A model generated the notes under the pieces. That model did no database searches and was not told the DNA's origin. It was given only the letters and a program-made list of their open reading frames with translations. A DNA stretch of 64,000 bases, from positions 63,984,782 to 64,048,781 of the forward strand of contig NC_083344.1 in NCBI RefSeq assembly GCF_019175385.1. The letters are read 5' to 3'. The first letter of the stretch is position 1; every line of letters begins with the position of its first letter. This DNA is from Lycium barbarum. Taxonomy: Eukaryota; Streptophyta; Magnoliopsida; Solanales; Solanaceae. Positions 1 to 64,000 of this stretch are shown here, piece after piece. A program made the translations under genes and the position numbers.

Positions 1-291
1 TTTGTATGTATATTCTTGGTATGACGGGGTCCTTTCCTGTCCTTGTGTTTTAGTACTCTAATAGAGGCTCGTAGATTCGTATGTGTGGGTAGTAGATGTC
101 CCATGATGACTACGTTGTATTTTGTATAATATTTTTTCAGCCGTGAGGGCTTATATATATATGCATATGTTGCCTTCAAGATTATTTGTGTCCAGGATGA
201 GCATGATGACTAGTGTGATGACTAGCATAATGAGTGGTGCTCGGTAGTCAGCTCCGGGTACCCGTCATGGCTCCCGAGTCGGGTCGTGACA
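1..291 (+). repeat. Element A 5' LTR, 3' end only
   Basis: This stretch aligns by eye with 7318-7594 of the 3' LTR, including the 'tagtactctaatagaggctc' block and the terminal GGGTCGTGACA. The start lies outside the window. Confidence 0.9.
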
Positions 292-295
292 AAAG

Positions 296-308
296 GGGTA
301 CCAGAGCA
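296..308 (+). other. Element A primer binding site, mutated
   Basis: The sequence ggggtaccagagc sits 4 bases after the LTR end, where the other elements have tggtatcagagc, the site that pairs with the 3' end of initiator tRNA-Met. It has substitutions at the first base and in the middle (T to C), in keeping with decay. Confidence 0.85.
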
Positions 309-349
309 GTTCCGTCCTAGGGTGTGTCTACGAGTTGTGTCCAGTAGAG

Positions 350-391
350 TCTTTTTTTATGGATGTGAAGCGCGCCGCACTTATAAAGGAG
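350..391 (+). other. Element A leader stem-loop with GCGCGC loop
   Basis: The arm at 351-360 pairs with 382-390 using several G.U pairs, and the inner arm GGATGTG pairs with CGCACTT except at one position. The loop carries the palindrome GCGCGC at 370-375. Homologous hairpins occur at the same place in B, D and E. Confidence 0.65.
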
Positions 392-494
392 TGGCTGCGG
401 GGCATTTAGGAAAAATGACCAATCTTATTAGATGGTGCCATAGAGCCATGTTATATGATTTTCTCCTCCCTAATTGTGTGTTATGATTTTTGCA

Positions 495-1870
495 ATGCCG
501 GTAAAGAGAAAAGCCACAGCCGCCCAGAAAGGCACGGCTACGACAGAAAGGCAGATGGAAAGGGAGCCACCAACAAATATAAATGAAGGTGAATCTCATA
601 ATGAGGCTACACCCAATACTTCTCACACTCCTCCTACTCTAGAAGAACAAGAGGGGGATTCAGCTCCGGATCCTATGCCTCCAGTTCCTCCACCGGGTAC
701 TTCGGGTCAACAAATGACCGAAGTTATTCAGTTATTGACACAGCTAGTTGCCACACAGGCCCAGCGGCAGAGTTTGGGTCCAAGAGACAAGGCGACTAGT
801 GCTGGAGCCCACAATTTCATGAGTTTAAATCCCTAGAATTTTTTGGGTCAAAGCCGGATGAAGACCCGCAAGGTTTTATTGATGAGATGTTAAGGACGTT
901 GAGAATCATCCATGCCTTCGATATTGAATCTGTGGAGTTGGCATCTTATAGACTCCGGGATGTAGCGGTCCTATTGTATAATAGTTAGATATCTTAGAGG
1001 AAGAAAAATGCACCTCCTCCGGTTTGGCAGGAATTTATAGATGCTTTCCTTCGTCACTATTTTCCACCCGAGGTTTGAAGGGCCCGTGCTGACAGGTTTC
1101 TGAATCTAAAGCAAGGGAATATGAGCGCTTGAGAGTATAGTCTCTATTTCAATTCATTGGCCCGGTATGCTCCCACTATGGTAGCCGATATGGGAGATAG
1201 AGTACACAGATTTGTGAGTGGCTTAAGGCCACATTTGTTCAAGGATTGCTTGACAGCTTCATTGCAAGAGGGGATGGATATTTCCCGTATTCAGGCTCAC
1301 GCCCAAAACATGGAAGAGCAGCAACATCCACAAAGGGGCGAGCGCGATATAGATAGAAGGCCGAGTCAGAGGGCCAGATCTGTTAGTAGTGAGTATAAAG
1401 GGGGTCAGCAACAGTATTCAAGACATTCGGGCCAGTCCGCAACTAGTGCACCTTTTCGGTTCGCGGGAAGGAGATTTGACCGACCCATTTATTCAGGACA
1501 GGGTCAGAGCTTGAGATCTTTAGGTTCCCAGTTTGGAGGTAATTATAGTCAGAGGAGACCATCGATCCCACGATGTAGTCGGTGCAACAAGTTTCATTCG
1601 GGCCCGTGTCGCCAAGGTTCGGATGCTTGGTATGCTTGTGGTCAGGTTGGGCATATGATGCGAGATTGTCCATCAATGGGTGGTAGAGTTGGGGCTCAAC
1701 CCACAGGATCAGCAGCTGGTTCTTCCTCATCCGTGCGCCCCGTAGGGCAGACACCCCAGATTCCAGCTGACCGTGGTAGGGGTAGAGGGGGAGTATCCAT
1801 TTCAAGTGGTACCCATCCCTGTATTTATGCTCTAGCCGGACGCCAGGATCTTGAGTCCTCCTCGGACGTG
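495..1870 (+). pseudogene. gag: Element A gag remnant
   Basis: This encoded the capsid/nucleocapsid polyprotein that coats element RNA. The start at 495 (MPVKRKATAAQK) matches the starts in B (13344) and D (28183). A 1-bp loss near 833 shifts the frame at the LNPPEF position. Stops follow at about 985, 1000, 1076 and 1132, two of them of the CGA to TGA type. The frame then stays open from 1157. The nucleocapsid zinc knuckle at 1628-1669 should be CX2CX4HX4C, but its first cysteine is tryptophan ([14 protein letters not shown]), so zinc binding is probably lost. No functional Gag could be made from this copy. Confidence 0.92.
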
Positions 1871-3148
1871 GTTACAGGTATATTATCCATATTCTCCCAT
1901 GACGTTTATGCATTGATTGATCTGGGTTCCACGTTGTCTTATATTACTTCTTATACTGCTGACCGTATTGGGGTGAAACCCGAGCCAATTAAACCTTTCG
2001 AAGTATCTACTCCGGTTGGTTATCCCGTAACGGCGAGTCAAGTGTATAAAAATTGTGTGCTTGTGGTATGTGACCGCCAGACAACAACTGATTTGATTGG
2101 ACTAGAAATGTTGGATTTTGATGTGATTATGGGCATAGATTCGTTGGCCTCTTGTTATGCTAACGTGGATTGTAGAACGAAAATAGTTCGATTTCAATTT
2201 CCAGGAGAACCAGTGCTTGAATGGAAGGGTAATACAGCGTCTCCAAGAGGTAGGTTTATTTCCTCCCTTAAGGCAAGGAAGATGATAGCTAAAGGATATA
2301 TTTATCACCTAGTCCGAGTTCATGACACCGAAGCAAAGCCACCGACTTTTCAATCCGTCCCGGTAGTATACGAATTTTCGGATGTATTTCCAGATGAACT
2401 TCCAGGCCTTCCTCCGGAACGAGAGATTGATTTTGCTATCGATGTGTTGCCGGACACCAAGCCTATATCTATTCCTCCTTACCGAATGGCTCCTGCAGAA
2501 TTGAAAGAGCTAAAGGTAAAACTGAAAGATTTGCTTGAGAAGGGATTCATTAGGCCCAGTTCATCACCATGGGGAGCATCCGTCCTATTTGTGAGAAAGA
2601 AAGATGGTTCCCTACAGATGTGCATAGACTACATTCCTAAAACAACTTTCAAAACAAGATATGACCACTATGAATTTCGGGTGATGTCATTTGGGTTGAC
2701 CAATGCTCCGGCGGTGTTTATGAATCTAATGAATAATGTATTTAAGCCCTTTCTAGACCTATTTGTGATCGTGTTCATTGATGACATCTTAGTATATTCT
2801 CGGTCAAAAACGGAGCATACAGATCACTTGCGTATTGTCCTTGCAATCCTTCAGGCTCGGGATTTGTATGCTAGATTTTCAAAATGCGAGTTTTGGCTAA
2901 ATTCTATGACTTTTCTGGGCCATATTATCACAGCGGATGGCATCCGAGTAGATGTTCTAAAGATTGAGGCCGTGACGACTTGGCCAAGGCCTACAACGCC
3001 TACAGAAGTCTGTTGGTTTTTTGGATTGGAAGGTTACTGAAGAAGATTTGTGGAAGGTTTTTCCTCTATTTCAGCACCATTGGCGAAGTTAACTCAAAAA
3101 TCAGCCAAATTCCAGTATACTGATGCTTATGAACGCAGTTTCTAGGAA
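1871..3148 (+). pseudogene. pol: Element A protease and reverse transcriptase, internally deleted
   Basis: The frame continues from gag, so Gag and Pol were one polyprotein. The protease site reads [11 protein letters not shown] at about 1910-1942, against DPGS in B. The reverse transcriptase starts around 2440. Its YxDD-type motif is FIDDILVYS at 2774-2800. At 2632/2633 the protein jumps from MCIDY directly to [10 protein letters not shown]. Compared with B this removes 48 codons in frame, including the block with the first catalytic aspartate ([10 protein letters not shown] in B). Stops at 3038 and 3144 end the region. The enzyme is dead. Confidence 0.92.
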
Positions 3149-3685
3149 TTGAAGGATAGACTAGCTTCAGCCCCAGTCCTGACACTTCCAGAAGGACCAG
3201 ATGGTTATGTTGTGTATTGTGATGCCTCTGGTGTTGGGTTAGGCTATGTGTTTATGCAGCACGGTAAAGTTTTTTCCTATGCCTCAAGGCAGATGTGGAA
3301 ACATGAGAAGAACTATCCAACCCATGATCTTGAATTGGCCGCGATTATTCATGCGCTAAAAATGTGGAGACATTACTTGTACGGAGTACATGTTGATATT
3401 TATACAGATCACAAGAGTCTCCAATATGTCTTCAAACAAAAGGAGTTAAATCTTCGGCAAAGACAGTGGTTAAAGCTACTGAAAGATTATGACGTAAGTA
3501 TTTTATACCACCCCGGAAAGGCGAATGTAGTAGCCGATCCACTTAGCCGCAGATCAATGGGAAGTCTATGTGAGGTTCCTTAGGAAAAGACAGAATTAAT
3601 TCGTGAGCTCCACCAGCTAGCCAACCTCGGAGTTCGCCTAATTGATTCAGGCAATGCAAGAATTGGTATTCACAACCCAACTATT
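3149..3685 (+). pseudogene. pol: Element A RNase H domain
   Basis: This domain would remove the RNA strand of the RNA-DNA hybrid. It is in the same register as the upstream reverse transcriptase but lies between stops at 3144 and 3581. Expected acidic residues are visible: [24 protein letters not shown] and [10 protein letters not shown] (normally ADALS). The linker after the TAG at 3581 stays in frame to about 3685. Confidence 0.9.
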
Positions 3686-5195
3686 TTGTCCTTAGATATG
3701 GAGGTGAAGGAGCGTCAATATGAAGACCCTCAGTTGAGCCACGATAGAGATACATTTCCTGAGAAAGAGAAGTTGCCATTTGAAGTTTCTAGAGATAGAG
3801 TTCTTAGATACCGAGATAGGCTATGTGTTTCAAATGCGGCTGGACTACGTCGTCGGATTCTAGAAGAAGCTCATTACAGGAGCGACAAAGATGTATCACG
3901 ATCTCAAGCTAATGTATTGGTGGGATAGAATGAAGAAAGACATAGCAGAATTTTTAGCTCAATGTGAAAATTGCCAACAAGTGAAAATATAGCATCAAAA
4001 GCCACGAGGATTATCACAAGCCATGGAAATTCCAGCCTGGAAATGGGAAGTGATTAACATGGCTTTCATTGTAGGCTTGCCTCGTTCTCGGAAAAAATAT
4101 GACTCCATATGGGTGATTGTTGATAGACTCACGAAATCAGCTCGTTTTCTTCCAGTTAGAACCACATATTCGGCAGAAGATTATGCAAGGTTGTATCTTA
4201 AAGAGATTGTGCGACTTCATGGTGTCTCGATATCCATTATTATAGATAGAGGAGCACAATTTACTGCTAAATTCTGGAAGTCCCTTCAAGAAGGTTGGGG
4301 TACTCAGGTAAGGCTTCGCACAGCGTTTCATCCAAAAACTGATTGACAAGCCGAACGCACCATTCAGACCTTGGAAGATATGTTATGGGCATGTGTGCTA
4401 GATTTCAGTGGTGGCTGGGATGATCACTTGCCTCTTATTGAGTTTGCATACAACAACATCGATCATTTCAGTATTCAGGTGGCCCCGTATGAAGCTCTAT
4501 ATGGAAGAAAGTGTAGGTCCCCAATTGGATGGTTTGAAGTAGGAGAGATACAACTAATAGGTTAAGAGTTGATTCAACAAGAGATAGAAAAGATCAAGGT
4601 TATTCGAGGCCGATTGTTGATAGCTCAAAGTAGCCAGAAATGTTATGCGGATAACCGTCGGCGAGACATATAATTTCAAGTTGATGATTGGGTATTCCTA
4701 AAAGTATCACCGATGAAAGGCGTGATGAGATTTGGCAAGAAGGAAAAATTAAGTCCTAGATATATTGGACCTTATAAAATCATCCGCAAGATAGGCCAAG
4801 TAGCTTATGAGTTGGGTTTACCTCCAGAACTTGAATCTGTACACCCAGTCTTTCATCTATCAATGCTCCGCAAATGTGTTGGAGATCCAGCTAGAATTGT
4901 ACCGGTGAATGATATCCAAGTTACAGAGAAGTTGGCTTATGAAGAGGTGCCTAAAGCCATATTAGATCGGCAAGTACGGAAGCTTAGAAATAAAAAGGTA
5001 GCCTCGGTTAAAGTCTTGTGGAGAAACAATAATCGAGAGAAAATGACGTGGGAAGTAGAAGAAGTTCCAAATATCCGCAACTGTTTCCACCGCCGAAAGA
5101 AGTTCAAGATGCGATGCCATTATCGTAAGGTATGTAATGCTTCATATAATGCTTTTGGTCGCGTGTGGCCCTATTTTCTTACCATTGTGCTGTAG
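3686..5195 (+). pseudogene. pol: Element A integrase with chromodomain-like tail, broken
   Basis: The zinc-binding N-terminal part begins in the old frame. It loses several codons around 3877-3882 (the YSIHPG region), which switches the reading frame, so 3928 is a false end and the true frame resumes through 5195. In the core the first catalytic aspartate is alanine (NMAFIVGLP, where B has NMDFIAGLP), the second is kept (IIIDRGAQFT), and a TGA stops the TDGQAERT motif at 4345. Another stop at 4563 interrupts the tail. The C-terminal VKVLWRNNNREKMTWE segment is the chromodomain-like tail of this group, thought to steer insertion into chromatin. Confidence 0.91.
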
Positions 5196-5330
5196 CCTTG
5201 TGAGGCGTTGTTAATGTTGGATGTTGCGATAGGGTGGCAGTGCCATATTACAGGGGAAACTCTGGTGAAAATTTTGTAGAACCCCTAAGAATTTAACATT
5301 CGGGGACGAATGTTCTTATGGGGGGAGAAA
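5196..5330 (+). other. Element A 3' untranslated region, hairpin and polypurine tract
   Basis: A conserved block 'ttacaggggaaactctgg' near 5250 is shared with B and F. At 5295-5314 lies AACATTCG-GGGA-CGAATGTT, a perfect 8-bp stem. It is followed by the purine run ggggggagaaa (about 5320-5330), the primer site for plus-strand DNA. Confidence 0.88.
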
Positions 5331-7594
5331 TGTTACACCTTCCATTTTGTTGCAAGTAGATTTTGGCTTATTGGCGGTGTGTACCTTCGGTTCGGTAATC
5401 CGCACCAGATTTTTGGATATGAAATATTTTACCTTGTATGTGTACATGAGTATAAGTATGCGTTCTTGACATTACGAGGGAAATAGAAGTGAAACGAATC
5501 GAATCGAAGCAAATGGAGCAGCTCCGAAAAAACTGCTGAAACAAGTCAGCATCGATGGCCCAAAGGAAGACCGTCGACACGTTGACAAGCCGTCGTTTGG
5601 CACCTTCGACAGGGTTCTGCAATTAGATTTCTCAGGCGGCTATTCGACTGGGCATGTCGACGAACCGTCGACCCGCGGATCTGGAAGTTTCCAGCCCTGA
5701 TTATAAATATAAGATCCCATGTTTTTATTTAGTTATTCTCCCAAAAACAAATCCTACATATCTCTAGAACTCTCCAAAACCCTCCCTCTATTTCTACAAC
5801 AAATCTATACCAAAAACCAAGATCAAAAGCAAAGATTAAGAGATTCAAGTACTAGGAAGCCTATTAGGGTTTGTGAAGAGTAAGAATTTCTTTGGAATTC
5901 AAGTGGGGATTTCATTCTAATGGAGTAGATTGACTCAAGGCTTGTTCCTAAGTGATTAAGGTATGTTTTATGGTTATTTCACGTTATTGAGAATATTGAG
6001 GGGTTAAAAGACTTGGATCATGAAAGAAGGTGGAATGTGAGCTTAAATGTGGAAATATTGGTATGTTGGGTAATAAGTTAATGTGAATCATGATTCTTAG
6101 TATGAAATGAATATAATCTCGTTATAGATGATGCTAATGTTGTTGTGGAAATGTTATGTGAGGAATAAATATGATGTTGTATTATAATTATGGTTATGGA
6201 CACCCTCAAAGGGAATTGTGAGAATTGAATAATGCTTAGCTTAAACAGGTTATTGATTAGGATATTGTGGGTGTTGTTGATGGTTGGGAATTGTTACAGT
6301 TGGAGAAAGTGGTTGAAACAACGGGGATATTGCCCAATTTTCGTTAGCTCTTAGTCACTCTAGCTTAAGCTTCAGTATGTCGTCAATTATCTAATCTTAG
6401 TACGAATTCCCTTAAAGGTAGAACCCCAAGCTTAAGAGGCACGCAATTAGACGATAAAGTTGAAGAGATACAAAGGTATGTGAGGCTAGTCTCTTCTTTT
6501 CCAAAGGCATGACTTTTATATATGTGGTGATTTCTTTCCGGTAATTTCCATGACCTTCTTACATTCTGAAAGATGAAAGCTAAAAAGTATCAACAGTTTC
6601 CCACGATATAGAGATGACATATGTTCTATGATAATGATATGATGTTTTTATGATTCTAATGATCTTTACATGATCCCTTGATGCTATTCGTTGTGGTTAG
6701 ACTCACCTTAAAATGCTAATTCCTTCAAGGTTAGACATGATGATCATGACTACTCCATAATGGAATCAGGGGTTCTCGACCTTACGTCACCCCGATAGAG
6801 TTGTAGCTTTAATTGATTTCTAATGCATGTTTTACGATATGTACATGATGAAGAGATTACACCGCGCCTAGATGGTCGGGCATGACACCGCAAAGGCAGG
6901 CGGCTTATGATTATGCCGTGCCCAGATGGCTGGGCATGACACCGCTAAGGTGGGCGGCTTAAGATAACACTGCGCTTAGATAGCCGGACATGACGCCACT
7001 AGTGGGCAGCATGTGATGGTTACCCAGACGCCGGTTAACAATGATGGTATATTTGATATGCATAACATGTGTTTTCCTTTAAAACTTAAGCAGGTTATTT
7101 CTTCACCTCATGTTTCATTATTTCTTTATTATGCTAGTATTGTTCATGCCTTACATACTCAACACATTTTTCATACTGACGCCCTTTTTCTTTTTGGACG
7201 CCGTGTTCATGCCCATAGGTAGACAGGGAGACGGTGCAGACCCGTAGGAGCTCATCTTATCAGCGGATTCACATGAGCACTCCACTACTCCGGAGGTGCT
7301 ACTTATGGTCATAGTATTTTGTATATATATTCTGGGTATGACGGGGTCCTGTCTCGTCCTTATGTTTTAGTACTCTAATAGAGGCTCGTAGATACGTTTG
7401 TGTGGGTAGTAGATGTTCCATGATGACTACGTTGTATTTTGTATATCATTTTTGCAGCCGTGACGGCTTATATATATGCATGTGTTGCCTTCGAGATTAT
7501 ATGTGTCCAGGATGAGCATGATGACTAGCATAATGAGTGGTGCTCGGTAGTCAGCTCAGGGTACCCGTCATGGCCCTCTAGTCGGGTCGTGACA
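5331..7594 (+). repeat. Element A 3' LTR
   Basis: This 2,264-bp LTR starts TGTTACACC and ends GTCGTGACA. It contains splice-donor-like AAAG|GTATGT at 6476, a 54-bp triple repeat (6857-7018), and a downstream block 'actgacgccctttttc ... catgcccatag' (7177-7220) that looks like a branch point, pyrimidine tract and splice acceptor. The same arrangement recurs in the LTRs of B, D, E and F. Confidence 0.93.
6857..7018 (+). repeat. 54-bp tandem repeat, 3 copies, in the A LTR
   Basis: Copies start near 6857, 6911 and 6965, each built on 'gatggNcgggcatgacaccg' and 'ggcggctta'. The third copy is most diverged. A related array occurs in the F LTR at about 52460-52620. Confidence 0.85.
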
Positions 7595-7992
7595 AATAAT
7601 ATAAATATTATGTTTAAAAAATCATATACTACATTGACTCGGCATACATGTGTAATGTACGTGCCGAGAAACTAGTTACCTTAATTTATTTAATAGCTTA
7701 AATATTAAACTTTTCCTGTATAAGAGTCACATACTATATATACTCCATAAGAAGTCTCTGTCTTTCTCCTCACTCCATCAACTATTATAATTCATCGGAG
7801 TAGAAGTCTCTTTCTTTCTCCTCAATAAAAATCATAATTTCTCCATGGATTTTTGTGTATGAGTTTCTGCCATCCGAGAACATCAGAAATCGATGATGAA
7901 ACAACTTTTCTTAGAAGATACAAAAATATGTTTTTTTATGATCAAGACAACAACAATAATTGGGAAGAAAGTATGTGATTAAGCTTTTAATC
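7595..7992. other. Spacer between elements A and C
   Basis: These 398 AT-rich bases match none of the LTRs here and are the best candidate for original host DNA. Visible structure: a hairpin at 7638-7668 (CTCGGCA ... TGCCGAG) and a repeated pyrimidine motif 'agaagtctctNtctttctcctca' at about 7751 and 7804. No convincing reading frame is present. Confidence 0.6.
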
Positions 7993-8954
7993 TGTAACGA
8001 CCCGTTAGGTCGTTTTGGTTGTTTTCTCATTTTTGCCTATTTTGCCTTTGTGAACCCACCCTTTTGCTTGTTTTGGATTGTTGTGTAGTGGGTGTGGTTG
8101 GCACAACTCCCAAGATAGATGAAATATCTTAAGTTGAAAAGTTTTTAAGTTGAAGAATCTTTGTGTTAGGTTGACTTTAGGCATCATCGGGGGTATTTGT
8201 GTTATTTATTGAATTTCGTCAGTTCCATTAGCTTTGAAACGTCGAATATAGGCTGTTTGAGTGTTTTGTTCAGTTTCTGAGGTTCTTGGGGGGCATTTTG
8301 ATAATTTTGTTGGAAAGTTGGTTTTTCCTGTTCGGGGTTGACTTGGTCGACGAGACCTCTTTTGGGATTTTCGAGTGCGCAGGTGCGTGAATCGCTGAAC
8401 AGAATGTGCCTTTAGTGTCTTCCATCTTTAGATAATTCATTCTAAACCCTTAAGTCTTGAGATCGATTTTGGAGAAGATTGAAGAGATTTCATGGAGAAA
8501 ACCATTGGGTAAGTCTTCTAACTTGGTATTTTGATTATTGCCATGATTTAGGTTCATAACCCATGCATAGAATGTTTGGATTAAAAAGGAAATGAAAGAG
8601 TTTTGCAACCTAACCTAAGAATTGAGGTTTTTTTGGTAATTGAGCATGAATTATTGATTGTTCATGCATGATTTTTTGCATATGAGTTATATTTTGCCAT
8701 TTTGGGTTCAGAATCCTAATTTTAGGGCTTAATTTGGGGATTTGGATTTATGTAGCAATATGGGTGTTGATAGACTCGTATTCTAACGTATAATCCGCAT
8801 TAGATGCGACTTTGATCATTCGGAGATTATTCGGCTTGGTAAGAAGGAGTTGTGATTCGTTAATCGGTAATCCAGGCAAGTTGAGACCTTACACTCCTCT
8901 TGAACATGTGGTTGGCTAAAATAAATCTAATAAGAGGGTTATGGGGTGATTAAG
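7993..8954 (+). repeat. Element C 5' LTR, first part
   Basis: It starts TGTAACGACCCGTTAGG at 7993, a typical TG terminus. It continues after the J/B insertion at 22086; the bases 8950-8954 (TTAAG) repeat at 22081-22085. Confidence 0.82.
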
Positions 8955-10602
8955 TGTCACGGCCCATTTCGATTAAGTCCCGCGGGCACTTACCTTTCCC
9001 ATCTCGGTAAGCGAACGCTTAACCTAGCAATAAATGAAGATATAAATAAATAAATCAAGCAAGGGGAATAGAATGATTACGTAAGTCTCACAATAATATA
9101 TAATAAAAATAGTGCTGAATAGAGAAAATACCTCCAGGGTCTGGTCTAAGTCATACAAGAGCATCTAAATGAAATAGTATAAGTCTGGAATTTAATAATA
9201 CATCAATCTGTCTATGTCTCAGAGTAGAAAAGTAAGACATAATAATAAGAGGAGTCTTCAAGGCGGCGAGCGACTCATGCTCACCTCGAAAACTCGATGC
9301 TAAAGCTGAAGGCGACTATACGCCACGGGAAATGGAGGAAGACTCAACCTGGTACTCTGCATTCATAAAAGAATGCAGCAAGTGCAGATCAGTACAAAAC
9401 CGCAGTATTGGTAGGTATCATAGGCCAACTAAGTATAGCTAACATAATTCAAACAATAAAGCAAGATAGGCAGATAAATCAACAAGTATAAGTCAAACAT
9501 AATCGAAACCAAGTACACGTCATCACCTAAGTAGAGCATCTAATCCCAAATGTACCAAGTCTCAATATGTTCAATCCGGATCCAACATCACAAGTAAAAA
9601 CACCAAATTATCTCAATATAAGCCGTGATGCAATGCAATGCAATAATGTATGAATGCCATCCAAATGTTGTGTACACATGTACTCCGGACGGAAGTATTG
9701 ACGTCTCGGTAGCACAACCCAAGGTGACTCGTGAATTCTAAGTGCCACTCATCCCAGATCTTTGACCAACAGACAGACGAGACTTGGATCTTTGCCCACG
9801 GAGGTTCTCACCGGCACCACCTGGGGGGACCGGTGGAGTTCATGCACTCACTCAATCCATGATTTTATGACTAACATCAGATATCGGACTCTCACGTCAC
9901 TCTCATTTTAAAACTGAGCCCAGCTCATCACAGTATTTCATCAAGTACAAACAATGTATCAACAGTATATCATGAGAGTGCGTGCAATGCATGTATCAAC
10001 ATCCATAATCAGATCAATATCACAAGTACCAGCATGGATACGCCAACGACATACAAATGTCACAAGTACCAACTTGGGTACGCCAACAATATATCAGTAT
10101 CACAAGTACTAACATGGGTACACCGATAATATCATGAAAGACTACACAAGTCATATATAACTCTATCCTCATATCAACGTCAAACCGTAAGATACTGCAA
10201 TATCACAATCAAGAAGGAACAACATATTCAAATATCTACTAACAGCATGTGGCATCAAGCCAACACAATAAACCAATCAAGTCACAACACAACGGGGTGG
10301 CTAGCCCCAATCACACAACAGAGCCCAACCTAAGACAATATCCAACCCAGCTTCATACCTGTAGGTTTACATGCTTGCTCCGACAATATCATCTAAATAT
10401 ATGCTTCGTTGCACGAAGTCTCACCAAGGGTATGCCATAACCTACCTGGATGGCCGAACAGCAAACAATAACCAATCACCCTTTTGCCTTGCCCTTCTAC
10501 TGAGCCTCAAGATCAAAGAAGTCTAGGCATATTCAAAATCTAGATTAGAAATCATGAAGAACGGTACTAATATTGCTATCATTCAATTTAGGTCAAACCC
10601 AA
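8955..10602 (-). repeat. Solo LTR J, 3' part
   Basis: No gene is seen here. The 1,648 bp contain loose repeats of 'cacaagtaccaNcatgggtacgcc' between about 10020 and 10130, and the LTR terminus TGTCACGGCCC at 8955. Confidence 0.8.
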
Positions 10603-13133
10603 TGTTACACCTCAAAAATTTCCCCGCGAACGTACAGTGGATAGGCTAACAAAGGGCATAGCGTATACGATGTTTCAATAAGAAGGGAACGATGTTTGAT
10701 TACCCTAAGTAAGATTCCAAAGGCAATTGCAATAAGAGATAGGTTATGCTCCATAATGACTAACTACAGGTTCTGAAAATGTGTAAAGTTGCAGATTTGT
10801 ACTTTGGCCAGTTGATCGTAAAAATGAAATACGGACCGTAAAGTGGTATACGACCCGTAAACTGCCATGTCGTATTTCAACTTCAAAACTTCAACTTTCT
10901 GTCAAATGCTTGAATGATTAAAGACGACTTCAAATACGGCCCGTAAACTGTGTTCGTAAACCACCATGTCTCAGCCTGACTTTTTGGTTCTGTTATGATT
11001 AAATACGACCCGTAAACTGGAATACGGACCATAACTGAGTTTACGACCACTGTGCACTTTCGACTACTGTTCATTTCAAATCAGATTTTAAGTCATTAAA
11101 AAGGGGGACTCAAGCTCGTTAATTCATTTCACGTCCACACCCCTTCTCTCTAAAACATCTCTCTACATTTATTCCATGAGAATTCAAGGATTATTAGTGA
11201 TCAACAACATAAACCAAGTGAATCAAGTGTAAGAAAACCCATTGAAGATCATTCAAGCCAAGAAATCCCAATAGAGATGAACTAGGGGTTTTTGCTCAAG
11301 TGGAGTATTATTAACCAAGGCTTGTTCCTACAACATCTAAGGTACGATTTATGGTATTTATATGTTGTTTAAGGTAATTGAGAGTTGAGATACTTTAATT
11401 GTAGAAGGGTATAGAAAAATGGGTCATGAATGTGGAATAATGCCATTTTGAGAAATAGCTTGAATTGAGTTATAATTTTTGAAGTGTTGTGACGTAAATA
11501 TGTTATAAATGATGTTGAGAACATGAGATGAGAAATGTATGTGAAAGGACGTCGTCGTGTGTTATGGCCATGGATATGGATGATTGAAAGTAAGTCTAGA
11601 ATATGGATAATGTGGATGAATAATGACTATCGTTATAGTATTGTGAATGTATTATTCATGTTTGAGAGTTGTTATACGCTACAGAGGAATGTCGTATAAA
11701 TAGAGGAGACGTTGCCTGATTTTCTCTAGTTTTTGTCATGTGTGCTAGCTATCGATTCTAATGATAGTATGACTTTAATGAAGTTAGAGACGTGAGCTTC
11801 GGAGGAGAACGCACAAGTGTAGAATAGTTGAACAGAAAGGTATGTAAGGCTAACCCTTCTTTCATAAGACATGGTTCTTTGGCCAAACGTCCAAGTCTTC
11901 TATAAGACTATGATATCTTTCAAATGATTTGATCTTCCGAGCTTGTAAGCTCACGATTCTTGATACGCTACAATTGTACTAAGTTCCTCGTATGACGAGT
12001 AAGCCTATAAAGATAGATGTGATGAACGACGATAATAGTGACAATGATATGGAAGACGACTATAGTAGTAATAGCGATGATGATAACGATGACGACGATG
12101 ATAGTAATTATGATAGTAAAGATACTTATGAGCCATTATGTATATGTATCTATGTATGACTATTAATGGAACCCCGAGCTTATGAGGCCGGGTAGGATAT
12201 GTAAATAAATATGTATATGATTATGTAATGCGCGCGCACCTCTGCAGATGGTACAGATAACCCTGACGCCCTGGTAGGGCCAGGTAGATGTAGCCCTGAC
12301 GCCTCGGTAGGGCCAGGTATGTGTAACCTTGAGCCTTGGTTGGCCAAGTATGTATGAAACACCGATCCTGCATGGACGGGTATGCTATGTATATGATATG
12401 ATTGTGTATATGACATAGACACGAGATTGTATACGAATACGAGTACAAATATGGAACGGATACGATTATGGGTACGGATATGGCTATATGTACACAAATA
12501 CGCATTAGAAATGGAAAATTCCTATGAAAGGCAAGTAAGTGCTTATGACAATGATATTACTATCTCCCATCCCGTGCTACCTTTCATGTTGCTTATTATG
12601 ATTCTACATTGATATTGATCATGCTTTCATACTCAGTACATTCTTCGTACTGACGTCTCTTTTGTTTGTGGACGCTGCGTCATGCCCGCAGGTGTACAGG
12701 GAGACAGGATTGACCCATAGCTACATTCTCTAGGACTACATAGCAGAGCTCCATTTCATTCGGAGCTATAGCTTTTGGGTGCTTATTCTTTTGTGTATAT
12801 AATTATGGGCATAGCTAGGTCCTGTCCCGCTTATATGATATGTTATACTCTCCTAAGAGGCTCGTAGACATGTGTATGTGCTAGGGTATGTACATTGTCG
12901 GCCTATATTTTGTATATCTTTTGTTAGCCTTGTCGGCTCATGTACATTGACGTGGTATAGATGCCAATGATGATATAAAGGCATTGTTGTCCAATGGGAC
13001 TAGTACGACTGATGAATAGAAAGGTATGTTTAATTATGTGGCTCACCTAGATGAAAGTGTAAGTGCAAGCGAAGGGGTGCCCGGGTGGGCTTGCACCGGG
13101 CGCTCGTTGCGGCCCCCTAGACGGGTCGTGACA
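10603..13133 (+). repeat. Element B 5' LTR
   Basis: This 2,531-bp LTR starts TGTTACACCTC and ends GTCGTGACA. It contains repeated palindromes of the TACGGNCCGTA type (10826-11045), donor-like AAAG|GTATGT at 11840, a GAT/GAC-rich tract (12021-12122), a 33-bp triple repeat (12258-12354), and the 'actgacgtctctttt ... catgcccgcag' block at 12649-12691. Confidence 0.95.
12258..12354 (+). repeat. 33-bp tandem repeat, 3 copies, in the B LTR
   Basis: The unit is about 'taNccctgacgcc' plus 'ggtagggccaggtatgtg'. It is repeated in the 3' LTR at 20019-20115, so the array predates the insertion of B. Confidence 0.85.
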
Positions 13134-13137
13134 AAAG

Positions 13138-13149
13138 TGGTATCAGAGC
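13138..13149 (+). other. Element B primer binding site (tRNA-Met type)
   Basis: The sequence tggtatcagagc lies 4 bases after the LTR end and matches the complement of the initiator tRNA-Met 3' end used by many plant LTR elements. Confidence 0.95.
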
Positions 13150-13192
13150 AGTTCAGTCCTAGGGTGTGTCTACGAGCCGTGTCTAGTAGAGT

Positions 13193-13232
13193 CTTTGTTA
13201 TGGGTGTGTTGCGCGCCACAGTTATAAACAAG
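13193..13232 (+). other. Element B leader stem-loop with GCGCGC loop
   Basis: CTTTGTTAT pairs with ATAAACAAG except for two positions, and GTGTG/CACA closes a loop carrying GCGCGC at 13211-13216. It is the homologue of the hairpins in A, D and E. An acceptor-like TTTCAG ends at 13341, two bases before the gag ATG. Confidence 0.75.
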
Positions 13233-13343
13233 AAGCTGCAGGCATTTTAGGAATGATTGAGCTTCTTTCCTCATAATAATCGTGCGATAGAGCTATGATA
13301 TAAGAAATTCTTGTCCCTTAATCGTGTGTTGTGTATTTCAGAA

Positions 13344-16300
13344 ATGCCTGTAAAGAGAAAGGCTACAGTAGCCCAAAAGGGAAAGACGGTAGCAGAAAAG
13401 AGGGCTGAAAGAGCACAGCCACCGGTAGTAGAGGAAAGTGAGTCCCAGAGTGCGGCTCAATCTCAGTCCTCCCATTCAGTACCTATATTAGAGGAGCGTG
13501 AGGGAGCCTCAGCCCCAGCTCCAGCACCTCCGGCTCCTCCACCGGATACTTCAGGCCATGATTTAAAAGAGGCCATACCTTTGCTTACTCGGTTGGTTGC
13601 TGCACAGACTCAGCGGCAAAGTGCAAGGCAAGGTGATAGGGTTGTTAGTGCAAGGGCCCGCTACTTCATTACTTTGAACCCTCCGGAATTCTTTGGATCT
13701 AAGCCGGAGGAGGACCCTCAGGATTTTAGTGATGGTATGTTGAGGACGCTTCGACTGATACATGGTTCGGACACCGAATCGGTGGAGTTAGTGTCGTATA
13801 GGCTGAGAGATGTCTCGATCCAGTGGTACACGATTTGGATGGCTTCACGTGGGGCCAATACACCTCCCCAGGTATGGCAAGAGTTTATTGATGCTTTCCT
13901 CCGACACTATATGCCTCCAGAAGTTCGGCGAGCTAGAGCCGGTAAGTTCTTAAATTTAAGGCAAGGTAGCATCAGTGCTGTAGAGTATAGTCTCCGCTTC
14001 AATTCCTTGGCAAGGTATGCTTCGGCTATGGTAGTGGATATGGGTGACTGAGTGCACCGATTTGTGAAAGGCCTAGGGCCGCATTTGATAGATAGGTGCT
14101 TGACTGCATCCCTTCAGGACAACATGGATATTGCACCTCTGCACGCATTCAGGCTCATGGAAGAAATTTTACAACAACAGAGAAATGAACGCGAGCAGGA
14201 TAGGGGTCATAGCAAGAGGGCCAGATATTCAGGTCCGATGAGTGAGTTCAGAGGTGGGCACAGATAGTAGATTTCTAGGCACTCAGGCTATTCTATCACT
14301 AGTTCACCTCCACAGATTTTCGGCCAGAGATTCGATAGATCTATTCGTTCCGGGCCGCGTCATAGTTATTTGGGGTCTCAGTTTAGAGATGATTTGGGTC
14401 AGGCAAGGCCACCCGCACTATGAGGTTCCCAGTGTGGGAAGTTCCATTGGGGTCTATGCCGATTGGGTTCAGATGTTTGCTATTCATGTAGTCTACCAGG
14501 CCATATCATGCGTGATTGCCCCTCGGTTCATGGTAGAGGTAGGACCCAGCCTTCAGGGTCGATAGCCGGGTCATCAGCATCTGTGCGCCCTATGGGGCCA
14601 GGTTCACATGCGGCAGTTGGCCATGGTAGAGGCAAAGGGAGAGTCCCCAATTCTAGCGGTCCTCAGCACCGTGTTTATGCTTTGGCTGGACGCCAAGATC
14701 TTGAGTCTTCTCCTGACAAGGTCACAGGTATATTATCGGTATTCTGTCATGATGTATATGCTTTGATTGATCCGGGTTCCACATTGTCATATGTTACTCC
14801 ATATATTGCGGGTCGATTTAGAGTTGAACCGAAGTCGATCAAACCTTTTGAGGTGTCTACACCCGTTGGAGAATCGGTAGTAGCTAGACGAGTATATAGA
14901 AATTGTGTAATTGTGATTTGTAGTCGTCGTACTATGATTGACTTGCATGAGTTTGAAATGGTGGATTTTGATGTTATTATGGGCATGGATTGGTTGCCTT
15001 CTTGCTACGCCAATGTTGATTGTAGAATGAAAATGGTTCATTTCCAGTTTCCGGGAGAACCAGTTTTAGAATGGAAAGGAAATACGGCGTCACCAAAAGG
15101 TAGGTTTATTTCCTATCTAAAGGCAAGGAAAATGATCACGAAAGGTTGCATTTACCATCTAGTTGGGGTTCAAGATGTAGCAGCTGAATCACCGACTTTT
15201 CAGTCAGTTCCTGTAGTAAATGAATTTCCGGATGTGTTCCCAGAAGAGCTTCCAGGCCTTCCTCCCGAGCGGGAGTTTGATTTTTCTATTGATGTGTTGC
15301 CAGGCACCAAGCCTATATCAATTCCTCCCTATAGAATGGCACCCGCAGAATTGAAAGAGTTGAAGGAGCAGTTGAAAGACTTGCTTGATAAAGGCTTTAT
15401 TAGGCCTAGTTCATCCCCGTAGGGAGCACCCGTATTGTTTGTCCAAAAGAAAGACGGCTCCTTGAGAATGTGCATCGATTATCGGCAATTGAATAAGGTG
15501 ACGATTAAGAAGAAATAACCTCTCCCGAGGATTGATGACTTATTTGATCAATTGCAAGGTGTCAACTGGTTTTCAAAGGTCGATTTGAGGTCCGGGTATC
15601 ATCAAGTGAGAGTTAGGGAGAAAGATATCCCTAAGACAGCCTTCAGAACAAGATATGGTCATTTTGAGTTCCGGGTAATGTCATTTGGGCTAACTAATGC
15701 ACCGGCAGTGTTTATGGATTTGATGAATGATGTGTTCAGGCCCTTCCTAGATCTGTTTGTGATTGTATTCATCGATGATATCTTGGTATATTCTAGATCC
15801 GAGGCAGAACATGCTGATCATTTGCGTACTGTCCTTGGAGTTCTCCAAACTCGAGGGTTGTTTGAAAAATTCTCAAAGTGTGAGTTTTGGTTGAATTCAG
15901 TGACGTTTCTAGGGTACATTGTTGCAGCCGATGGTATTCGGGTAGATGGTCAAATGATTGAGGCCTTGATGACTTGGCCAAGGCCCACAACTCCTACGGA
16001 GGTTCGTAGCTTTCTAGGCTTAGCAGGTTATTACAGGAGATTCGTTGAGAGTTTTTCTTCTATTTCTGCACCACTCACAAAGTTGACCCAGAAATCAGCA
16101 ATGTTTTAATGGACAGATGCTTGTGAACGTAGTTTCCAAGAGTTGAAAAATAGATTGACTTCTGCCCCAGTCTTGACACTTCCAGAGGGATCGGAAGGAT
16201 ATGTTGTTTATTGCGATGCATCAGGTGTTGGGCTAGGCTGTGTATTAATGCAACATGGTAAGGTGATTGCGTGTGCTTCAAGGCAGTTACGAAAACATAA

Positions 16301-18149
16301 GAAGAATTACCCAACCCATGATCTAGAATTAACCGTAGTGGTTCATGCATTAAAGATTTGGAGATATTATTTATATGGTGTCCATGTGGATATTTATATA
16401 GATCATAAGAGTCTTCAGTATATCTTCAAGCAGAAAGAGTTGAATTTGCGGCAACGACGATGGTTGGAGTTGCTAAAAGACTACGATGTCGATATCATGT
16501 ATCACCCCGGAAAGGCAAATGTTGTGGCTGATGCCCTTAGCCGCAAATCTATGGGAAGTTTGTGTGATATACGACCAGAGAAAAGAGAAATGGTTCGTGA
16601 GCTCCAGAAACTAGCTAGTCTAGGAGTTCGAGTAGTGGACTCAGGTAGCAAGGGCACTACTATTCAGAATTCAGCAGTCTCGTCACTAGTAGCAGAAGTG
16701 AAGAGGCGACAATACGAAGATCCTATGCTAATGCATTACAGAGATACATTCCCTTAGAAAGAGTAGTCATCGTTTGAGCTTTCATGAGACGGAGTTCTCC
16801 GATGTCGAGGCAGATTATGCGTTCCCAATGTGGTAGGTTTACGCCACCAAATATTGAGAGAAGCTCATTGTTCCTGTTATTCTGTTCACCCCGGTGCGAC
16901 GAAAATGTATCATGATCTTAAGTCTATATATTGGTGGAATGGAATGAAGAAAGGTATAGCAGAATTCATAGCTTAATGTCCCAACTGTCAGCATGTGAAA
17001 ATTGAGCACCAAAAGCTAGGTGGATTGTTGCAAGCCATAGAAATTCCAACTTGGAAGTGGGAAGTAATTAACATGGACTTCATTGCAGGCTTACCCCGTT
17101 CTCAACGTAAGTATGATTCTATATGGGTGATTGTAGATAGGCTCACAAAGTCAACTCATTTCTTACCGGTCAGAACGACCTATGTGGCAGAGGATTATGC
17201 GAGGCTTTATGTTAAGGAGGTAGTGAGACTCCATGGTATTCCAACATCTATTATCTCTGATAGAGGGACTCAATTTACAACAAATTTTTAGAAGTCTTTC
17301 CAAGAGGGTTTAGGGACCCAAGTGAGCCTTAGAACGGCAATTCACCCACAGACCGATGGGCAAGCTGAACGCACCATTCAGACTGTTGAAGATATGTTAC
17401 GGGCATGTATGCTAGATTTTAGAGGTAATTGGGATGACCATTTACCGCTCATTGAATTTGCTTACAATAATAGCTATCATTCTAGCATCCAAATGGCACC
17501 GTATGAGGCTTTATATGGGCGAAAGTGTAGATCTCCAATTGGGTGGTTTGAACAAGGAGAGACTAATTTGATAGGGCCAGACTTGGTCCAGCAAGCTATA
17601 GAGAAAGTCAAGCTCATACAAGATCGGTTGTTAGCAGCCCAAAGTCGTCAAAAGTCCTATGTGGATAATCATCGAAGAGACTTAGAGTTCCAAGTCAAAG
17701 ATTTGGTATTCTTGAAAGTGTCACCGATGAAGGGTGTAATGAGATTTGGCAAGAAGGGGGAGCTTAGTACCCGATACGTTGGGCCTTATGAGATCGTGCG
17801 CAAAGTGGGCAAAGTGGCCTACGATTTAAATCTGCCTTCGGATTTGGAGTCAGTTCACCCAGTTTTCCATGTCTCAATACTTCGAAAATGTGTTGGAGAT
17901 CCTACTAAGATCATGCCAATAAGCGATGTGCAAGTGACAGAAAAGTTGACTTATGAAGAAGTGCCCATTGCCATAATTGATAGGCAAGTACGGAGGCTTA
18001 GAAACAAGGAAATGGCCTCAGTTAAGGTTTTATGGAGAAGCAGTAAACGAGAAGAAATGACATGGGAACCGGAAGAATGTATGCGATCCAGATACCCGTA
18101 TTTATTTCAGCCCTTGGGAGAGATCCAAGACGAGATCTCAAGATCATAA
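13344..18149 (+). pseudogene. gag-pol: Element B gag-pol polyprotein, single register with nonsense codons
   Basis: Starting at ATG 13344, one register runs to TAA 18147 (about 1,601 codons) with no frameshift. It is broken by in-frame stops at 14049, 14265, 14268, 14421, 15420, 15516, 16107, 16755, 16764, 16785, 16974 and 17289. Domains in order: Gag; zinc knuckle CYSCSLPGHIMRDC (14478-14519, intact); protease ALIDPGSTLSY (Asp at 14769); reverse transcriptase with [10 protein letters not shown] (Asp at 15582) and FIDD (15768-15779); RNase H (from about 16140); integrase with aspartates at 17076 and 17259 and glutamate at 17367; chromodomain-like tail near 18024-18110. Most stops can be explained by CGA, CAG, CAA or TGG changing by C to T or G to A. 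All catalytic residues I looked for are kept, but the gene cannot be read through. Confidence 0.95.
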
Positions 18150-18353
18150 GGTATGTATGATTTCCTTTTCATGCTTTCGGTCGTGTGTGGCCATAGATAT
18201 GTTGATATTGTAACGTAGCCCTGTGAGGCGATGATATTATGGGTTGTTGTGACAAGTGAGTAGTGCCAAATTACAGGGGAAACTCTGGCAAAATTTTCGT
18301 AGGATCCCGAGTGTTTAACATTCGAGGACGAATGTTCCAAAAGGGGGGAAGAA
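18150..18353 (+). other. Element B 3' untranslated region, hairpin and polypurine tract
   Basis: It contains 'ttacaggggaaactctgg' (about 18270), the perfect hairpin AACATTCG-AGGA-CGAATGTT at 18317-18336, and the purine run aaaaggggggaagaa at 18339-18353 directly before the LTR. Confidence 0.92.
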
Positions 18354-20909
18354 TGTTACACCTCGAAAATTTCCCCGCGAACGTACAGTGGATAGGCTAA
18401 CAAAGGGCATAGCGTATACGATGTTTTAATAAGAAGGAAACGATGTTTGACGACCCTAAGTAAGATTCAAAAGGCAATTGCAATAAGAGATAGGTTATGC
18501 TTCATAATTACTAACTACAGGTTCTGAAAATGTGGAAAGTTGCAGATTTGCACTTTGGCCAGTTGATCGTAAAAATGAAATAGGGACCGTAAACTGCCAT
18601 GTCGTATTTCAACTTCCAAAACTTCAACTTTTTGTCAAATACTTGATTGATTAAAGACGACTTGAAATACGAACCGTGAACTGAAATACGGCCAGTAAAC
18701 TGTGTTCGTAAACCAACATGTCTCAGCTTGACTTTCTGGTTCTGTTATGATTAAATACGTCCACAAAATACGGCCCGTAAACTGGAATACATATCGTAAA
18801 CTGAGTTTACGACCAATGTGCACTTTCGACTACTGTTCATTTCAAATCAGATTTTAAGTCATTAAAAAGGGGACTCAAGCTTATTAATTCATTTCACGTC
18901 CACACCCCTTCTCTCTAAAACATCTCTCTACATTTATTCCACAAGAATTCAAGGATTATTAGTGATAAACAACATAAACCAAGTGAATCAAGTGAAAGAA
19001 AACCCATTGAAGATCATTCAAGCCAAGAAATCCCAATGGAGATGAACTAGGGTTTTTGCTCAAGTGGAATATTATTAACCAAGGCTTGTTCCTACAACAT
19101 CTAAGGTAAGATTTATGGTATTTCTATGTTGTTTAAGGTAATTGAGAGTTGAGATACTTGGATTGTAGAAGGGTATAGAAAATGGGTCATGAATGTGGAA
19201 TAGTGCCATTTTGAGAAATAACTTGAATTGAGTAATGATTCTTGATGTGTTGTGATGTAAATATGTTATAAATGATGTTGAGAACATGATATGGGCAATG
19301 TATGTGAATGGACATCGTCGTGTGTTATGGCTATGGATATCGATGATTGAAAGTAAGTCTAGAATATGGATAATATGGATGAATAATGACTATCGTTATA
19401 GTATTGTGAATGTATTATTGATGTTTGGGAGTTGATATACGCTATAGAGGAATGTCTTATAAATGGAGGAGATGTTGCCCGATTTTCTCTAGTTTTTTCA
19501 TGTGTGCTAGCTATCGATTCTAATGATAGTATGACTTTAACGAAGGTATAGACGTGAGCTTCGGAGGAGAACGTGCAAGTGTAGAATAGTTGAACGGAAA
19601 GGTATGTAAGGCTAACCCTTCTTTCATAAGGCATGGTTCTTTATCCAACCGTCTAAATCTTCTATAAGACTATGATATCTTTCAAATGATTTGATCTTCC
19701 GAGCTTGTAAGCTCACGATTCTTGATATGCTATGATTGTACTAACTTCCTCGTATGACGAGTAAGCCTATAAAGATAGATGTGAGAAACGACGATAATAG
19801 TGACAATGATATGGAAGACGATTATAGTAGTAATAGCAATGACGATAACGATGACGACGATGATAGTAATTATGATAGTAAAGATGCTTATGAGCCATTA
19901 TGTATATGTATCTATGTATGACTATTATGGAACCCCGAGCTTATGAGGTCGGGTAGGATATGTAAATAAATATGTATATGATTATGTAATGCGCGAACAC
20001 CTCTGCAGATGGTACGGATAACCCTGATGCCCTGGTAGGGCCAGGTAGATGTAGCTCTGATGCCTCGGTAGGGCCAGGTATGTGTAACCTTGAGCCTTGG
20101 TTGGCCAAGTATGTATGAAACACCGATCCTGCATGGACTGGTATGCTATGTAAATGCTATTTATATGATATGATTGTGTATATGACATAGACACAAGTAC
20201 GTATACGAATACGAGTGCAAATATGGAACGGATACGATTATGGGTACGAATATGGCTATATGTACACAAATACGCATTAGAAATGGAAAATTCCTATGAA
20301 AGGCAAGTAAGTGCTTATGACGATGATATTACTATCTCCCATCCCGTGCTATCTTTCATGTTGCTTATTATGCTTCTACATTGATATTGATCATGCTTTA
20401 CATACTCAGTACATTCTTCGTACTGACGTCCCTTTTGTTTGTGGACGCTGCGTCATGCCTGTAGGTGTACAGGGAGACAGGATTGACCTATAGCTACATT
20501 CTCCGGGACTACATAGCAGAGCTCCATTTCATTCGGAGCTATAGCTTTTGGGTACTTATTCTTTTGTGTATATAATTATGGGCATAGCGGGGTCCTGTCC
20601 CGCTTATGTGATATGTTATACTCTCCTTAGACGCTCGTAGACATGTGTATGTGGTAGGGTATGTCTGGCCTTGCCGGCCTATATTTTGTATATCTTTTGT
20701 TAGCCTTGTCGGCTCTTGTACATTGACGTGGTATAGATGCCAATGATGATATAAAGGCATTGTTGTCCAATGGGACTAGTACGACTGATGAATAGAAATA
20801 TATGTTTAATTATGTGTCTCACCTAGAAGAAAGTGTAAGTGCAAGCCAAGGGGTGCCCGGGTGGGCTAGCACCGAGCGCTCGTCGCGGCCCCCTTGACGG
20901 GTCGTGACA
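18354..20909 (+). repeat. Element B 3' LTR
   Basis: This 2,556-bp LTR is homologous along its whole length to 10603-13133. The donor-like site is at 19602, the GAT/GAC tract at 19781-19886, and the 33-bp repeats at 20019-20115. Confidence 0.95.
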
Positions 20910-22080
20910 ACGAAATCTAGAATTTCGGAAAACGGGGCCCGCTAGGTCAAAACGGGAAATTCGGGAGTAAAATATGAAATTAAGCACTAGGTGATCATAA
21001 CCCAACAACTAATTTCTAATTTAACTTATGGATTCACCTAGTTTTGAAATTCAAGTGAAACCCCCAATTTGGGTATAAACCCGAACTCTTTGATTCAAGA
21101 ATTAAACACTAATAATGGAAGATATATGATTAACAACCATAGGTTCATCAAAATCTAGCATAAACTCCATCAATTTTATCATTAATAAGCCTAGAAATAA
21201 AATCCATCGAAACTCGCTTTTAATCATCCATTACTAAGGGCTAACAAGGAAAGAAGAATTCTTAAGATGATTAGGAATAATGAAATAGTAAGAAGATTAA
21301 GAAAACTTACCACTAAGAGTTTTCTCCAAGATTCTTCTAAAACAGTCCCCAAGAGCTCAATTTTCGTAATGGTGATAAATGATAGACTAAGGGCTTATTT
21401 AATGCACACTTAATGAAATAACAGGCCCGATACGGCCACGACAGCATCGGGGTCCCTACAGCGCCACCGCCACAGCGTCATCTAGGACCGTTGGGGCGGT
21501 CTGGGAAGAAATGGGTTTCACCGCCCCAATGGTCATCCTACCGCAACAGATGTGCCGCTGGGATTGTACTGGTGCTGCTATGGCAGACACCAGGCATCAT
21601 AATCCAAATAATTTTCTAAGTCTCAACCGAAATACCAAACCACACCCGAGGTTATCTGCTTACAAATGACATACCTAAACCTACATAAAAGTACCCTACG
21701 AACACACTCGTGGCCTCGAAATTTCCAACAGAGGCCTCGTTTATCGAGTCAACGCCTGATACCTCATTACATACTTCCCAACCCAAGTCCCAAAATGCAT
21801 CCGAGTGATTTGGAAACCGAACCGGATATACACATAAATTCTAAATGATCATCCAAACCTCTCGGAATCGATGGATTTTCAAGAAAGGTCTGTTTACCCA
21901 AAAGTCAACTTAGTCAACACTTTTTTGGTTAAAGCCAAAATTTTACAAAAAGTCACCCGAATCAAATCTAGACACCTCAGGAAGCGAGTCAAAGGTCCCC
22001 TTAGGTCAAAATGGGCTAACCAAGCTAGAAAAAGGGGCTAAAATGCCAGAAAGACTATAACAACTGAATAGGTCGTTACA
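20910..22080 (-). repeat. Solo LTR J, 5' part
   Basis: Minus-strand start TGTAACGACCTATTC. It includes 'ttgacttttgggtaaac' and 'catatatcttccattattag' (both minus strand), which are found again in LTR K. No gene is seen. Confidence 0.82.
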
Positions 22081-22085
22081 TTAAG

Positions 22086-23300
22086 GGGGTTGTAATAGTC
22101 ATGCGGTGATGAGCACCAGTATCGAATACGTGTCATCATGCTATGGGTACTTGCACAATTTCAATGGTATAGTAGGCTTGAATGCCATGCTTTGGGCACT
22201 AGCTGATAGAATCGTAAGATCCTTTGTATCTCTGATTGGGGTCCAAAGCCCGTACTTTATGTCTCTTATTATTATTGCCTGTCTTGCTGATTTGTGTCCT
22301 CATCAGTGATATTGAGAACATAATGATTGATTTCATGCTTATATACTTGTTATTGACTGGATGTATGCCATATTCATATTTTATACGTATTTTATGCATA
22401 TGATTTGAGGATATAATTGCGACTCCAATGGGATCTAGTTTCGGATGAGTGAAGATGCTTTAGCGCGTTCCGTTGACAAATGGGTCGGTCGGCTAAGAGA
22501 CATGTTATTGACATATGATATGACGAGACCGTGATCCTAGGATTTACCGGAGCGGTGATATATGGGCCGCATGAGCTTCCATGGGTCACGATTTATTGAC
22601 ATTCTAACGTGTGTATATGGGGAAGTGGAAACAGACCTTGCATTGAATTTGCATCTCATTCATCCATACTTTAAATCTTTGTGGTGATTATTAGTATCTG
22701 ACTTGTCTTATCTTGAAATCTATCTGTTATATGGGTTTAGTTGTTAATGTGATTATCTCATATTATGGACTAATGGCAGACTAGTGTGGTTGTGGTACCA
22801 TGAACCAACCCTTGTGTCTGTTCCGAAAAGGGTCGGTCAACGATGCCGCTGAGTACTAGTTGTTTATTGTACTCACGCTACACTTGCTGCACCTTTTTAT
22901 GTACAGATTTGGTCCCCAGTACGAGTGGAGCTCGTGACTACCAGGCTGCCTGCTAGAGCCTTTGCAGAGAGATCGGGGTGAGCACTATTGTTCTGGATGG
23001 CTCCAGACTTTCCTCTATCATTTACCTTCTGTCTTTCTTCATTCCAAATAGTTCTATTTATGTATTTTCAGACTATTTGTACTCCTTAGTAGTCCTTGTG
23101 TTTGGTGACATCAGATTTTGGGAAGATTTGTAATAACTTCTAAGCATTTCTATTTAAGATTGTTTAAGACGAGAAATGGACTTGTATGATTTCAATTTCG
23201 CTTTTAGTATTCCCCTAAATTTGGGTTGTTAATGGTTTGTGTTGGCTTACTGTTATGGTGGGACTAGTGCCATCACGACTTGGTAAATTGGGTCATGACT
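22086..23300 (+). repeat. Element C 5' LTR, second part
   Basis: It continues from 8954 after the TTAAG duplication. It ends GGGTCATGACT, one or two changes from the usual GGGTCGTGACA, and is followed by the primer site. Total LTR length without insertions is about 2.2 kb. Confidence 0.82.
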
Positions 23301-23303
23301 AAT

Positions 23304-23315
23304 TGGTATCAGAGT
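23304..23315 (+). other. Element C primer binding site (tRNA-Met type)
   Basis: tggtatcagagt, 3 bases after the LTR end, with one mismatch in the last base against the other elements. Confidence 0.85.
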
Positions 23316-23489
23316 GCCAGGTTAATCGATCTCACCAATACAAAGGGCTCGCGGATGGCTACGAAGAGCTCCGTACTTATATTCGGGAGGCTATAAGACA
23401 TATAGGAAAACTCTTGTCTTTTATTGCTTATCGTGCGTAATTATTTCTAATGTGTTCTAAGACATCTTTATTTTATTCTCTCAAATATT

Positions 23490-24672
23490 GTGAGAACACA
23501 GTCAGCCGCAGTAGGTGGTCAGGGTCCAGCACTAGCTCCCGTACCTGCTCCTCAAACTGTGAGGTGAGGTAGAGTACGTGGTAAAGGTCGAGGCTGGGTT
23601 AGGGCCCGTGTTGCTAGAGCGCCAATAGCCGCTCATGATCCTGTTCGTGAGGCATCCCCCAATCCAGAGGGTGACCAGGTCGAGGGTGGGGAGCCCATGG
23701 ATGTACCTAGTCATACTATTTCAGTTCACCCGCCTACAGAGTTTCCACAGGATGCCATGGTCTGCCTTCTGAGTTACTTCGATTGGATGTCTCAAGCAGG
23801 CATGATACCGACTCTTTCTGAGGGATCCCAGACTTGGGTAGCAGTACAGACTCCCGAGTAGGTAGCCACAGGTTTCGGGACTCTAGAAGCGTGGCCAAGT
23901 GCCCTGTGGCTCCTCAAGCTCTTTGAGTCCCAGCTTCAGGTGTTGGTACTCCGTGTATATCTCTTTCAAGTATTATTGCACGGCCAGTGGTTCAGCCTAC
24001 AAGATGAAGCTGTAGACTTATGTTGGACATCCTGATGCCGATGCTTATGAGTCTTGGTTAGCTGTCATGAGAGGTTGGACACCCTTGGACAAGTAGAGTC
24101 CAATGGTGTGGGGTTTGTGGCGATGCAGATGATTGGTCCCGCCAAGCAGTGGTGGCAAGCTTTATTAGAGATGAGGCTTATTAGATTGCCTCCGCTCACC
24201 TAGAAAGAGTTCTCAAGAGTGCTCTTAGAGAAGTAGGTCCCGTTTAGTTTGTGTGAGGAGAGGCGTGAGAGGTTTAACCATCTTGAGCAGGGGACTATGA
24301 GTGTCACAGAGTATGAGATGGAGGTTCATGCCTTATCCCGTCATGCTTTGACTATTCTACCTGATGAGGCGGAAAGGATCTGCAAGTTCATTTAAGGTTT
24401 ATCTTATCATCTTAAGGTTACTGCTACTTTTGTTGCCACTTCGGGCAAGGTCTTTCAGGGTGTTGTTGATGCTGTGCGGAGTATGGAGACTCTTAGGCAC
24501 CAGGAGTTTGCGGATAGGTCTTGGAAGAAGCCCCGTTCCACAGAAAGTTTTAAAGGTTTCTTTTCTGGAGGCTGTGATCATCAGAGTAGGGGTCACCATC
24601 CTTATTTCAGTTGTCCAATTAAGGCAGCTATTTAGCCTTCTCATGGTTGTTCTTCGGGCCGTAGTGGGTATA
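23490..24672 (+). pseudogene. gag: Element C gag, first part
   Basis: This is the capsid region of a gypsy Gag distinct from those of A, B and D. The likely start codon is now GTG (23490, followed by RTQSAAVGGQGPA). Recognisable capsid segments are AKQWWQALLEMRLIRLPPL at about 24145-24205 and ERFNHLEQGTMSVTEYEMEVHALSRHA at 24268-24350, each interrupted or flanked by stops. The gene is cut at 24672 by D and resumes after 33693. Confidence 0.85.
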
Positions 24673-27600
24673 TGTTATATCCCGCATTTTTCACATTCGG
24701 ATAATTCAAGGCAATCGCGGGAAGATAACAAGCAAGGCCATATCTTATTTTGTTTGACATATGAGTTGCTTATGAAAAACTTAGAAGTGGAATTAATAAG
24801 GAAGGTCAAGGGCATAAAGGGAAATTCGCAATATGACTCGTGAAAATATGGAAGAAGATGAAGGGCAATTTTGGTTACATAAACTAGCAAAAAAAAAAAA
24901 AAATACAAGTGGGCTTGAAAGTAAATATTTGGGAAATTTCTAGGCCCAACCGGCCAAGGACTTGGGTCCAAGCCCATATTGATCAAAAATTTGTCAATAA
25001 ATAGGATGAGTAAGTCATCCTTATCTTGCTAACCTCTAGAAATTTCAAGACTTGAGGAGAAAAGAAAGAAGGAGAAAATAACCTAGGCCATTCGGCCATA
25101 ACAAGAATTCCCAAGAAAAATTTGCAAAAATTCCTCCAAAAATCATTTTCGACCAAGTGAAGGGTGCTTAACAAGGTGGAGTTGTTGTTGGAGCAAGAAA
25201 GGTTCAAAATCATACAAGTTGCCAAGAGTTAGGCAAATAAGAAGTTGAAGAAGATAGGTAAATTCTAATCTTGTTTTATGTGTTATATATGGTTTATATG
25301 TGTTGTAGTATGCTAAAATGGATGAAATTCATGAAGGAGAGAAATATGATATGTGGCCGTGTACCTATATGTATGTGTAGAAGCCATGCTTCAATTGTGT
25401 TAACTAGTATTTGGTTGTTATGTTTGTAAGTAATGTGTAGAAAATGAAAGTTGAATGAGTTGGAGAATATTGATGTTGTGTATGGCCGTGAGGTATAGTA
25501 ATTTTATTATGTGTACATGGCCGTGTATATTGTATGTATGGCAATGTATATGTGTTGAAGAATGAAGAATAATGAGCAAGTTATATTCAATGTTGTAGTT
25601 GTTGTGTCGTAGATTTCATATCGCAAATAAAGATTTGGTGACCTTGGTGAAGAATTGGTAAGTGGGAGATTATGTATATTGGAGGACAATGTTCTTGCAT
25701 GGATAGTAAGTAATGGTATTAGTATAATGTTGAGGAAATATATATTACAAGGTTGCTATTGTGTTTATTGAAGTTGGAAAGTTTTGAAGAAAGTAGCAAA
25801 TTGATATCATGTGTCTTGAACTAAATGTGTGAATCACTAGTGTGATTATTGAGCTATGATAATAGTTTGGCCGGGTTTGAATTCCCGGATTGTGTTTGTC
25901 AAGAATTTGGTTATATTGAATGTCGAGGATGGTGTATTTACAGAGGAAATGCTGCCGAAATTTCGGTAGCCAATTGTTTCCTTAAGGTGTTAACTCTAAG
26001 TATGCTAATGAGAGTTTTGGTAAAAATGACCAAATCGCAGATTTTGACGAGATTGTGACTCGAATTTGGAGTAGCTAAAGGAGCGGAAAGAGGTATGTAA
26101 GGCTTCACCTTTCTTTCTATGGCATGTCTTAACTAAACGAAGTCGGGTACGAGTCTCGGGGATAACCCTAATCCCCGGAATCCGCACCTAAAGTTTTCAA
26201 CTTTTCGTTCAATTGAATTGAAGTAGAAAGTGTGCAAAACGATGAAAAGACCTTCTAGACCTCTATAACTTGCCTAAGCGGGACCCGATTACCCTAAGAC
26301 TCATACAAGTAACGTTATGACACGTACTGTGGGTAAATTATATACGCTACCTCGTCCGGCCCGAGGTGGGCCCGTTACTCTCGGATTTTCCTATAATCTT
26401 GGTTAACGTACTTGAAGTGAATCAAAAGGGGGCCTTTGATCCCGATTTCGTCACCAAGTGATAAGTACTATGACTACTCCAGCGGGAGTGTTTCTATGAG
26501 GATAATGATAATGACAATGTCGGACAAGAGAATGTAGCTATGATAAGTACGACCGGAACGACTCTACGACTAAGCCAAGTACTTCATATAAACATGAAAG
26601 CGATAAACTAATTGTTGAACCATATTTATATTTTCTAGTTATAACTTCATTTCTAAAATACCTAAGATTTCATTTTCGGTTACTGTAACACTATTTTCCG
26701 TTGATAGTTTCGCCTTAAAATACTTGTTCCTTCAAGGTGAGACAAAGCTATCACTAGCATTCCGTAATGTAATCGGAGGTCACCGACCTTATGTCACTCC
26801 GATGGATACATGATTTTCCTTGGCTCTCTTGTGTGCTTATATGATATAGGTACATAAAACGGGTATACGTGTATGGGTATGTATATATATATGGTAAAGT
26901 AAATGTATATAAGACATGTATATGCATAAAAGATGAGTAAATGTATATGTATGTGTATGTGGGGAAAAGGGGAAGGGCCACTGTTATATCACCACCTGAT
27001 TCAGTTGGATTCCATCCTGGACGCGGGATGCCCGGACGCGGGATATGGGATGAGCCGTACGCGGCGTCTGTATATATATATATATAATGTGTGATACATA
27101 TGTGATGTACTATGTTGGGTCATCGTTGGGGAGGGGGTTGGGAGAGCCGGCTGTATTCGGCGTCTGTAAATGTAAATGAAAGATACCGTCTACTGAATTG
27201 TACTGTTTTCTGTATACATGAATAAGGGACACCGAGGGAGGGGGGTTGGGAGAGCCGATTGTATTCGGTGTCCGTAAGCGTGAGCAAATGATACCGTTAC
27301 TGAAACGTACTGTTTTATTTCTGTACACGTGAATAAGTAATATAAAGATGTGATTCCTATGCCTATGAAAAGAAACGTTTCAAAGACGAAAAGACAAGCC
27401 TACATGACAGCAGGCCTAAAGAGGGGCCTTCCTATGTACAGGTTACGTTCTTGCCTCGTTATACGCCCTATGGCTCCGTGATATTATTATTGATCGTACT
27501 TCATGTTACTGCTTGTATTGTTTTCCATGCCTTACATACTCGGTACATTATTCGTACTGACGTCCCTTCTTGTGGACGCTGCATTTCATGCCGCGCAGGT

Positions 27601-27969
27601 CAGCAGGTATACGGACCATATTCCTAGTGCCCTATCAGCAGCATTCGACAGCGCTCCAGTTGTTCCGGAGCCTTATTTCATCGGTACTATTTTGTGTATG
27701 TATTTTCGGGCGCGATAGTACTCGGCCCTTACTCTGTATAAATGTACTATGTCTAGAGGCTCGTAGACAGATATACACAGTCAGCTATGTACAGTTTAAT
27801 GTATTTTATTCCGAATGGTCCGCGTTCTGGTGTAACGCGATATTAGAAAGTTTACTGCAAATGTTAATGTTTAGAAAAAAAAAAATATGGCACTGTTTGT
27901 ACAGGATAGCTAAGGGGTGCTCGGTACAAGTATCAGGTACTCGTCACGGCCCCTGGTCGGGTCGTGACA
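24673..27969 (+). repeat. Element D 5' LTR
   Basis: Starts TGTTATATCCCGC and ends GTCGTGACA. It includes the near-palindrome GCTGCCGAAATTTCGGTAGC at about 25951, donor-like GAG|GTATGT at 26093, a roughly 107-bp tandem duplication (27127-27342), and 'tactgacgtcccttcttg ... catgccgcgcag' (27555-27598). Confidence 0.95.
27127..27342 (+). repeat. About 107-bp tandem duplication in the D LTR
   Basis: Two copies share 'ggttgggagagccg', 'tgtattcgg', 'gataccgt' and 'gaataag'. The array is repeated in the 3' LTR at about 32847-33062. Confidence 0.8.
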
Positions 27970-27973
27970 GAAG

Positions 27974-27985
27974 TGGTATCAGAGC
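27974..27985 (+). other. Element D primer binding site (tRNA-Met type)
   Basis: tggtatcagagc, 4 bases after the LTR end, with no mismatch to the consensus seen here. Confidence 0.96.
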
Positions 27986-28028
27986 AGTTCGGTCCTAGGG
28001 TTTGTCTACGAGCCGTGTCCAGTAGAGT

Positions 28029-28068
28029 CTTGTCTATGGGTGTGTAGCGCGCCATACTTATAGACAGG
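28029..28068 (+). other. Element D leader stem-loop with GCGCGC loop
   Basis: CTTGTCTATGGGTGTG pairs along all 16 bases with CATACTTATAGACAGG if G.U pairs are allowed. The loop carries GCGCGC at 28047-28052. Compared with E, a T-A pair has become a C-G pair within the outer stem (TTTAT/ATAAA against TCTAT/ATAGA). Confidence 0.82.
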
Positions 28069-28182
28069 AGGCTACAGGGCATTTAGGAAATGTGACCTTC
28101 TTTGTATTCTGAAATCGTGCGATAGAGCTATGTTACCAGGCTTCCATGCTCCTTTTCTAAAACCGATGTTATGGTTTCAGTA

Positions 28183-29601
28183 ATGCCGCCGAAGAGAAAG
28201 GCTACGACGGCCGAGAAAGCCAAGGGGGCGGCGGCCCGCAGAGTTGAACAGGAGCTAGACGAAGAAGAATCTCACAATGAAGCTCCCCCTCAGACTGTTC
28301 CTGCACCCCCTGCACCGGCAGAGCAGGGAAGAGCTCCAGCTCCAGCCCCCGCACCTCCAGTTCCACCGCCAGCAGCTCCGGGCCAGCAGATGGCAGAGGC
28401 CATCCAGTTATTGACCCAGCTAGTCGCCGCGCAAGCTCAGCGGCAAGATGTGGACACAGGCGACAGGGCGGTAAGCGCAAGGGCCCGAGACTTTATTACC
28501 CTGAAGCCGCCAGAGTTCTATGGATCGAAGCCAGAGGAGGACCCGCAGGGTTTTATAGACGAGATGCTGAGGACTCTGAGGATCATACATGCTTCGGATA
28601 CGGAGTCCGTAGAGTTGGCTTCATACAGGCTGCGGGATGTGGCAGTTCTGTGGTACGGTAACTGGATATCATCGAGGGGAGCAAATGCACCCCCTCCGGT
28701 TTGGCAGGAGTTCACTGAGGCTTTCCTATGACATTTTCTACCGCCAGAGGTTCGACGGGCTCGAGCCGATATGTTCTTGAACTTGAGACAGGGAAATATG
28801 AGCGTTCGGGAATACAGCCTTCGTTTCAACTCGCTCGCCAGGTATGCCCCCGCCCTGATAGCAGATAGGGGAGACCATGTGCACCGATTTGTAAGCGGGC
28901 TAGGGCCACATTTGGTTAAGGAGTGTTTGACGGCCTCACTCCAAGACGGGATGACTATTACTCGCATCCAGGCCCACGCCCAAAATCTGGAGGAGCAGTA
29001 TCAGACACGGAGAGAGGAGAGCTATCCAGATAGGGGTTCCAGAAAAAAAGGCAGATTTTCTAGGGGTAGGAGCGAGTATAGAGGGGGGCAGGCACAAGAG
29101 CAATCTGGGTATTCGGGCCAACCAGCGGCCAGTGCACCTCCTCGATTAGCGGAATGGGGATTTGACCGACCTACCAATTCAGGAACAGGACAAGGCTCTA
29201 AGGCTTCAAGACTCCAGTACAGAGCCGATTCTAGCAGGACGGGGCTTCCCCCACCACGATGTGCTCGGTGTGGCAAGCCACACTCTGGGCAGTGCTACCT
29301 AGACACCGGTGGTTGTTTTGCCTGTGGTCGGACTGACCATTTTGTACGTGATTGCCCACTAAAGGATGGAGGAGGCCAAACTCAGCCAGCCGGATCAGCG
29401 ATCGGTTCGTCGTCGACCGTGCGCCCTCGTGGACAGACTTCTCAGGCTCCAGCAGGCCGCGGCCGAGGTAGGGGAGGAGCACCTAGTTCAGCCGGTCCTC
29501 CGCACCGCCTATATGCACTGACAGGACGACAGGACCCTGAGGCTTCCGCAGACGCGGCCATATGTACTTTTTCAGTATCCTCTGTGATAGACATGTGTTA
29601 A
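28183..29601 (+). pseudogene. gag: Element D gag, one nonsense codon
   Basis: Gag-only gene of 472 codons. The start ATG 28183 (MPPKRKATTAEK) corresponds to those of A and B and lies two bases after an acceptor-like TTTCAG. The N-terminus is basic, then Ala/Pro-rich. The capsid block ([33 protein letters not shown]) matches B. The zinc knuckle CFACGRTDHFVRDC (29314-29355) is intact. The reading frame is broken only by TGA at 28729-28731, where A and B carry an arginine-type position (CGA to TGA). The protein ends just after ALTGRQDPEAS, shortly before the place where the protease active site begins in B, so Pol has been cleanly removed. A sister copy without the stop could supply Gag in trans. 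Confidence 0.93.
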
Positions 29602-30394
29602 TTAATTCAAAATTTATTTTTTTCCCTATACTGTCCTCTGTATTACTGAACACATTGAGAATTTGGAAATTTGGACGGAAGTGGCCATACGCATAGGTAA
29701 AAGGCGAACACCCGAAAATTGCGAAGGTTAGAACTGTAAATAAAGGAAAAGACGTGTTACGCGGACGTTTCGAAAACTGCCGAGACCCCAACTCGTTCCA
29801 TATTATGCGGCATAAGTGGTACGAGGAAGCGGAAGTAAAAATATTGACACCGAGACATTGAAATGCATTAAAGCTTCAAAGTTAAGCGTGCTCAGGTGGG
29901 AGTAATCCCATGATGGGTGACCCCCTGGGAAATATGCTGAAAATTTCATAGATGCGGAAACAAGAGACGAGTGTAAAAGTAGGTAGCCCAGAGTAAATTG
30001 GGGTGTGGGAAGTGGTTAGAAACCCCACACGAGTCACATAGGCCGAGCCGGACTAGACAAACAGAAAAAGGGAAGTCGTGACAACGGAAAGCTTTGGGAA
30101 CGAAGGAGAAAAGTACAAATGTCAGGGTGAGGCCAATATTGAGTCCACACTAGCTAAGGCAAGGAATACCTAATATGGCGGCATACGGGAACATGTCTAG
30201 TGAGGGGATAGACGCAGCGGACGCCATGAAGAAGGAATTTCAACCGTAAAGGTCGTAAAAAGGGCAACCTAAGCTTCTAAGATGAATATGCTAAGCGACA
30301 GGAGGTATTTACAAAGGAGACCTCCCCGAAATATTGTACTACGCTATGAGCCAAGTTTAACATTCGAGGACGAATGTTCTGAAGGGGGGGAGGA
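29602..30394 (+). other. Element D 3' internal noncoding region with 5S-like block and polypurine tract
   Basis: This 793-bp stretch without a gene holds a 5S-rRNA-like segment (29862-29932), the hairpin AACATTCG-AGGA-CGAATGTT at 30359-30378, and the purine tract gaaggggggga at about 30381-30391. Its origin is not pol: I see no protease, polymerase or integrase remnant. Confidence 0.85.
29862..29932 (+). ncRNA. 5S rRNA-derived segment inside element D
   Basis: AGTTAAGCGTGCTCAG, GATGGGTGACC and CCTGGGAA occur in the order and close to the spacing of the internal promoter region (A box, intermediate element, C box) of plant 5S rRNA. AATGCA lies upstream, as in 5S, but about 10 bases closer. 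It is on the same strand as the element. The ends of a 5S gene are missing, so it is a relic or a captured control region, not a 5S gene. Confidence 0.82.
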
Positions 30395-33300
30395 TGTTAT
30401 ATCCCGCATTTTTCACATTCGGATAATTCAAGGCAATCGCGGGAAGATAACAAGCAAGGCCATATCTTATTTTGTTTGACATATGAGTTGCTTATGAAAA
30501 ACTTAGAAGTGGAATTAATAAGGAAGGTCAAGGGCATAAAGGGAAATTCGCAATATGACTCGTGAAAATATGGAAGAAGATGAAGGGCAATTTTGGTTAC
30601 ATAAACTAGCAAAAAAAAAAAAATACAAGTGGGCTTGAAAGTAAATATTTGGGAAATTTCTAGGCCCAACCGGCCAAGGACTTGGGTCCAAGCCCATATT
30701 GATCAAAAATTTGTCAATAAATAGGATGAGTAAGTCATCCTTATCTTGCTAACCTCTAGAAATTTCAAGACTTGAGGAGAAAAGAAAGAAGGAGAAAATA
30801 ACCTAGGCCATTCGGCCATAACAAGAATTCCCAAGAAAAATTTGCAAAAATTCCTCCAAAAATCATTTTCGACCAAGTGAAGGGTGCTTAACAAGGTGGA
30901 GTTGTTGTTGGAGCAAGAAAGGTTCAAAATCATACAAGTTGCCAAGAGTTAGGCAAATAAGAAGTTGAAGAAGATAGGTAAATTCTAATCTTGTTTTATG
31001 TGTTATATATGGTTTATATGTGTTGTAGTATGCTAAAATGGATGAAATTCATGAAGGAGAGAAATATGATATGTGGCCGTGTACCTATATGTATGTGTAG
31101 AAGCCATGCTTCAATTGTGTTAACTAGTATTTGGTTGTTATGTTTGTAAGTAATGTGTAGAAAATGAAAGTTGAATGAGTTGGAGAATATTGATGTTGTG
31201 TATGGCCGTGAGGTATAGTAATTTTATTATGTGTACATGGCCGTGTATATTGTATGTATGGCAATGTATATGTGTTGAAGAATGAAGAATAATGAGCAAG
31301 TTATATTCAATGTTGTAGTTGTTGTGTCGTAGATTTCATATCGCAAATAAAGATTTGGTGACCTTGGTGAAGTATTGGTAAGTGGGAGATTATGTATATT
31401 GGAGGACAATGTTCTTGCATGGATAGTAAGTAATGGTATTAGTATAATGTTGAGGAAATATATATTACAAGGTTGCTATTGTGTTTATTGAAGTTGGAAA
31501 GTTTTGAAGAAAGTAGCAAATTGATATCATGTGTCTTGAACTAAATGTGTGAATCACTAGTGTGATTATTGAGCTATGATAATAGTTTGGCCGGGTTTGA
31601 ATTCCCGGATTGTGTTTGTCAAGAATTTGGTTATATTGAATGTCGAGGATGGTGTATTTACAGAGGAAATGTTGCCGAAATTTCGGTAGCCAATTGTTTC
31701 CTTAAGGTGTTAACTCTAAGTATGCTAATGAGAGTTTTGGTAAAAATGACCAAATCGCAGATTTTGACGAGATTGTGACTCGAATTTGGAGTAGCTAAAG
31801 GAGCGGAAAGAGGTATGTAAGGCTTCACCTTTCTTTCTATGGCATGTCTTAACTAAACGAAGTCGGGTACGAGTCTCGGGGATAACCCTAATCCCCGGAA
31901 TCCGCACCTAAAGTTTTCAACTTTTCGTTCAATTGAATTGAAGTAGAAAGTGTGCAAAACGATGAAAAGACATTCTAGACCTCTATAACTTGCCTAAGCG
32001 GGACCCGATTACCCTAAGACTCATACAAGTAACGTTATGACACGTACTGTGGGTAAATTATATACGCTACCTCGTCCGGCCCGAGGTGGGCCCGTTACTC
32101 TCGGATTTTCCTATAATCTTGGTTAACGTACTTGAAGTGAATCAAAAGGGGGCCTTTGATCCCGATTTCGTCACCAAGTGATAAGTACTATGACTACTCC
32201 AGCGGGAGTGTTTCTATGAGGATAATGATAATGACAATGTCGGACAAGAGAATGTAGCTATGATAAGTACGACCGGAACGACTCTACGACTAAGCCAAGT
32301 ACTTCATATAAACATGAAAGCGATAAACTAATTGTTGAACCATATTTATATTTTCTAGTTATAACTTCATTTCTAAAATACCTAAGATTTCATTTTCGGT
32401 TACTGTAACACTATTTTCCGTTGATAGTTTCGCCTTAAAATACTTGTTCCTTCAAGGTGAGACAAAGCTATCACTAGCATTCCGTAATGTAATCGGAGGT
32501 CACCGACCTTATGTCACTCCGATGGATACATGATTTTCCTTGGCTCTCTTGTGTGCTTATATGATATAGGTACATAAAACGGGTATACGTGTATGGGTAT
32601 GTATATATATATGGTAAAGTAAATGTATATAAGACATGTATATGCATAAAAGATGAGTAAATGTATATGTATGTGTATGTGGGGAAAAAGGGAAGGGCCA
32701 CTGTTATATCACCACCTGATTCAGTTGGATTCCATCCTGGACGCGGGATGCCCGGACGCGGGATATGGGATGAGCCGTACGCGGCGTCTGTATATATATA
32801 TATATAATGTGTGATACATATGTGATGTACTATGTTGGGTCATCGTTGGGGAGGGGGTTGGGAGAGCCGGCTGTATTCGGCGTCTGTAAATGTAAATGAA
32901 AGATACCGTCTACTGAATTGTACTGTTTTCTGTATACATGAATAAGGGACACCGAGGGAGGGGGGTTGGGAGAGCCGATTGTATTCGGTGTCCGTAAGCG
33001 TGAGCAAATGATACCGTTACTGAAACGTACTGTTTTATTTCTGTACACGTGAATAAGTAATATAAAGATGTGATTCCTATGCCTATGAAAAGAAACGTTT
33101 CAAAGACGAAAAGACAAGCCTACATGACAGCAGGCCTAAAGAGGGGCCTTCCTATGTACAGGTTACGTTCTTGCCTCGTTATACGCCCTATGGCTCCGTG
33201 ATATTATTATTGATCGTACTTCATGTTACTGCTTGTATTGTTTTCCATGCCTTACATACTCGGTACATTATTCGTACTGACGTCCCTTCTTGTGGACGCT

Positions 33301-33688
33301 GCGTTTCATGCCGCGCAGGTCAGCAGGTATACGGACTAGATTCCTAGTGCCCTATCAGCAGCATTCGACAGCGCTCCAGTTATTCCGGAGCCTTATTTCA
33401 TCAGTACTATTTTGTGTATGTATTTTCGGGCGCGATAGTACTCGGCCCTTACTCTGTATAAATGTACTATGTCTAGAGGCTCGTAGACAGATATACACAG
33501 TCAGCTATGTACAGTTTAATGTATTTTATTCCGAATGGTCCGCGTTCTGGTGTAACGCGATATTAGAAAGTTTACTGCAAATGTTAATGTTTAGAAAAAA
33601 AAAATATGGCACTGTTTGTACAGGATAGCTAAGGGGTGCTCGGTACAAGTATCGGGTACTCGTCACGGCCCCTGGTCGGGTCGTGACA
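30395..33688 (+). repeat. Element D 3' LTR
   Basis: Near-identical to 24673-27969. Examples of differences: A to T near 31372, C to T near 31673, C to A near 31972, and shorter A runs at about 30611 and 33597. Confidence 0.96.
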
Positions 33689-33693
33689 GTATA

Positions 33694-34598
33694 GTCCGGG
33701 TTAAGGCTCTTAGTCATCGCATTTTCGAGCCGGAGGTCGTGATGGTTACTCCAGTTCTTCTCAGTAGCCAACAACACTTGGTGGGTATTGTGAGTATTGT
33801 CAGGTTGGGCATTATCCCAGAGATTTCCTCCGAGTTCGACAGGGTGGTTCATACCCAGTTCTTAGGTTTCTACTCGGAGACTAGCTAGTCAGCCGTCGAG
33901 AGGTGGTTCACAGAGTGGTAGAGGGAGTTCTTATTCAGTTAGGGGTGGAAGCCAGACCAGCCGTGGAGGTAGTCATGGGGGTTCACAGTCTGATGGTGGT
34001 GGAGCTCATGTTACGCATTTCGGGTAGACCCGAGGCAGAGGCTTCAGATGAGGTGATCACAAGTAATATTTTCGCTTGTCACCAGTCAGTTATTGCCTTG
34101 TTTGATCCATGTTCTACTTAATATTATGTGTCTACTTACCTTGCATTGGGTCTTGATATGATGTGTGAGTCTCTTGATGCTCCTGTTTATGTTTCTATTC
34201 CGGTGGGAGAGCCCGTAGTAGTGGTTCGTGTGTACCGATCTTGTGTGGTTACTTTGATGGGTTATGAGACTTGGATTGACCTAATACTTTTAGATATGAT
34301 GGACTTCGATGTCATTTTAGGCATGCGTTGGTTATCCCCGTACCACGCGATCTTGGATAGTCATGCCAAGACGGTTACTTTAGCCATGCCTAGGATTTCT
34401 ACGTTAGAATGGAAGGGTATGAATAGCCACGCGCCTAAGCATATTGTGTCATTTCTTAAGGCTCGATTAATGGTAGAGAAAGGGTGTCTAGCCTATATTG
34501 CTTATGTTTTTGATACCAGTACCGAGACTCCTCCACTTGAGTCGGTACCGGTTGTGAGAGTGTTTCCAGAGGTTTTCCCTACTAATCTTTCGGGTGAG
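33694..34598 (+). pseudogene. gag-pol: Element C gag end and protease
   Basis: It continues C's gag after the GTATA duplication. The zinc knuckle reads CEYCQVGHYPRDF, so the last cysteine is phenylalanine. The protease site reads ALFDPCST followed by a stop, where the motif should be D-P/S-G-S/A. From 34128 the protease-to-RT linker is open (SIPVGEPVVVVRVYRSC, DFDVILGMRWLSPYHA, VSFLKARLMVEKGC). It stops matching at LSGE (34598), where all of the reverse transcriptase is missing. Confidence 0.86.
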
Positions 34599-35155
34599 GC
34601 GAGCTTCCGAAAGCTCAAAGCTTTGTTGACTTCAGCTCCCATTTTGACTCTTCCCGCAAAGGGAGAGGGTTTTATCGTGTATTTTGACGCTTCGAGGTTG
34701 AGTCTTAGTTGTTTTCTTATGCAGAAAGGGAAAGTCATAACCTATGCTTCTAGGTAATTGAAGGTACACTAGAAGAACTACCCCGTTCATGAATTGGAGT
34801 TAGCGGCGGTAGTGTTTGCTTTGAAAAATTGGTGGCACTATCACTATGGTGTGCATTGTCAGGTTTTCACCTATCATAAGAGTCTTCAGCATATATTCAA
34901 TCAGAAGGATCTTAACATGAGGCAGCGAAGGTGGTTGGAGTTACTCAAGGATTATGATATGTCTATTCTATACCAACCGGGCAAGGCAAATGTTGTCACA
35001 GATGCCTTGCGTCGAAAGTCAGTTAGTATAGGTAGCCTTGCATGTCTTCATATTGGGGAGCGACATTTGGTTAGAGAGATTCAGACTTTGGCAAATTCCT
35101 TGCTTAGGCTTGATATATCTGAACCTTGAAGGGTTCTGGCTTGTGTGGAGGCACG
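34599..35155 (+). pseudogene. pol: Element C RNase H, fused to protease linker by loss of RT
   Basis: The frame runs from the protease linker straight into SFRKLKALLTSAPILTLP, the start of the RNase H region. The in-frame deletion removed the whole polymerase domain. YFDASRLSL and VHELELAAV are present; the third acidic site is TYHKSLQ (aspartate to tyrosine); VTDALRRKS remains. A TAG interrupts after ITYASR (34755). The region is cut at 35155 by E. Confidence 0.87.
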
Positions 35156-38100
35156 TGTTATATCCTGCATTTTCGAACGTCGAATTATTTGTAAGCTGAG
35201 GTGGGGCCCACACATCAATATTTTTTTTGGGACATGTGAAAAGTTATATGAATCGTATATGTAAAGTTAAACACAACCCGTGAAGGGCCCTGGTGCCAAA
35301 TCAAAGTGGAAGCCCTCCAAACGAATATTTTTAAGAAAACGTTTTCGGATGACCTGATTTGGAGGGGAAAAAAACGGCATTATAAGTTTAGAATTTGGGA
35401 AAATTCCCAGAGATAAAAGTTGTAGATAATTGAAATAGCTTTCCAATGGTAGGTCGTGGGATCCCAGGCGACGTCGGTACAAGGAGATATGGACATTTTA
35501 AGGCGGAAAGGTCAAGCTGGGCAGTGAAATGGGCCCAACCCGATTCCAATCCGGGTCAGGCCCATTTCCTTATTATTTAAGGGAGTTTTCAGCCTCCTCC
35601 TCCACATTTCAGATCAGAAAAGATCCAGAAAATTCCATTAGAGAGAGAGAGAAAAAACTTCAAGGCTAAGAAGGTCATTTTGATCAAAATCCGAGCTCCG
35701 AATCCCGAAGCTCATGAAGAGAAAAACGTTGTATGTTGCGTTGCCTTCAATTTGAGATAAATATTGGTCTTGGGGGATGAAATTTTCGTGGTGGATCTTC
35801 TGATAAGGTATTTATAAAATTCCTTTTATGTTATTAAAGTGTTTATTTAGAGTTTTAACGAATTAGAACGGAGAAAACAACATTATAAACTCGTTTGTTG
35901 TTTTGATGAAATTTATGGGTGAGGGGCTGTTTTAATTGAAATTGATGGACTGATTTGAATTAATATTTTGGTTGTTTTAATCATGGATTATGTGAGGAGA
36001 GTGAAGGAACTTAATGGTTATTAAGTTGTTGTAGGAAAACATACAACTTTGTTATGGTTTATGTAAAAATGGAAATGAAAGTATCAAGAGGAAAATTATG
36101 ATTATTGTGGATGAATTTGGAAGATGGAAATGTATAATGAACTTGTATGTTGAAGGTTAGGAAAAATTGGAAAAGTAGTAGCTTAATGGAAAGTTTGAAT
36201 GTTCGCATACCTTATGAATATTGGGTGAAAATGGTATGGATGCTTCCGATGTATGTTGTAATGAATTTGGTGGGTGATGAATATCAAAATAACAAGTTTG
36301 GTTCGGAAATGTAAGTTTGAAACGAAAGATGTGTCGTTATGCCGAAACGATGGCTAGTGATGCCATAGTGTGTGTTTTAATGTCTGTTGTTGTTTTTGCT
36401 GTTGTTCTGGGTTGTTGTGTAGTGAATTGAGCCGAGCTAAGTCTCGGGGATGTCTTATATACAGAGGAAATGCTGCCGAAATTTCGGTAGGCAAACATGT
36501 GTTAAGTTGGATTATTGAAAAGTTTGAAACTAACAAATGGTAAACTTGACCATTTCTAGATTTTGGACGAGATTGGGATCGACGCCAAGCGAGCGTAAGG
36601 CACTATCGAGGTATGTGAAGCTTTATCCTTTGTTCCTAGGCATGTTCTGGATGTGATAGGCTCGGCCGCGAGCCTTAAGTACGACTCCGTTCTCCGGAAT
36701 TCGAGACGGAAAACCGCTCCAATTCCTTCAATTCAATTGAAGCTATTTTCTTACAAATTGCCTTTAAAGTGAATTTTTGTACAAAACTCCCCTAAACGGA
36801 GTCGGAACACTTCCAAACGATTATGGATGACCTCATAAGGTCTATTAGCGATAATTTACATATGTTGCCTCGAGTTGGTCCGAGGCGGGCCCGCAAGGCC
36901 CGATATCTTTGGTAATACTTTAAATACTTCCGTTTTGTCCGATTTTCTCAGAAACCATCTGAACTATTATTTTGATTATGATACAACTATTTTTATGAAA
37001 TTCTTATAAAATAACTTCTGAACATCTTAGAATCCGATTCTGATAATAATCTGTCGTGCCTTCCCAAGTAGGATATAGGCGCGTACTATGCATACTATCT
37101 GTATACTCTGATTTTGGCTCGCCGTTTGGCACCCTTTAGTCTGATTGAGTCTGTATGTATGTGGTTTCCCATGGATCTGTTCGTGGCTGTCTCAATGCAT
37201 TCCTTCACTGCGTCCCGGGCCAGGTTCTGTTATCGTGCATATTTCTCTGCATTGTTCACCGCGTCCCTCGGCGTACGGGCCGGGATCTGTATGTCTGTAT
37301 GATACTATGATTTGTGAATGGGGATGGCGGCCAGGATGGCATATGATCTGATCTGATTCTGTCTGTCCACCGCGTCCCGTACTAAGAGGGCCGCGTTCTG
37401 TTTACCGCGCCCCCAGACAGGGCCGGGATCTGTATGTTTGTATGCATGTGCCATCAGTATGTATATAAGCACATGCCTCTGTATGATTCTGTATGATTCA
37501 GTATGATTCTGCACTACTCTGCATGCATAATTCTGTCAGGTATACTTCTGTCCGTCCGTCTGAACTACGACTATGTCTGTATGTCCGTATGGATTCTGAT
37601 TCTGTATGTACGTATGGATTCCGATTCTGTATGTCCGTATGGATTCTGATTCTGTCTGTCTGGACCATGATTATATCCGTCTGTCGGGACTATGACGCTG
37701 TTTGTCCGGCTTATGAGCCAGTCTAGTATATTTATGCGCTTCCGGTCCAGATCATGATTATGTTTGATATATTTCTGCTTTACATACTCGGTACACTTTT
37801 GTACTGACCCCCGGTTCTTCGGGGGCTGCGTTACATGCCCGCAGGTACAGGCGCACTCGGTGACACGCCGCCAGTCTAGGGCACAGGTTCTGCTATCTTG
37901 AAGAGCTCCTTTTGATTCGGAGCATGTACTTTGGTATATATATCTTTTGTTTTCCGTATGCTCTGTATGTATGGAAGTTCTGGGTACGGCGGGGCCCTGT
38001 CCCGTCATATGATTCTGTATGTCTGTAGAGGGCTGTAGATAGATGTGTGGGTTACGGGTTTCGTCTGTATGTTAGCCTTATCGGCTTATCTGTAAATGTC

Positions 38101-38271
38101 TGCATGTTCAGGTTTATATATATGTTTGCGCGCGTGCCGTATCTGTATCGGCCTACTTCTGTAATATCCGTTTGAAAAAAAAAATTTGTACGATACGAAA
38201 TTCGGTCAGGTAGGTATGTACGCGTACCCAGCTAGGGTGCCAGTCGCGGCCCACGGGGTTGGGTCATGACA
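35156..38271 (+). repeat. Element E 5' LTR
   Basis: Starts TGTTATATCCTGC and ends GGTCATGACA. Inside: the palindrome CCGAAATTTCGG at about 36476, donor-like GAG|GTATGT at 36611, GC-rich repeats 'caccgcgtccc ... gggccgggatctg' (37205-37440), a 25-bp triple repeat (37577-37651), hairpin CCCCCGG-TTCTT-CGGGGG at 37809-37825, and acceptor-like 'catgcccgcag' ending at about 37843. Confidence 0.94.
37577..37651 (+). repeat. 25-bp tandem repeat, 3 copies, in the E LTR
   Basis: The unit is about ctgtatgtccgtatgga plus ttctgatt; the same array is in the 3' LTR near 42971-43045. Long open frames predicted here are by-products of the repeat. Confidence 0.85.
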
Positions 38272-38275
38272 GAAG

Positions 38276-38287
38276 TGGTATCAGAGC
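38276..38287 (+). other. Element E primer binding site (tRNA-Met type)
   Basis: tggtatcagagc, 4 bases after the LTR end. Confidence 0.95.
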
Positions 38288-38328
38288 GGTTAGTCCTCGG
38301 AATGTCTACAGGCCGTGTCTAGTAGAGT

Positions 38329-38368
38329 CTTGTTTATCGATGTGTTGTGCACCACATCTATAAACAAG
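38329..38368 (+). other. Element E leader stem-loop with GTGCAC loop
   Basis: CTTGTTTAT pairs perfectly with ATAAACAAG (9 bp), and GATGTG pairs perfectly with CACATC (6 bp) across one C/T mismatch. The 8-base loop contains the palindrome GTGCAC (38347-38352). This is the most regular of the four hairpins, in an element with no genes to conserve. Confidence 0.85.
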
Positions 38369-39889
38369 AAGCTACAGGGCATCTAGGATGTTACCCTTCT
38401 TTGAATCTTAGATCATGCGATAGAGCCAGCTGTAGGATATGAATTCCTTTCGACTAACTTTTAATTTCAGCCAAAGGACGACATCGACAGAAGGCAATGG
38501 CTGATGATATTGGAGGTCGCACAGTACTCAGGTAAGCAATAATATGAAAGCTGTGTGTCGGAGAAGTTGTTTGATGTGTGGTAGAAATATAAAGTTGAAG
38601 ATTGAACAGAAAAGTGAACAGGAAGGAGCCTCCGATGTTGTTCGAGTTGGGCATGTGAGGTAAGCCTCGACATCTGTATAATTTTATCTGTAATTGTTAG
38701 CCCCATGTGGCTACCAGACGACATGATATGACTTATATATATATGCGTATATGTGTTGGCCCTGTGAGGCATGGTTGGTATTTCTTGTGTACAGGTTTCG
38801 GATAGTAAGAAATACAGAGGAACCTCTGCCCAAATTTTTTTCCAGAGATATGGAAGTAAATATATATAAAGTAAGTACAAACAGGTTCCGCGATACTTGT
38901 CGGAATTTAGTTTTCTTCTGTCGGTGGTTGGAGAGCACCTTATGGTGATATTTTATCAGATTTCACCGACTATTTGGAGACGGAATTCGTGGGACGAAGA
39001 CTTAAATCTGTGGCCTGTCTATAATTGTATGTATATGTGTATGAAAGTGAATATCGGAGATTCAGAAAGGCAATATGGTAATTGTGCAACTTAGCCGGGG
39101 GTGGGACCTGCTACAAAAATTTTCCGAAAATTTGCTAAGACCCCGATTTGCCCTAAAATTATGTGACAAAGGTCCTGCAGGGCAATTGACGAAATTATAT
39201 CAGCCCTAACGCGTCAAAATGCATGAAAGTTTCGGGGTTAAGCGTGCTCAAGCCAGAGCAATTCTGGGATGGGTGACCCCCCTGGGAAGTAATGCAAAAT
39301 TTTGCACAAGTGTAAGTATGATAGATATAAATGAAAATTTGGGGTAATCTAAAGGAAAAGAGAATGTGTGGAGTAATTAGTGCCCTTACAGGAGTCGCGC
39401 AGAATGAGGCGGACTAAATGGGCAAAAAGAAAAGGTGCAACACCGCTCGGCAAATTGAGCGGATTTCAATAACAGTCAGAGACGTTCGCCAGTAAGATAC
39501 TAGTAAATATATCTGTATGTGTGTATGTGTGTGTGTATAATTTTCGTTTGGTGCCCATATGGATCAAGAGCCGAGTCCCGGCAACTAATGTTGTGATAGA
39601 CGAAAGGTTTTACTAAACCGAATACATGAAACGACGCGGAGACGGGGATTCGAATGTCATCAAAGGATAGAAAAACCCCTATTCCATTATAACTCGGTCT
39701 GGTATGACGATGTCTGAAAAAGAAAATGAGTATGGATGGTAGGAAAGATGAAAGATAAGAAGTGTGAATAAGCGGAATCTTTGAAAAGGTCGATAAGCGA
39801 CACGTAAGACGATTTGTATGATAACTTGGCGAACAAGTTTACAAATAAGGGAAATTTTCATAAAACACTGGAGCCTTAATAGGAGTGAT
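38369..39889 (+). other. Element E internal noncoding region
   Basis: There is no gag where D and B have it. An acceptor-like TTTAATTTCAG ends at 38470, the equivalent of the site just before gag in B and D. A box 'atacagaggaacctctgcccaaatt' resembling the LTR box of D and E is at about 38812. A 5S-like block lies at 39217-39290. Open frames here are short and repeat-like. Confidence 0.75.
39217..39290 (+). ncRNA. 5S rRNA-derived segment inside element E
   Basis: GGTTAAGCGTGCTCA, GGATGGGTGACC and CTGGGAAGT are in 5S order, with AATGCA upstream. It has kept different bases of the 5S gene than D (for example GGGATGGG and GGGAAGT here). The two blocks sit at corresponding places in D and E, upstream of the polypurine tract. 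Confidence 0.82.
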
Positions 39890-40372
39890 CTGATTCTAAT
39901 TCAAATCCTATCTGTTATACTTCTGCACCCCCGATTCTGATAAGGCTCTGCCTATTACGCCTCTGTACTTCTGAACTTGATTATGTTCCCGTCTGATAAA
40001 TCTTTGTACATCTGATTCTGAATACGTTTCTGTTTGACACACCCCTATATGATTGACTCTGATTACGAATCTGTCTGACACGCCTCTGTGTGTCTGATTC
40101 TAGATATGAATCTGTCTGATACATCTCTGTACGTCTGATTTTGATCACGCGTCTGTCTGATACATCTCCGTATGTCTGATTCTGATTACGACTCTTTCTG
40201 ATACAATTTTGTACGTCTGATTCTGATTTCGAATCTAGCTGATACCTCTTTGTACGTCTGACTCCGATCTCATGTTTGTCCGACATACTTCCGTACATCT
40301 GGCTTCGACTATGAATCTGTCCGATATGCTTTTGTGCGTCTGGCTCTAGTTATGAACCTGTTTGATGTAACG
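39890..40372 (+). repeat. About 41-bp minisatellite in element E internal region
   Basis: Around 10-12 diverged copies of a unit such as 'aatctgtctgatacatctctg' plus 'tacgtctgattctgatta'. It resembles in composition the 25-bp LTR repeats (CTG/ATT-rich) of the same element. Confidence 0.82.
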
Positions 40373-40549
40373 TGAAATTATGATAACGTTGTAAGGAACC
40401 GAGAAGTGTGACAAGAGGTGAAAGATGTTGATAGCAATCGTAACGTTGAAAGGAATTTTGAAAGAAAGGAAGGAACCTCCCCGAAGTGTCACGAGGCCCC
40501 CTAAGGTCAATCGAACATTCGAGGACGAATGTTCTAAAGGGGGGGAGAA
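40373..40549 (+). other. Element E hairpin and polypurine tract
   Basis: AACATTCG-AGGA-CGAATGTT at 40514-40533, then aaaggggggggagaa up to 40549, directly before the 3' LTR. Confidence 0.92.
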
Positions 40550-43500
40550 TGTTATATCCTGCATATTCGAACGTCGAATTATTTGTAAGCTGAGGTGGGG
40601 CCCACACATCAATATTTTTTTTGGGACATGTGAAAAGTTATATGAATCGTATATGTAAAGTTAAACACAACCCGTGAAAGGCCCTGGGGCCAAATCAAAG
40701 TGGAAGCCCTCCAAACGAATATTTTTAAGAAAACGTTTTCGGATGACCTGACTTGGAGGGGAAAAACACGGCATTATAAGTTTAGAATTTGGGAAAATGC
40801 CCGGAGATAAAAGTTGTAGATAATTGAAATAGCTTTCCAACGGTAGGTCGTGGGATCCCAGCCGACGTCGGTACAAGGAGATATGGACATTTTAAGGCGG
40901 AAAGGTCAAGCTGGGCAGTGAAATGGGCCCAACCCGATTCCAATCCGGGTCAGGCCCATTTCCTTATTATTTAAGGGAGTTTTCAGCCTCCTCCTCCACA
41001 TTTCAGATCAGAAAAGATCCATAAAATTCCATTAGAGAGAGAGAGAGAAAACTTCAAGGCTAAGAAGGTCATTTTGATCAAAATCCGAGCTCCGAATCCC
41101 GAAGCTCATGAAGAGAAAAACGTTGTACGTTGCATTGCCTTCAATTTGAGATAAATATTGGTCTTGGGGGATGAAATTTTCGTGGTGGATCTTCTGATAA
41201 GGTATTTATAAAATTCCTTTTATGTTATTAAAGTGTTTATTTAGAGTTTTAACGAATTAGAACGGAGAAAACAACATTATAAACTCGTTTGTTGTTTTGT
41301 TGAAATTTATGGGTGAGGGGCTGTTTTAATTGAAATTGATGGATTGATTTGAATTAATATTTTGGTTGTTTTAATCATGGATTATGTGAGGAGAGTGAAG
41401 GAACTTAATGGTTATTAAGTTGTTGTAGGAAAACATACAACTTTGTTATGGTTTATGTAAAAATGGAAATGAAAGTATCAAGAGGAAAATTATGATTATT
41501 GTGGATGAATTTGGAAGATGGAAATGTATAATGAACTTGTATGTTGAAGGTTAGGAAAAATTGGAAAAGTAGTGGCTTAATGGAAAGTTTGAATGTTCGC
41601 ATACCTTATGAATATTGGGTGAAAATGGTATGGATGCTTCCGATGTATGTTGTAATGAATTTGGTGGGTGATGAATATCAAAATAACAAGTTTGGTTCGG
41701 AAATGTAAGTTTGAAACGAAAGATGTGTCGTTATGCCGAAACGATGGCTAGTGATGCCATAGTGTGTGTTTTAATGTCTGTTGTTGTTTTTGCTGTTGTT
41801 CTGGGTTGTTGTGTAGTGAATTGAGCCGAGCTAAGTCTCGGGGATGTCTTATATACAGAGGAAATGCTGCCGAAATTTCGGTAGGCAAACATGTGTTAAG
41901 TTGGATTATTGAAAAGTTTGAAACTAACAAATGGTAAACTTGACCATTTCTAGATTTTGGACGAGGTTGGGATCGACGCCAAGCGAGCGTAAGGCACTAT
42001 CGAGGTATGTGAAGCTTTATCCTTTGTTCCTAGGCATGTTCTGGATGTGATAGGCTCGGCCGCGAGCCTTAAGTACGACTCCGTTCTCCGGAATTCGAGA
42101 CGGAAAACCGCTCCAATTCCTTCAATTCAATTGAAGCTATTTTCTTACAAATTGCCTTTAAAGTGAATTTTTGTACAAAACTCCCCTAAACGGAGTCGGA
42201 ACACTTCCAAACGATTATGGATGACCTCATAAGGTCTATTAGCGATAATTTACATATGTTGCCTCGAGTTGGTCCGAGGCGGGCCCGCAAGGCCCGATAT
42301 CTTCTGTAATACTTTAAATACTTCCGTTTTGTCCGATTTTCTCAGAAACCATCTGAACTATTATTTTGATTATGATACAACTATTTTTATGAAATTCTTA
42401 TAAAATAACTTCTGAACATCTGAGAATCCGATTCTGATAATAATCTGTCGTGCCTTCCCAAGTAGGATATAGGCGCGTACTATGCATACTATCCGTATAC
42501 TCTGATTTTGGCTCGCCGTTTGGCACCCTTTAGTCTGATTGAGTCTGTATGTATGTGGTTTCCCATGGATCTGTTCGTGGCTGTCTCAATGCATTCCTTC
42601 ACTGCGTCCCGGGCCAGGTTCTGTTATCGTGCATATTTCTCTGCATTGTTCACCGCGTCCCTCGGCGTACGGGCCGGGATCTGTATGTCTGTATGATACT
42701 ATGATTTGTGTATGGGGATGGCGGCCAGGATGGCATATGATCTGATCTGATTCTGTCTGTCCACCGCGTCCCGTACTAAGAGGGCCGGGTTCTGTTTACC
42801 GCGCCCCCAGACAGGGTCGGGATCTGTATGTCTGTATGCATGTGCCATCAGTATGTATATAAGCACATGCCTCTGTATGATTCTGTATGATTCAGTATGA
42901 TTCTGCACTACTCTGCATGTATAATTCTGTCAGGTATACTTCTGTCTGTCCGTCTGAACTACGACTATGTCTGTATGTCCGTATGGATTCTGATTCTGTA
43001 TGTACGTATGGATTCCGATTCTGTATGTCCGTATGGATTCTGATTCTGTCTGTCTGGACCATGATTATGTCCGTCTGTCGAGACTATGACTCTGTTTGTC
43101 CGGCTTATGAGCCAGTCTAGTATATTTATGCGCTTCCGGTCCAGATCATGATTACGTTTGATATATTTCTTCTTTACATACTCGGTACATTTTTGTACTG
43201 ACCCCCGGTTCTTCGGGGGCTGCGTTACATGCCCGCAGGTACAGGCGCACTCGGTGACACGCCGCCAGTCTAGGGCACAGGTTCTGCTATCTTGAAGAGC
43301 TCCTTTTGATTCGGAGCATGTACTTTGGTATATATATCTTTTGTTTTCCGTATGTTCTGTATGTATGGAAGTTCTGGGTACGGCGGGGCCCTGTCCCGTC
43401 ATATGATTATGTATGTCTACAGAGGCCTGTAGATAGATGTGTGGGTTACGGGTTTCGTCTGTATGTTAGCCTTATCGGCTTATCTGTAAATGTCTGCATG

Positions 43501-43664
43501 TTCAGGTATATATATATGTTTGCGCGCGTGCCGTATCTGTATCGGCCTACTTCTGTAATATCCGTTTGAAAAAAAAATCTGAACGATACGAAATTCGGTC
43601 AGGTAGGTATGTACGGGTACCCAGCTAGGGTGCCAGTCGCGGCCCACGGGGTTGGGTCATGACA
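40550..43664 (+). repeat. Element E 3' LTR
   Basis: Homologous along its whole length to 35156-38271, with scattered point changes (for example gcatattcg for gcattttcg near the start). Donor-like GAG|GTATGT is at 42005. Confidence 0.94.
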
Positions 43665-43669
43665 GCACG

Positions 43670-44823
43670 GTCTTCTTTATTGGAGCATATTTGAGTTCAA
43701 CAGTTTGATGACCTAAAGTTGAGTAAAATCCGTGATAAAGTGTTGAAAGGAAAGGCTCGAGAAGCAAGACTTGATGAAGAAGGGATTTTAAGGATCAAAG
43801 GACGAGTGTGTGTGCCTCGAACTAGAGACTTGACTAGATTGATTTTAGAGAAGGCCCACAGCTCGAGGTATTCTATGCACCCAGGAGCTATGAAGATGTA
43901 TCGAGATTTGAAGAAACACTACTGGTCGTGTAGCATGAAGAGTGATATTATGAAGTTTATGTCTCGGTGCTTGAATTGTCAACAAGTGAAGTATGAACAC
44001 CAAAAGCCTAATGGGATTTTTCATAGGATGCCCATTCTTGAGTGAAAATGGGAAAAGATTTCCATGGACTTTGTGGTAGGGTTGCCACGGACTTTGGGTA
44101 AGTTTGATTCCGTTTGGGTGATTGTCGATCATTTGACTAAGTCAGCTCATTTCATTCTTGTTCATACGACTTATACTACTGAGAAGCTGGCTAAGATCTA
44201 CATTCGTGAGATTCTTCGTTTTCATGGAGTGCCCATTTCCATTCTTTCTGATAGAGGGACTCAGTTCACCTCTTACTTCTGGAAGAATTTGCAAAGAGAG
44301 TTGGGTACTCGGGTTGAGTTGACTGATGGTCAGTCTGAGCGTACTATCCAGGCTTCGGAAGACGTGTTGAGAGCATGCGTGATTGGGACCAATTCCTAGC
44401 ATTGGCCATTGGGACCAATTCTTGGCATTGGCCGAGTTCTTTTACAATAACAGTTATCATTCGAGTATCGAGATGGCACCCTTTGAAGCCTTGTATGATA
44501 GGAGGTGCCGATCACCCATTGGATGGTTTGATTCCTTTGAGGTGAGGCCTTGGGGTACGAACTTGCTCAGAGATTCATTGGATAAAGTGAAGATTATTCA
44601 GGTGTGGCTTCTCACTGCTCAGAGTCGGCAAAAGAGTTATCTGGATCGGAGAGTTCGTGATTTAGTGTTTATGCTAGGTGATCGGGTTTGTCTTGAGGCT
44701 TCACCCATGAAGGGTGTGATGCGGTTTGGAAAAAAGGAAAGTTGAGTCCTCATTACATTTGTCCTTTTGAGATTATGCAGAGAGTTAGAGATGTTGCGTA
44801 TGAGTTCGCACTACCTCCTGGTT
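43670..44823 (+). pseudogene. pol: Element C integrase, broken
   Basis: It resumes C's pol after the GCACG duplication. The zinc-binding part is visible (KAHSSRYSMHPGAMKMY, SRCLNCQQ). The core shows SMDFVVGLPR (first Asp), ILSDRGTQFT (second Asp) and DGQSERTIQ (Glu), but the codons between GTRVEL and TDGQ are shortened. A TGA interrupts after MPILE (44042). A 26-bp direct duplication at 44382-44433 disrupts the frame, and another frame loss follows FGKKES (44745). The protein stops matching at ALPPG, where K is inserted. Confidence 0.88.
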
Positions 44824-45932
44824 TGTAATGACCTGTTTGGTCGTTATAGTACCATTGACCCTTTCACCCCTGTTGACCCTTTCCCAAGGTCATCGGACGA
44901 GTTCTAGTATGACTTTGTGAAGTTTGAGCCTTAAAGTGAGATATGTTTGACTCAAAGTTGACTTTTGGGTAAACGAAAGTTTTTAGAATTCTGTCAATTC
45001 CAAGAGGTCTGAATGACCATTTATAACATGGTAGTATGTTCGGCTTAGTTATCAATGTACTTGGGAGTGTTGTGGGACTTGGGTTAAAAACTTGGCATTA
45101 GGCCATTGGGGGTTGATTTGGTCAAATGGACCTCTGATGGAAATTCTGAGGCTGCGGATGAATTCGTAGCACATTTTTATGTATGTTTGTATATTTTTTA
45201 TGTATCTGTGGGGCCTCGAGTAATAGTCATATTTCGGATTGGAAAGTATCAAAACCAAAAAAATTATGGTGTCTGGTGTCTGCTGTTGCGGCCCCAGACT
45301 CGCTGCAGTGGTCTAGCTATAGCCAGTGGAGAGACCGCTCTAGTGGTGGAAAGGAAATTCGAGGCATGCCGCCCCAGCAGATGGTTATCCGCTGTGGCGG
45401 TCATGATGCCGTCGTAGCGAGGTTTATTGATGATTGTGCGCATGCACCACAGTGGGCTTTGGAACGCCATGGCAAGTGTGCTGTAATAGGTGCCCATACC
45501 GCCGCTGCGCCATAGCAGACTTTGAGCCGCCGTGGCCGGTGTGCTTGTAGCGGGTGCCCATACCGCCGCAACGCATAACGGGTAGTTTTCTGATATTTCC
45601 TAAGTTAAAAACCCTTAAACCCTTGTTATTTCATTTCATCCTCTTCTAAGCATACTTGGGCTATTTTGAGAGATTTGGGACTGAATCTTCATAGAGGTAA
45701 GATCCTTGGTCTTAGAATTCATTACTTACCTTCATTAATCATTAATTCACGCTAGAAATCACTAGAATCAAAGAGGGAAAGATGGGTTTTATGAGAAATT
45801 CTTAAAATGGGTTTTGGATTTCCTAAATAGAAAATGTTGATGAGATTGGCTAGTATAGTCATAGGTTCTCATATATTTATCGTTGTTAAGCATATATCTT
45901 CCATTATTAGAGGTCAAATTGTGGATTGAAAA
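44824..45932 (+). repeat. LTR K, 5' part (same family as J)
   Basis: Starts TGTAATGACCTGTTTGG inside C's pol. 'ttgacttttgggtaaac' and 'catatatcttccattattag' match the minus strand of J. It is cut at 45932 by the CACTA element, at a point corresponding to about 21110 in J. Left target bases are TGGTT. GC-rich repeats at 45280-45580 ('accgccgc', 'gtgccca') give open frames with no protein likeness. Confidence 0.83.
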
Positions 45933-46330
45933 CACTACAAGAAAAACGGCCTTTAAGGAAGGGAAATATGGTCCCTAAAAGTTAAAATCTTGTCCCAAAT
46001 GACCAATTACGACGGGAAAAAACTGGTCGCCGCCCGTCGTAATAGCCTCCGCCGCTAAAGCACAACAACGATGTGTACAAAAATTTGGTCGTTGATTCTT
46101 TTTAGAGACGGGTAGAAAATCTGGTCGTTAAATGTTTTTAGAGACTATATATCTCATCCCTAATAGACAATTAATATCATGGAAAATATTTTTCTTCTTG
46201 GTCGTTAAACCTTTCTGCGACCAGATTTTACTAGTCCTAAATTGTCTTTTAGAGACGAGCAGCACTGGTCCCTATCTAAAATAATTATACTAATTTTAGC
46301 ATCTGCATTTCTGGTCTCTTATTGACGAGA
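45933..46330 (+). repeat. CACTA terminal and subterminal repeats
   Basis: The 13-bp terminal repeat is followed by repeats built on 'ggtcgtt(a/g)a', 'tttttagagac' and 'acgacggg' in both orientations. In this superfamily such arrays bind the element's own DNA-binding protein. Confidence 0.85.
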
Positions 46331-47930
46331 AAATTAATAGTATCAATACATATCAAATTGCTACAGAAATGTAGATATAAATATATATACATATAGAGAG
46401 TTATTAATTACAAAATGGTTAACATCCCATATTAGTTTCAATATTTGCTCAACACCTTAACAAAAAAGCTTTGTCAACATCCCGAGCTAGACTATGATAT
46501 CATGTTTTGCATTACATTCCTAGCAAAATAATAATGAGCTTGTGCATCTTCTAAACTTGCATCTTGACTTGTAACTTAATCTTCAAAACCTGTAAGTACA
46601 AAATTTTGAAAATATGATGAATAACTATTAGTATAATAATATATGTAAAATTTACACTAGCAATAGTTAAATAGCTTACCCCAAAAGCGGTATAAATTTA
46701 TTGGGTGCTATCCAGCAACATTAAAAAGCTAGGTTGTAGGAATATAAGAAAAAAATTAAGCCTTCCTTCCCAAATAATTAATGCAGTATGTAAGTTAGGC
46801 AAACTGAGATTTATTCAACCATAAATCACCAAACTCTGTAGAAATGCAAGGAAAAATACATCATATCATATGTGTATCATAAGGTAAACTAACTTACTCG
46901 CTTTTGTTGTATTCCATAAATGTGTTCATATACATGGTGGTTGAACTTTTAACTAACAGTACAAAGATTTCTGACTAATTTACAATAATACATCATTCAC
47001 GTTAAGTCGTCAACAACTTAGTGAAGACTTTGTTGTGATGCATTAACCAATAACCCAAAATATATTATAAAGAACTACAACTAAAACAATAACTGTGACA
47101 AGCATAATGGACAAACATAAGGAACTTCCACGAAAGTTCATAGTTAAACTAGCAAACTCTGTACCTTATAGATTAAAAACAGACATATAATATGAGCTCG
47201 CTGGCATTCTTCATGTAATATATGTTCCCAACTAAAAAAATTCCATTCACTGTAGATGTTAATTCTTTTAATCTTCTACTAAAGCCTATTGTAAAACAAG
47301 GAGAATACCAAACCAAGTGAGACTATGAACTCTTGCACATCATTGAAAAATAAAAGTTTATCGAACTCCATTTCCTCCAACAAGAGCAGAATGGAAACAC
47401 ATAAGACAAGTTTCATTTCCTCTCTGCAACTAAGTTAACTATTGATAGACATATTCCATCATTTTTTTAGGCTAAAGGCGTCAAAAGTTAAACTGGAAAC
47501 CCATAAAAAAGCAACAAGAGTTAACAACAATAAGGCTTTTTTCCATCTCGCAGAAAATTGCTCTTTTATCTAATGATAGGAATTTCTAAAAACATCTAAT
47601 AAGGAAACCATATTGAAAGGAAAGAGATGAATGGCATACCATGCCATAATCTAATCATTCAATTACACAATACCAATAAGACTTAAAGACAACAGGAAAT
47701 ACCATTTGTGAAGTAGCAGTAGAGGAAGTACAACAAATTTTACTCACTGTATACATTGAATAAGAGGTACCTAATGAAAGAGGGGAGGCTAAAATTTTTC
47801 AAAGAAGCCTTCCACTGGACAATGTTCAATAAAAGAATCACCCAACGTACATTAAATTATCAACTTCAATAGGTAAAAAAAAAAAACCGGGTATATTGTT
47901 ACTAACCTGGTCAGCCTACAAAAACAGTGG
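46331..47930. other. CACTA interior, AT-rich, no recognisable gene
   Basis: No convincing protein or RNA is seen. The base composition and splice-like motifs fit introns or untranslated sequence of the minus-strand gene. Confidence 0.5.
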
Positions 47931-48170
47931 TCATTTAGTTGAAACGGTTGATGTCGTAGGCGGGACTTGTGATTGTTGAGCAGCGAAGAATTCTTTTATT
48001 TTCATAATTTCATTCATCTCTTTTTCTAAGGTAGACAAGCGATCATTTAAGGATTTTTTTTCCTCATTCAAGGATTGGTTTTCCTCTCGAGTTGAACGTA
48101 GTGCGGACAGTAATTCAGCCTTTGAAGAAGTTCCACCTTTCAAGACTTTTAAGCAAACACAAGGTGCTTA
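47931..48170 (-). CDS. Coiled-coil C-terminal exon of CACTA-encoded protein
   Basis: The translated segment (starting MKGGTSSKAELLSALRST) is 70 residues with strong heptad character (ENQSLNEEKKSLNDRLSTLEKEMNEI) and a polar tail rich in Q, S and T. Short coiled-coil tails like this are common at the C-terminus of plant En/Spm-associated proteins (the Transposase_24-type family); that assignment is inference from context. The start methionine shown is not established; the exon may continue upstream through a splice site near 48150-48170. Confidence 0.5.
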
Positions 48171-48717
48171 AACCACTTGAGACAACTAATAGTTACTCAG
48201 GCAAGTTAAGAACTTAGATAAAATACCACCTTGGATTTCTTGGGCAGCTTGGAAGGGCAAAAAATAGCAGAAGCTTTGAAGAACAAAACTCAGCTGTTTT
48301 TTTTTTTTTTTTTTTTTTTTGCTAAATCTAGATATGGAAGGGTATTTATTCACAATTATGAAGGAGAAAAAGAGGTCAACAAAACTGAGTTTTTTCCAAA
48401 GTCCACAAAAGAATATGTAACATAAAACAAAAAAAGACAATAAGCATTAACTTACGAGCTCCTGAAATAAGTTCTGAACTTTGTACAAGAAAATTCTATG
48501 AGCACAACAAAAGAATAAATGTCTAAAATAATCGAAGTATAGCTCTCCTTCTCTAAGTGAAAGTAATGGCTATTGTAACGAAAACTAATCACGAAAATCA
48601 GTAATATCTGCGGAAAATATACTTCCGATCAGTAAGTATACAAAAAGCTCACTGTTTAAAGCAAGAAGTTAGTACAACAAAGAAAATGAAACTTTTGTGC
48701 CAAGAAATAAGATCTGG

Positions 48718-49133
48718 AAACTACATAGCTAAAGGAATGCATAGTTGTGCACTGTAATTTGTATCCTATCGCCACAAGTGCGTAACAACCAACAACATCT
48801 GTCATTTTCATAATTAGTTTTTCTATATTTTTTTGGAGGCAGAAAAACTTGACGATAATGATATATAAAGCTACTTAACATTTTTTCTAAAGTTAATCAT
48901 CAATAGGCTGTTTGGCTGGGATCTGGGAACTACATAGCTAAAGGAGTGCATAGTTTTGCATCAGAATATATATAACCAATTGCCACAAGTGTGTAACAAC
49001 CAACAGCATTTGTCATTTTCATAATTAGTTTTTTTTTTTTTTTTTTTTGGAGCAGAAAAACTTGAGAATAATGATATATAAAGCTACTTAACATTTTTTC
49101 TAAAGTTAATCATCAATAGACTGTTTGGCTGGC
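48718..49133. repeat. About 208-bp tandem duplication in the CACTA interior
   Basis: 48718-48924 and 48927-49133 share 'actacatagctaaagga', 'gccacaagtg', 'tgtcattttcataattag' and 'taatgatatataaagctac'. They differ by scattered changes and in T-run length. Confidence 0.9.
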
Positions 49134-49565
49134 AAAAAAACTATATGCTATTCATGAAGAGGGTGCTGGTGTGAGTAGAATGAATGCAAAAGAAAAGGTC
49201 CAAATGCACATTAATACTCTTGAATACATTTGTTACCTCAACAGCTGCCCACATGTGATTCAACTTTTCTTGATTAATATCATTCCAAGATGAAACCCCC
49301 AACGAACACATATTACAGTCACGAACTATTCTTCCCAAGTGCCTCGAAAACAGATTGCTATTTTTTCAACCGTTCGATTATTGTAAAAGGTTACTTTATG
49401 TTTTTTGTCCAACTTCAAGTGATGCAACTTATTTGCACTTGTTCCTCCCTCGAACTCTCTTTACCTTTCCAGGATAAGATGACCCTACAATGACATAATT
49501 TGGTAAAAACTATAGCAAAAAGAATCAGTTCTACAAATTAATAACTCATGAATTCAAAATATCAT

Positions 49566-49849
49566 ACCTTATTCAACTGTTTGGTAGTGTTGCATAACTT
49601 GATCAGTAGATGGAGGCAATGAAATATTGGTTTGAACATGCTCTTTCTCAAGAACCATTGGATTTTTATCCATTATTCGCATTCTTTGACTAGGAGACAT
49701 GGTAGAATTCGATCTTGTGATTTTAGAAGGAGTTTGCATACGTTGATTAGCATAACGAGCATTCTCGTGGAATGATTCCATCTCATTTTCAGAAACTCCT
49801 AAAGAGGAGCACAAAGATCTAGGTGTTTGCTCTCGTCCCATCCCTATAG
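49566..49849 (-). pseudogene. CACTA gene exon, repeat copy 1
   Basis: On the minus strand an acceptor-like CCAG precedes GTGCTATAGGGATGGGA, and the exon ends ATAAG|GTATG near 49567. The open stretch starts MGREQTPRSLCSSLGVSEN and ends VMQHYQTVE. I recognise no domain. Two diverged copies follow upstream (next entries), so this exon has been amplified. As the least damaged copy it may be the working one. Confidence 0.55.
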
Positions 49850-49941
49850 CACCTGGACCTAAGAAATCATATTAGTAAAAGCTTTGGCATTTAATTTCAG
49901 TTATATGTGAAATAAAAAATACAACAGATTTAGAAAAACTT

Positions 49942-50113
49942 ACTTGTTTCAACTTTTTTGCATTGCTTAACTTGATCAGTAGATGTATACCCTTTGGAAA
50001 AACTATACCCTATCTCAAGAACCATGGAGTTTTTATGTATCATTCTCATTCCTTGACTAGCTGACATGGTAGCATTTTTAAGACCTTGTCCTCGTTCCTT
50101 CCCGATAGCACCT
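49942..50113 (-). pseudogene. CACTA gene exon, repeat copy 2
   Basis: Begins GTGCTATCGGGAAGGAACG after CTAG and ends near GAAACAA|GTAAG. It shares TMSASQGMRM, NSMVLE and STDQVKQ-type segments with copy 1 but lacks part of its N-terminal half. Confidence 0.55.
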
Positions 50114-50195
50114 AGCGAAATGAAATCATGGTACTAACACTTAATCATTTAAAGTCAGTTTATGCAAATTAAAAACAGTAGATTTAAAAACTCTT

Positions 50196-50330
50196 ACTTG
50201 TTTCAATTTCTTGGATGTATTGCTTAACTATATCACTAGATTGAGGAAATAAACTCTTGGTTGGCATATTCTATTTCTCAACCAAAGATCTAAGCCCTCC
50301 TCATCCTCGTCCCTTTCCTATAGCACCTGG
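50196..50330 (-). pseudogene. CACTA gene exon, repeat copy 3
   Basis: Begins GTGCTATAGGAAAGGGACG after CCAG and ends at GAAACAA|GTAAG. In the register of the other copies it has a TGA and a TAG, so it is dead. Confidence 0.5.
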
Positions 50331-51783
50331 CACGATGAATGCATATTTGGTAGTAGTCTTCACAGTTGACCCCCCCCCCCCCCCTTTTAGTCTTTAATGG
50401 TTTCATATTGAACCTGTAAAGAGACAAAAGTAAGAAAATACAATAAGAGAAAATGTGTGATAGTGTAGTAATAAAAAGAAATCATGCCATCAGAATGTAA
50501 ATGGACTTAATCGAAACCTTTTTAGATGTAAAATAAAATTTTCAAAAGGAGTAACAACACTAGTCCCTGTTTGGCTTGCAAAATTTCAACACTGAAGACA
50601 TAAAACCATTCATGAAATAATTAGCTTTTTCATACTGATATGCACTCTGTATGAAATATGTTTTTTCAGTAAAACAATATACAACAAACTTGAATACACT
50701 TCTGGAAATCAAATTATCAATTAGGAATCCCAAATATATACGAGGTCACTTTTTTTTTTTTTTAACTGGCAGGTAGCTTTTATTGCAGTATTACAAGATA
50801 AATTTAAAACTCAAGCACAAATGAAAAGTGCAATTTTAGTATCTCTGCAACAGTGATAATTCCATACCAGTTAACCTAATTGGAGCAATATGAACATAAA
50901 TTTTTGCACAACACCAACTAATGTACAATTTTCATCGAGCAACTAAATAATAATTGGCAAAGAGCGTTATTTGATTTCCTATCAGTTGAATAGGATATAG
51001 TCCGGTGCTTAGATTGAACTCTAGGGCTTGAGTAGTTGGTAAGGTTTAACAAGTGCGAGGCAAATAGGGAAGAACATCAAGAGGGTAAACACTGCAGACG
51101 TTAAATAGCAGTAGAAACACACTGCAGAGGTTAAATTGCAGTAGAAAAACACCAAAAAAAAATCTTTGACAAAAAACCTATGATATGTCTTATCCTTTCC
51201 TCGTTATTTTATTTTGATAAGTAAACATGTTAATACAGAAAGCAATATTTGGGATGCAAATCATATAGGAAGTTGTATGCAGAAAACCCATCAAACAAGA
51301 CGAGAACTCCATACCCAACAGAAGAAAGCCCTTTTTCATTTGCTAATCATTTTCACTAATTATACAAATAAAGAAAAAATACCAGATTGTCAAACCTTTT
51401 ACCAATTTAATGTTAGAGAAGAAGAATAACAAGAGTAACTCGAATCAAGCGAAGAAATAAAGCGAATTTAGTACATAGAGAGAAAAAAAAAGAACAACTC
51501 GCAATAGGAGGCATACCTATGATTCGAAAACAATCGAGATGGGATATTAGGGCAGACCTACAATCTGTGTTTTCCCAAAACACAGATTTACCCGACGGCC
51601 AGAGCTATTGAAGAGTACGCCGATGGTGAGATGTGTAGAACTAGAAACTAGGGCAAAGCTGTGAGGCCTTTGTTTTGAGAGTTTATCTTAATTTTTAGAA
51701 CTTTTACTTAGTAATACTACTTTAATTTTGGCGCCTTGTTTTTTGGGTGAAAACTTTAGTTTTCATTTTAGTACAGTTGTTTT
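50331..51783. other. CACTA interior, gene start side
   Basis: Mostly AT-rich intron-like DNA. A C-run lies at 50371-50384. A perfect 12-bp inverted repeat, AATCTGTGTTTT-CCC-AAAACACAGATT, lies at 51562-51588. The minus-strand 51500-51680 stretch looks like a transcript leader. No TIR is reached before F. Confidence 0.5.
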
Positions 51784-51964
51784 TGTCACGACCCGCCTAG
51801 GGGCCGTGACGGGTACTCGGGGCTAACCGTCGAGCACCGCTCATTCTACTACTCATCATACTCATTCAGTCTTCTTTTATCAAATTCATACTCAAATCAT
51901 AAGAAAATCATTTTTCATTTGAGAACATAAATACTTTTATAGACATAAGCCTTTCGACCATCAA

Positions 51965-52012
<48 letters not shown>

Positions 52013-54306
52013 GCATAATAGCAACCTCGTGAGACCATATAACCCACACTGCATATCTACGAGCCTCTACTAGAGTGCTAGACATAGGGACGGGACGGGA
52101 CCCCGTCGTGCCCAAAATATACAAATATACACAAAATAATAATCAAGGCACCTCCGTAACAATGGAGTGCTCTCAAATCAACTACTAGCTCCTACGAGTC
52201 TGGATCAAGATCACCTCCCTGTCTACCTATGGGCATAAACACAGTGTCCAAAGAAAACGGACGTCAGAACGAACATTGTACTTAGTATGAGAAGCATAAA
52301 TAACAACAATACGACAATGAGATAAAGGAAGCATCAATAAGGGAACAACTGTATATGACTCACTTATAAAATAAATAACACATGCTGGCTTACTTCATAA
52401 TCATCATCATATCATATATGCATAAATGTATAAGTTTCCCGTCTATATCGGATCGGTGTGATAATCATTAGCCTGCGTCCAGGCCTCCCGCGTCCGGGGT
52501 ACCATCTCATGCCGCCCACTAGTGGTGTCTGTCCATGTCACCTAGACATGGTGTATACATATAGCTGCCCGCCTTAGCGGTGTCTGACTGGCCATATAGG
52601 CGCGGTGTGATAGCATCATATACATGTCATAAACTTATCATATTCTCATCATAATATTACCGTAATGCATGACTGGAAACTTAAAACAATTATACTCTAT
52701 CGGGGTGAAATAAGGTCGTGAACCCCCGATTCTATTATGGAGCATTTATAAACATTCTGCCTCACCTTGAAGGAAATAGTATATAAGGTGAGTGTGCGCA
52801 ATGAACAACATCATTAACTATATAGGAACAATCTATCATAAACTCTAGAACCTTTAGACTCAAATTCATCATCATCATTATTGGGCTTATAATATATCTC
52901 TTAGCTCATATAGCTATACATGAACATAGGCTATTAGTTTTTCCAGAATGTAGGACAATCATGAAGAGGAGGGAAAAGTCATGCTATAGTATTCATGCCA
53001 TAGAAAGAAAGGACTATCCTCACATACCTTTTTCGTTTAACAAATCTATCACTTGCTTGTTTTCCTTCAATGCCACGTTTCTACCTTCAAGAGAAGTCGC
53101 ATGAACGTTAGCTAATCGACTATAAGAACGTGTTACTATTTCTTGGGAAAATTGTGTAGCATTTCCTTTGTTTATACTACTTTCCCCATATCCAATATCA
53201 ACTCCCAAACGTTCATAATAATATTCACAATATAATAGACAACAATCATCATTCACCTACATTATCCACATTTCAAAATTTCACTCCAATTTCTCCATAA
53301 TTGTGGTTATGGTTCACTATCACGTTTTCTCATATATAATACTTATTCCATGTTCTAAACGCCATTCATAATATATTTACAATCACAACATATCAATAAT
53401 CATGATTCAATCCAAACCTTCACCCAACAATGTCACTATTCCCATGTTTATGACCCATTTTCTATGTCTTGCTACAATCCATGTGTTTTTGACTTTCAAC
53501 ACCTTAAACAACCAAGAATAATCATAAAACTCACCTTAGATAGTGGATGAACAATCCTTGAGTGAAACTTCTCTTCTTGCACCAAAACCCTAACTCACTT
53601 CCCTTGAGTTTTCTTGGTGTAGATAAACTTTTAATAGGTCTCATACACTTGATTTCATGGATTTAGTGTAGTTGATCATGGTTTTCCCCTTTATTTCTTG
53701 TGGATGAATAATGGAGAGTGTTCTAGAGGTTTCTTGAGGAGAGGAGAGTGAAAATGAAATGAATTAATGAGGGAGGGGGTCCTTATATTAAATCTTGAAA
53801 TCAGTCCCGACCGAGATATACAGACCAACATACGGTCCGTACATTTTATACAGGCCGTATGTCTGGCTGTATGTTTGGTTTAGTGAGTGATTCCCCTCTT
53901 GGCTAATTATACTGCCTAACTTACAGCCAGTATAATTTATACGGCCAGTATGTTGGGCCGTATAATGCCCAGCTGTTCCGATTTCGTTCTCGTCGACTCG
54001 TTTGATCTCCAATCCTTATGGAACCTTCTTGACACTTTTTTAACACCTCAATACCAATCTAAGGAACATTATCACTCTTCTCTATGATGTCATTACGCCA
54101 TCATTAATTCGTCGCCCATAATTCTTACCCGACACACACAACATATCCTTTAATTTCCTTGATAACCTTCTTCCTTTTCGTTAAATGTCTTGAATCTCAA
54201 GTAGGATCATCAAAGGCTATTTCTCACTTATCGTAACATAGTATACGTCGTTATCTTCGCTAGCCTATTCACTATACGTTAACGGGGAATTTTCCAAGGT
54301 GTAACA
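51784..54306 (-). repeat. Element F 3' LTR
   Basis: On the minus strand it starts TGTTACACCTTGG (54306) and ends GGGTCGTGACA (51784), 2,523 bp. It contains the donor-like site AAG|GTATGT at 53027, TACGG/CCGTA palindromes (53800-53960), the GC-rich array also seen in A (52460-52620), and 'ctgacgtccgttttc' upstream of 'cccatag' (52220-52268). Confidence 0.93.
51968..52009. repeat. (AT)n microsatellite
   Basis: About 21 AT units inside the F LTR; the A LTR has only a short 'tatatatat' at the corresponding place (about 7470). Confidence 0.97.
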
Positions 54307-54509
54307 TTCTTCCCCCCTTTTGGAACATTCGTCCTCGAATGTTAAACACTCAGGAATTCTACGAAAATTTTTCCAGAGTTTCCCCTGTGATATGGAACTA
54401 CCATCCTGTCACAACAACCCATAAGAATATTGCCTCACAGGGCCACAACACAATAGAACTATAATTTGGCCACACACAACCAAAAACATGAATAGAAAGC
54501 ATACATACC
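54307..54509 (-). other. Element F polypurine tract, hairpin and 3' untranslated region
   Basis: The purine tract, minus strand, is at 54307-54320. The hairpin AACATTCG-AGGA-CGAATGTT (minus strand) is at 54324-54343. The 'ttacaggggaaactctgg'-type block near 54375-54392 has one change. Confidence 0.92.
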
Positions 54510-55760
54510 TTATTTTGTTGGCGTTTCATCTTGAACCTCTCTTGGGGGTTTGAATAAGTGAGGGTACTTGAACTTCATACTCTCTTCTTCTTCCCAAGTC
54601 ATTTCTTCTCGATTGTTGTTTTGCCACAAGACTTTGACTGAGGCTACTTCCTTATTTCGAAGTCTCTGTACTTGCCTATCTAATATGGCAATGGGCTCTT
54701 CTTCATATGCTATATTTTCTGTCACTTGCACATCATCTATTGGAAAGATTTTTGTGGGATCTCCAACACACTTGCGAAGCATGGAAACGCGAAAAACTGG
54801 ATGAACCGATTCAAGCTCTAAAGGCAAGTCCAATTCATAGGCTACATGACCCACCTTATGGATAATTTTATAAGGTCCAACGTATCGAGGACTCAACTTC
54901 CCTTTCTTGCCAAATCTCATCACCCCTTTCATTGGAGACACCTTCAAAAATACCTAGTCATCAGCCTGGAATTCCAAGTCTCGCCGGCGGTTATCCACAT
55001 AAGAATTTTGGCGACTTTGGGCTGTCAACAATCGATCTCGGATCACTTTGACTTTTTCTACCGTTTGCTGAATCAGTTCAGGGCCTATTAGCTGCACTTC
55101 TCCCATTTCAAACCATCCAATTGGGGATCTAGAATGGTAGCTATTGTTATATGCGAACTCAATAAGGGCTAGGTGATCATCCCAACTACCACCAAAGTCT
55201 AGTACACAAGCCCGTAGCATATCTTCCAAAGTTTGAATAGTACGTTCGGCTTGCCCATCCGTCTATGGATGAAATGCCGTGCTAAGCTTCACTTGAGTAC
55301 CTAGACCTTCTTGAAAAGACTTCTAGAACTTGGCTGTAAATTGCGCTCCTCTATCTGTGATAATGGTTACCGGTATACCATGGAGCCATACAATTTTTTG
55401 AGATACAACCTTGCATTGTCTTCCGCTAAGTATGTGGTTCGGACTGGAAGAAAATAAGCTACTTTCGTGAGTCTGTCCACGATCACCCATATAGAATCAT
55501 ACTTGCCTCGAGAACGAGGTAACCCCACAACAAAATCCATGTTGATCACTTCCCATTTCCAAGTAGGGATTTCCATTGCTTGCAATAATCCTCCTGGTTT
55601 TTGATGTTCGATTTTCACTTGTTGGCAATTTAGACACTGAGCTACAAATTCTGCTATGTCTCTTTTCATGCCATCCCACCTATATATTAACTTAAGATCG
55701 TGATACATCTTTGTTGCACCTAGGTTAATACAATACCCAGAATAATGGGCTTCTTCTAGA
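54510..55760 (-). pseudogene. pol: Element F integrase, broken
   Basis: Zinc-binding cysteines CLNCQQVK are present; the HPG histidine region has changed (near 55725-55740). The core has NMDFVVGLPR with its aspartate. A 1-bp loss in an A-run at 55394-55399 shifts the frame just before the second catalytic motif (TDRGAQFT); stops follow at AKF* and HP*TDG. From 55229 the frame is open again except for one stop at about 54953. The tail VKVLWQNNNREEMTWEEEE, then KYPHLF, is the chromodomain-like end at about 54530-54620. Confidence 0.91.
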
Positions 55761-56560
55761 ATTCAACGACGCAATCCTGCGACATTCAAAACACATAGCC
55801 TGCCTCGGTATTTAAGAATTCCATCCACCGAAATTTCAAATGGGGACTTCTCTTTTTCATGAGATGTGTCTCTGTATTGGCACAAATGAGGATCTTCATA
55901 TTGTCGCTTTTTCACTTCCATATTCAGGGATGAAACTGTGGGATCATTAATACCAATCCCTGCACTACCCGAATCAATTACATGCACTCCAAGATTAGCT
56001 AATTGGTGGAGCTCATGAACCATCTCTTTCTTTTCCGGAGGGACTTCACATAGGCTACCCATTGATCGGCGGCTTAGCGCATCGGCTACTACATTTGCTT
56101 TTCCGGGGTGGTATAAAATATTCAAATCGTAATCTTTTAATAACTCTAACCACCGCCTCTGCCGCAGATTTAACTACTTCTGTTTGAGAATATATTGAAG
56201 ACTCTTGTGATCTGTATAAATATCGACATGCACTCCATACAAGTAATGTCTCCGCACTTTCAATGCATGAATAACAGCAGCCGATTCGAGATCATGAGTT
56301 AGATAGTTCTTTTCATGTTTCCGCAGCTATCTCGAAGCATAAGCAATGATTCTACTGTGCTGCATTAACACACATCCTAACCCAACACCGAAAGCATCAC
56401 AGTACAACACGTAACCATCTGACCCTTCTGGATGTGTTAAGACTGGAGCTAAGGTTAATCTCTCCTTCAACTCTTGGAAGCAGCGTTCACAAGCATCATT
56501 CCACTGAAATTTAACTGACTTCTGGGTTAGCTTCGTCAATGGGGCTGAAATAGAGGAAAA
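55761..56560 (-). pseudogene. pol: Element F RNase H domain
   Basis: [26 protein letters not shown] and [11 protein letters not shown] are visible, separated by stops after YASR (56325) and QK (56177). It is in the same register as the RT upstream. Confidence 0.88.
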
Positions 56561-57425
56561 TCACTCTACGAATCTTCTATAGTAGCCTGCCAATCCTAGA
56601 AAACTACGGACCTCTGTAGGTGTTGTAGGCCTTGGCCAAGTCATCACAGCTTCAATTTTCTGAGTGTTGACTCGAATGCCATCATCTGAAATAACATGGC
56701 CCAGAAATGCTACATAATTCAGCCAAAACTCGCACTTTGAAAATTTTGCATATAATTCTCGGGTTCGAAGAATTCCAAGAACAATACGTAAATGATCTGC
56801 ATGTTCTGATTCTGTGTGAGAGTATACTAGAATATCATCGATTAATACTATCACGAATAAATCCAAGAGTGGCCTGAACACATTATTCATCAAATTCATG
56901 AACACTGTCGGAGCATTAGTCAACCCAAACAACATCACCCGAAATTCATAATGGCCATATCGTGTTCTGAAGGCTGTTCTGGGAATATCTTCTTCTCTAA
57001 CTCTCACTTGATGATAACCCAACCTCAAGTCTATTTTATAAAACCACTTGGTACCCTGTAGTTGATCAAACAAATCATCAATCCTTGGGAGAGGATATTT
57101 ATTCTTTATAGTCACCTTGTTCAATTGCCTATAATCGATGCACATTCGTAGGGAACCGTCTTTCTTTCTCAAGAACAAGACTGGTGCTCCCCACGGTGAT
57201 GAACTAGGTCTAATAAACCCCTTCTCAAGCAAGTCTTTCAACTGTGACTTTAGCTCTCCCAATTCTGCCGGAGCCATTCATTACGGAGAAATAGAAATAG
57301 GCTTGGTGTGCGGCAACACATTAATGGCAAAATCAATTTCTCTCTCTGGAGGAAGGCCTGGACGTTCATCTGGAAATACATCCGGAAATTCATTCACTAC
57401 CGGAATGGACTGGAAAGTTGGTGAC
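56561..57425 (-). pseudogene. pol: Element F protease end and reverse transcriptase
   Basis: The RT is open from 57277 to 56561, including [10 protein letters not shown] with the first catalytic aspartate, which A has lost. The second site is LIDDILVYS (FIDD in A and B). Upstream, the SPTFQSIPVVNEFPDVFPDE linker is present, but the conserved PPYR now carries two adjacent stops (57278-57283). The protease itself lies beyond the G insertion. Confidence 0.91.
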
Positions 57426-59953
57426 TGTTAGACCCCATATTTTTATACGTCGAGTTATTCGCGAAGGAATTGGCGTGAGTTAAAGACGGAACCCTTCCCG
57501 GACACGGAATAGAAATCCTTAATTTTTCAAAAAATTTTATTAGAACATAAATTTATTTATAAATTTTACTTAGTGTAAACATATTAATGGAGATTAGGGA
57601 TTAATTAACAATGATTGGATTATTAAGTGGGGATTAAGACTTAAATATTCACTAATTATACACTAGTGGCCATGTGGGCCCCACTGCTACATGACCAAAT
57701 CAGATTTTGGCCCATGCTTTAGTTTGGGGAACGTGTAAGACCCTCTTGGGCAGCAAAATGGTCCACTTTGTTGACCAAGTTGCAGCCACAACTCATTTCC
57801 CAACCCCACAAAGTGAACTTAGAGAGAGAGGCTCTCATCTTCACCAAGTGAAGAGGAAAGAGAGCCACGGCCAGCCATGGCAGTTCCACCACCAAGCACG
57901 GCCATCCCTTCTATTTTTTTCTTACCATTAAACCCCTAAAGTGTTCGACACATTCACCATTATGTTTCAAGTGAAGGAGAAACCATAAACATGCCATGCA
58001 ACCTCTTATAAGCTCACGGCCAGATTTGAGCTCTCCATTTTGATTCAAAAAAAATATTTTCCAAGGTGTTTCAACCCTTAGCAAGGTGCATAGCAACGTG
58101 GAGTAGCCATTGGAGCAACAAGAACAAGTATTAGTTCAAGTCATCAAATTCTAGCCAAGTTGAGAAGTTAGATTGTTAAGGTAAGAATTGATCATTTTTT
58201 TACACGTTTTTAGTAAGGATTTGGACGTGTTGTAAATGTGCAAATGTAAATTGAATCCATGCAATTAGGTGTGTTGATGTTGGAGCATGAAAATAGCCAT
58301 GGAATTATATGTGTTGATGTTGAAGTATGGTTGTAACTTGGTGAACATGAATTGCATGTATAAAATTATGAATGTTGGTGTTGGAATGCTAATGTGGCCG
58401 CAGGGACTGTTTTAGTTGAAATGGGTGGACTGATTTTATTTAGTAATTATGGTTGTTGCTATCATAAATTACATATTAAAAGGATGAAAAGAATTAGAAA
58501 GTTAAAGGTGAAGTTGTGTTGATATGAATATAAATTGAATCCATGAAATTATGTGTATTGATGTTGAAGCATGGTTGAAGCCGTGTAGGGACTGTTTTGT
58601 GTAGAAGGTGGTGAACTAATTTTACTTGGTATTTTGATTGTTGTTGTCATGAATTTTATGATGGAAATGAAGGTATTTAATGGTTAGAGTTGAAGCTAAA
58701 ATTGTTGTGGGTTGTTGTAAGGATTGTAGTGATAATAATGTAGCTTATTTGCGTATGAATTGATGATGTAGTTGTCGTGTGGCTGCTGGTCGTATCTCAC
58801 TGAAATTATATAAAAATAAGATATGAAATAATGTGTAAGAATCGTATGTGTTTTGCTTAGTATGTTCGTAAGCGTTTGCAAGAATTCCGAGCATCTTTTG
58901 TGTGAAAGTTAGGGGCTGTTTTGGATGTGTCATTGTTGTTCTTATTGAGCTTGGAAGATTGATGATAATTAAGTTTATGCATTGTGTTTTATGTTGGTTG
59001 GGCTGTTATAAAGTTGGTTACATGAAAACGTTAAGGTTACGAACTATTTGGAATAACTTGAAGACGTAGTAGTCGTATGTGAATCGTTATTGAATATTGT
59101 GAACGTTGGCTGTTTGGAATATTGCGTGGACTGTTTGGAATGTTGTCTTGAATAGCCTCGATATAGCACTTAAACGTATAATTATTGGTGTTAGCTTGAC
59201 TAGTATGTAATTAGTTTGGGATGTAAGGAAACCGTCGTCTAAATTGTCTAGACAGGAGTTGCTAACGTTGGGAAACGTTTTGAATCTCCCCGTAGCTTAA
59301 CCATAATTCTTGACGTCTTAATATAGGTTTAAACTTTGGGCAGCGTATACGTGTTGTGTTACGAATAAACGCCAAAGGTATGTAAAGTTAACACTTCTTT
59401 CTTTTTTGGCATGATCCTTACAAAACGAATAGACGAAATGTATATGGTTCCAAAGAAGTTCCTATTCTTAGAGCCACTAGGATGGCTAATGTTCTTGATT
59501 CTCAGAATTTTATTTATTATTATTTTGATATGTACATATGATTTCAAAGTTCCATTTTGATAAAATCCACAGGGACATCCGAAGGTACTTGATAGGATTA
59601 TTATTTGAATTTGCAAATAATAGTTCGTTTTGAGTATTCCATTGAGTCTTGATAATGTTTAAAATTGCATATGGTTTCTCACTACTCTGCTCGTGCATGC
59701 CTCAATATATCTTTCACCGAGTCCCGGGCCGGGTATGCTATCGTGCACAGTTTCACTGCATTGTTCACCGAGTCCCTCACTAGAGGGCCGAGTACGGTAT
59801 ATATATATGATGATATGATGACATGATGATGAGATGATGATATGATGATATAATGACATGTTATGGCGGCCAGGAGGGCATATAATGACTTTATTCATCG
59901 AGTCCCTCACTAGAGGGCCGGGTACGGTATATATGTATATGATATATGATATT
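57426..59953 (+). repeat. LTR G, 5' part (family related to E)
   Basis: Starts TGTTAGACCCCATATTTT inside F's protease region, with GTGAC to its left. Donor-like AAAG|GTATGT is at 59378. GC-rich repeats 'caccgagtccc ... gggccgggtacgg' at 59717-59935 resemble those of the E LTR. It is cut at 59953 by H before any acceptor-like block or primer site, so solo LTR or full element cannot be decided. Confidence 0.82.
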
Positions 59954-61309
59954 TGTTGCGTCCAAATGTACACGCAAGTGTACGTGGTCGTACAAGTAAT
60001 AAAGTGATTATGTAAAATCGGATGTCGAACCCACAGAGACTTATGACCAATATTTCACGAGAATAAACTGTTGCTTACTATCTATGCAAGTGAAGAATAA
60101 AAGTGTTGGTTCTTTTATAACTAAATACTGTAATGTAATTAACTACTAATGTAAAATAGGACTTGTACTTAGAACGTGATTAAGAATGGCTTTTATCAAG
60201 ATTTTGGAAGTATTCCAGGGTCGTGGTTGGTTCACCAATCCTATTGAGTCAATCAAGTATCTCAACTTAGCAACTTTGTTCACAATAGCTAATCAACCGG
60301 ATTATTAATCTTGTAGTATTCTTCCGAACCACTACTAGCCGATTCAAGATAAATCGCCTCCTATATTCCTATGGTATTGACCTATCAAGAATGCAGTAAG
60401 AGCACGGTATATAATTGATTGTGGTAACTAAGTATATTCCTATCCTAGTGACAAATCCTAGCCCAACTCTAGGGATATTCATATCACAATCTCATTACTT
60501 CTTCTCCAAACGAACAACGTCTTTCCCAAGCACGTATATCAATGAGTAGACAGAACTCAACTGTTGCGCAGAAAATCAAGAGATTAAACACATAAGCAAT
60601 GAAGAAATTGCATACGAACAAGATACTAAGATTGAAATACTTGTCAAACATCAATATTCATGGCTACGCAACAACCCCATAATTTAGGTGTTTAGTTACA
60701 CATGATTCGATAAGCCAAAGAAGAATTCATCATCACTTAGGGTTTTGATGTAAAGAAAAACAAGAGACGAGGAATAAAACCTAGAAAGAGTTTCACAATT
60801 CTCAAAAAGTCGTCCCAGCCGCCCTTCTAATGTTAAAAACGGCTATTTATATGCTAGGGTAAATATGGGATAAGTTGGCCCAATCCCGATCTGAATAGGA
60901 TAACTGACGCCACTTGTGCGCTGGCTGTGCGTCGCATGGCCAGTGCATGACTTCCTTTTTTGTGCTTCTTGTGCGGCGCATGACCAACGCATGGTCTGTC
61001 TGAGATTCAGGAATGGTGTTTTTGTGGGCTGCTTGTGCGGCGCATGGCCAACACATGAGACCCTTCAGTGGTCGGATTTTTTTGCCTTCAAATTCTGGAA
61101 CTTCCTTCGCAGCGTTCCATCGACGTACACAGCCTCGGAATCACTTATTTCTGCCCGGAATACCCTTCGTTGTTCCTTGTTGTACCTATTCATATAAACA
61201 TACCAACACAAGCTCATATACAACAATTCGCATTCAAAACTGCGATGAAAGCGCTAAGAAGTAAAGTGTAAATGACACTAAATCTAGATATTTGTGCCAA
61301 ATATCAACA
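59954..61309 (-). repeat. Element H 3' LTR
   Basis: 1,356 bp with TG/CA ends. Loose repeats of 'gtgcggcgcatggccaacNcatg' occur at about 60924, 60970 and 61033. No gene is seen. Confidence 0.82.
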
Positions 61310-62948
61310 CCCCCCACTTAGACTTTGCTCGCCCTCGAGCAACCACTTGTCCTACATTCCCTAGTACTATACTTAGCCATGCCACTCAAACAAGTCTACA
61401 TCAAGATCTGGTGGATATGCACGTTTCGAAATTGCATTAACACACACATTTGGCCAATTCTTGAAAGTCATGCCATTGTTTCAAAACCACCATTTTCTTA
61501 TGCTTCAAAATTTCAGCAACCAAACCTCTCTAGAAACGATACATTCAAAACATGCATATGACTCCAGACACCACTCAAAACACAACGAACCTACTTGACC
61601 GAACGGGAGTACTTCATCCATCTCCTATTAATTATGTGCCCTCACCCAAAAGAGAGTTGTCCATGGCTCACACAAGGTAAACGACTTATTTCAATGGACA
61701 TAAGATGCAACAATATCGCTCACTCTCACAAAGAATATCCAATGCTAAAAACATGACGAACCATAGGCTTTAGGGACGGGTAGGATATATTTTGGAAGAT
61801 AGGGACTAACCTCCCTAAGCACTTTTAATACCTTACAATCATAGTTCAATTTTTGCACCATCCTTCATCAACCAAAGCATTCATCTACATGCTACCCATT
61901 CTATCTTATCCACACCCATTTATTGTCATTAAGTTTAAGCATCCTCTTTCTTTTGACAGCCTAGTGGGAAACGATATTAACAACGCAGATGACAAACTAA
62001 ATAGTTCCTATGTTGCAGCAGTTTTTTTTTTTTTTACTTCCCACTAACCATCACCTTTCCTTAACTTCACCTCCTAACTCCAATTCAATCAATAACCATT
62101 AAAAGTGCCTAAGGAGTAAAACAGGGATCCAACTAGGTCAATAAGAACAACGGGGGTAGGCTACTTGGCTGTTGTAGAAAGAAAAGCTAAAGGCTCAACG
62201 GGGTTTACTAGGGATATACATACACAAAGGGTAGGCAAGCGACGTCTTAAAACTTTGGCTAACAAAGAAATGCCTAGATCACTTCCTCAACTTCTCACTC
62301 AATTTCGCTTCACCAACACATCGGGCAAGTTCTAGTCATCATTATCAAGCGTGGATCATACCAGAGTTTCCTCACATCACACATAGCGCATAATCAACAC
62401 AAACCAGATTCATACAACCATCCCATCAAGCAACTATCACAAATCATGCCAAGTGGGTCATAATGAGTCAATGCAGTCTACTACAGCAATATTTCGAGGT
62501 AGGTCGCCTAATTATTTAAGCATGCTTTTTAAAGATCTTCCAGAAAAACTCATGGTTTCCACATTCCACCTAACTTGAACACCTAACATTCGAGTGGTCT
62601 GACAGGCTTGACTCCAATGACTTTGCTACAAAATCTAAAAAATCTAACCCGGTTCAAAAGTTCCCCCTCAGGAAAGAACCGAGGTCATAAGAAAAGCCAA
62701 AGGGGTGGATGGTGTGTGCCACTACGAAGGACTCAAGAAGCTACCAAAAAATTGAAAATCTTTTTTTTTTAAAGACTCAAACACTAACAAAAAGAAAACC
62801 TATGGCAACTTGATCACCATCCTTAACCTCAAAATGTTTTTACAAGGGACGTATTTCCCACCCCACACATAAATCATGCTTTGCCCTCGAAGCATATAGA
62901 TGGAAAAACAATGTAAGGCAAGAAATACTCCCTGAGGCCCACTAGGGC
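61310..62948 (-). other. Element H 3' noncoding region and polypurine tracts
   Basis: The main purine tract lies at 61310-61320 beside the LTR. A second block with the same layout (GCTTCGAGGGCAAAGCATG, then TGTGTGGGGTGGG, minus strand) lies at about 62855-62900 directly after the ORF. The rest is noncoding as far as I can see. Confidence 0.7.
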
Positions 62949-64000
62949 CTAGTCGTCATCCTCATCATCCTCAGCCTCGCCACCAGACGGCTCGGAATCT
63001 TCTTCTTCATCATCATCAGCATCTTGTGCCTCGGATTCTTCTTCACTACCCTCCTCCATGTCAGCGGCTATGAGATCCGCAGAACACAAATCCTTATTAG
63101 CGGACAGTCTGTCCTCCTCTCCAATGAGCACTCTTGAGTAAGTGGTATGAGGACACTCCGCAAACACGCTTGAGATATCTAGCTCAAACTTCTCACTAGC
63201 GAGTAACGCCATCTTGTATAGTTGTGTTAGCACGGTAGATTGAGCCGATCTTTCTTGTGCTGGAGTCAGGTTAAACTTGCTCTGCTCGGGGCCTTTGACA
63301 TTAGAGATATCGATCGGGTTATCTGGGCACTCAAGGACCCTGTCATGCCTGCTCTCCAAGTGCGCGACCAACTTCCTCGGATATGCTGTGAGTGTATTTC
63401 CAAAGCTAAGCTTGAGGGATATTCCCTCTCCGATGCGGATCATATCCTGAAGCATCCAGTATCCAATGTTGACTGGTTGCCTAGTCAGGAAGAAGTACAC
63501 TATTGCCACTCTCTCTTTCAGCACAGTGGTGAAGTGGTCAAGAGGCATAATGCGGTAATTTAGGAGCCGCAGCCACACTCGTGCCTCCTTCAGAAAATCG
63601 CCCATTAGCATCGTCTTATGCTTCCTCGGATCATCTCGGTATCTTGCCTAATTCGCCATGGAGTCAGGCCCACAAAAGGTTTCCCGAATGGCCTTATAGT
63701 CAGGCCTTTTTATGAACTTGAGCAACGGGCCTACAGGATGGTCTGGAACCCCCAAGTGTGCACACAAAGTGGAGGCTGTCAACGACACCCATTCACCCCG
63801 AAATTGCACGGAATGATGAGGCTCGCCACCCTCTGATCTTGCCAGAATGATGTTGGAATACAGCTCCAGAACTAGGTCAATGTTTACCGGCCCTGGGTTA
63901 TAAAATACCACCCTCCAGCCCATTCCGACTATTTGATTATAAATTCCTCTGAAATTCTTCTTTAATGCCACCTTGTTGACAGGTCGTTCGTGCACATATC
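62949..64000 (-). pseudogene. Element H 3' ORF, putative plant transposon protein, one nonsense codon
   Basis: One register runs from the window edge to the stop at 62949, broken only by TAG at 63648-63650. What look like two ORFs (63995-63648 and 63611-62949) are one gene. The first half contains KKNFRGIYNQIVGMGWRVVF and NIDLVLELYSNIILARSE, like the 'putative plant transposon protein' family that accompanies Tat-type gypsy elements. The middle part is VWLRLLNYRIMPLDHFTTVL. The last ~45 residues are a run of D, E, S and G. The gene has no Gag or Pol motif, and its role is unknown. The N-terminus is outside the window. Family assignment is from memory of motifs, not a search. Confidence 0.65.

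Follow-up and report, generated by a model that had tools for sequence, protein, structure and literature searches.

The window, by which we mean the entire 64,000-nucleotide stretch of Lycium barbarum DNA analysed here (NC_083344.1, positions 63,984,782 to 64,048,781), contains four forward-strand elements, designated A, B, D and E, each with two LTRs and a primer binding site.

1..7596, forward strand: element A; LTR ends 1-293 and 7318-7596, 88.4% alike; zinc knuckle, protease, RT
296..307, forward strand: element A primer binding site, two changes relative to TGGTATCAGAGC
10601..20910, forward strand: element B; LTRs 10601-13134 and 18352-20910, 92.3% alike; gag, protease, RNase H
13138..13149, forward strand: element B primer binding site TGGTATCAGAGC
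24672..33689, forward strand: element D; LTRs 24672-27970 and 30394-33689, 99.6% alike; gag is the only internal gene
27974..27985, forward strand: element D primer binding site TGGTATCAGAGC
35156..43665, forward strand: element E; LTRs 35156-38272 and 40550-43665, 98.6% alike; internal region without gag or pol
38276..38287, forward strand: element E primer binding site TGGTATCAGAGC

Pfam profile searches of the window elements, taken together, placed Gag, RVP_2 protease, RT and gypsy-type RNase H above cut-off, while a Chromo match in element B reached 20.6 bits, under its cut-off of 25.1. We take the elements to be chromovirus-like and putatively Tekay/Del-like (Tekay clade), and we assume that their primer binding sites correspond to tRNA-Met. 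Relatives of gag are present in Nicotiana and Solanum. The internal region of element E has no gag or pol similarity to the proteins of the window (best tblastn E = 0.39); the element nevertheless keeps its leader hairpin. In the window elements the hairpin occupies the leader, between the primer site and gag; the gag-coding stretches of B and D begin 3' of it, and E has no gag. Among 40 scored genome matches to the element D leader, 18 are identical over 151 bases, the window copy included. A second stem-loop lies near the other end of the internal region.

40513..40534, forward strand: element E second stem-loop, GAACATTCG-AGGA-CGAATGTTC, directly upstream of the polypurine tract
30359-30378 (element D), 18317-18336 (element B), 5295-5314 (element A) and 54324-54343 (a minus-strand element): sequences resembling this stem-loop

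When the D, E and B stretches were folded, D and E adopted this second structure and B folded differently.

The leader hairpins and loops predicted for A, B, D and E are present at the predicted positions and form the tip of a longer structure, in which a lower stem pairs GTGTCY and GTAG with GGGCAT and CTRC. Folded alone, the 68-70 nt leader forms a single unbranched rod in all four window copies, with a common 8-nt tip loop that holds a 6-nt palindrome.

336..405, forward strand: element A leader rod; tip 350-391; palindrome GCGCGC 370-375; decayed copy; z -1.3
13178..13245, forward strand: element B leader rod; tip 13193-13232; palindrome GCGCGC 13211-13216; z -2.4
28014..28082, forward strand: element D leader rod; 27 pairs; tip 28029-28068; palindrome GCGCGC 28047-28052; -37.1 kcal/mol; z -6.5
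38314..38382, forward strand: element E leader rod; 26 of 27 pairs; tip 38329-38368; palindrome GTGCAC 38347-38352; -30.7 kcal/mol; z -6.7

The helices of D and E coincide except for one mismatch, and those of A and B are shifted in local register. Element E had been put forward as the best copy of the hairpin; at the level of the 40-42 nt tip, D is more stable (-19.7 against -15.7 kcal/mol), followed by B (-9.3) and A (-8.7). None of 300 dinucleotide shuffles folded as low as the rod of D or of E, compared with 5 for B and 34 for A, so that stability is significant for D and E and not for A alone. Likewise, in stretches of about 260 nt the hairpin is retained in D and E, and the window copies of A and B favour other folds. 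These two copies, judging by LTR ends 88.4% and 92.3% alike, are decayed. Their relatives are better preserved, with 16 of 16 stem pairs intact in a relative of A (L104) and 15 of 16 in a relative of B (L015), and the B and E representatives carry one stem mismatch each.

That these hairpins arose by chance and have no function is extremely improbable. Roughly 5% of random 8-nt loops would be expected, by arithmetic, to hold a palindromic hexamer, and the rod of A alone would fit such an origin; the z scores of D and E do not. A loop-blind pattern of the rod also matches the Lycium barbarum genome 52,435 times (26,221 + 26,214 on the two strands), against 15 matches (9 + 6) for the reversed pattern, a contrast that points to one repeated origin but does not by itself show function. 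Chance was rejected because the elements fold alike and because stem pairs have changed on both sides, as described below. The element group is larger than the four window copies: thousands of Lycium barbarum sites carry the rod pattern, and scaling by the ratio of sites to matches among the matches listed gives about 27,000 sites.

The rods of D and E differ by 13 changes in 69 nt, comprising two two-sided compensations (pair 6-35, C-G or U-A; pair 12-29, G-C or A-U), four one-sided changes that keep pairing, one broken pair and four changes at unpaired positions; one pair of the palindrome is also altered on both sides. Random placement of the changes matched the observed retention of pairs in 21 of 100,000 trials from E to D and in 1,799 of 100,000 from D to E. 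The A to B comparison is weak (0.048). G-U intermediates occur in a 52-site genome sample, where pair 12-29 is G-U at 21 of the sites listed, G-C at 21, A-U at 7 and a non-pair at 3. For 12 copies chosen to represent families A, B, D and E, RNAalifold recovered 34 pairs, three of them with two-sided changes.

An improbable alternative is that shared ancestry, or a role acting at the DNA level or in adjoining sequence (keeping the primer site accessible, for example), accounts for the conservation of the rod; palindromes would then be by-products, with GTGCAC derived from GCGCGC by two CpG decays. Conservation indeed covers the region from the primer site through the rod, pairs and non-pairs alike, and the two main palindromes are separated by exactly two CpG-type transitions. 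Single steps of this type are found in old copies (n = 37: GCACGC in 5, GTGCGC in 2, GCGTGC and GCGCAC in 1 each). Nor was covariation seen within dead copies; changes at paired sites break 27 pairs and keep 13 in family A, and break 12 and keep 5 in family B, and when 3' arms were swapped among the 37 copies the observed pairing was reached in 93 of 2000 trials (L151 and L177, which have indels, being scored as poorly paired). However, pairs 6-35 and 12-29 are altered on both sides, and CpG decay of GCGCGC cannot yield GCCGGC, found at one of the 52 sites listed, a site with two near relatives. D/E identity also falls off beyond the leader, from 0.68-0.82 per 40 columns around it to 0.17-0.45; blastn (at least 150 bases, E 1e-20) returned a single D-E match, around the leader (27955-28128 and 38257-38426, 80.6%). 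Independent compensatory changes and palindrome-changing events are few. Even so, selection on the RNA structure, as originally proposed, is well supported at the sequence level by the two-sided D/E changes, the G-U intermediates and the retention of the rod in the gene-less E.

The loops were surveyed in several samples. The 52 sites come from 100 matches listed on contig 1 (1.8-15.5 Mb), with one sense match taken per site; they were chosen by pattern alone, regardless of age or of a preceding primer site. For C1:4842997 and C1:15545935 the reverse complement of the antisense match was used, with the first base outside the counts. One site, C1:11103006, falls in L073, which has a primer site. 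Palindromic loops make up 44 of these 52 (31 GTGCAC, 12 GCGCGC and one GCCGGC, at C1:13062920-13062954, which with its two near relatives forms a candidate group), and no site listed has a purine at loop position 2. Matches with a pyrimidine at loop position 3 number 2,731 (1,338 + 1,393). The outcome originally named as refuting, young copies in which non-palindromic loops are as frequent as palindromic ones, did not occur: the loops of the young families D and E are palindromic in 30 of 30 copies each, in samples selected for their likeness to the leader of the window copy, loop included, and hence biased towards intact loops. The equivalent figures are 28 of 30 for B and 31 of 38 for A, the similarity-picked samples leaving out A_L120 and A_window because of their register. 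Among copies matched by their flanks (64 bases, or 63 in two copies), just 19 of 37 are palindromic; these 37 derive from 40 places, of which the other three (L104, L105 and L108) all carry GCGCGC. A purine at loop position 2 was counted in 133 copies, and three of the 100 listed are palindromic (GAGCTC twice, GGGCCC once). Five of these 100 have pyrimidines at positions 3 and 4 together, and broken loops recur among them (GAGCGC 18, GGGCGC 15, GGGCAC 13, GAGCAC 10), so small groups of broken-loop copies may have amplified.

The change between GCGCGC and GTGCAC, which leaves the loop palindromic, and the single GCCGGC site both support a self-pairing loop, and a dimer-initiating, kissing-loop role would best explain it. 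We consider it somewhat probable that the rod is a cis-acting signal for dimerisation and packaging of genomic RNA in these chromovirus-like Ty3/gypsy retrotransposons of Lycium. By analogy with retroviruses, the rod probably lets two element RNAs pair before packaging. Two genomic RNAs would join by their palindromic loops into a kissing complex, which, the rod being nearly self-complementary, would perhaps open into an extended duplex, and the RNA dimer would be taken up by Gag. Families D and E, both young, retain the rod though some or all of their genes are missing. We propose that a helper's Gag-Pol would have to recognise the rod, the primer site and the stem-loop preceding the polypurine tract in trans, and that E, with no genes, and D, with gag only, keep them for this reason.

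It is possible, though not the likelier case, that the rod instead serves as a Gag-binding (packaging) hairpin or controls translation or reverse transcription, its palindrome being incidental to a protein contact. Stem and flanks are conserved more than a kissing loop alone requires, element E requires cis signals only, and 43 of the 52 loops listed are just two palindromes. Yet such a loop need not be self-complementary, and GCGCGC, GTGCAC and GCCGGC differ pairwise at two to four of six bases while all remaining palindromic. Within the dimerisation reading, the loop palindrome could further act as a self-recognition code that sorts the three loop families into separate dimers, an idea we regard as unlikely. 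It draws on modelled energies of naked hexamer duplexes, which are -10.9, -7.9 and -11.7 for GCGCGC, GTGCAC and GCCGGC with themselves and -6.6 (GTGCAC with GCGCGC), -2.8 and -2.2 for the crosses, with a small margin for GTGCAC with GCGCGC (-7.9 against -6.6). If such a code existed, the RNA of a gene-less parasite would be kept apart from that of its helper while still using helper particles, and recombination between the two would be limited.

The likeness to HIV-1 SL1/DIS lies in a leader hairpin with a GC-rich 6-nt loop palindrome, although the Lycium hairpins belong to plant Ty3/gypsy elements and are known here from sequence. One study describes the HIV-1 DIS as preferring GCGCGC, GUGCAC and GUGCGC (PMC5874298). 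The proposed exact match to two HIV-1 palindromes needs qualifying: the GCGCGC of A, B and D may come from one ancestor, GTGCAC is two CpG-type transitions away from it, and the flanking purines are mostly missing. HIV-1 has conserved purines flanking its palindrome; in the Lycium window elements the 5' flank reads TT in both B and E, TA in D, and AA in A only, and the 3' flank is C, so that the unpaired flanking purines of HIV-1 are mostly missing, B and E lacking them and D lacking the 3' purine and one 5' purine. Homology with HIV-1 was rejected in favour of analogy, and the proposed convergence with lentiviruses seems reasonable.

Parallels also exist among retrotransposons. In vitro, the RNA of yeast Ty3, also a gypsy-type element, needs a 5' palindrome to dimerise, and deletion of its PAL6 (CUGCAG) abolishes dimers; PAL6 sits apically in a short hairpin close to the RNA 5' end (PMC11381356). 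It differs in sequence and, by its numbering, is one of three GAG palindromes, whereas the Lycium palindrome lies in the leader before gag. The Gag-less BARE2 of barley, a Copia element, uses BARE1 particles, with conserved dimerisation and packaging signals reported (PMC3735527); a Gag-less element that keeps its signals follows the same logic as element E, in another superfamily. In fungal GalEa Copia elements, a Conserved Hairpin Site with a palindrome lies directly 3' of the 5' LTR (PMC5445492), but there the stem holds the palindrome and no primer site was found, in contrast to the Lycium rod, which follows a primer site and has its palindrome in the loop. Kissing loops are reported to initiate RNA dimerisation in Ty1, again a Copia element (PMC5454406), and quadruplexes have been suggested as a possible influence on dimerisation (PMC3902901).

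Rfam gave no match at gathering scores. In viral contigs, a first pattern found 10 stretches, whose 80 preceding bases contain no primer site, and another pattern found no match; none of the 8 stretches retrieved with an RT query was confirmed. The single match in genome contigs was in Vibrio (L140), where the rod 5' motif was absent with up to four substitutions allowed. A word search found no transposon terms in a survey of plant structured RNAs (PMC12218528), and among the titles and abstract openings listed from the open-licence PMC literature we found no report of a dimer hairpin for plant chromoviruses. Retroviruses and Ty3 are known to have dimer signals, and such signals have been reported for BARE, so the Lycium rod is a new candidate for a known type of signal.

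How the RNAs of plant LTR retrotransposons are paired, selected and packaged is poorly known. With a compact signal, a clear mutational prediction, about 27,000 sites, and gene-less and gag-only families, the Lycium elements make dimerisation and cross-mobilisation testable in a plant. Their natural loop variants also offer a way to ask why distant retroelements arrive at a few shared palindromes.

The window is made up of LTR retrotransposons nested in one another, four on the plus strand (A, B, D and E) and a fifth on the minus strand. Pfam detects gag, RVP_2 protease, RT and RNase H of Ty3/gypsy type in these elements, together with a chromodomain match under its cut-off, and we take the clade to be Tekay/Del. 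The plus-strand elements are delimited as follows.

1-293 and 7318-7596, plus strand: LTR ends of element A, LTR identity 88.4%
10601-13134 and 18352-20910, plus strand: LTRs of element B, LTR identity 92.3%
24672-27970 and 30394-33689, plus strand: LTRs of element D, LTR identity 99.6%
35156-38272 and 40550-43665, plus strand: LTRs of element E, LTR identity 98.6%

Between D and E, a single open frame at 34128-34757 carries both protease and RNase H domains and is probably a remnant of a deleted pol. Short tandem repeats lie at 48711-49132 (about 210 bp, twice) and within the internal region of E (39933-40346).

The original prediction of a shared leader hairpin with a palindromic loop, GCGCGC in A, B and D and GTGCAC in E, holds at 350-391 (A), 13193-13232 (B), 28029-28068 (D) and 38329-38368 (E). 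Numbered from its first C, the 40-nt hairpin pairs 1-40 to 9-32 and then 10-31 to 16-25, enclosing an 8-nt loop (17-24) in which the palindrome occupies the final six positions. Below this tip, upstream GTGTCY and GTAG pair with downstream GGGCAT and CTRC, so that the whole stretch of 68-70 nt, folded alone, is predicted to form a single unbranched rod in all four copies, with local register differences in A and B. In predicted fold energy, none of 300 shuffles reached the value of D (-37.1 kcal/mol) or E (-30.7 kcal/mol); 5 of 300 did so for B and 34 of 300 for A. With about 100 extra bases per side, the hairpin is kept in the D and E folds and lost in those of the decayed A and B copies.

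To survey related copies elsewhere in the genome, we scored, for each query, the best 40 of the first-look candidates (1,441 for B, 2,660 for D, 3,416 for E and 3,039 for A). For each of B, D and E we then inspected 30 of these 40 loci; for A, we inspected 39 places in addition to the window copy. Among these copies, which are biased to intact loops because they were chosen by likeness to leaders with the loop included, GCGCGC occurs in 30/30 for D, GTGCAC in 30/30 for E, GCGCGC in 28/30 for B (GCACGC in 2/30) and GCGCGC in 32/40 for A, the other eight being single-step changes. Eighteen of the 40 best-scored D matches, window copy counted, are identical across 151 bases. These data establish the palindromes, their retention in two young families and, by prediction, the fold. 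When copies were chosen by upstream flank alone (37 of 40; the omitted three, known from other sets, are all GCGCGC), 19 of 37 loops were palindromic (GCGCGC 17, GTGCAC 2), and many of the rest were a single step off GCGCGC. CpG-type changes of GCGCGC account for 9 of these 18 non-palindromic loops (GCACGC 5, GTGCGC 2, GCGTGC 1, GCGCAC 1), as expected in methylated elements.

A pattern of 15 fixed bases with the loop unconstrained matched the 1.67-Gb host assembly 26,221 times forward and 26,214 times in reverse, most sites matching both strands because the hairpin is nearly self-complementary; the same pattern read backwards matched 9 and 6 times. One hundred rows among the matches listed represent 52 sites (contig 1, 1.8-15.5 Mb), which scales to roughly 27,000 genomic sites. 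The loops of these 52 are GTGCAC (31), GCGCGC (12), GCCGGC (1) and eight more at one each. Two of those singletons, GCCGAC and TCTGGC, share stem context with the GCCGGC site, so GCCGGC likely marks a third palindrome family, judged from sequence. A pyrimidine at loop position 3 gives 1,338 + 1,393 = 2,731 matches in the genome; of the 52 listed sites, three share this feature, each with G at position 4. Rod copies at C7:112766998-112777220, C6:71242983-71253899, C1:25236270-25264352 and C1:53645895-53656483 (contigs of the host assembly) are spaced regularly, about 5.0-5.7 kb apart, which suggests tandem LTR-internal arrays.

A purine at loop position 2 was found in none of the 52 loop-blind sites listed. 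A stricter context yielded 133 such copies, and the 100 listed have mainly broken palindromes (GAGCGC 18, GGGCGC 15, GGGCAC 13, GAGCAC 10), with GAGCTC (2) and GGGCCC (1) as palindromic forms; five rows among these matches have pyrimidines at both positions 3 and 4, so the 2,731 matches above may be mixed in what they carry at position 4. Broken loops survive as copies, and since some recur in similar contexts, they could represent small amplified groups.

Of the 69 rod positions, 13 differ between the window copies of D and E. Two pairs change on both sides (6-35, C-G / U-A; 12-29, G-C / A-U), four one-sided changes keep pairing, one pair is broken, and of the four changes outside the pairs, two make up the palindrome couple. 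When changes matched in number and kind were placed at random, pairs were kept as often in 1,799 of 100,000 trials from D to E and 21 of 100,000 from E to D. When the test was confined to the 40-nt tip and the palindrome was also required, the fraction was 0.00225 from D to E and 0.00002 from E to D; starting from A, it was 0.0029 to E, 0.0037 to D and 0.048 to B. Pair 12-29 is G-C in 21, G-U in 21, A-U in 7 and unpaired in 3 of the 52 listed sites, the route expected for compensatory change. Weighing against this, the independent events among families are few. Within families, broken pairs outnumber those that are kept (A, 27 vs 13; B, 12 vs 5), and when 3' arms were exchanged between members of the flank-matched set of 37, pairing was as high in 93 of 2000 trials.

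The rod also persists in elements with little or no coding capacity. Compared with a set of gag and pol proteins, the internal region of E gave no similarity, the best E value being 0.39. That of D (27971-30393) has gag in pieces, in open stretches, and no pol similarity to the proteins tried, so that D, with its closely matched LTRs, looks like a young, gag-only element. By blastn, D and E share a single match of at least 150 bases at E 1e-20, around the leader; identity per 40 columns is 0.68-0.82 between 27937 and about 28134 and drops to 0.17-0.45 thereafter. Because E encodes no such protein, this conserved island points to putative cis signals. Immediately upstream of the polypurine tract, five of five elements carry a second stem-loop sequence, recognized by sequence likeness (AACATTCG-loop-CGAATGTT); in E, which lacks genes, it is not kept for a gag or pol protein.

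40513-40534, plus strand: second stem-loop sequence of E
30359-30378, plus strand: second stem-loop sequence of D
18317-18336, plus strand: second stem-loop sequence of B
5295-5314, plus strand: second stem-loop sequence of A
54324-54343, minus strand: second stem-loop sequence of the minus-strand element

We infer that genomic RNAs would pair through loop-loop contact of the palindromes and be packaged as dimers. Computed as naked duplexes rather than kissing complexes, self-pairing (GCGCGC -10.9, GTGCAC -7.9, GCCGGC -11.7 kcal/mol) is favored over cross-pairing (GCGCGC with GTGCAC -6.6; other crosses -2.8 and -2.2 kcal/mol) for all three palindromes, with a small margin for GTGCAC, which suggests that dimers may be specific to each family. 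In excerpts of published work, the HIV-1 dimer site prefers GCGCGC, GUGCAC and GUGCGC (PMC5874298), Ty3 has the palindrome PAL6 as its dimer site (PMC11381356), and BARE2 is said to conserve such signals (PMC3735527). Among the literature matches listed, we found no report of a dimer hairpin in plant chromoviruses. Most of the flanking purines important in the HIV-1 dimerisation initiation site (DIS) are missing from the rod loop, and we therefore class the rod, by analogy, as a candidate that would work like a DIS but is not of the HIV type. Such signals being already known in retroviruses and Ty3, and said to be conserved in BARE2, the Lycium rod may be a new candidate dimer signal.
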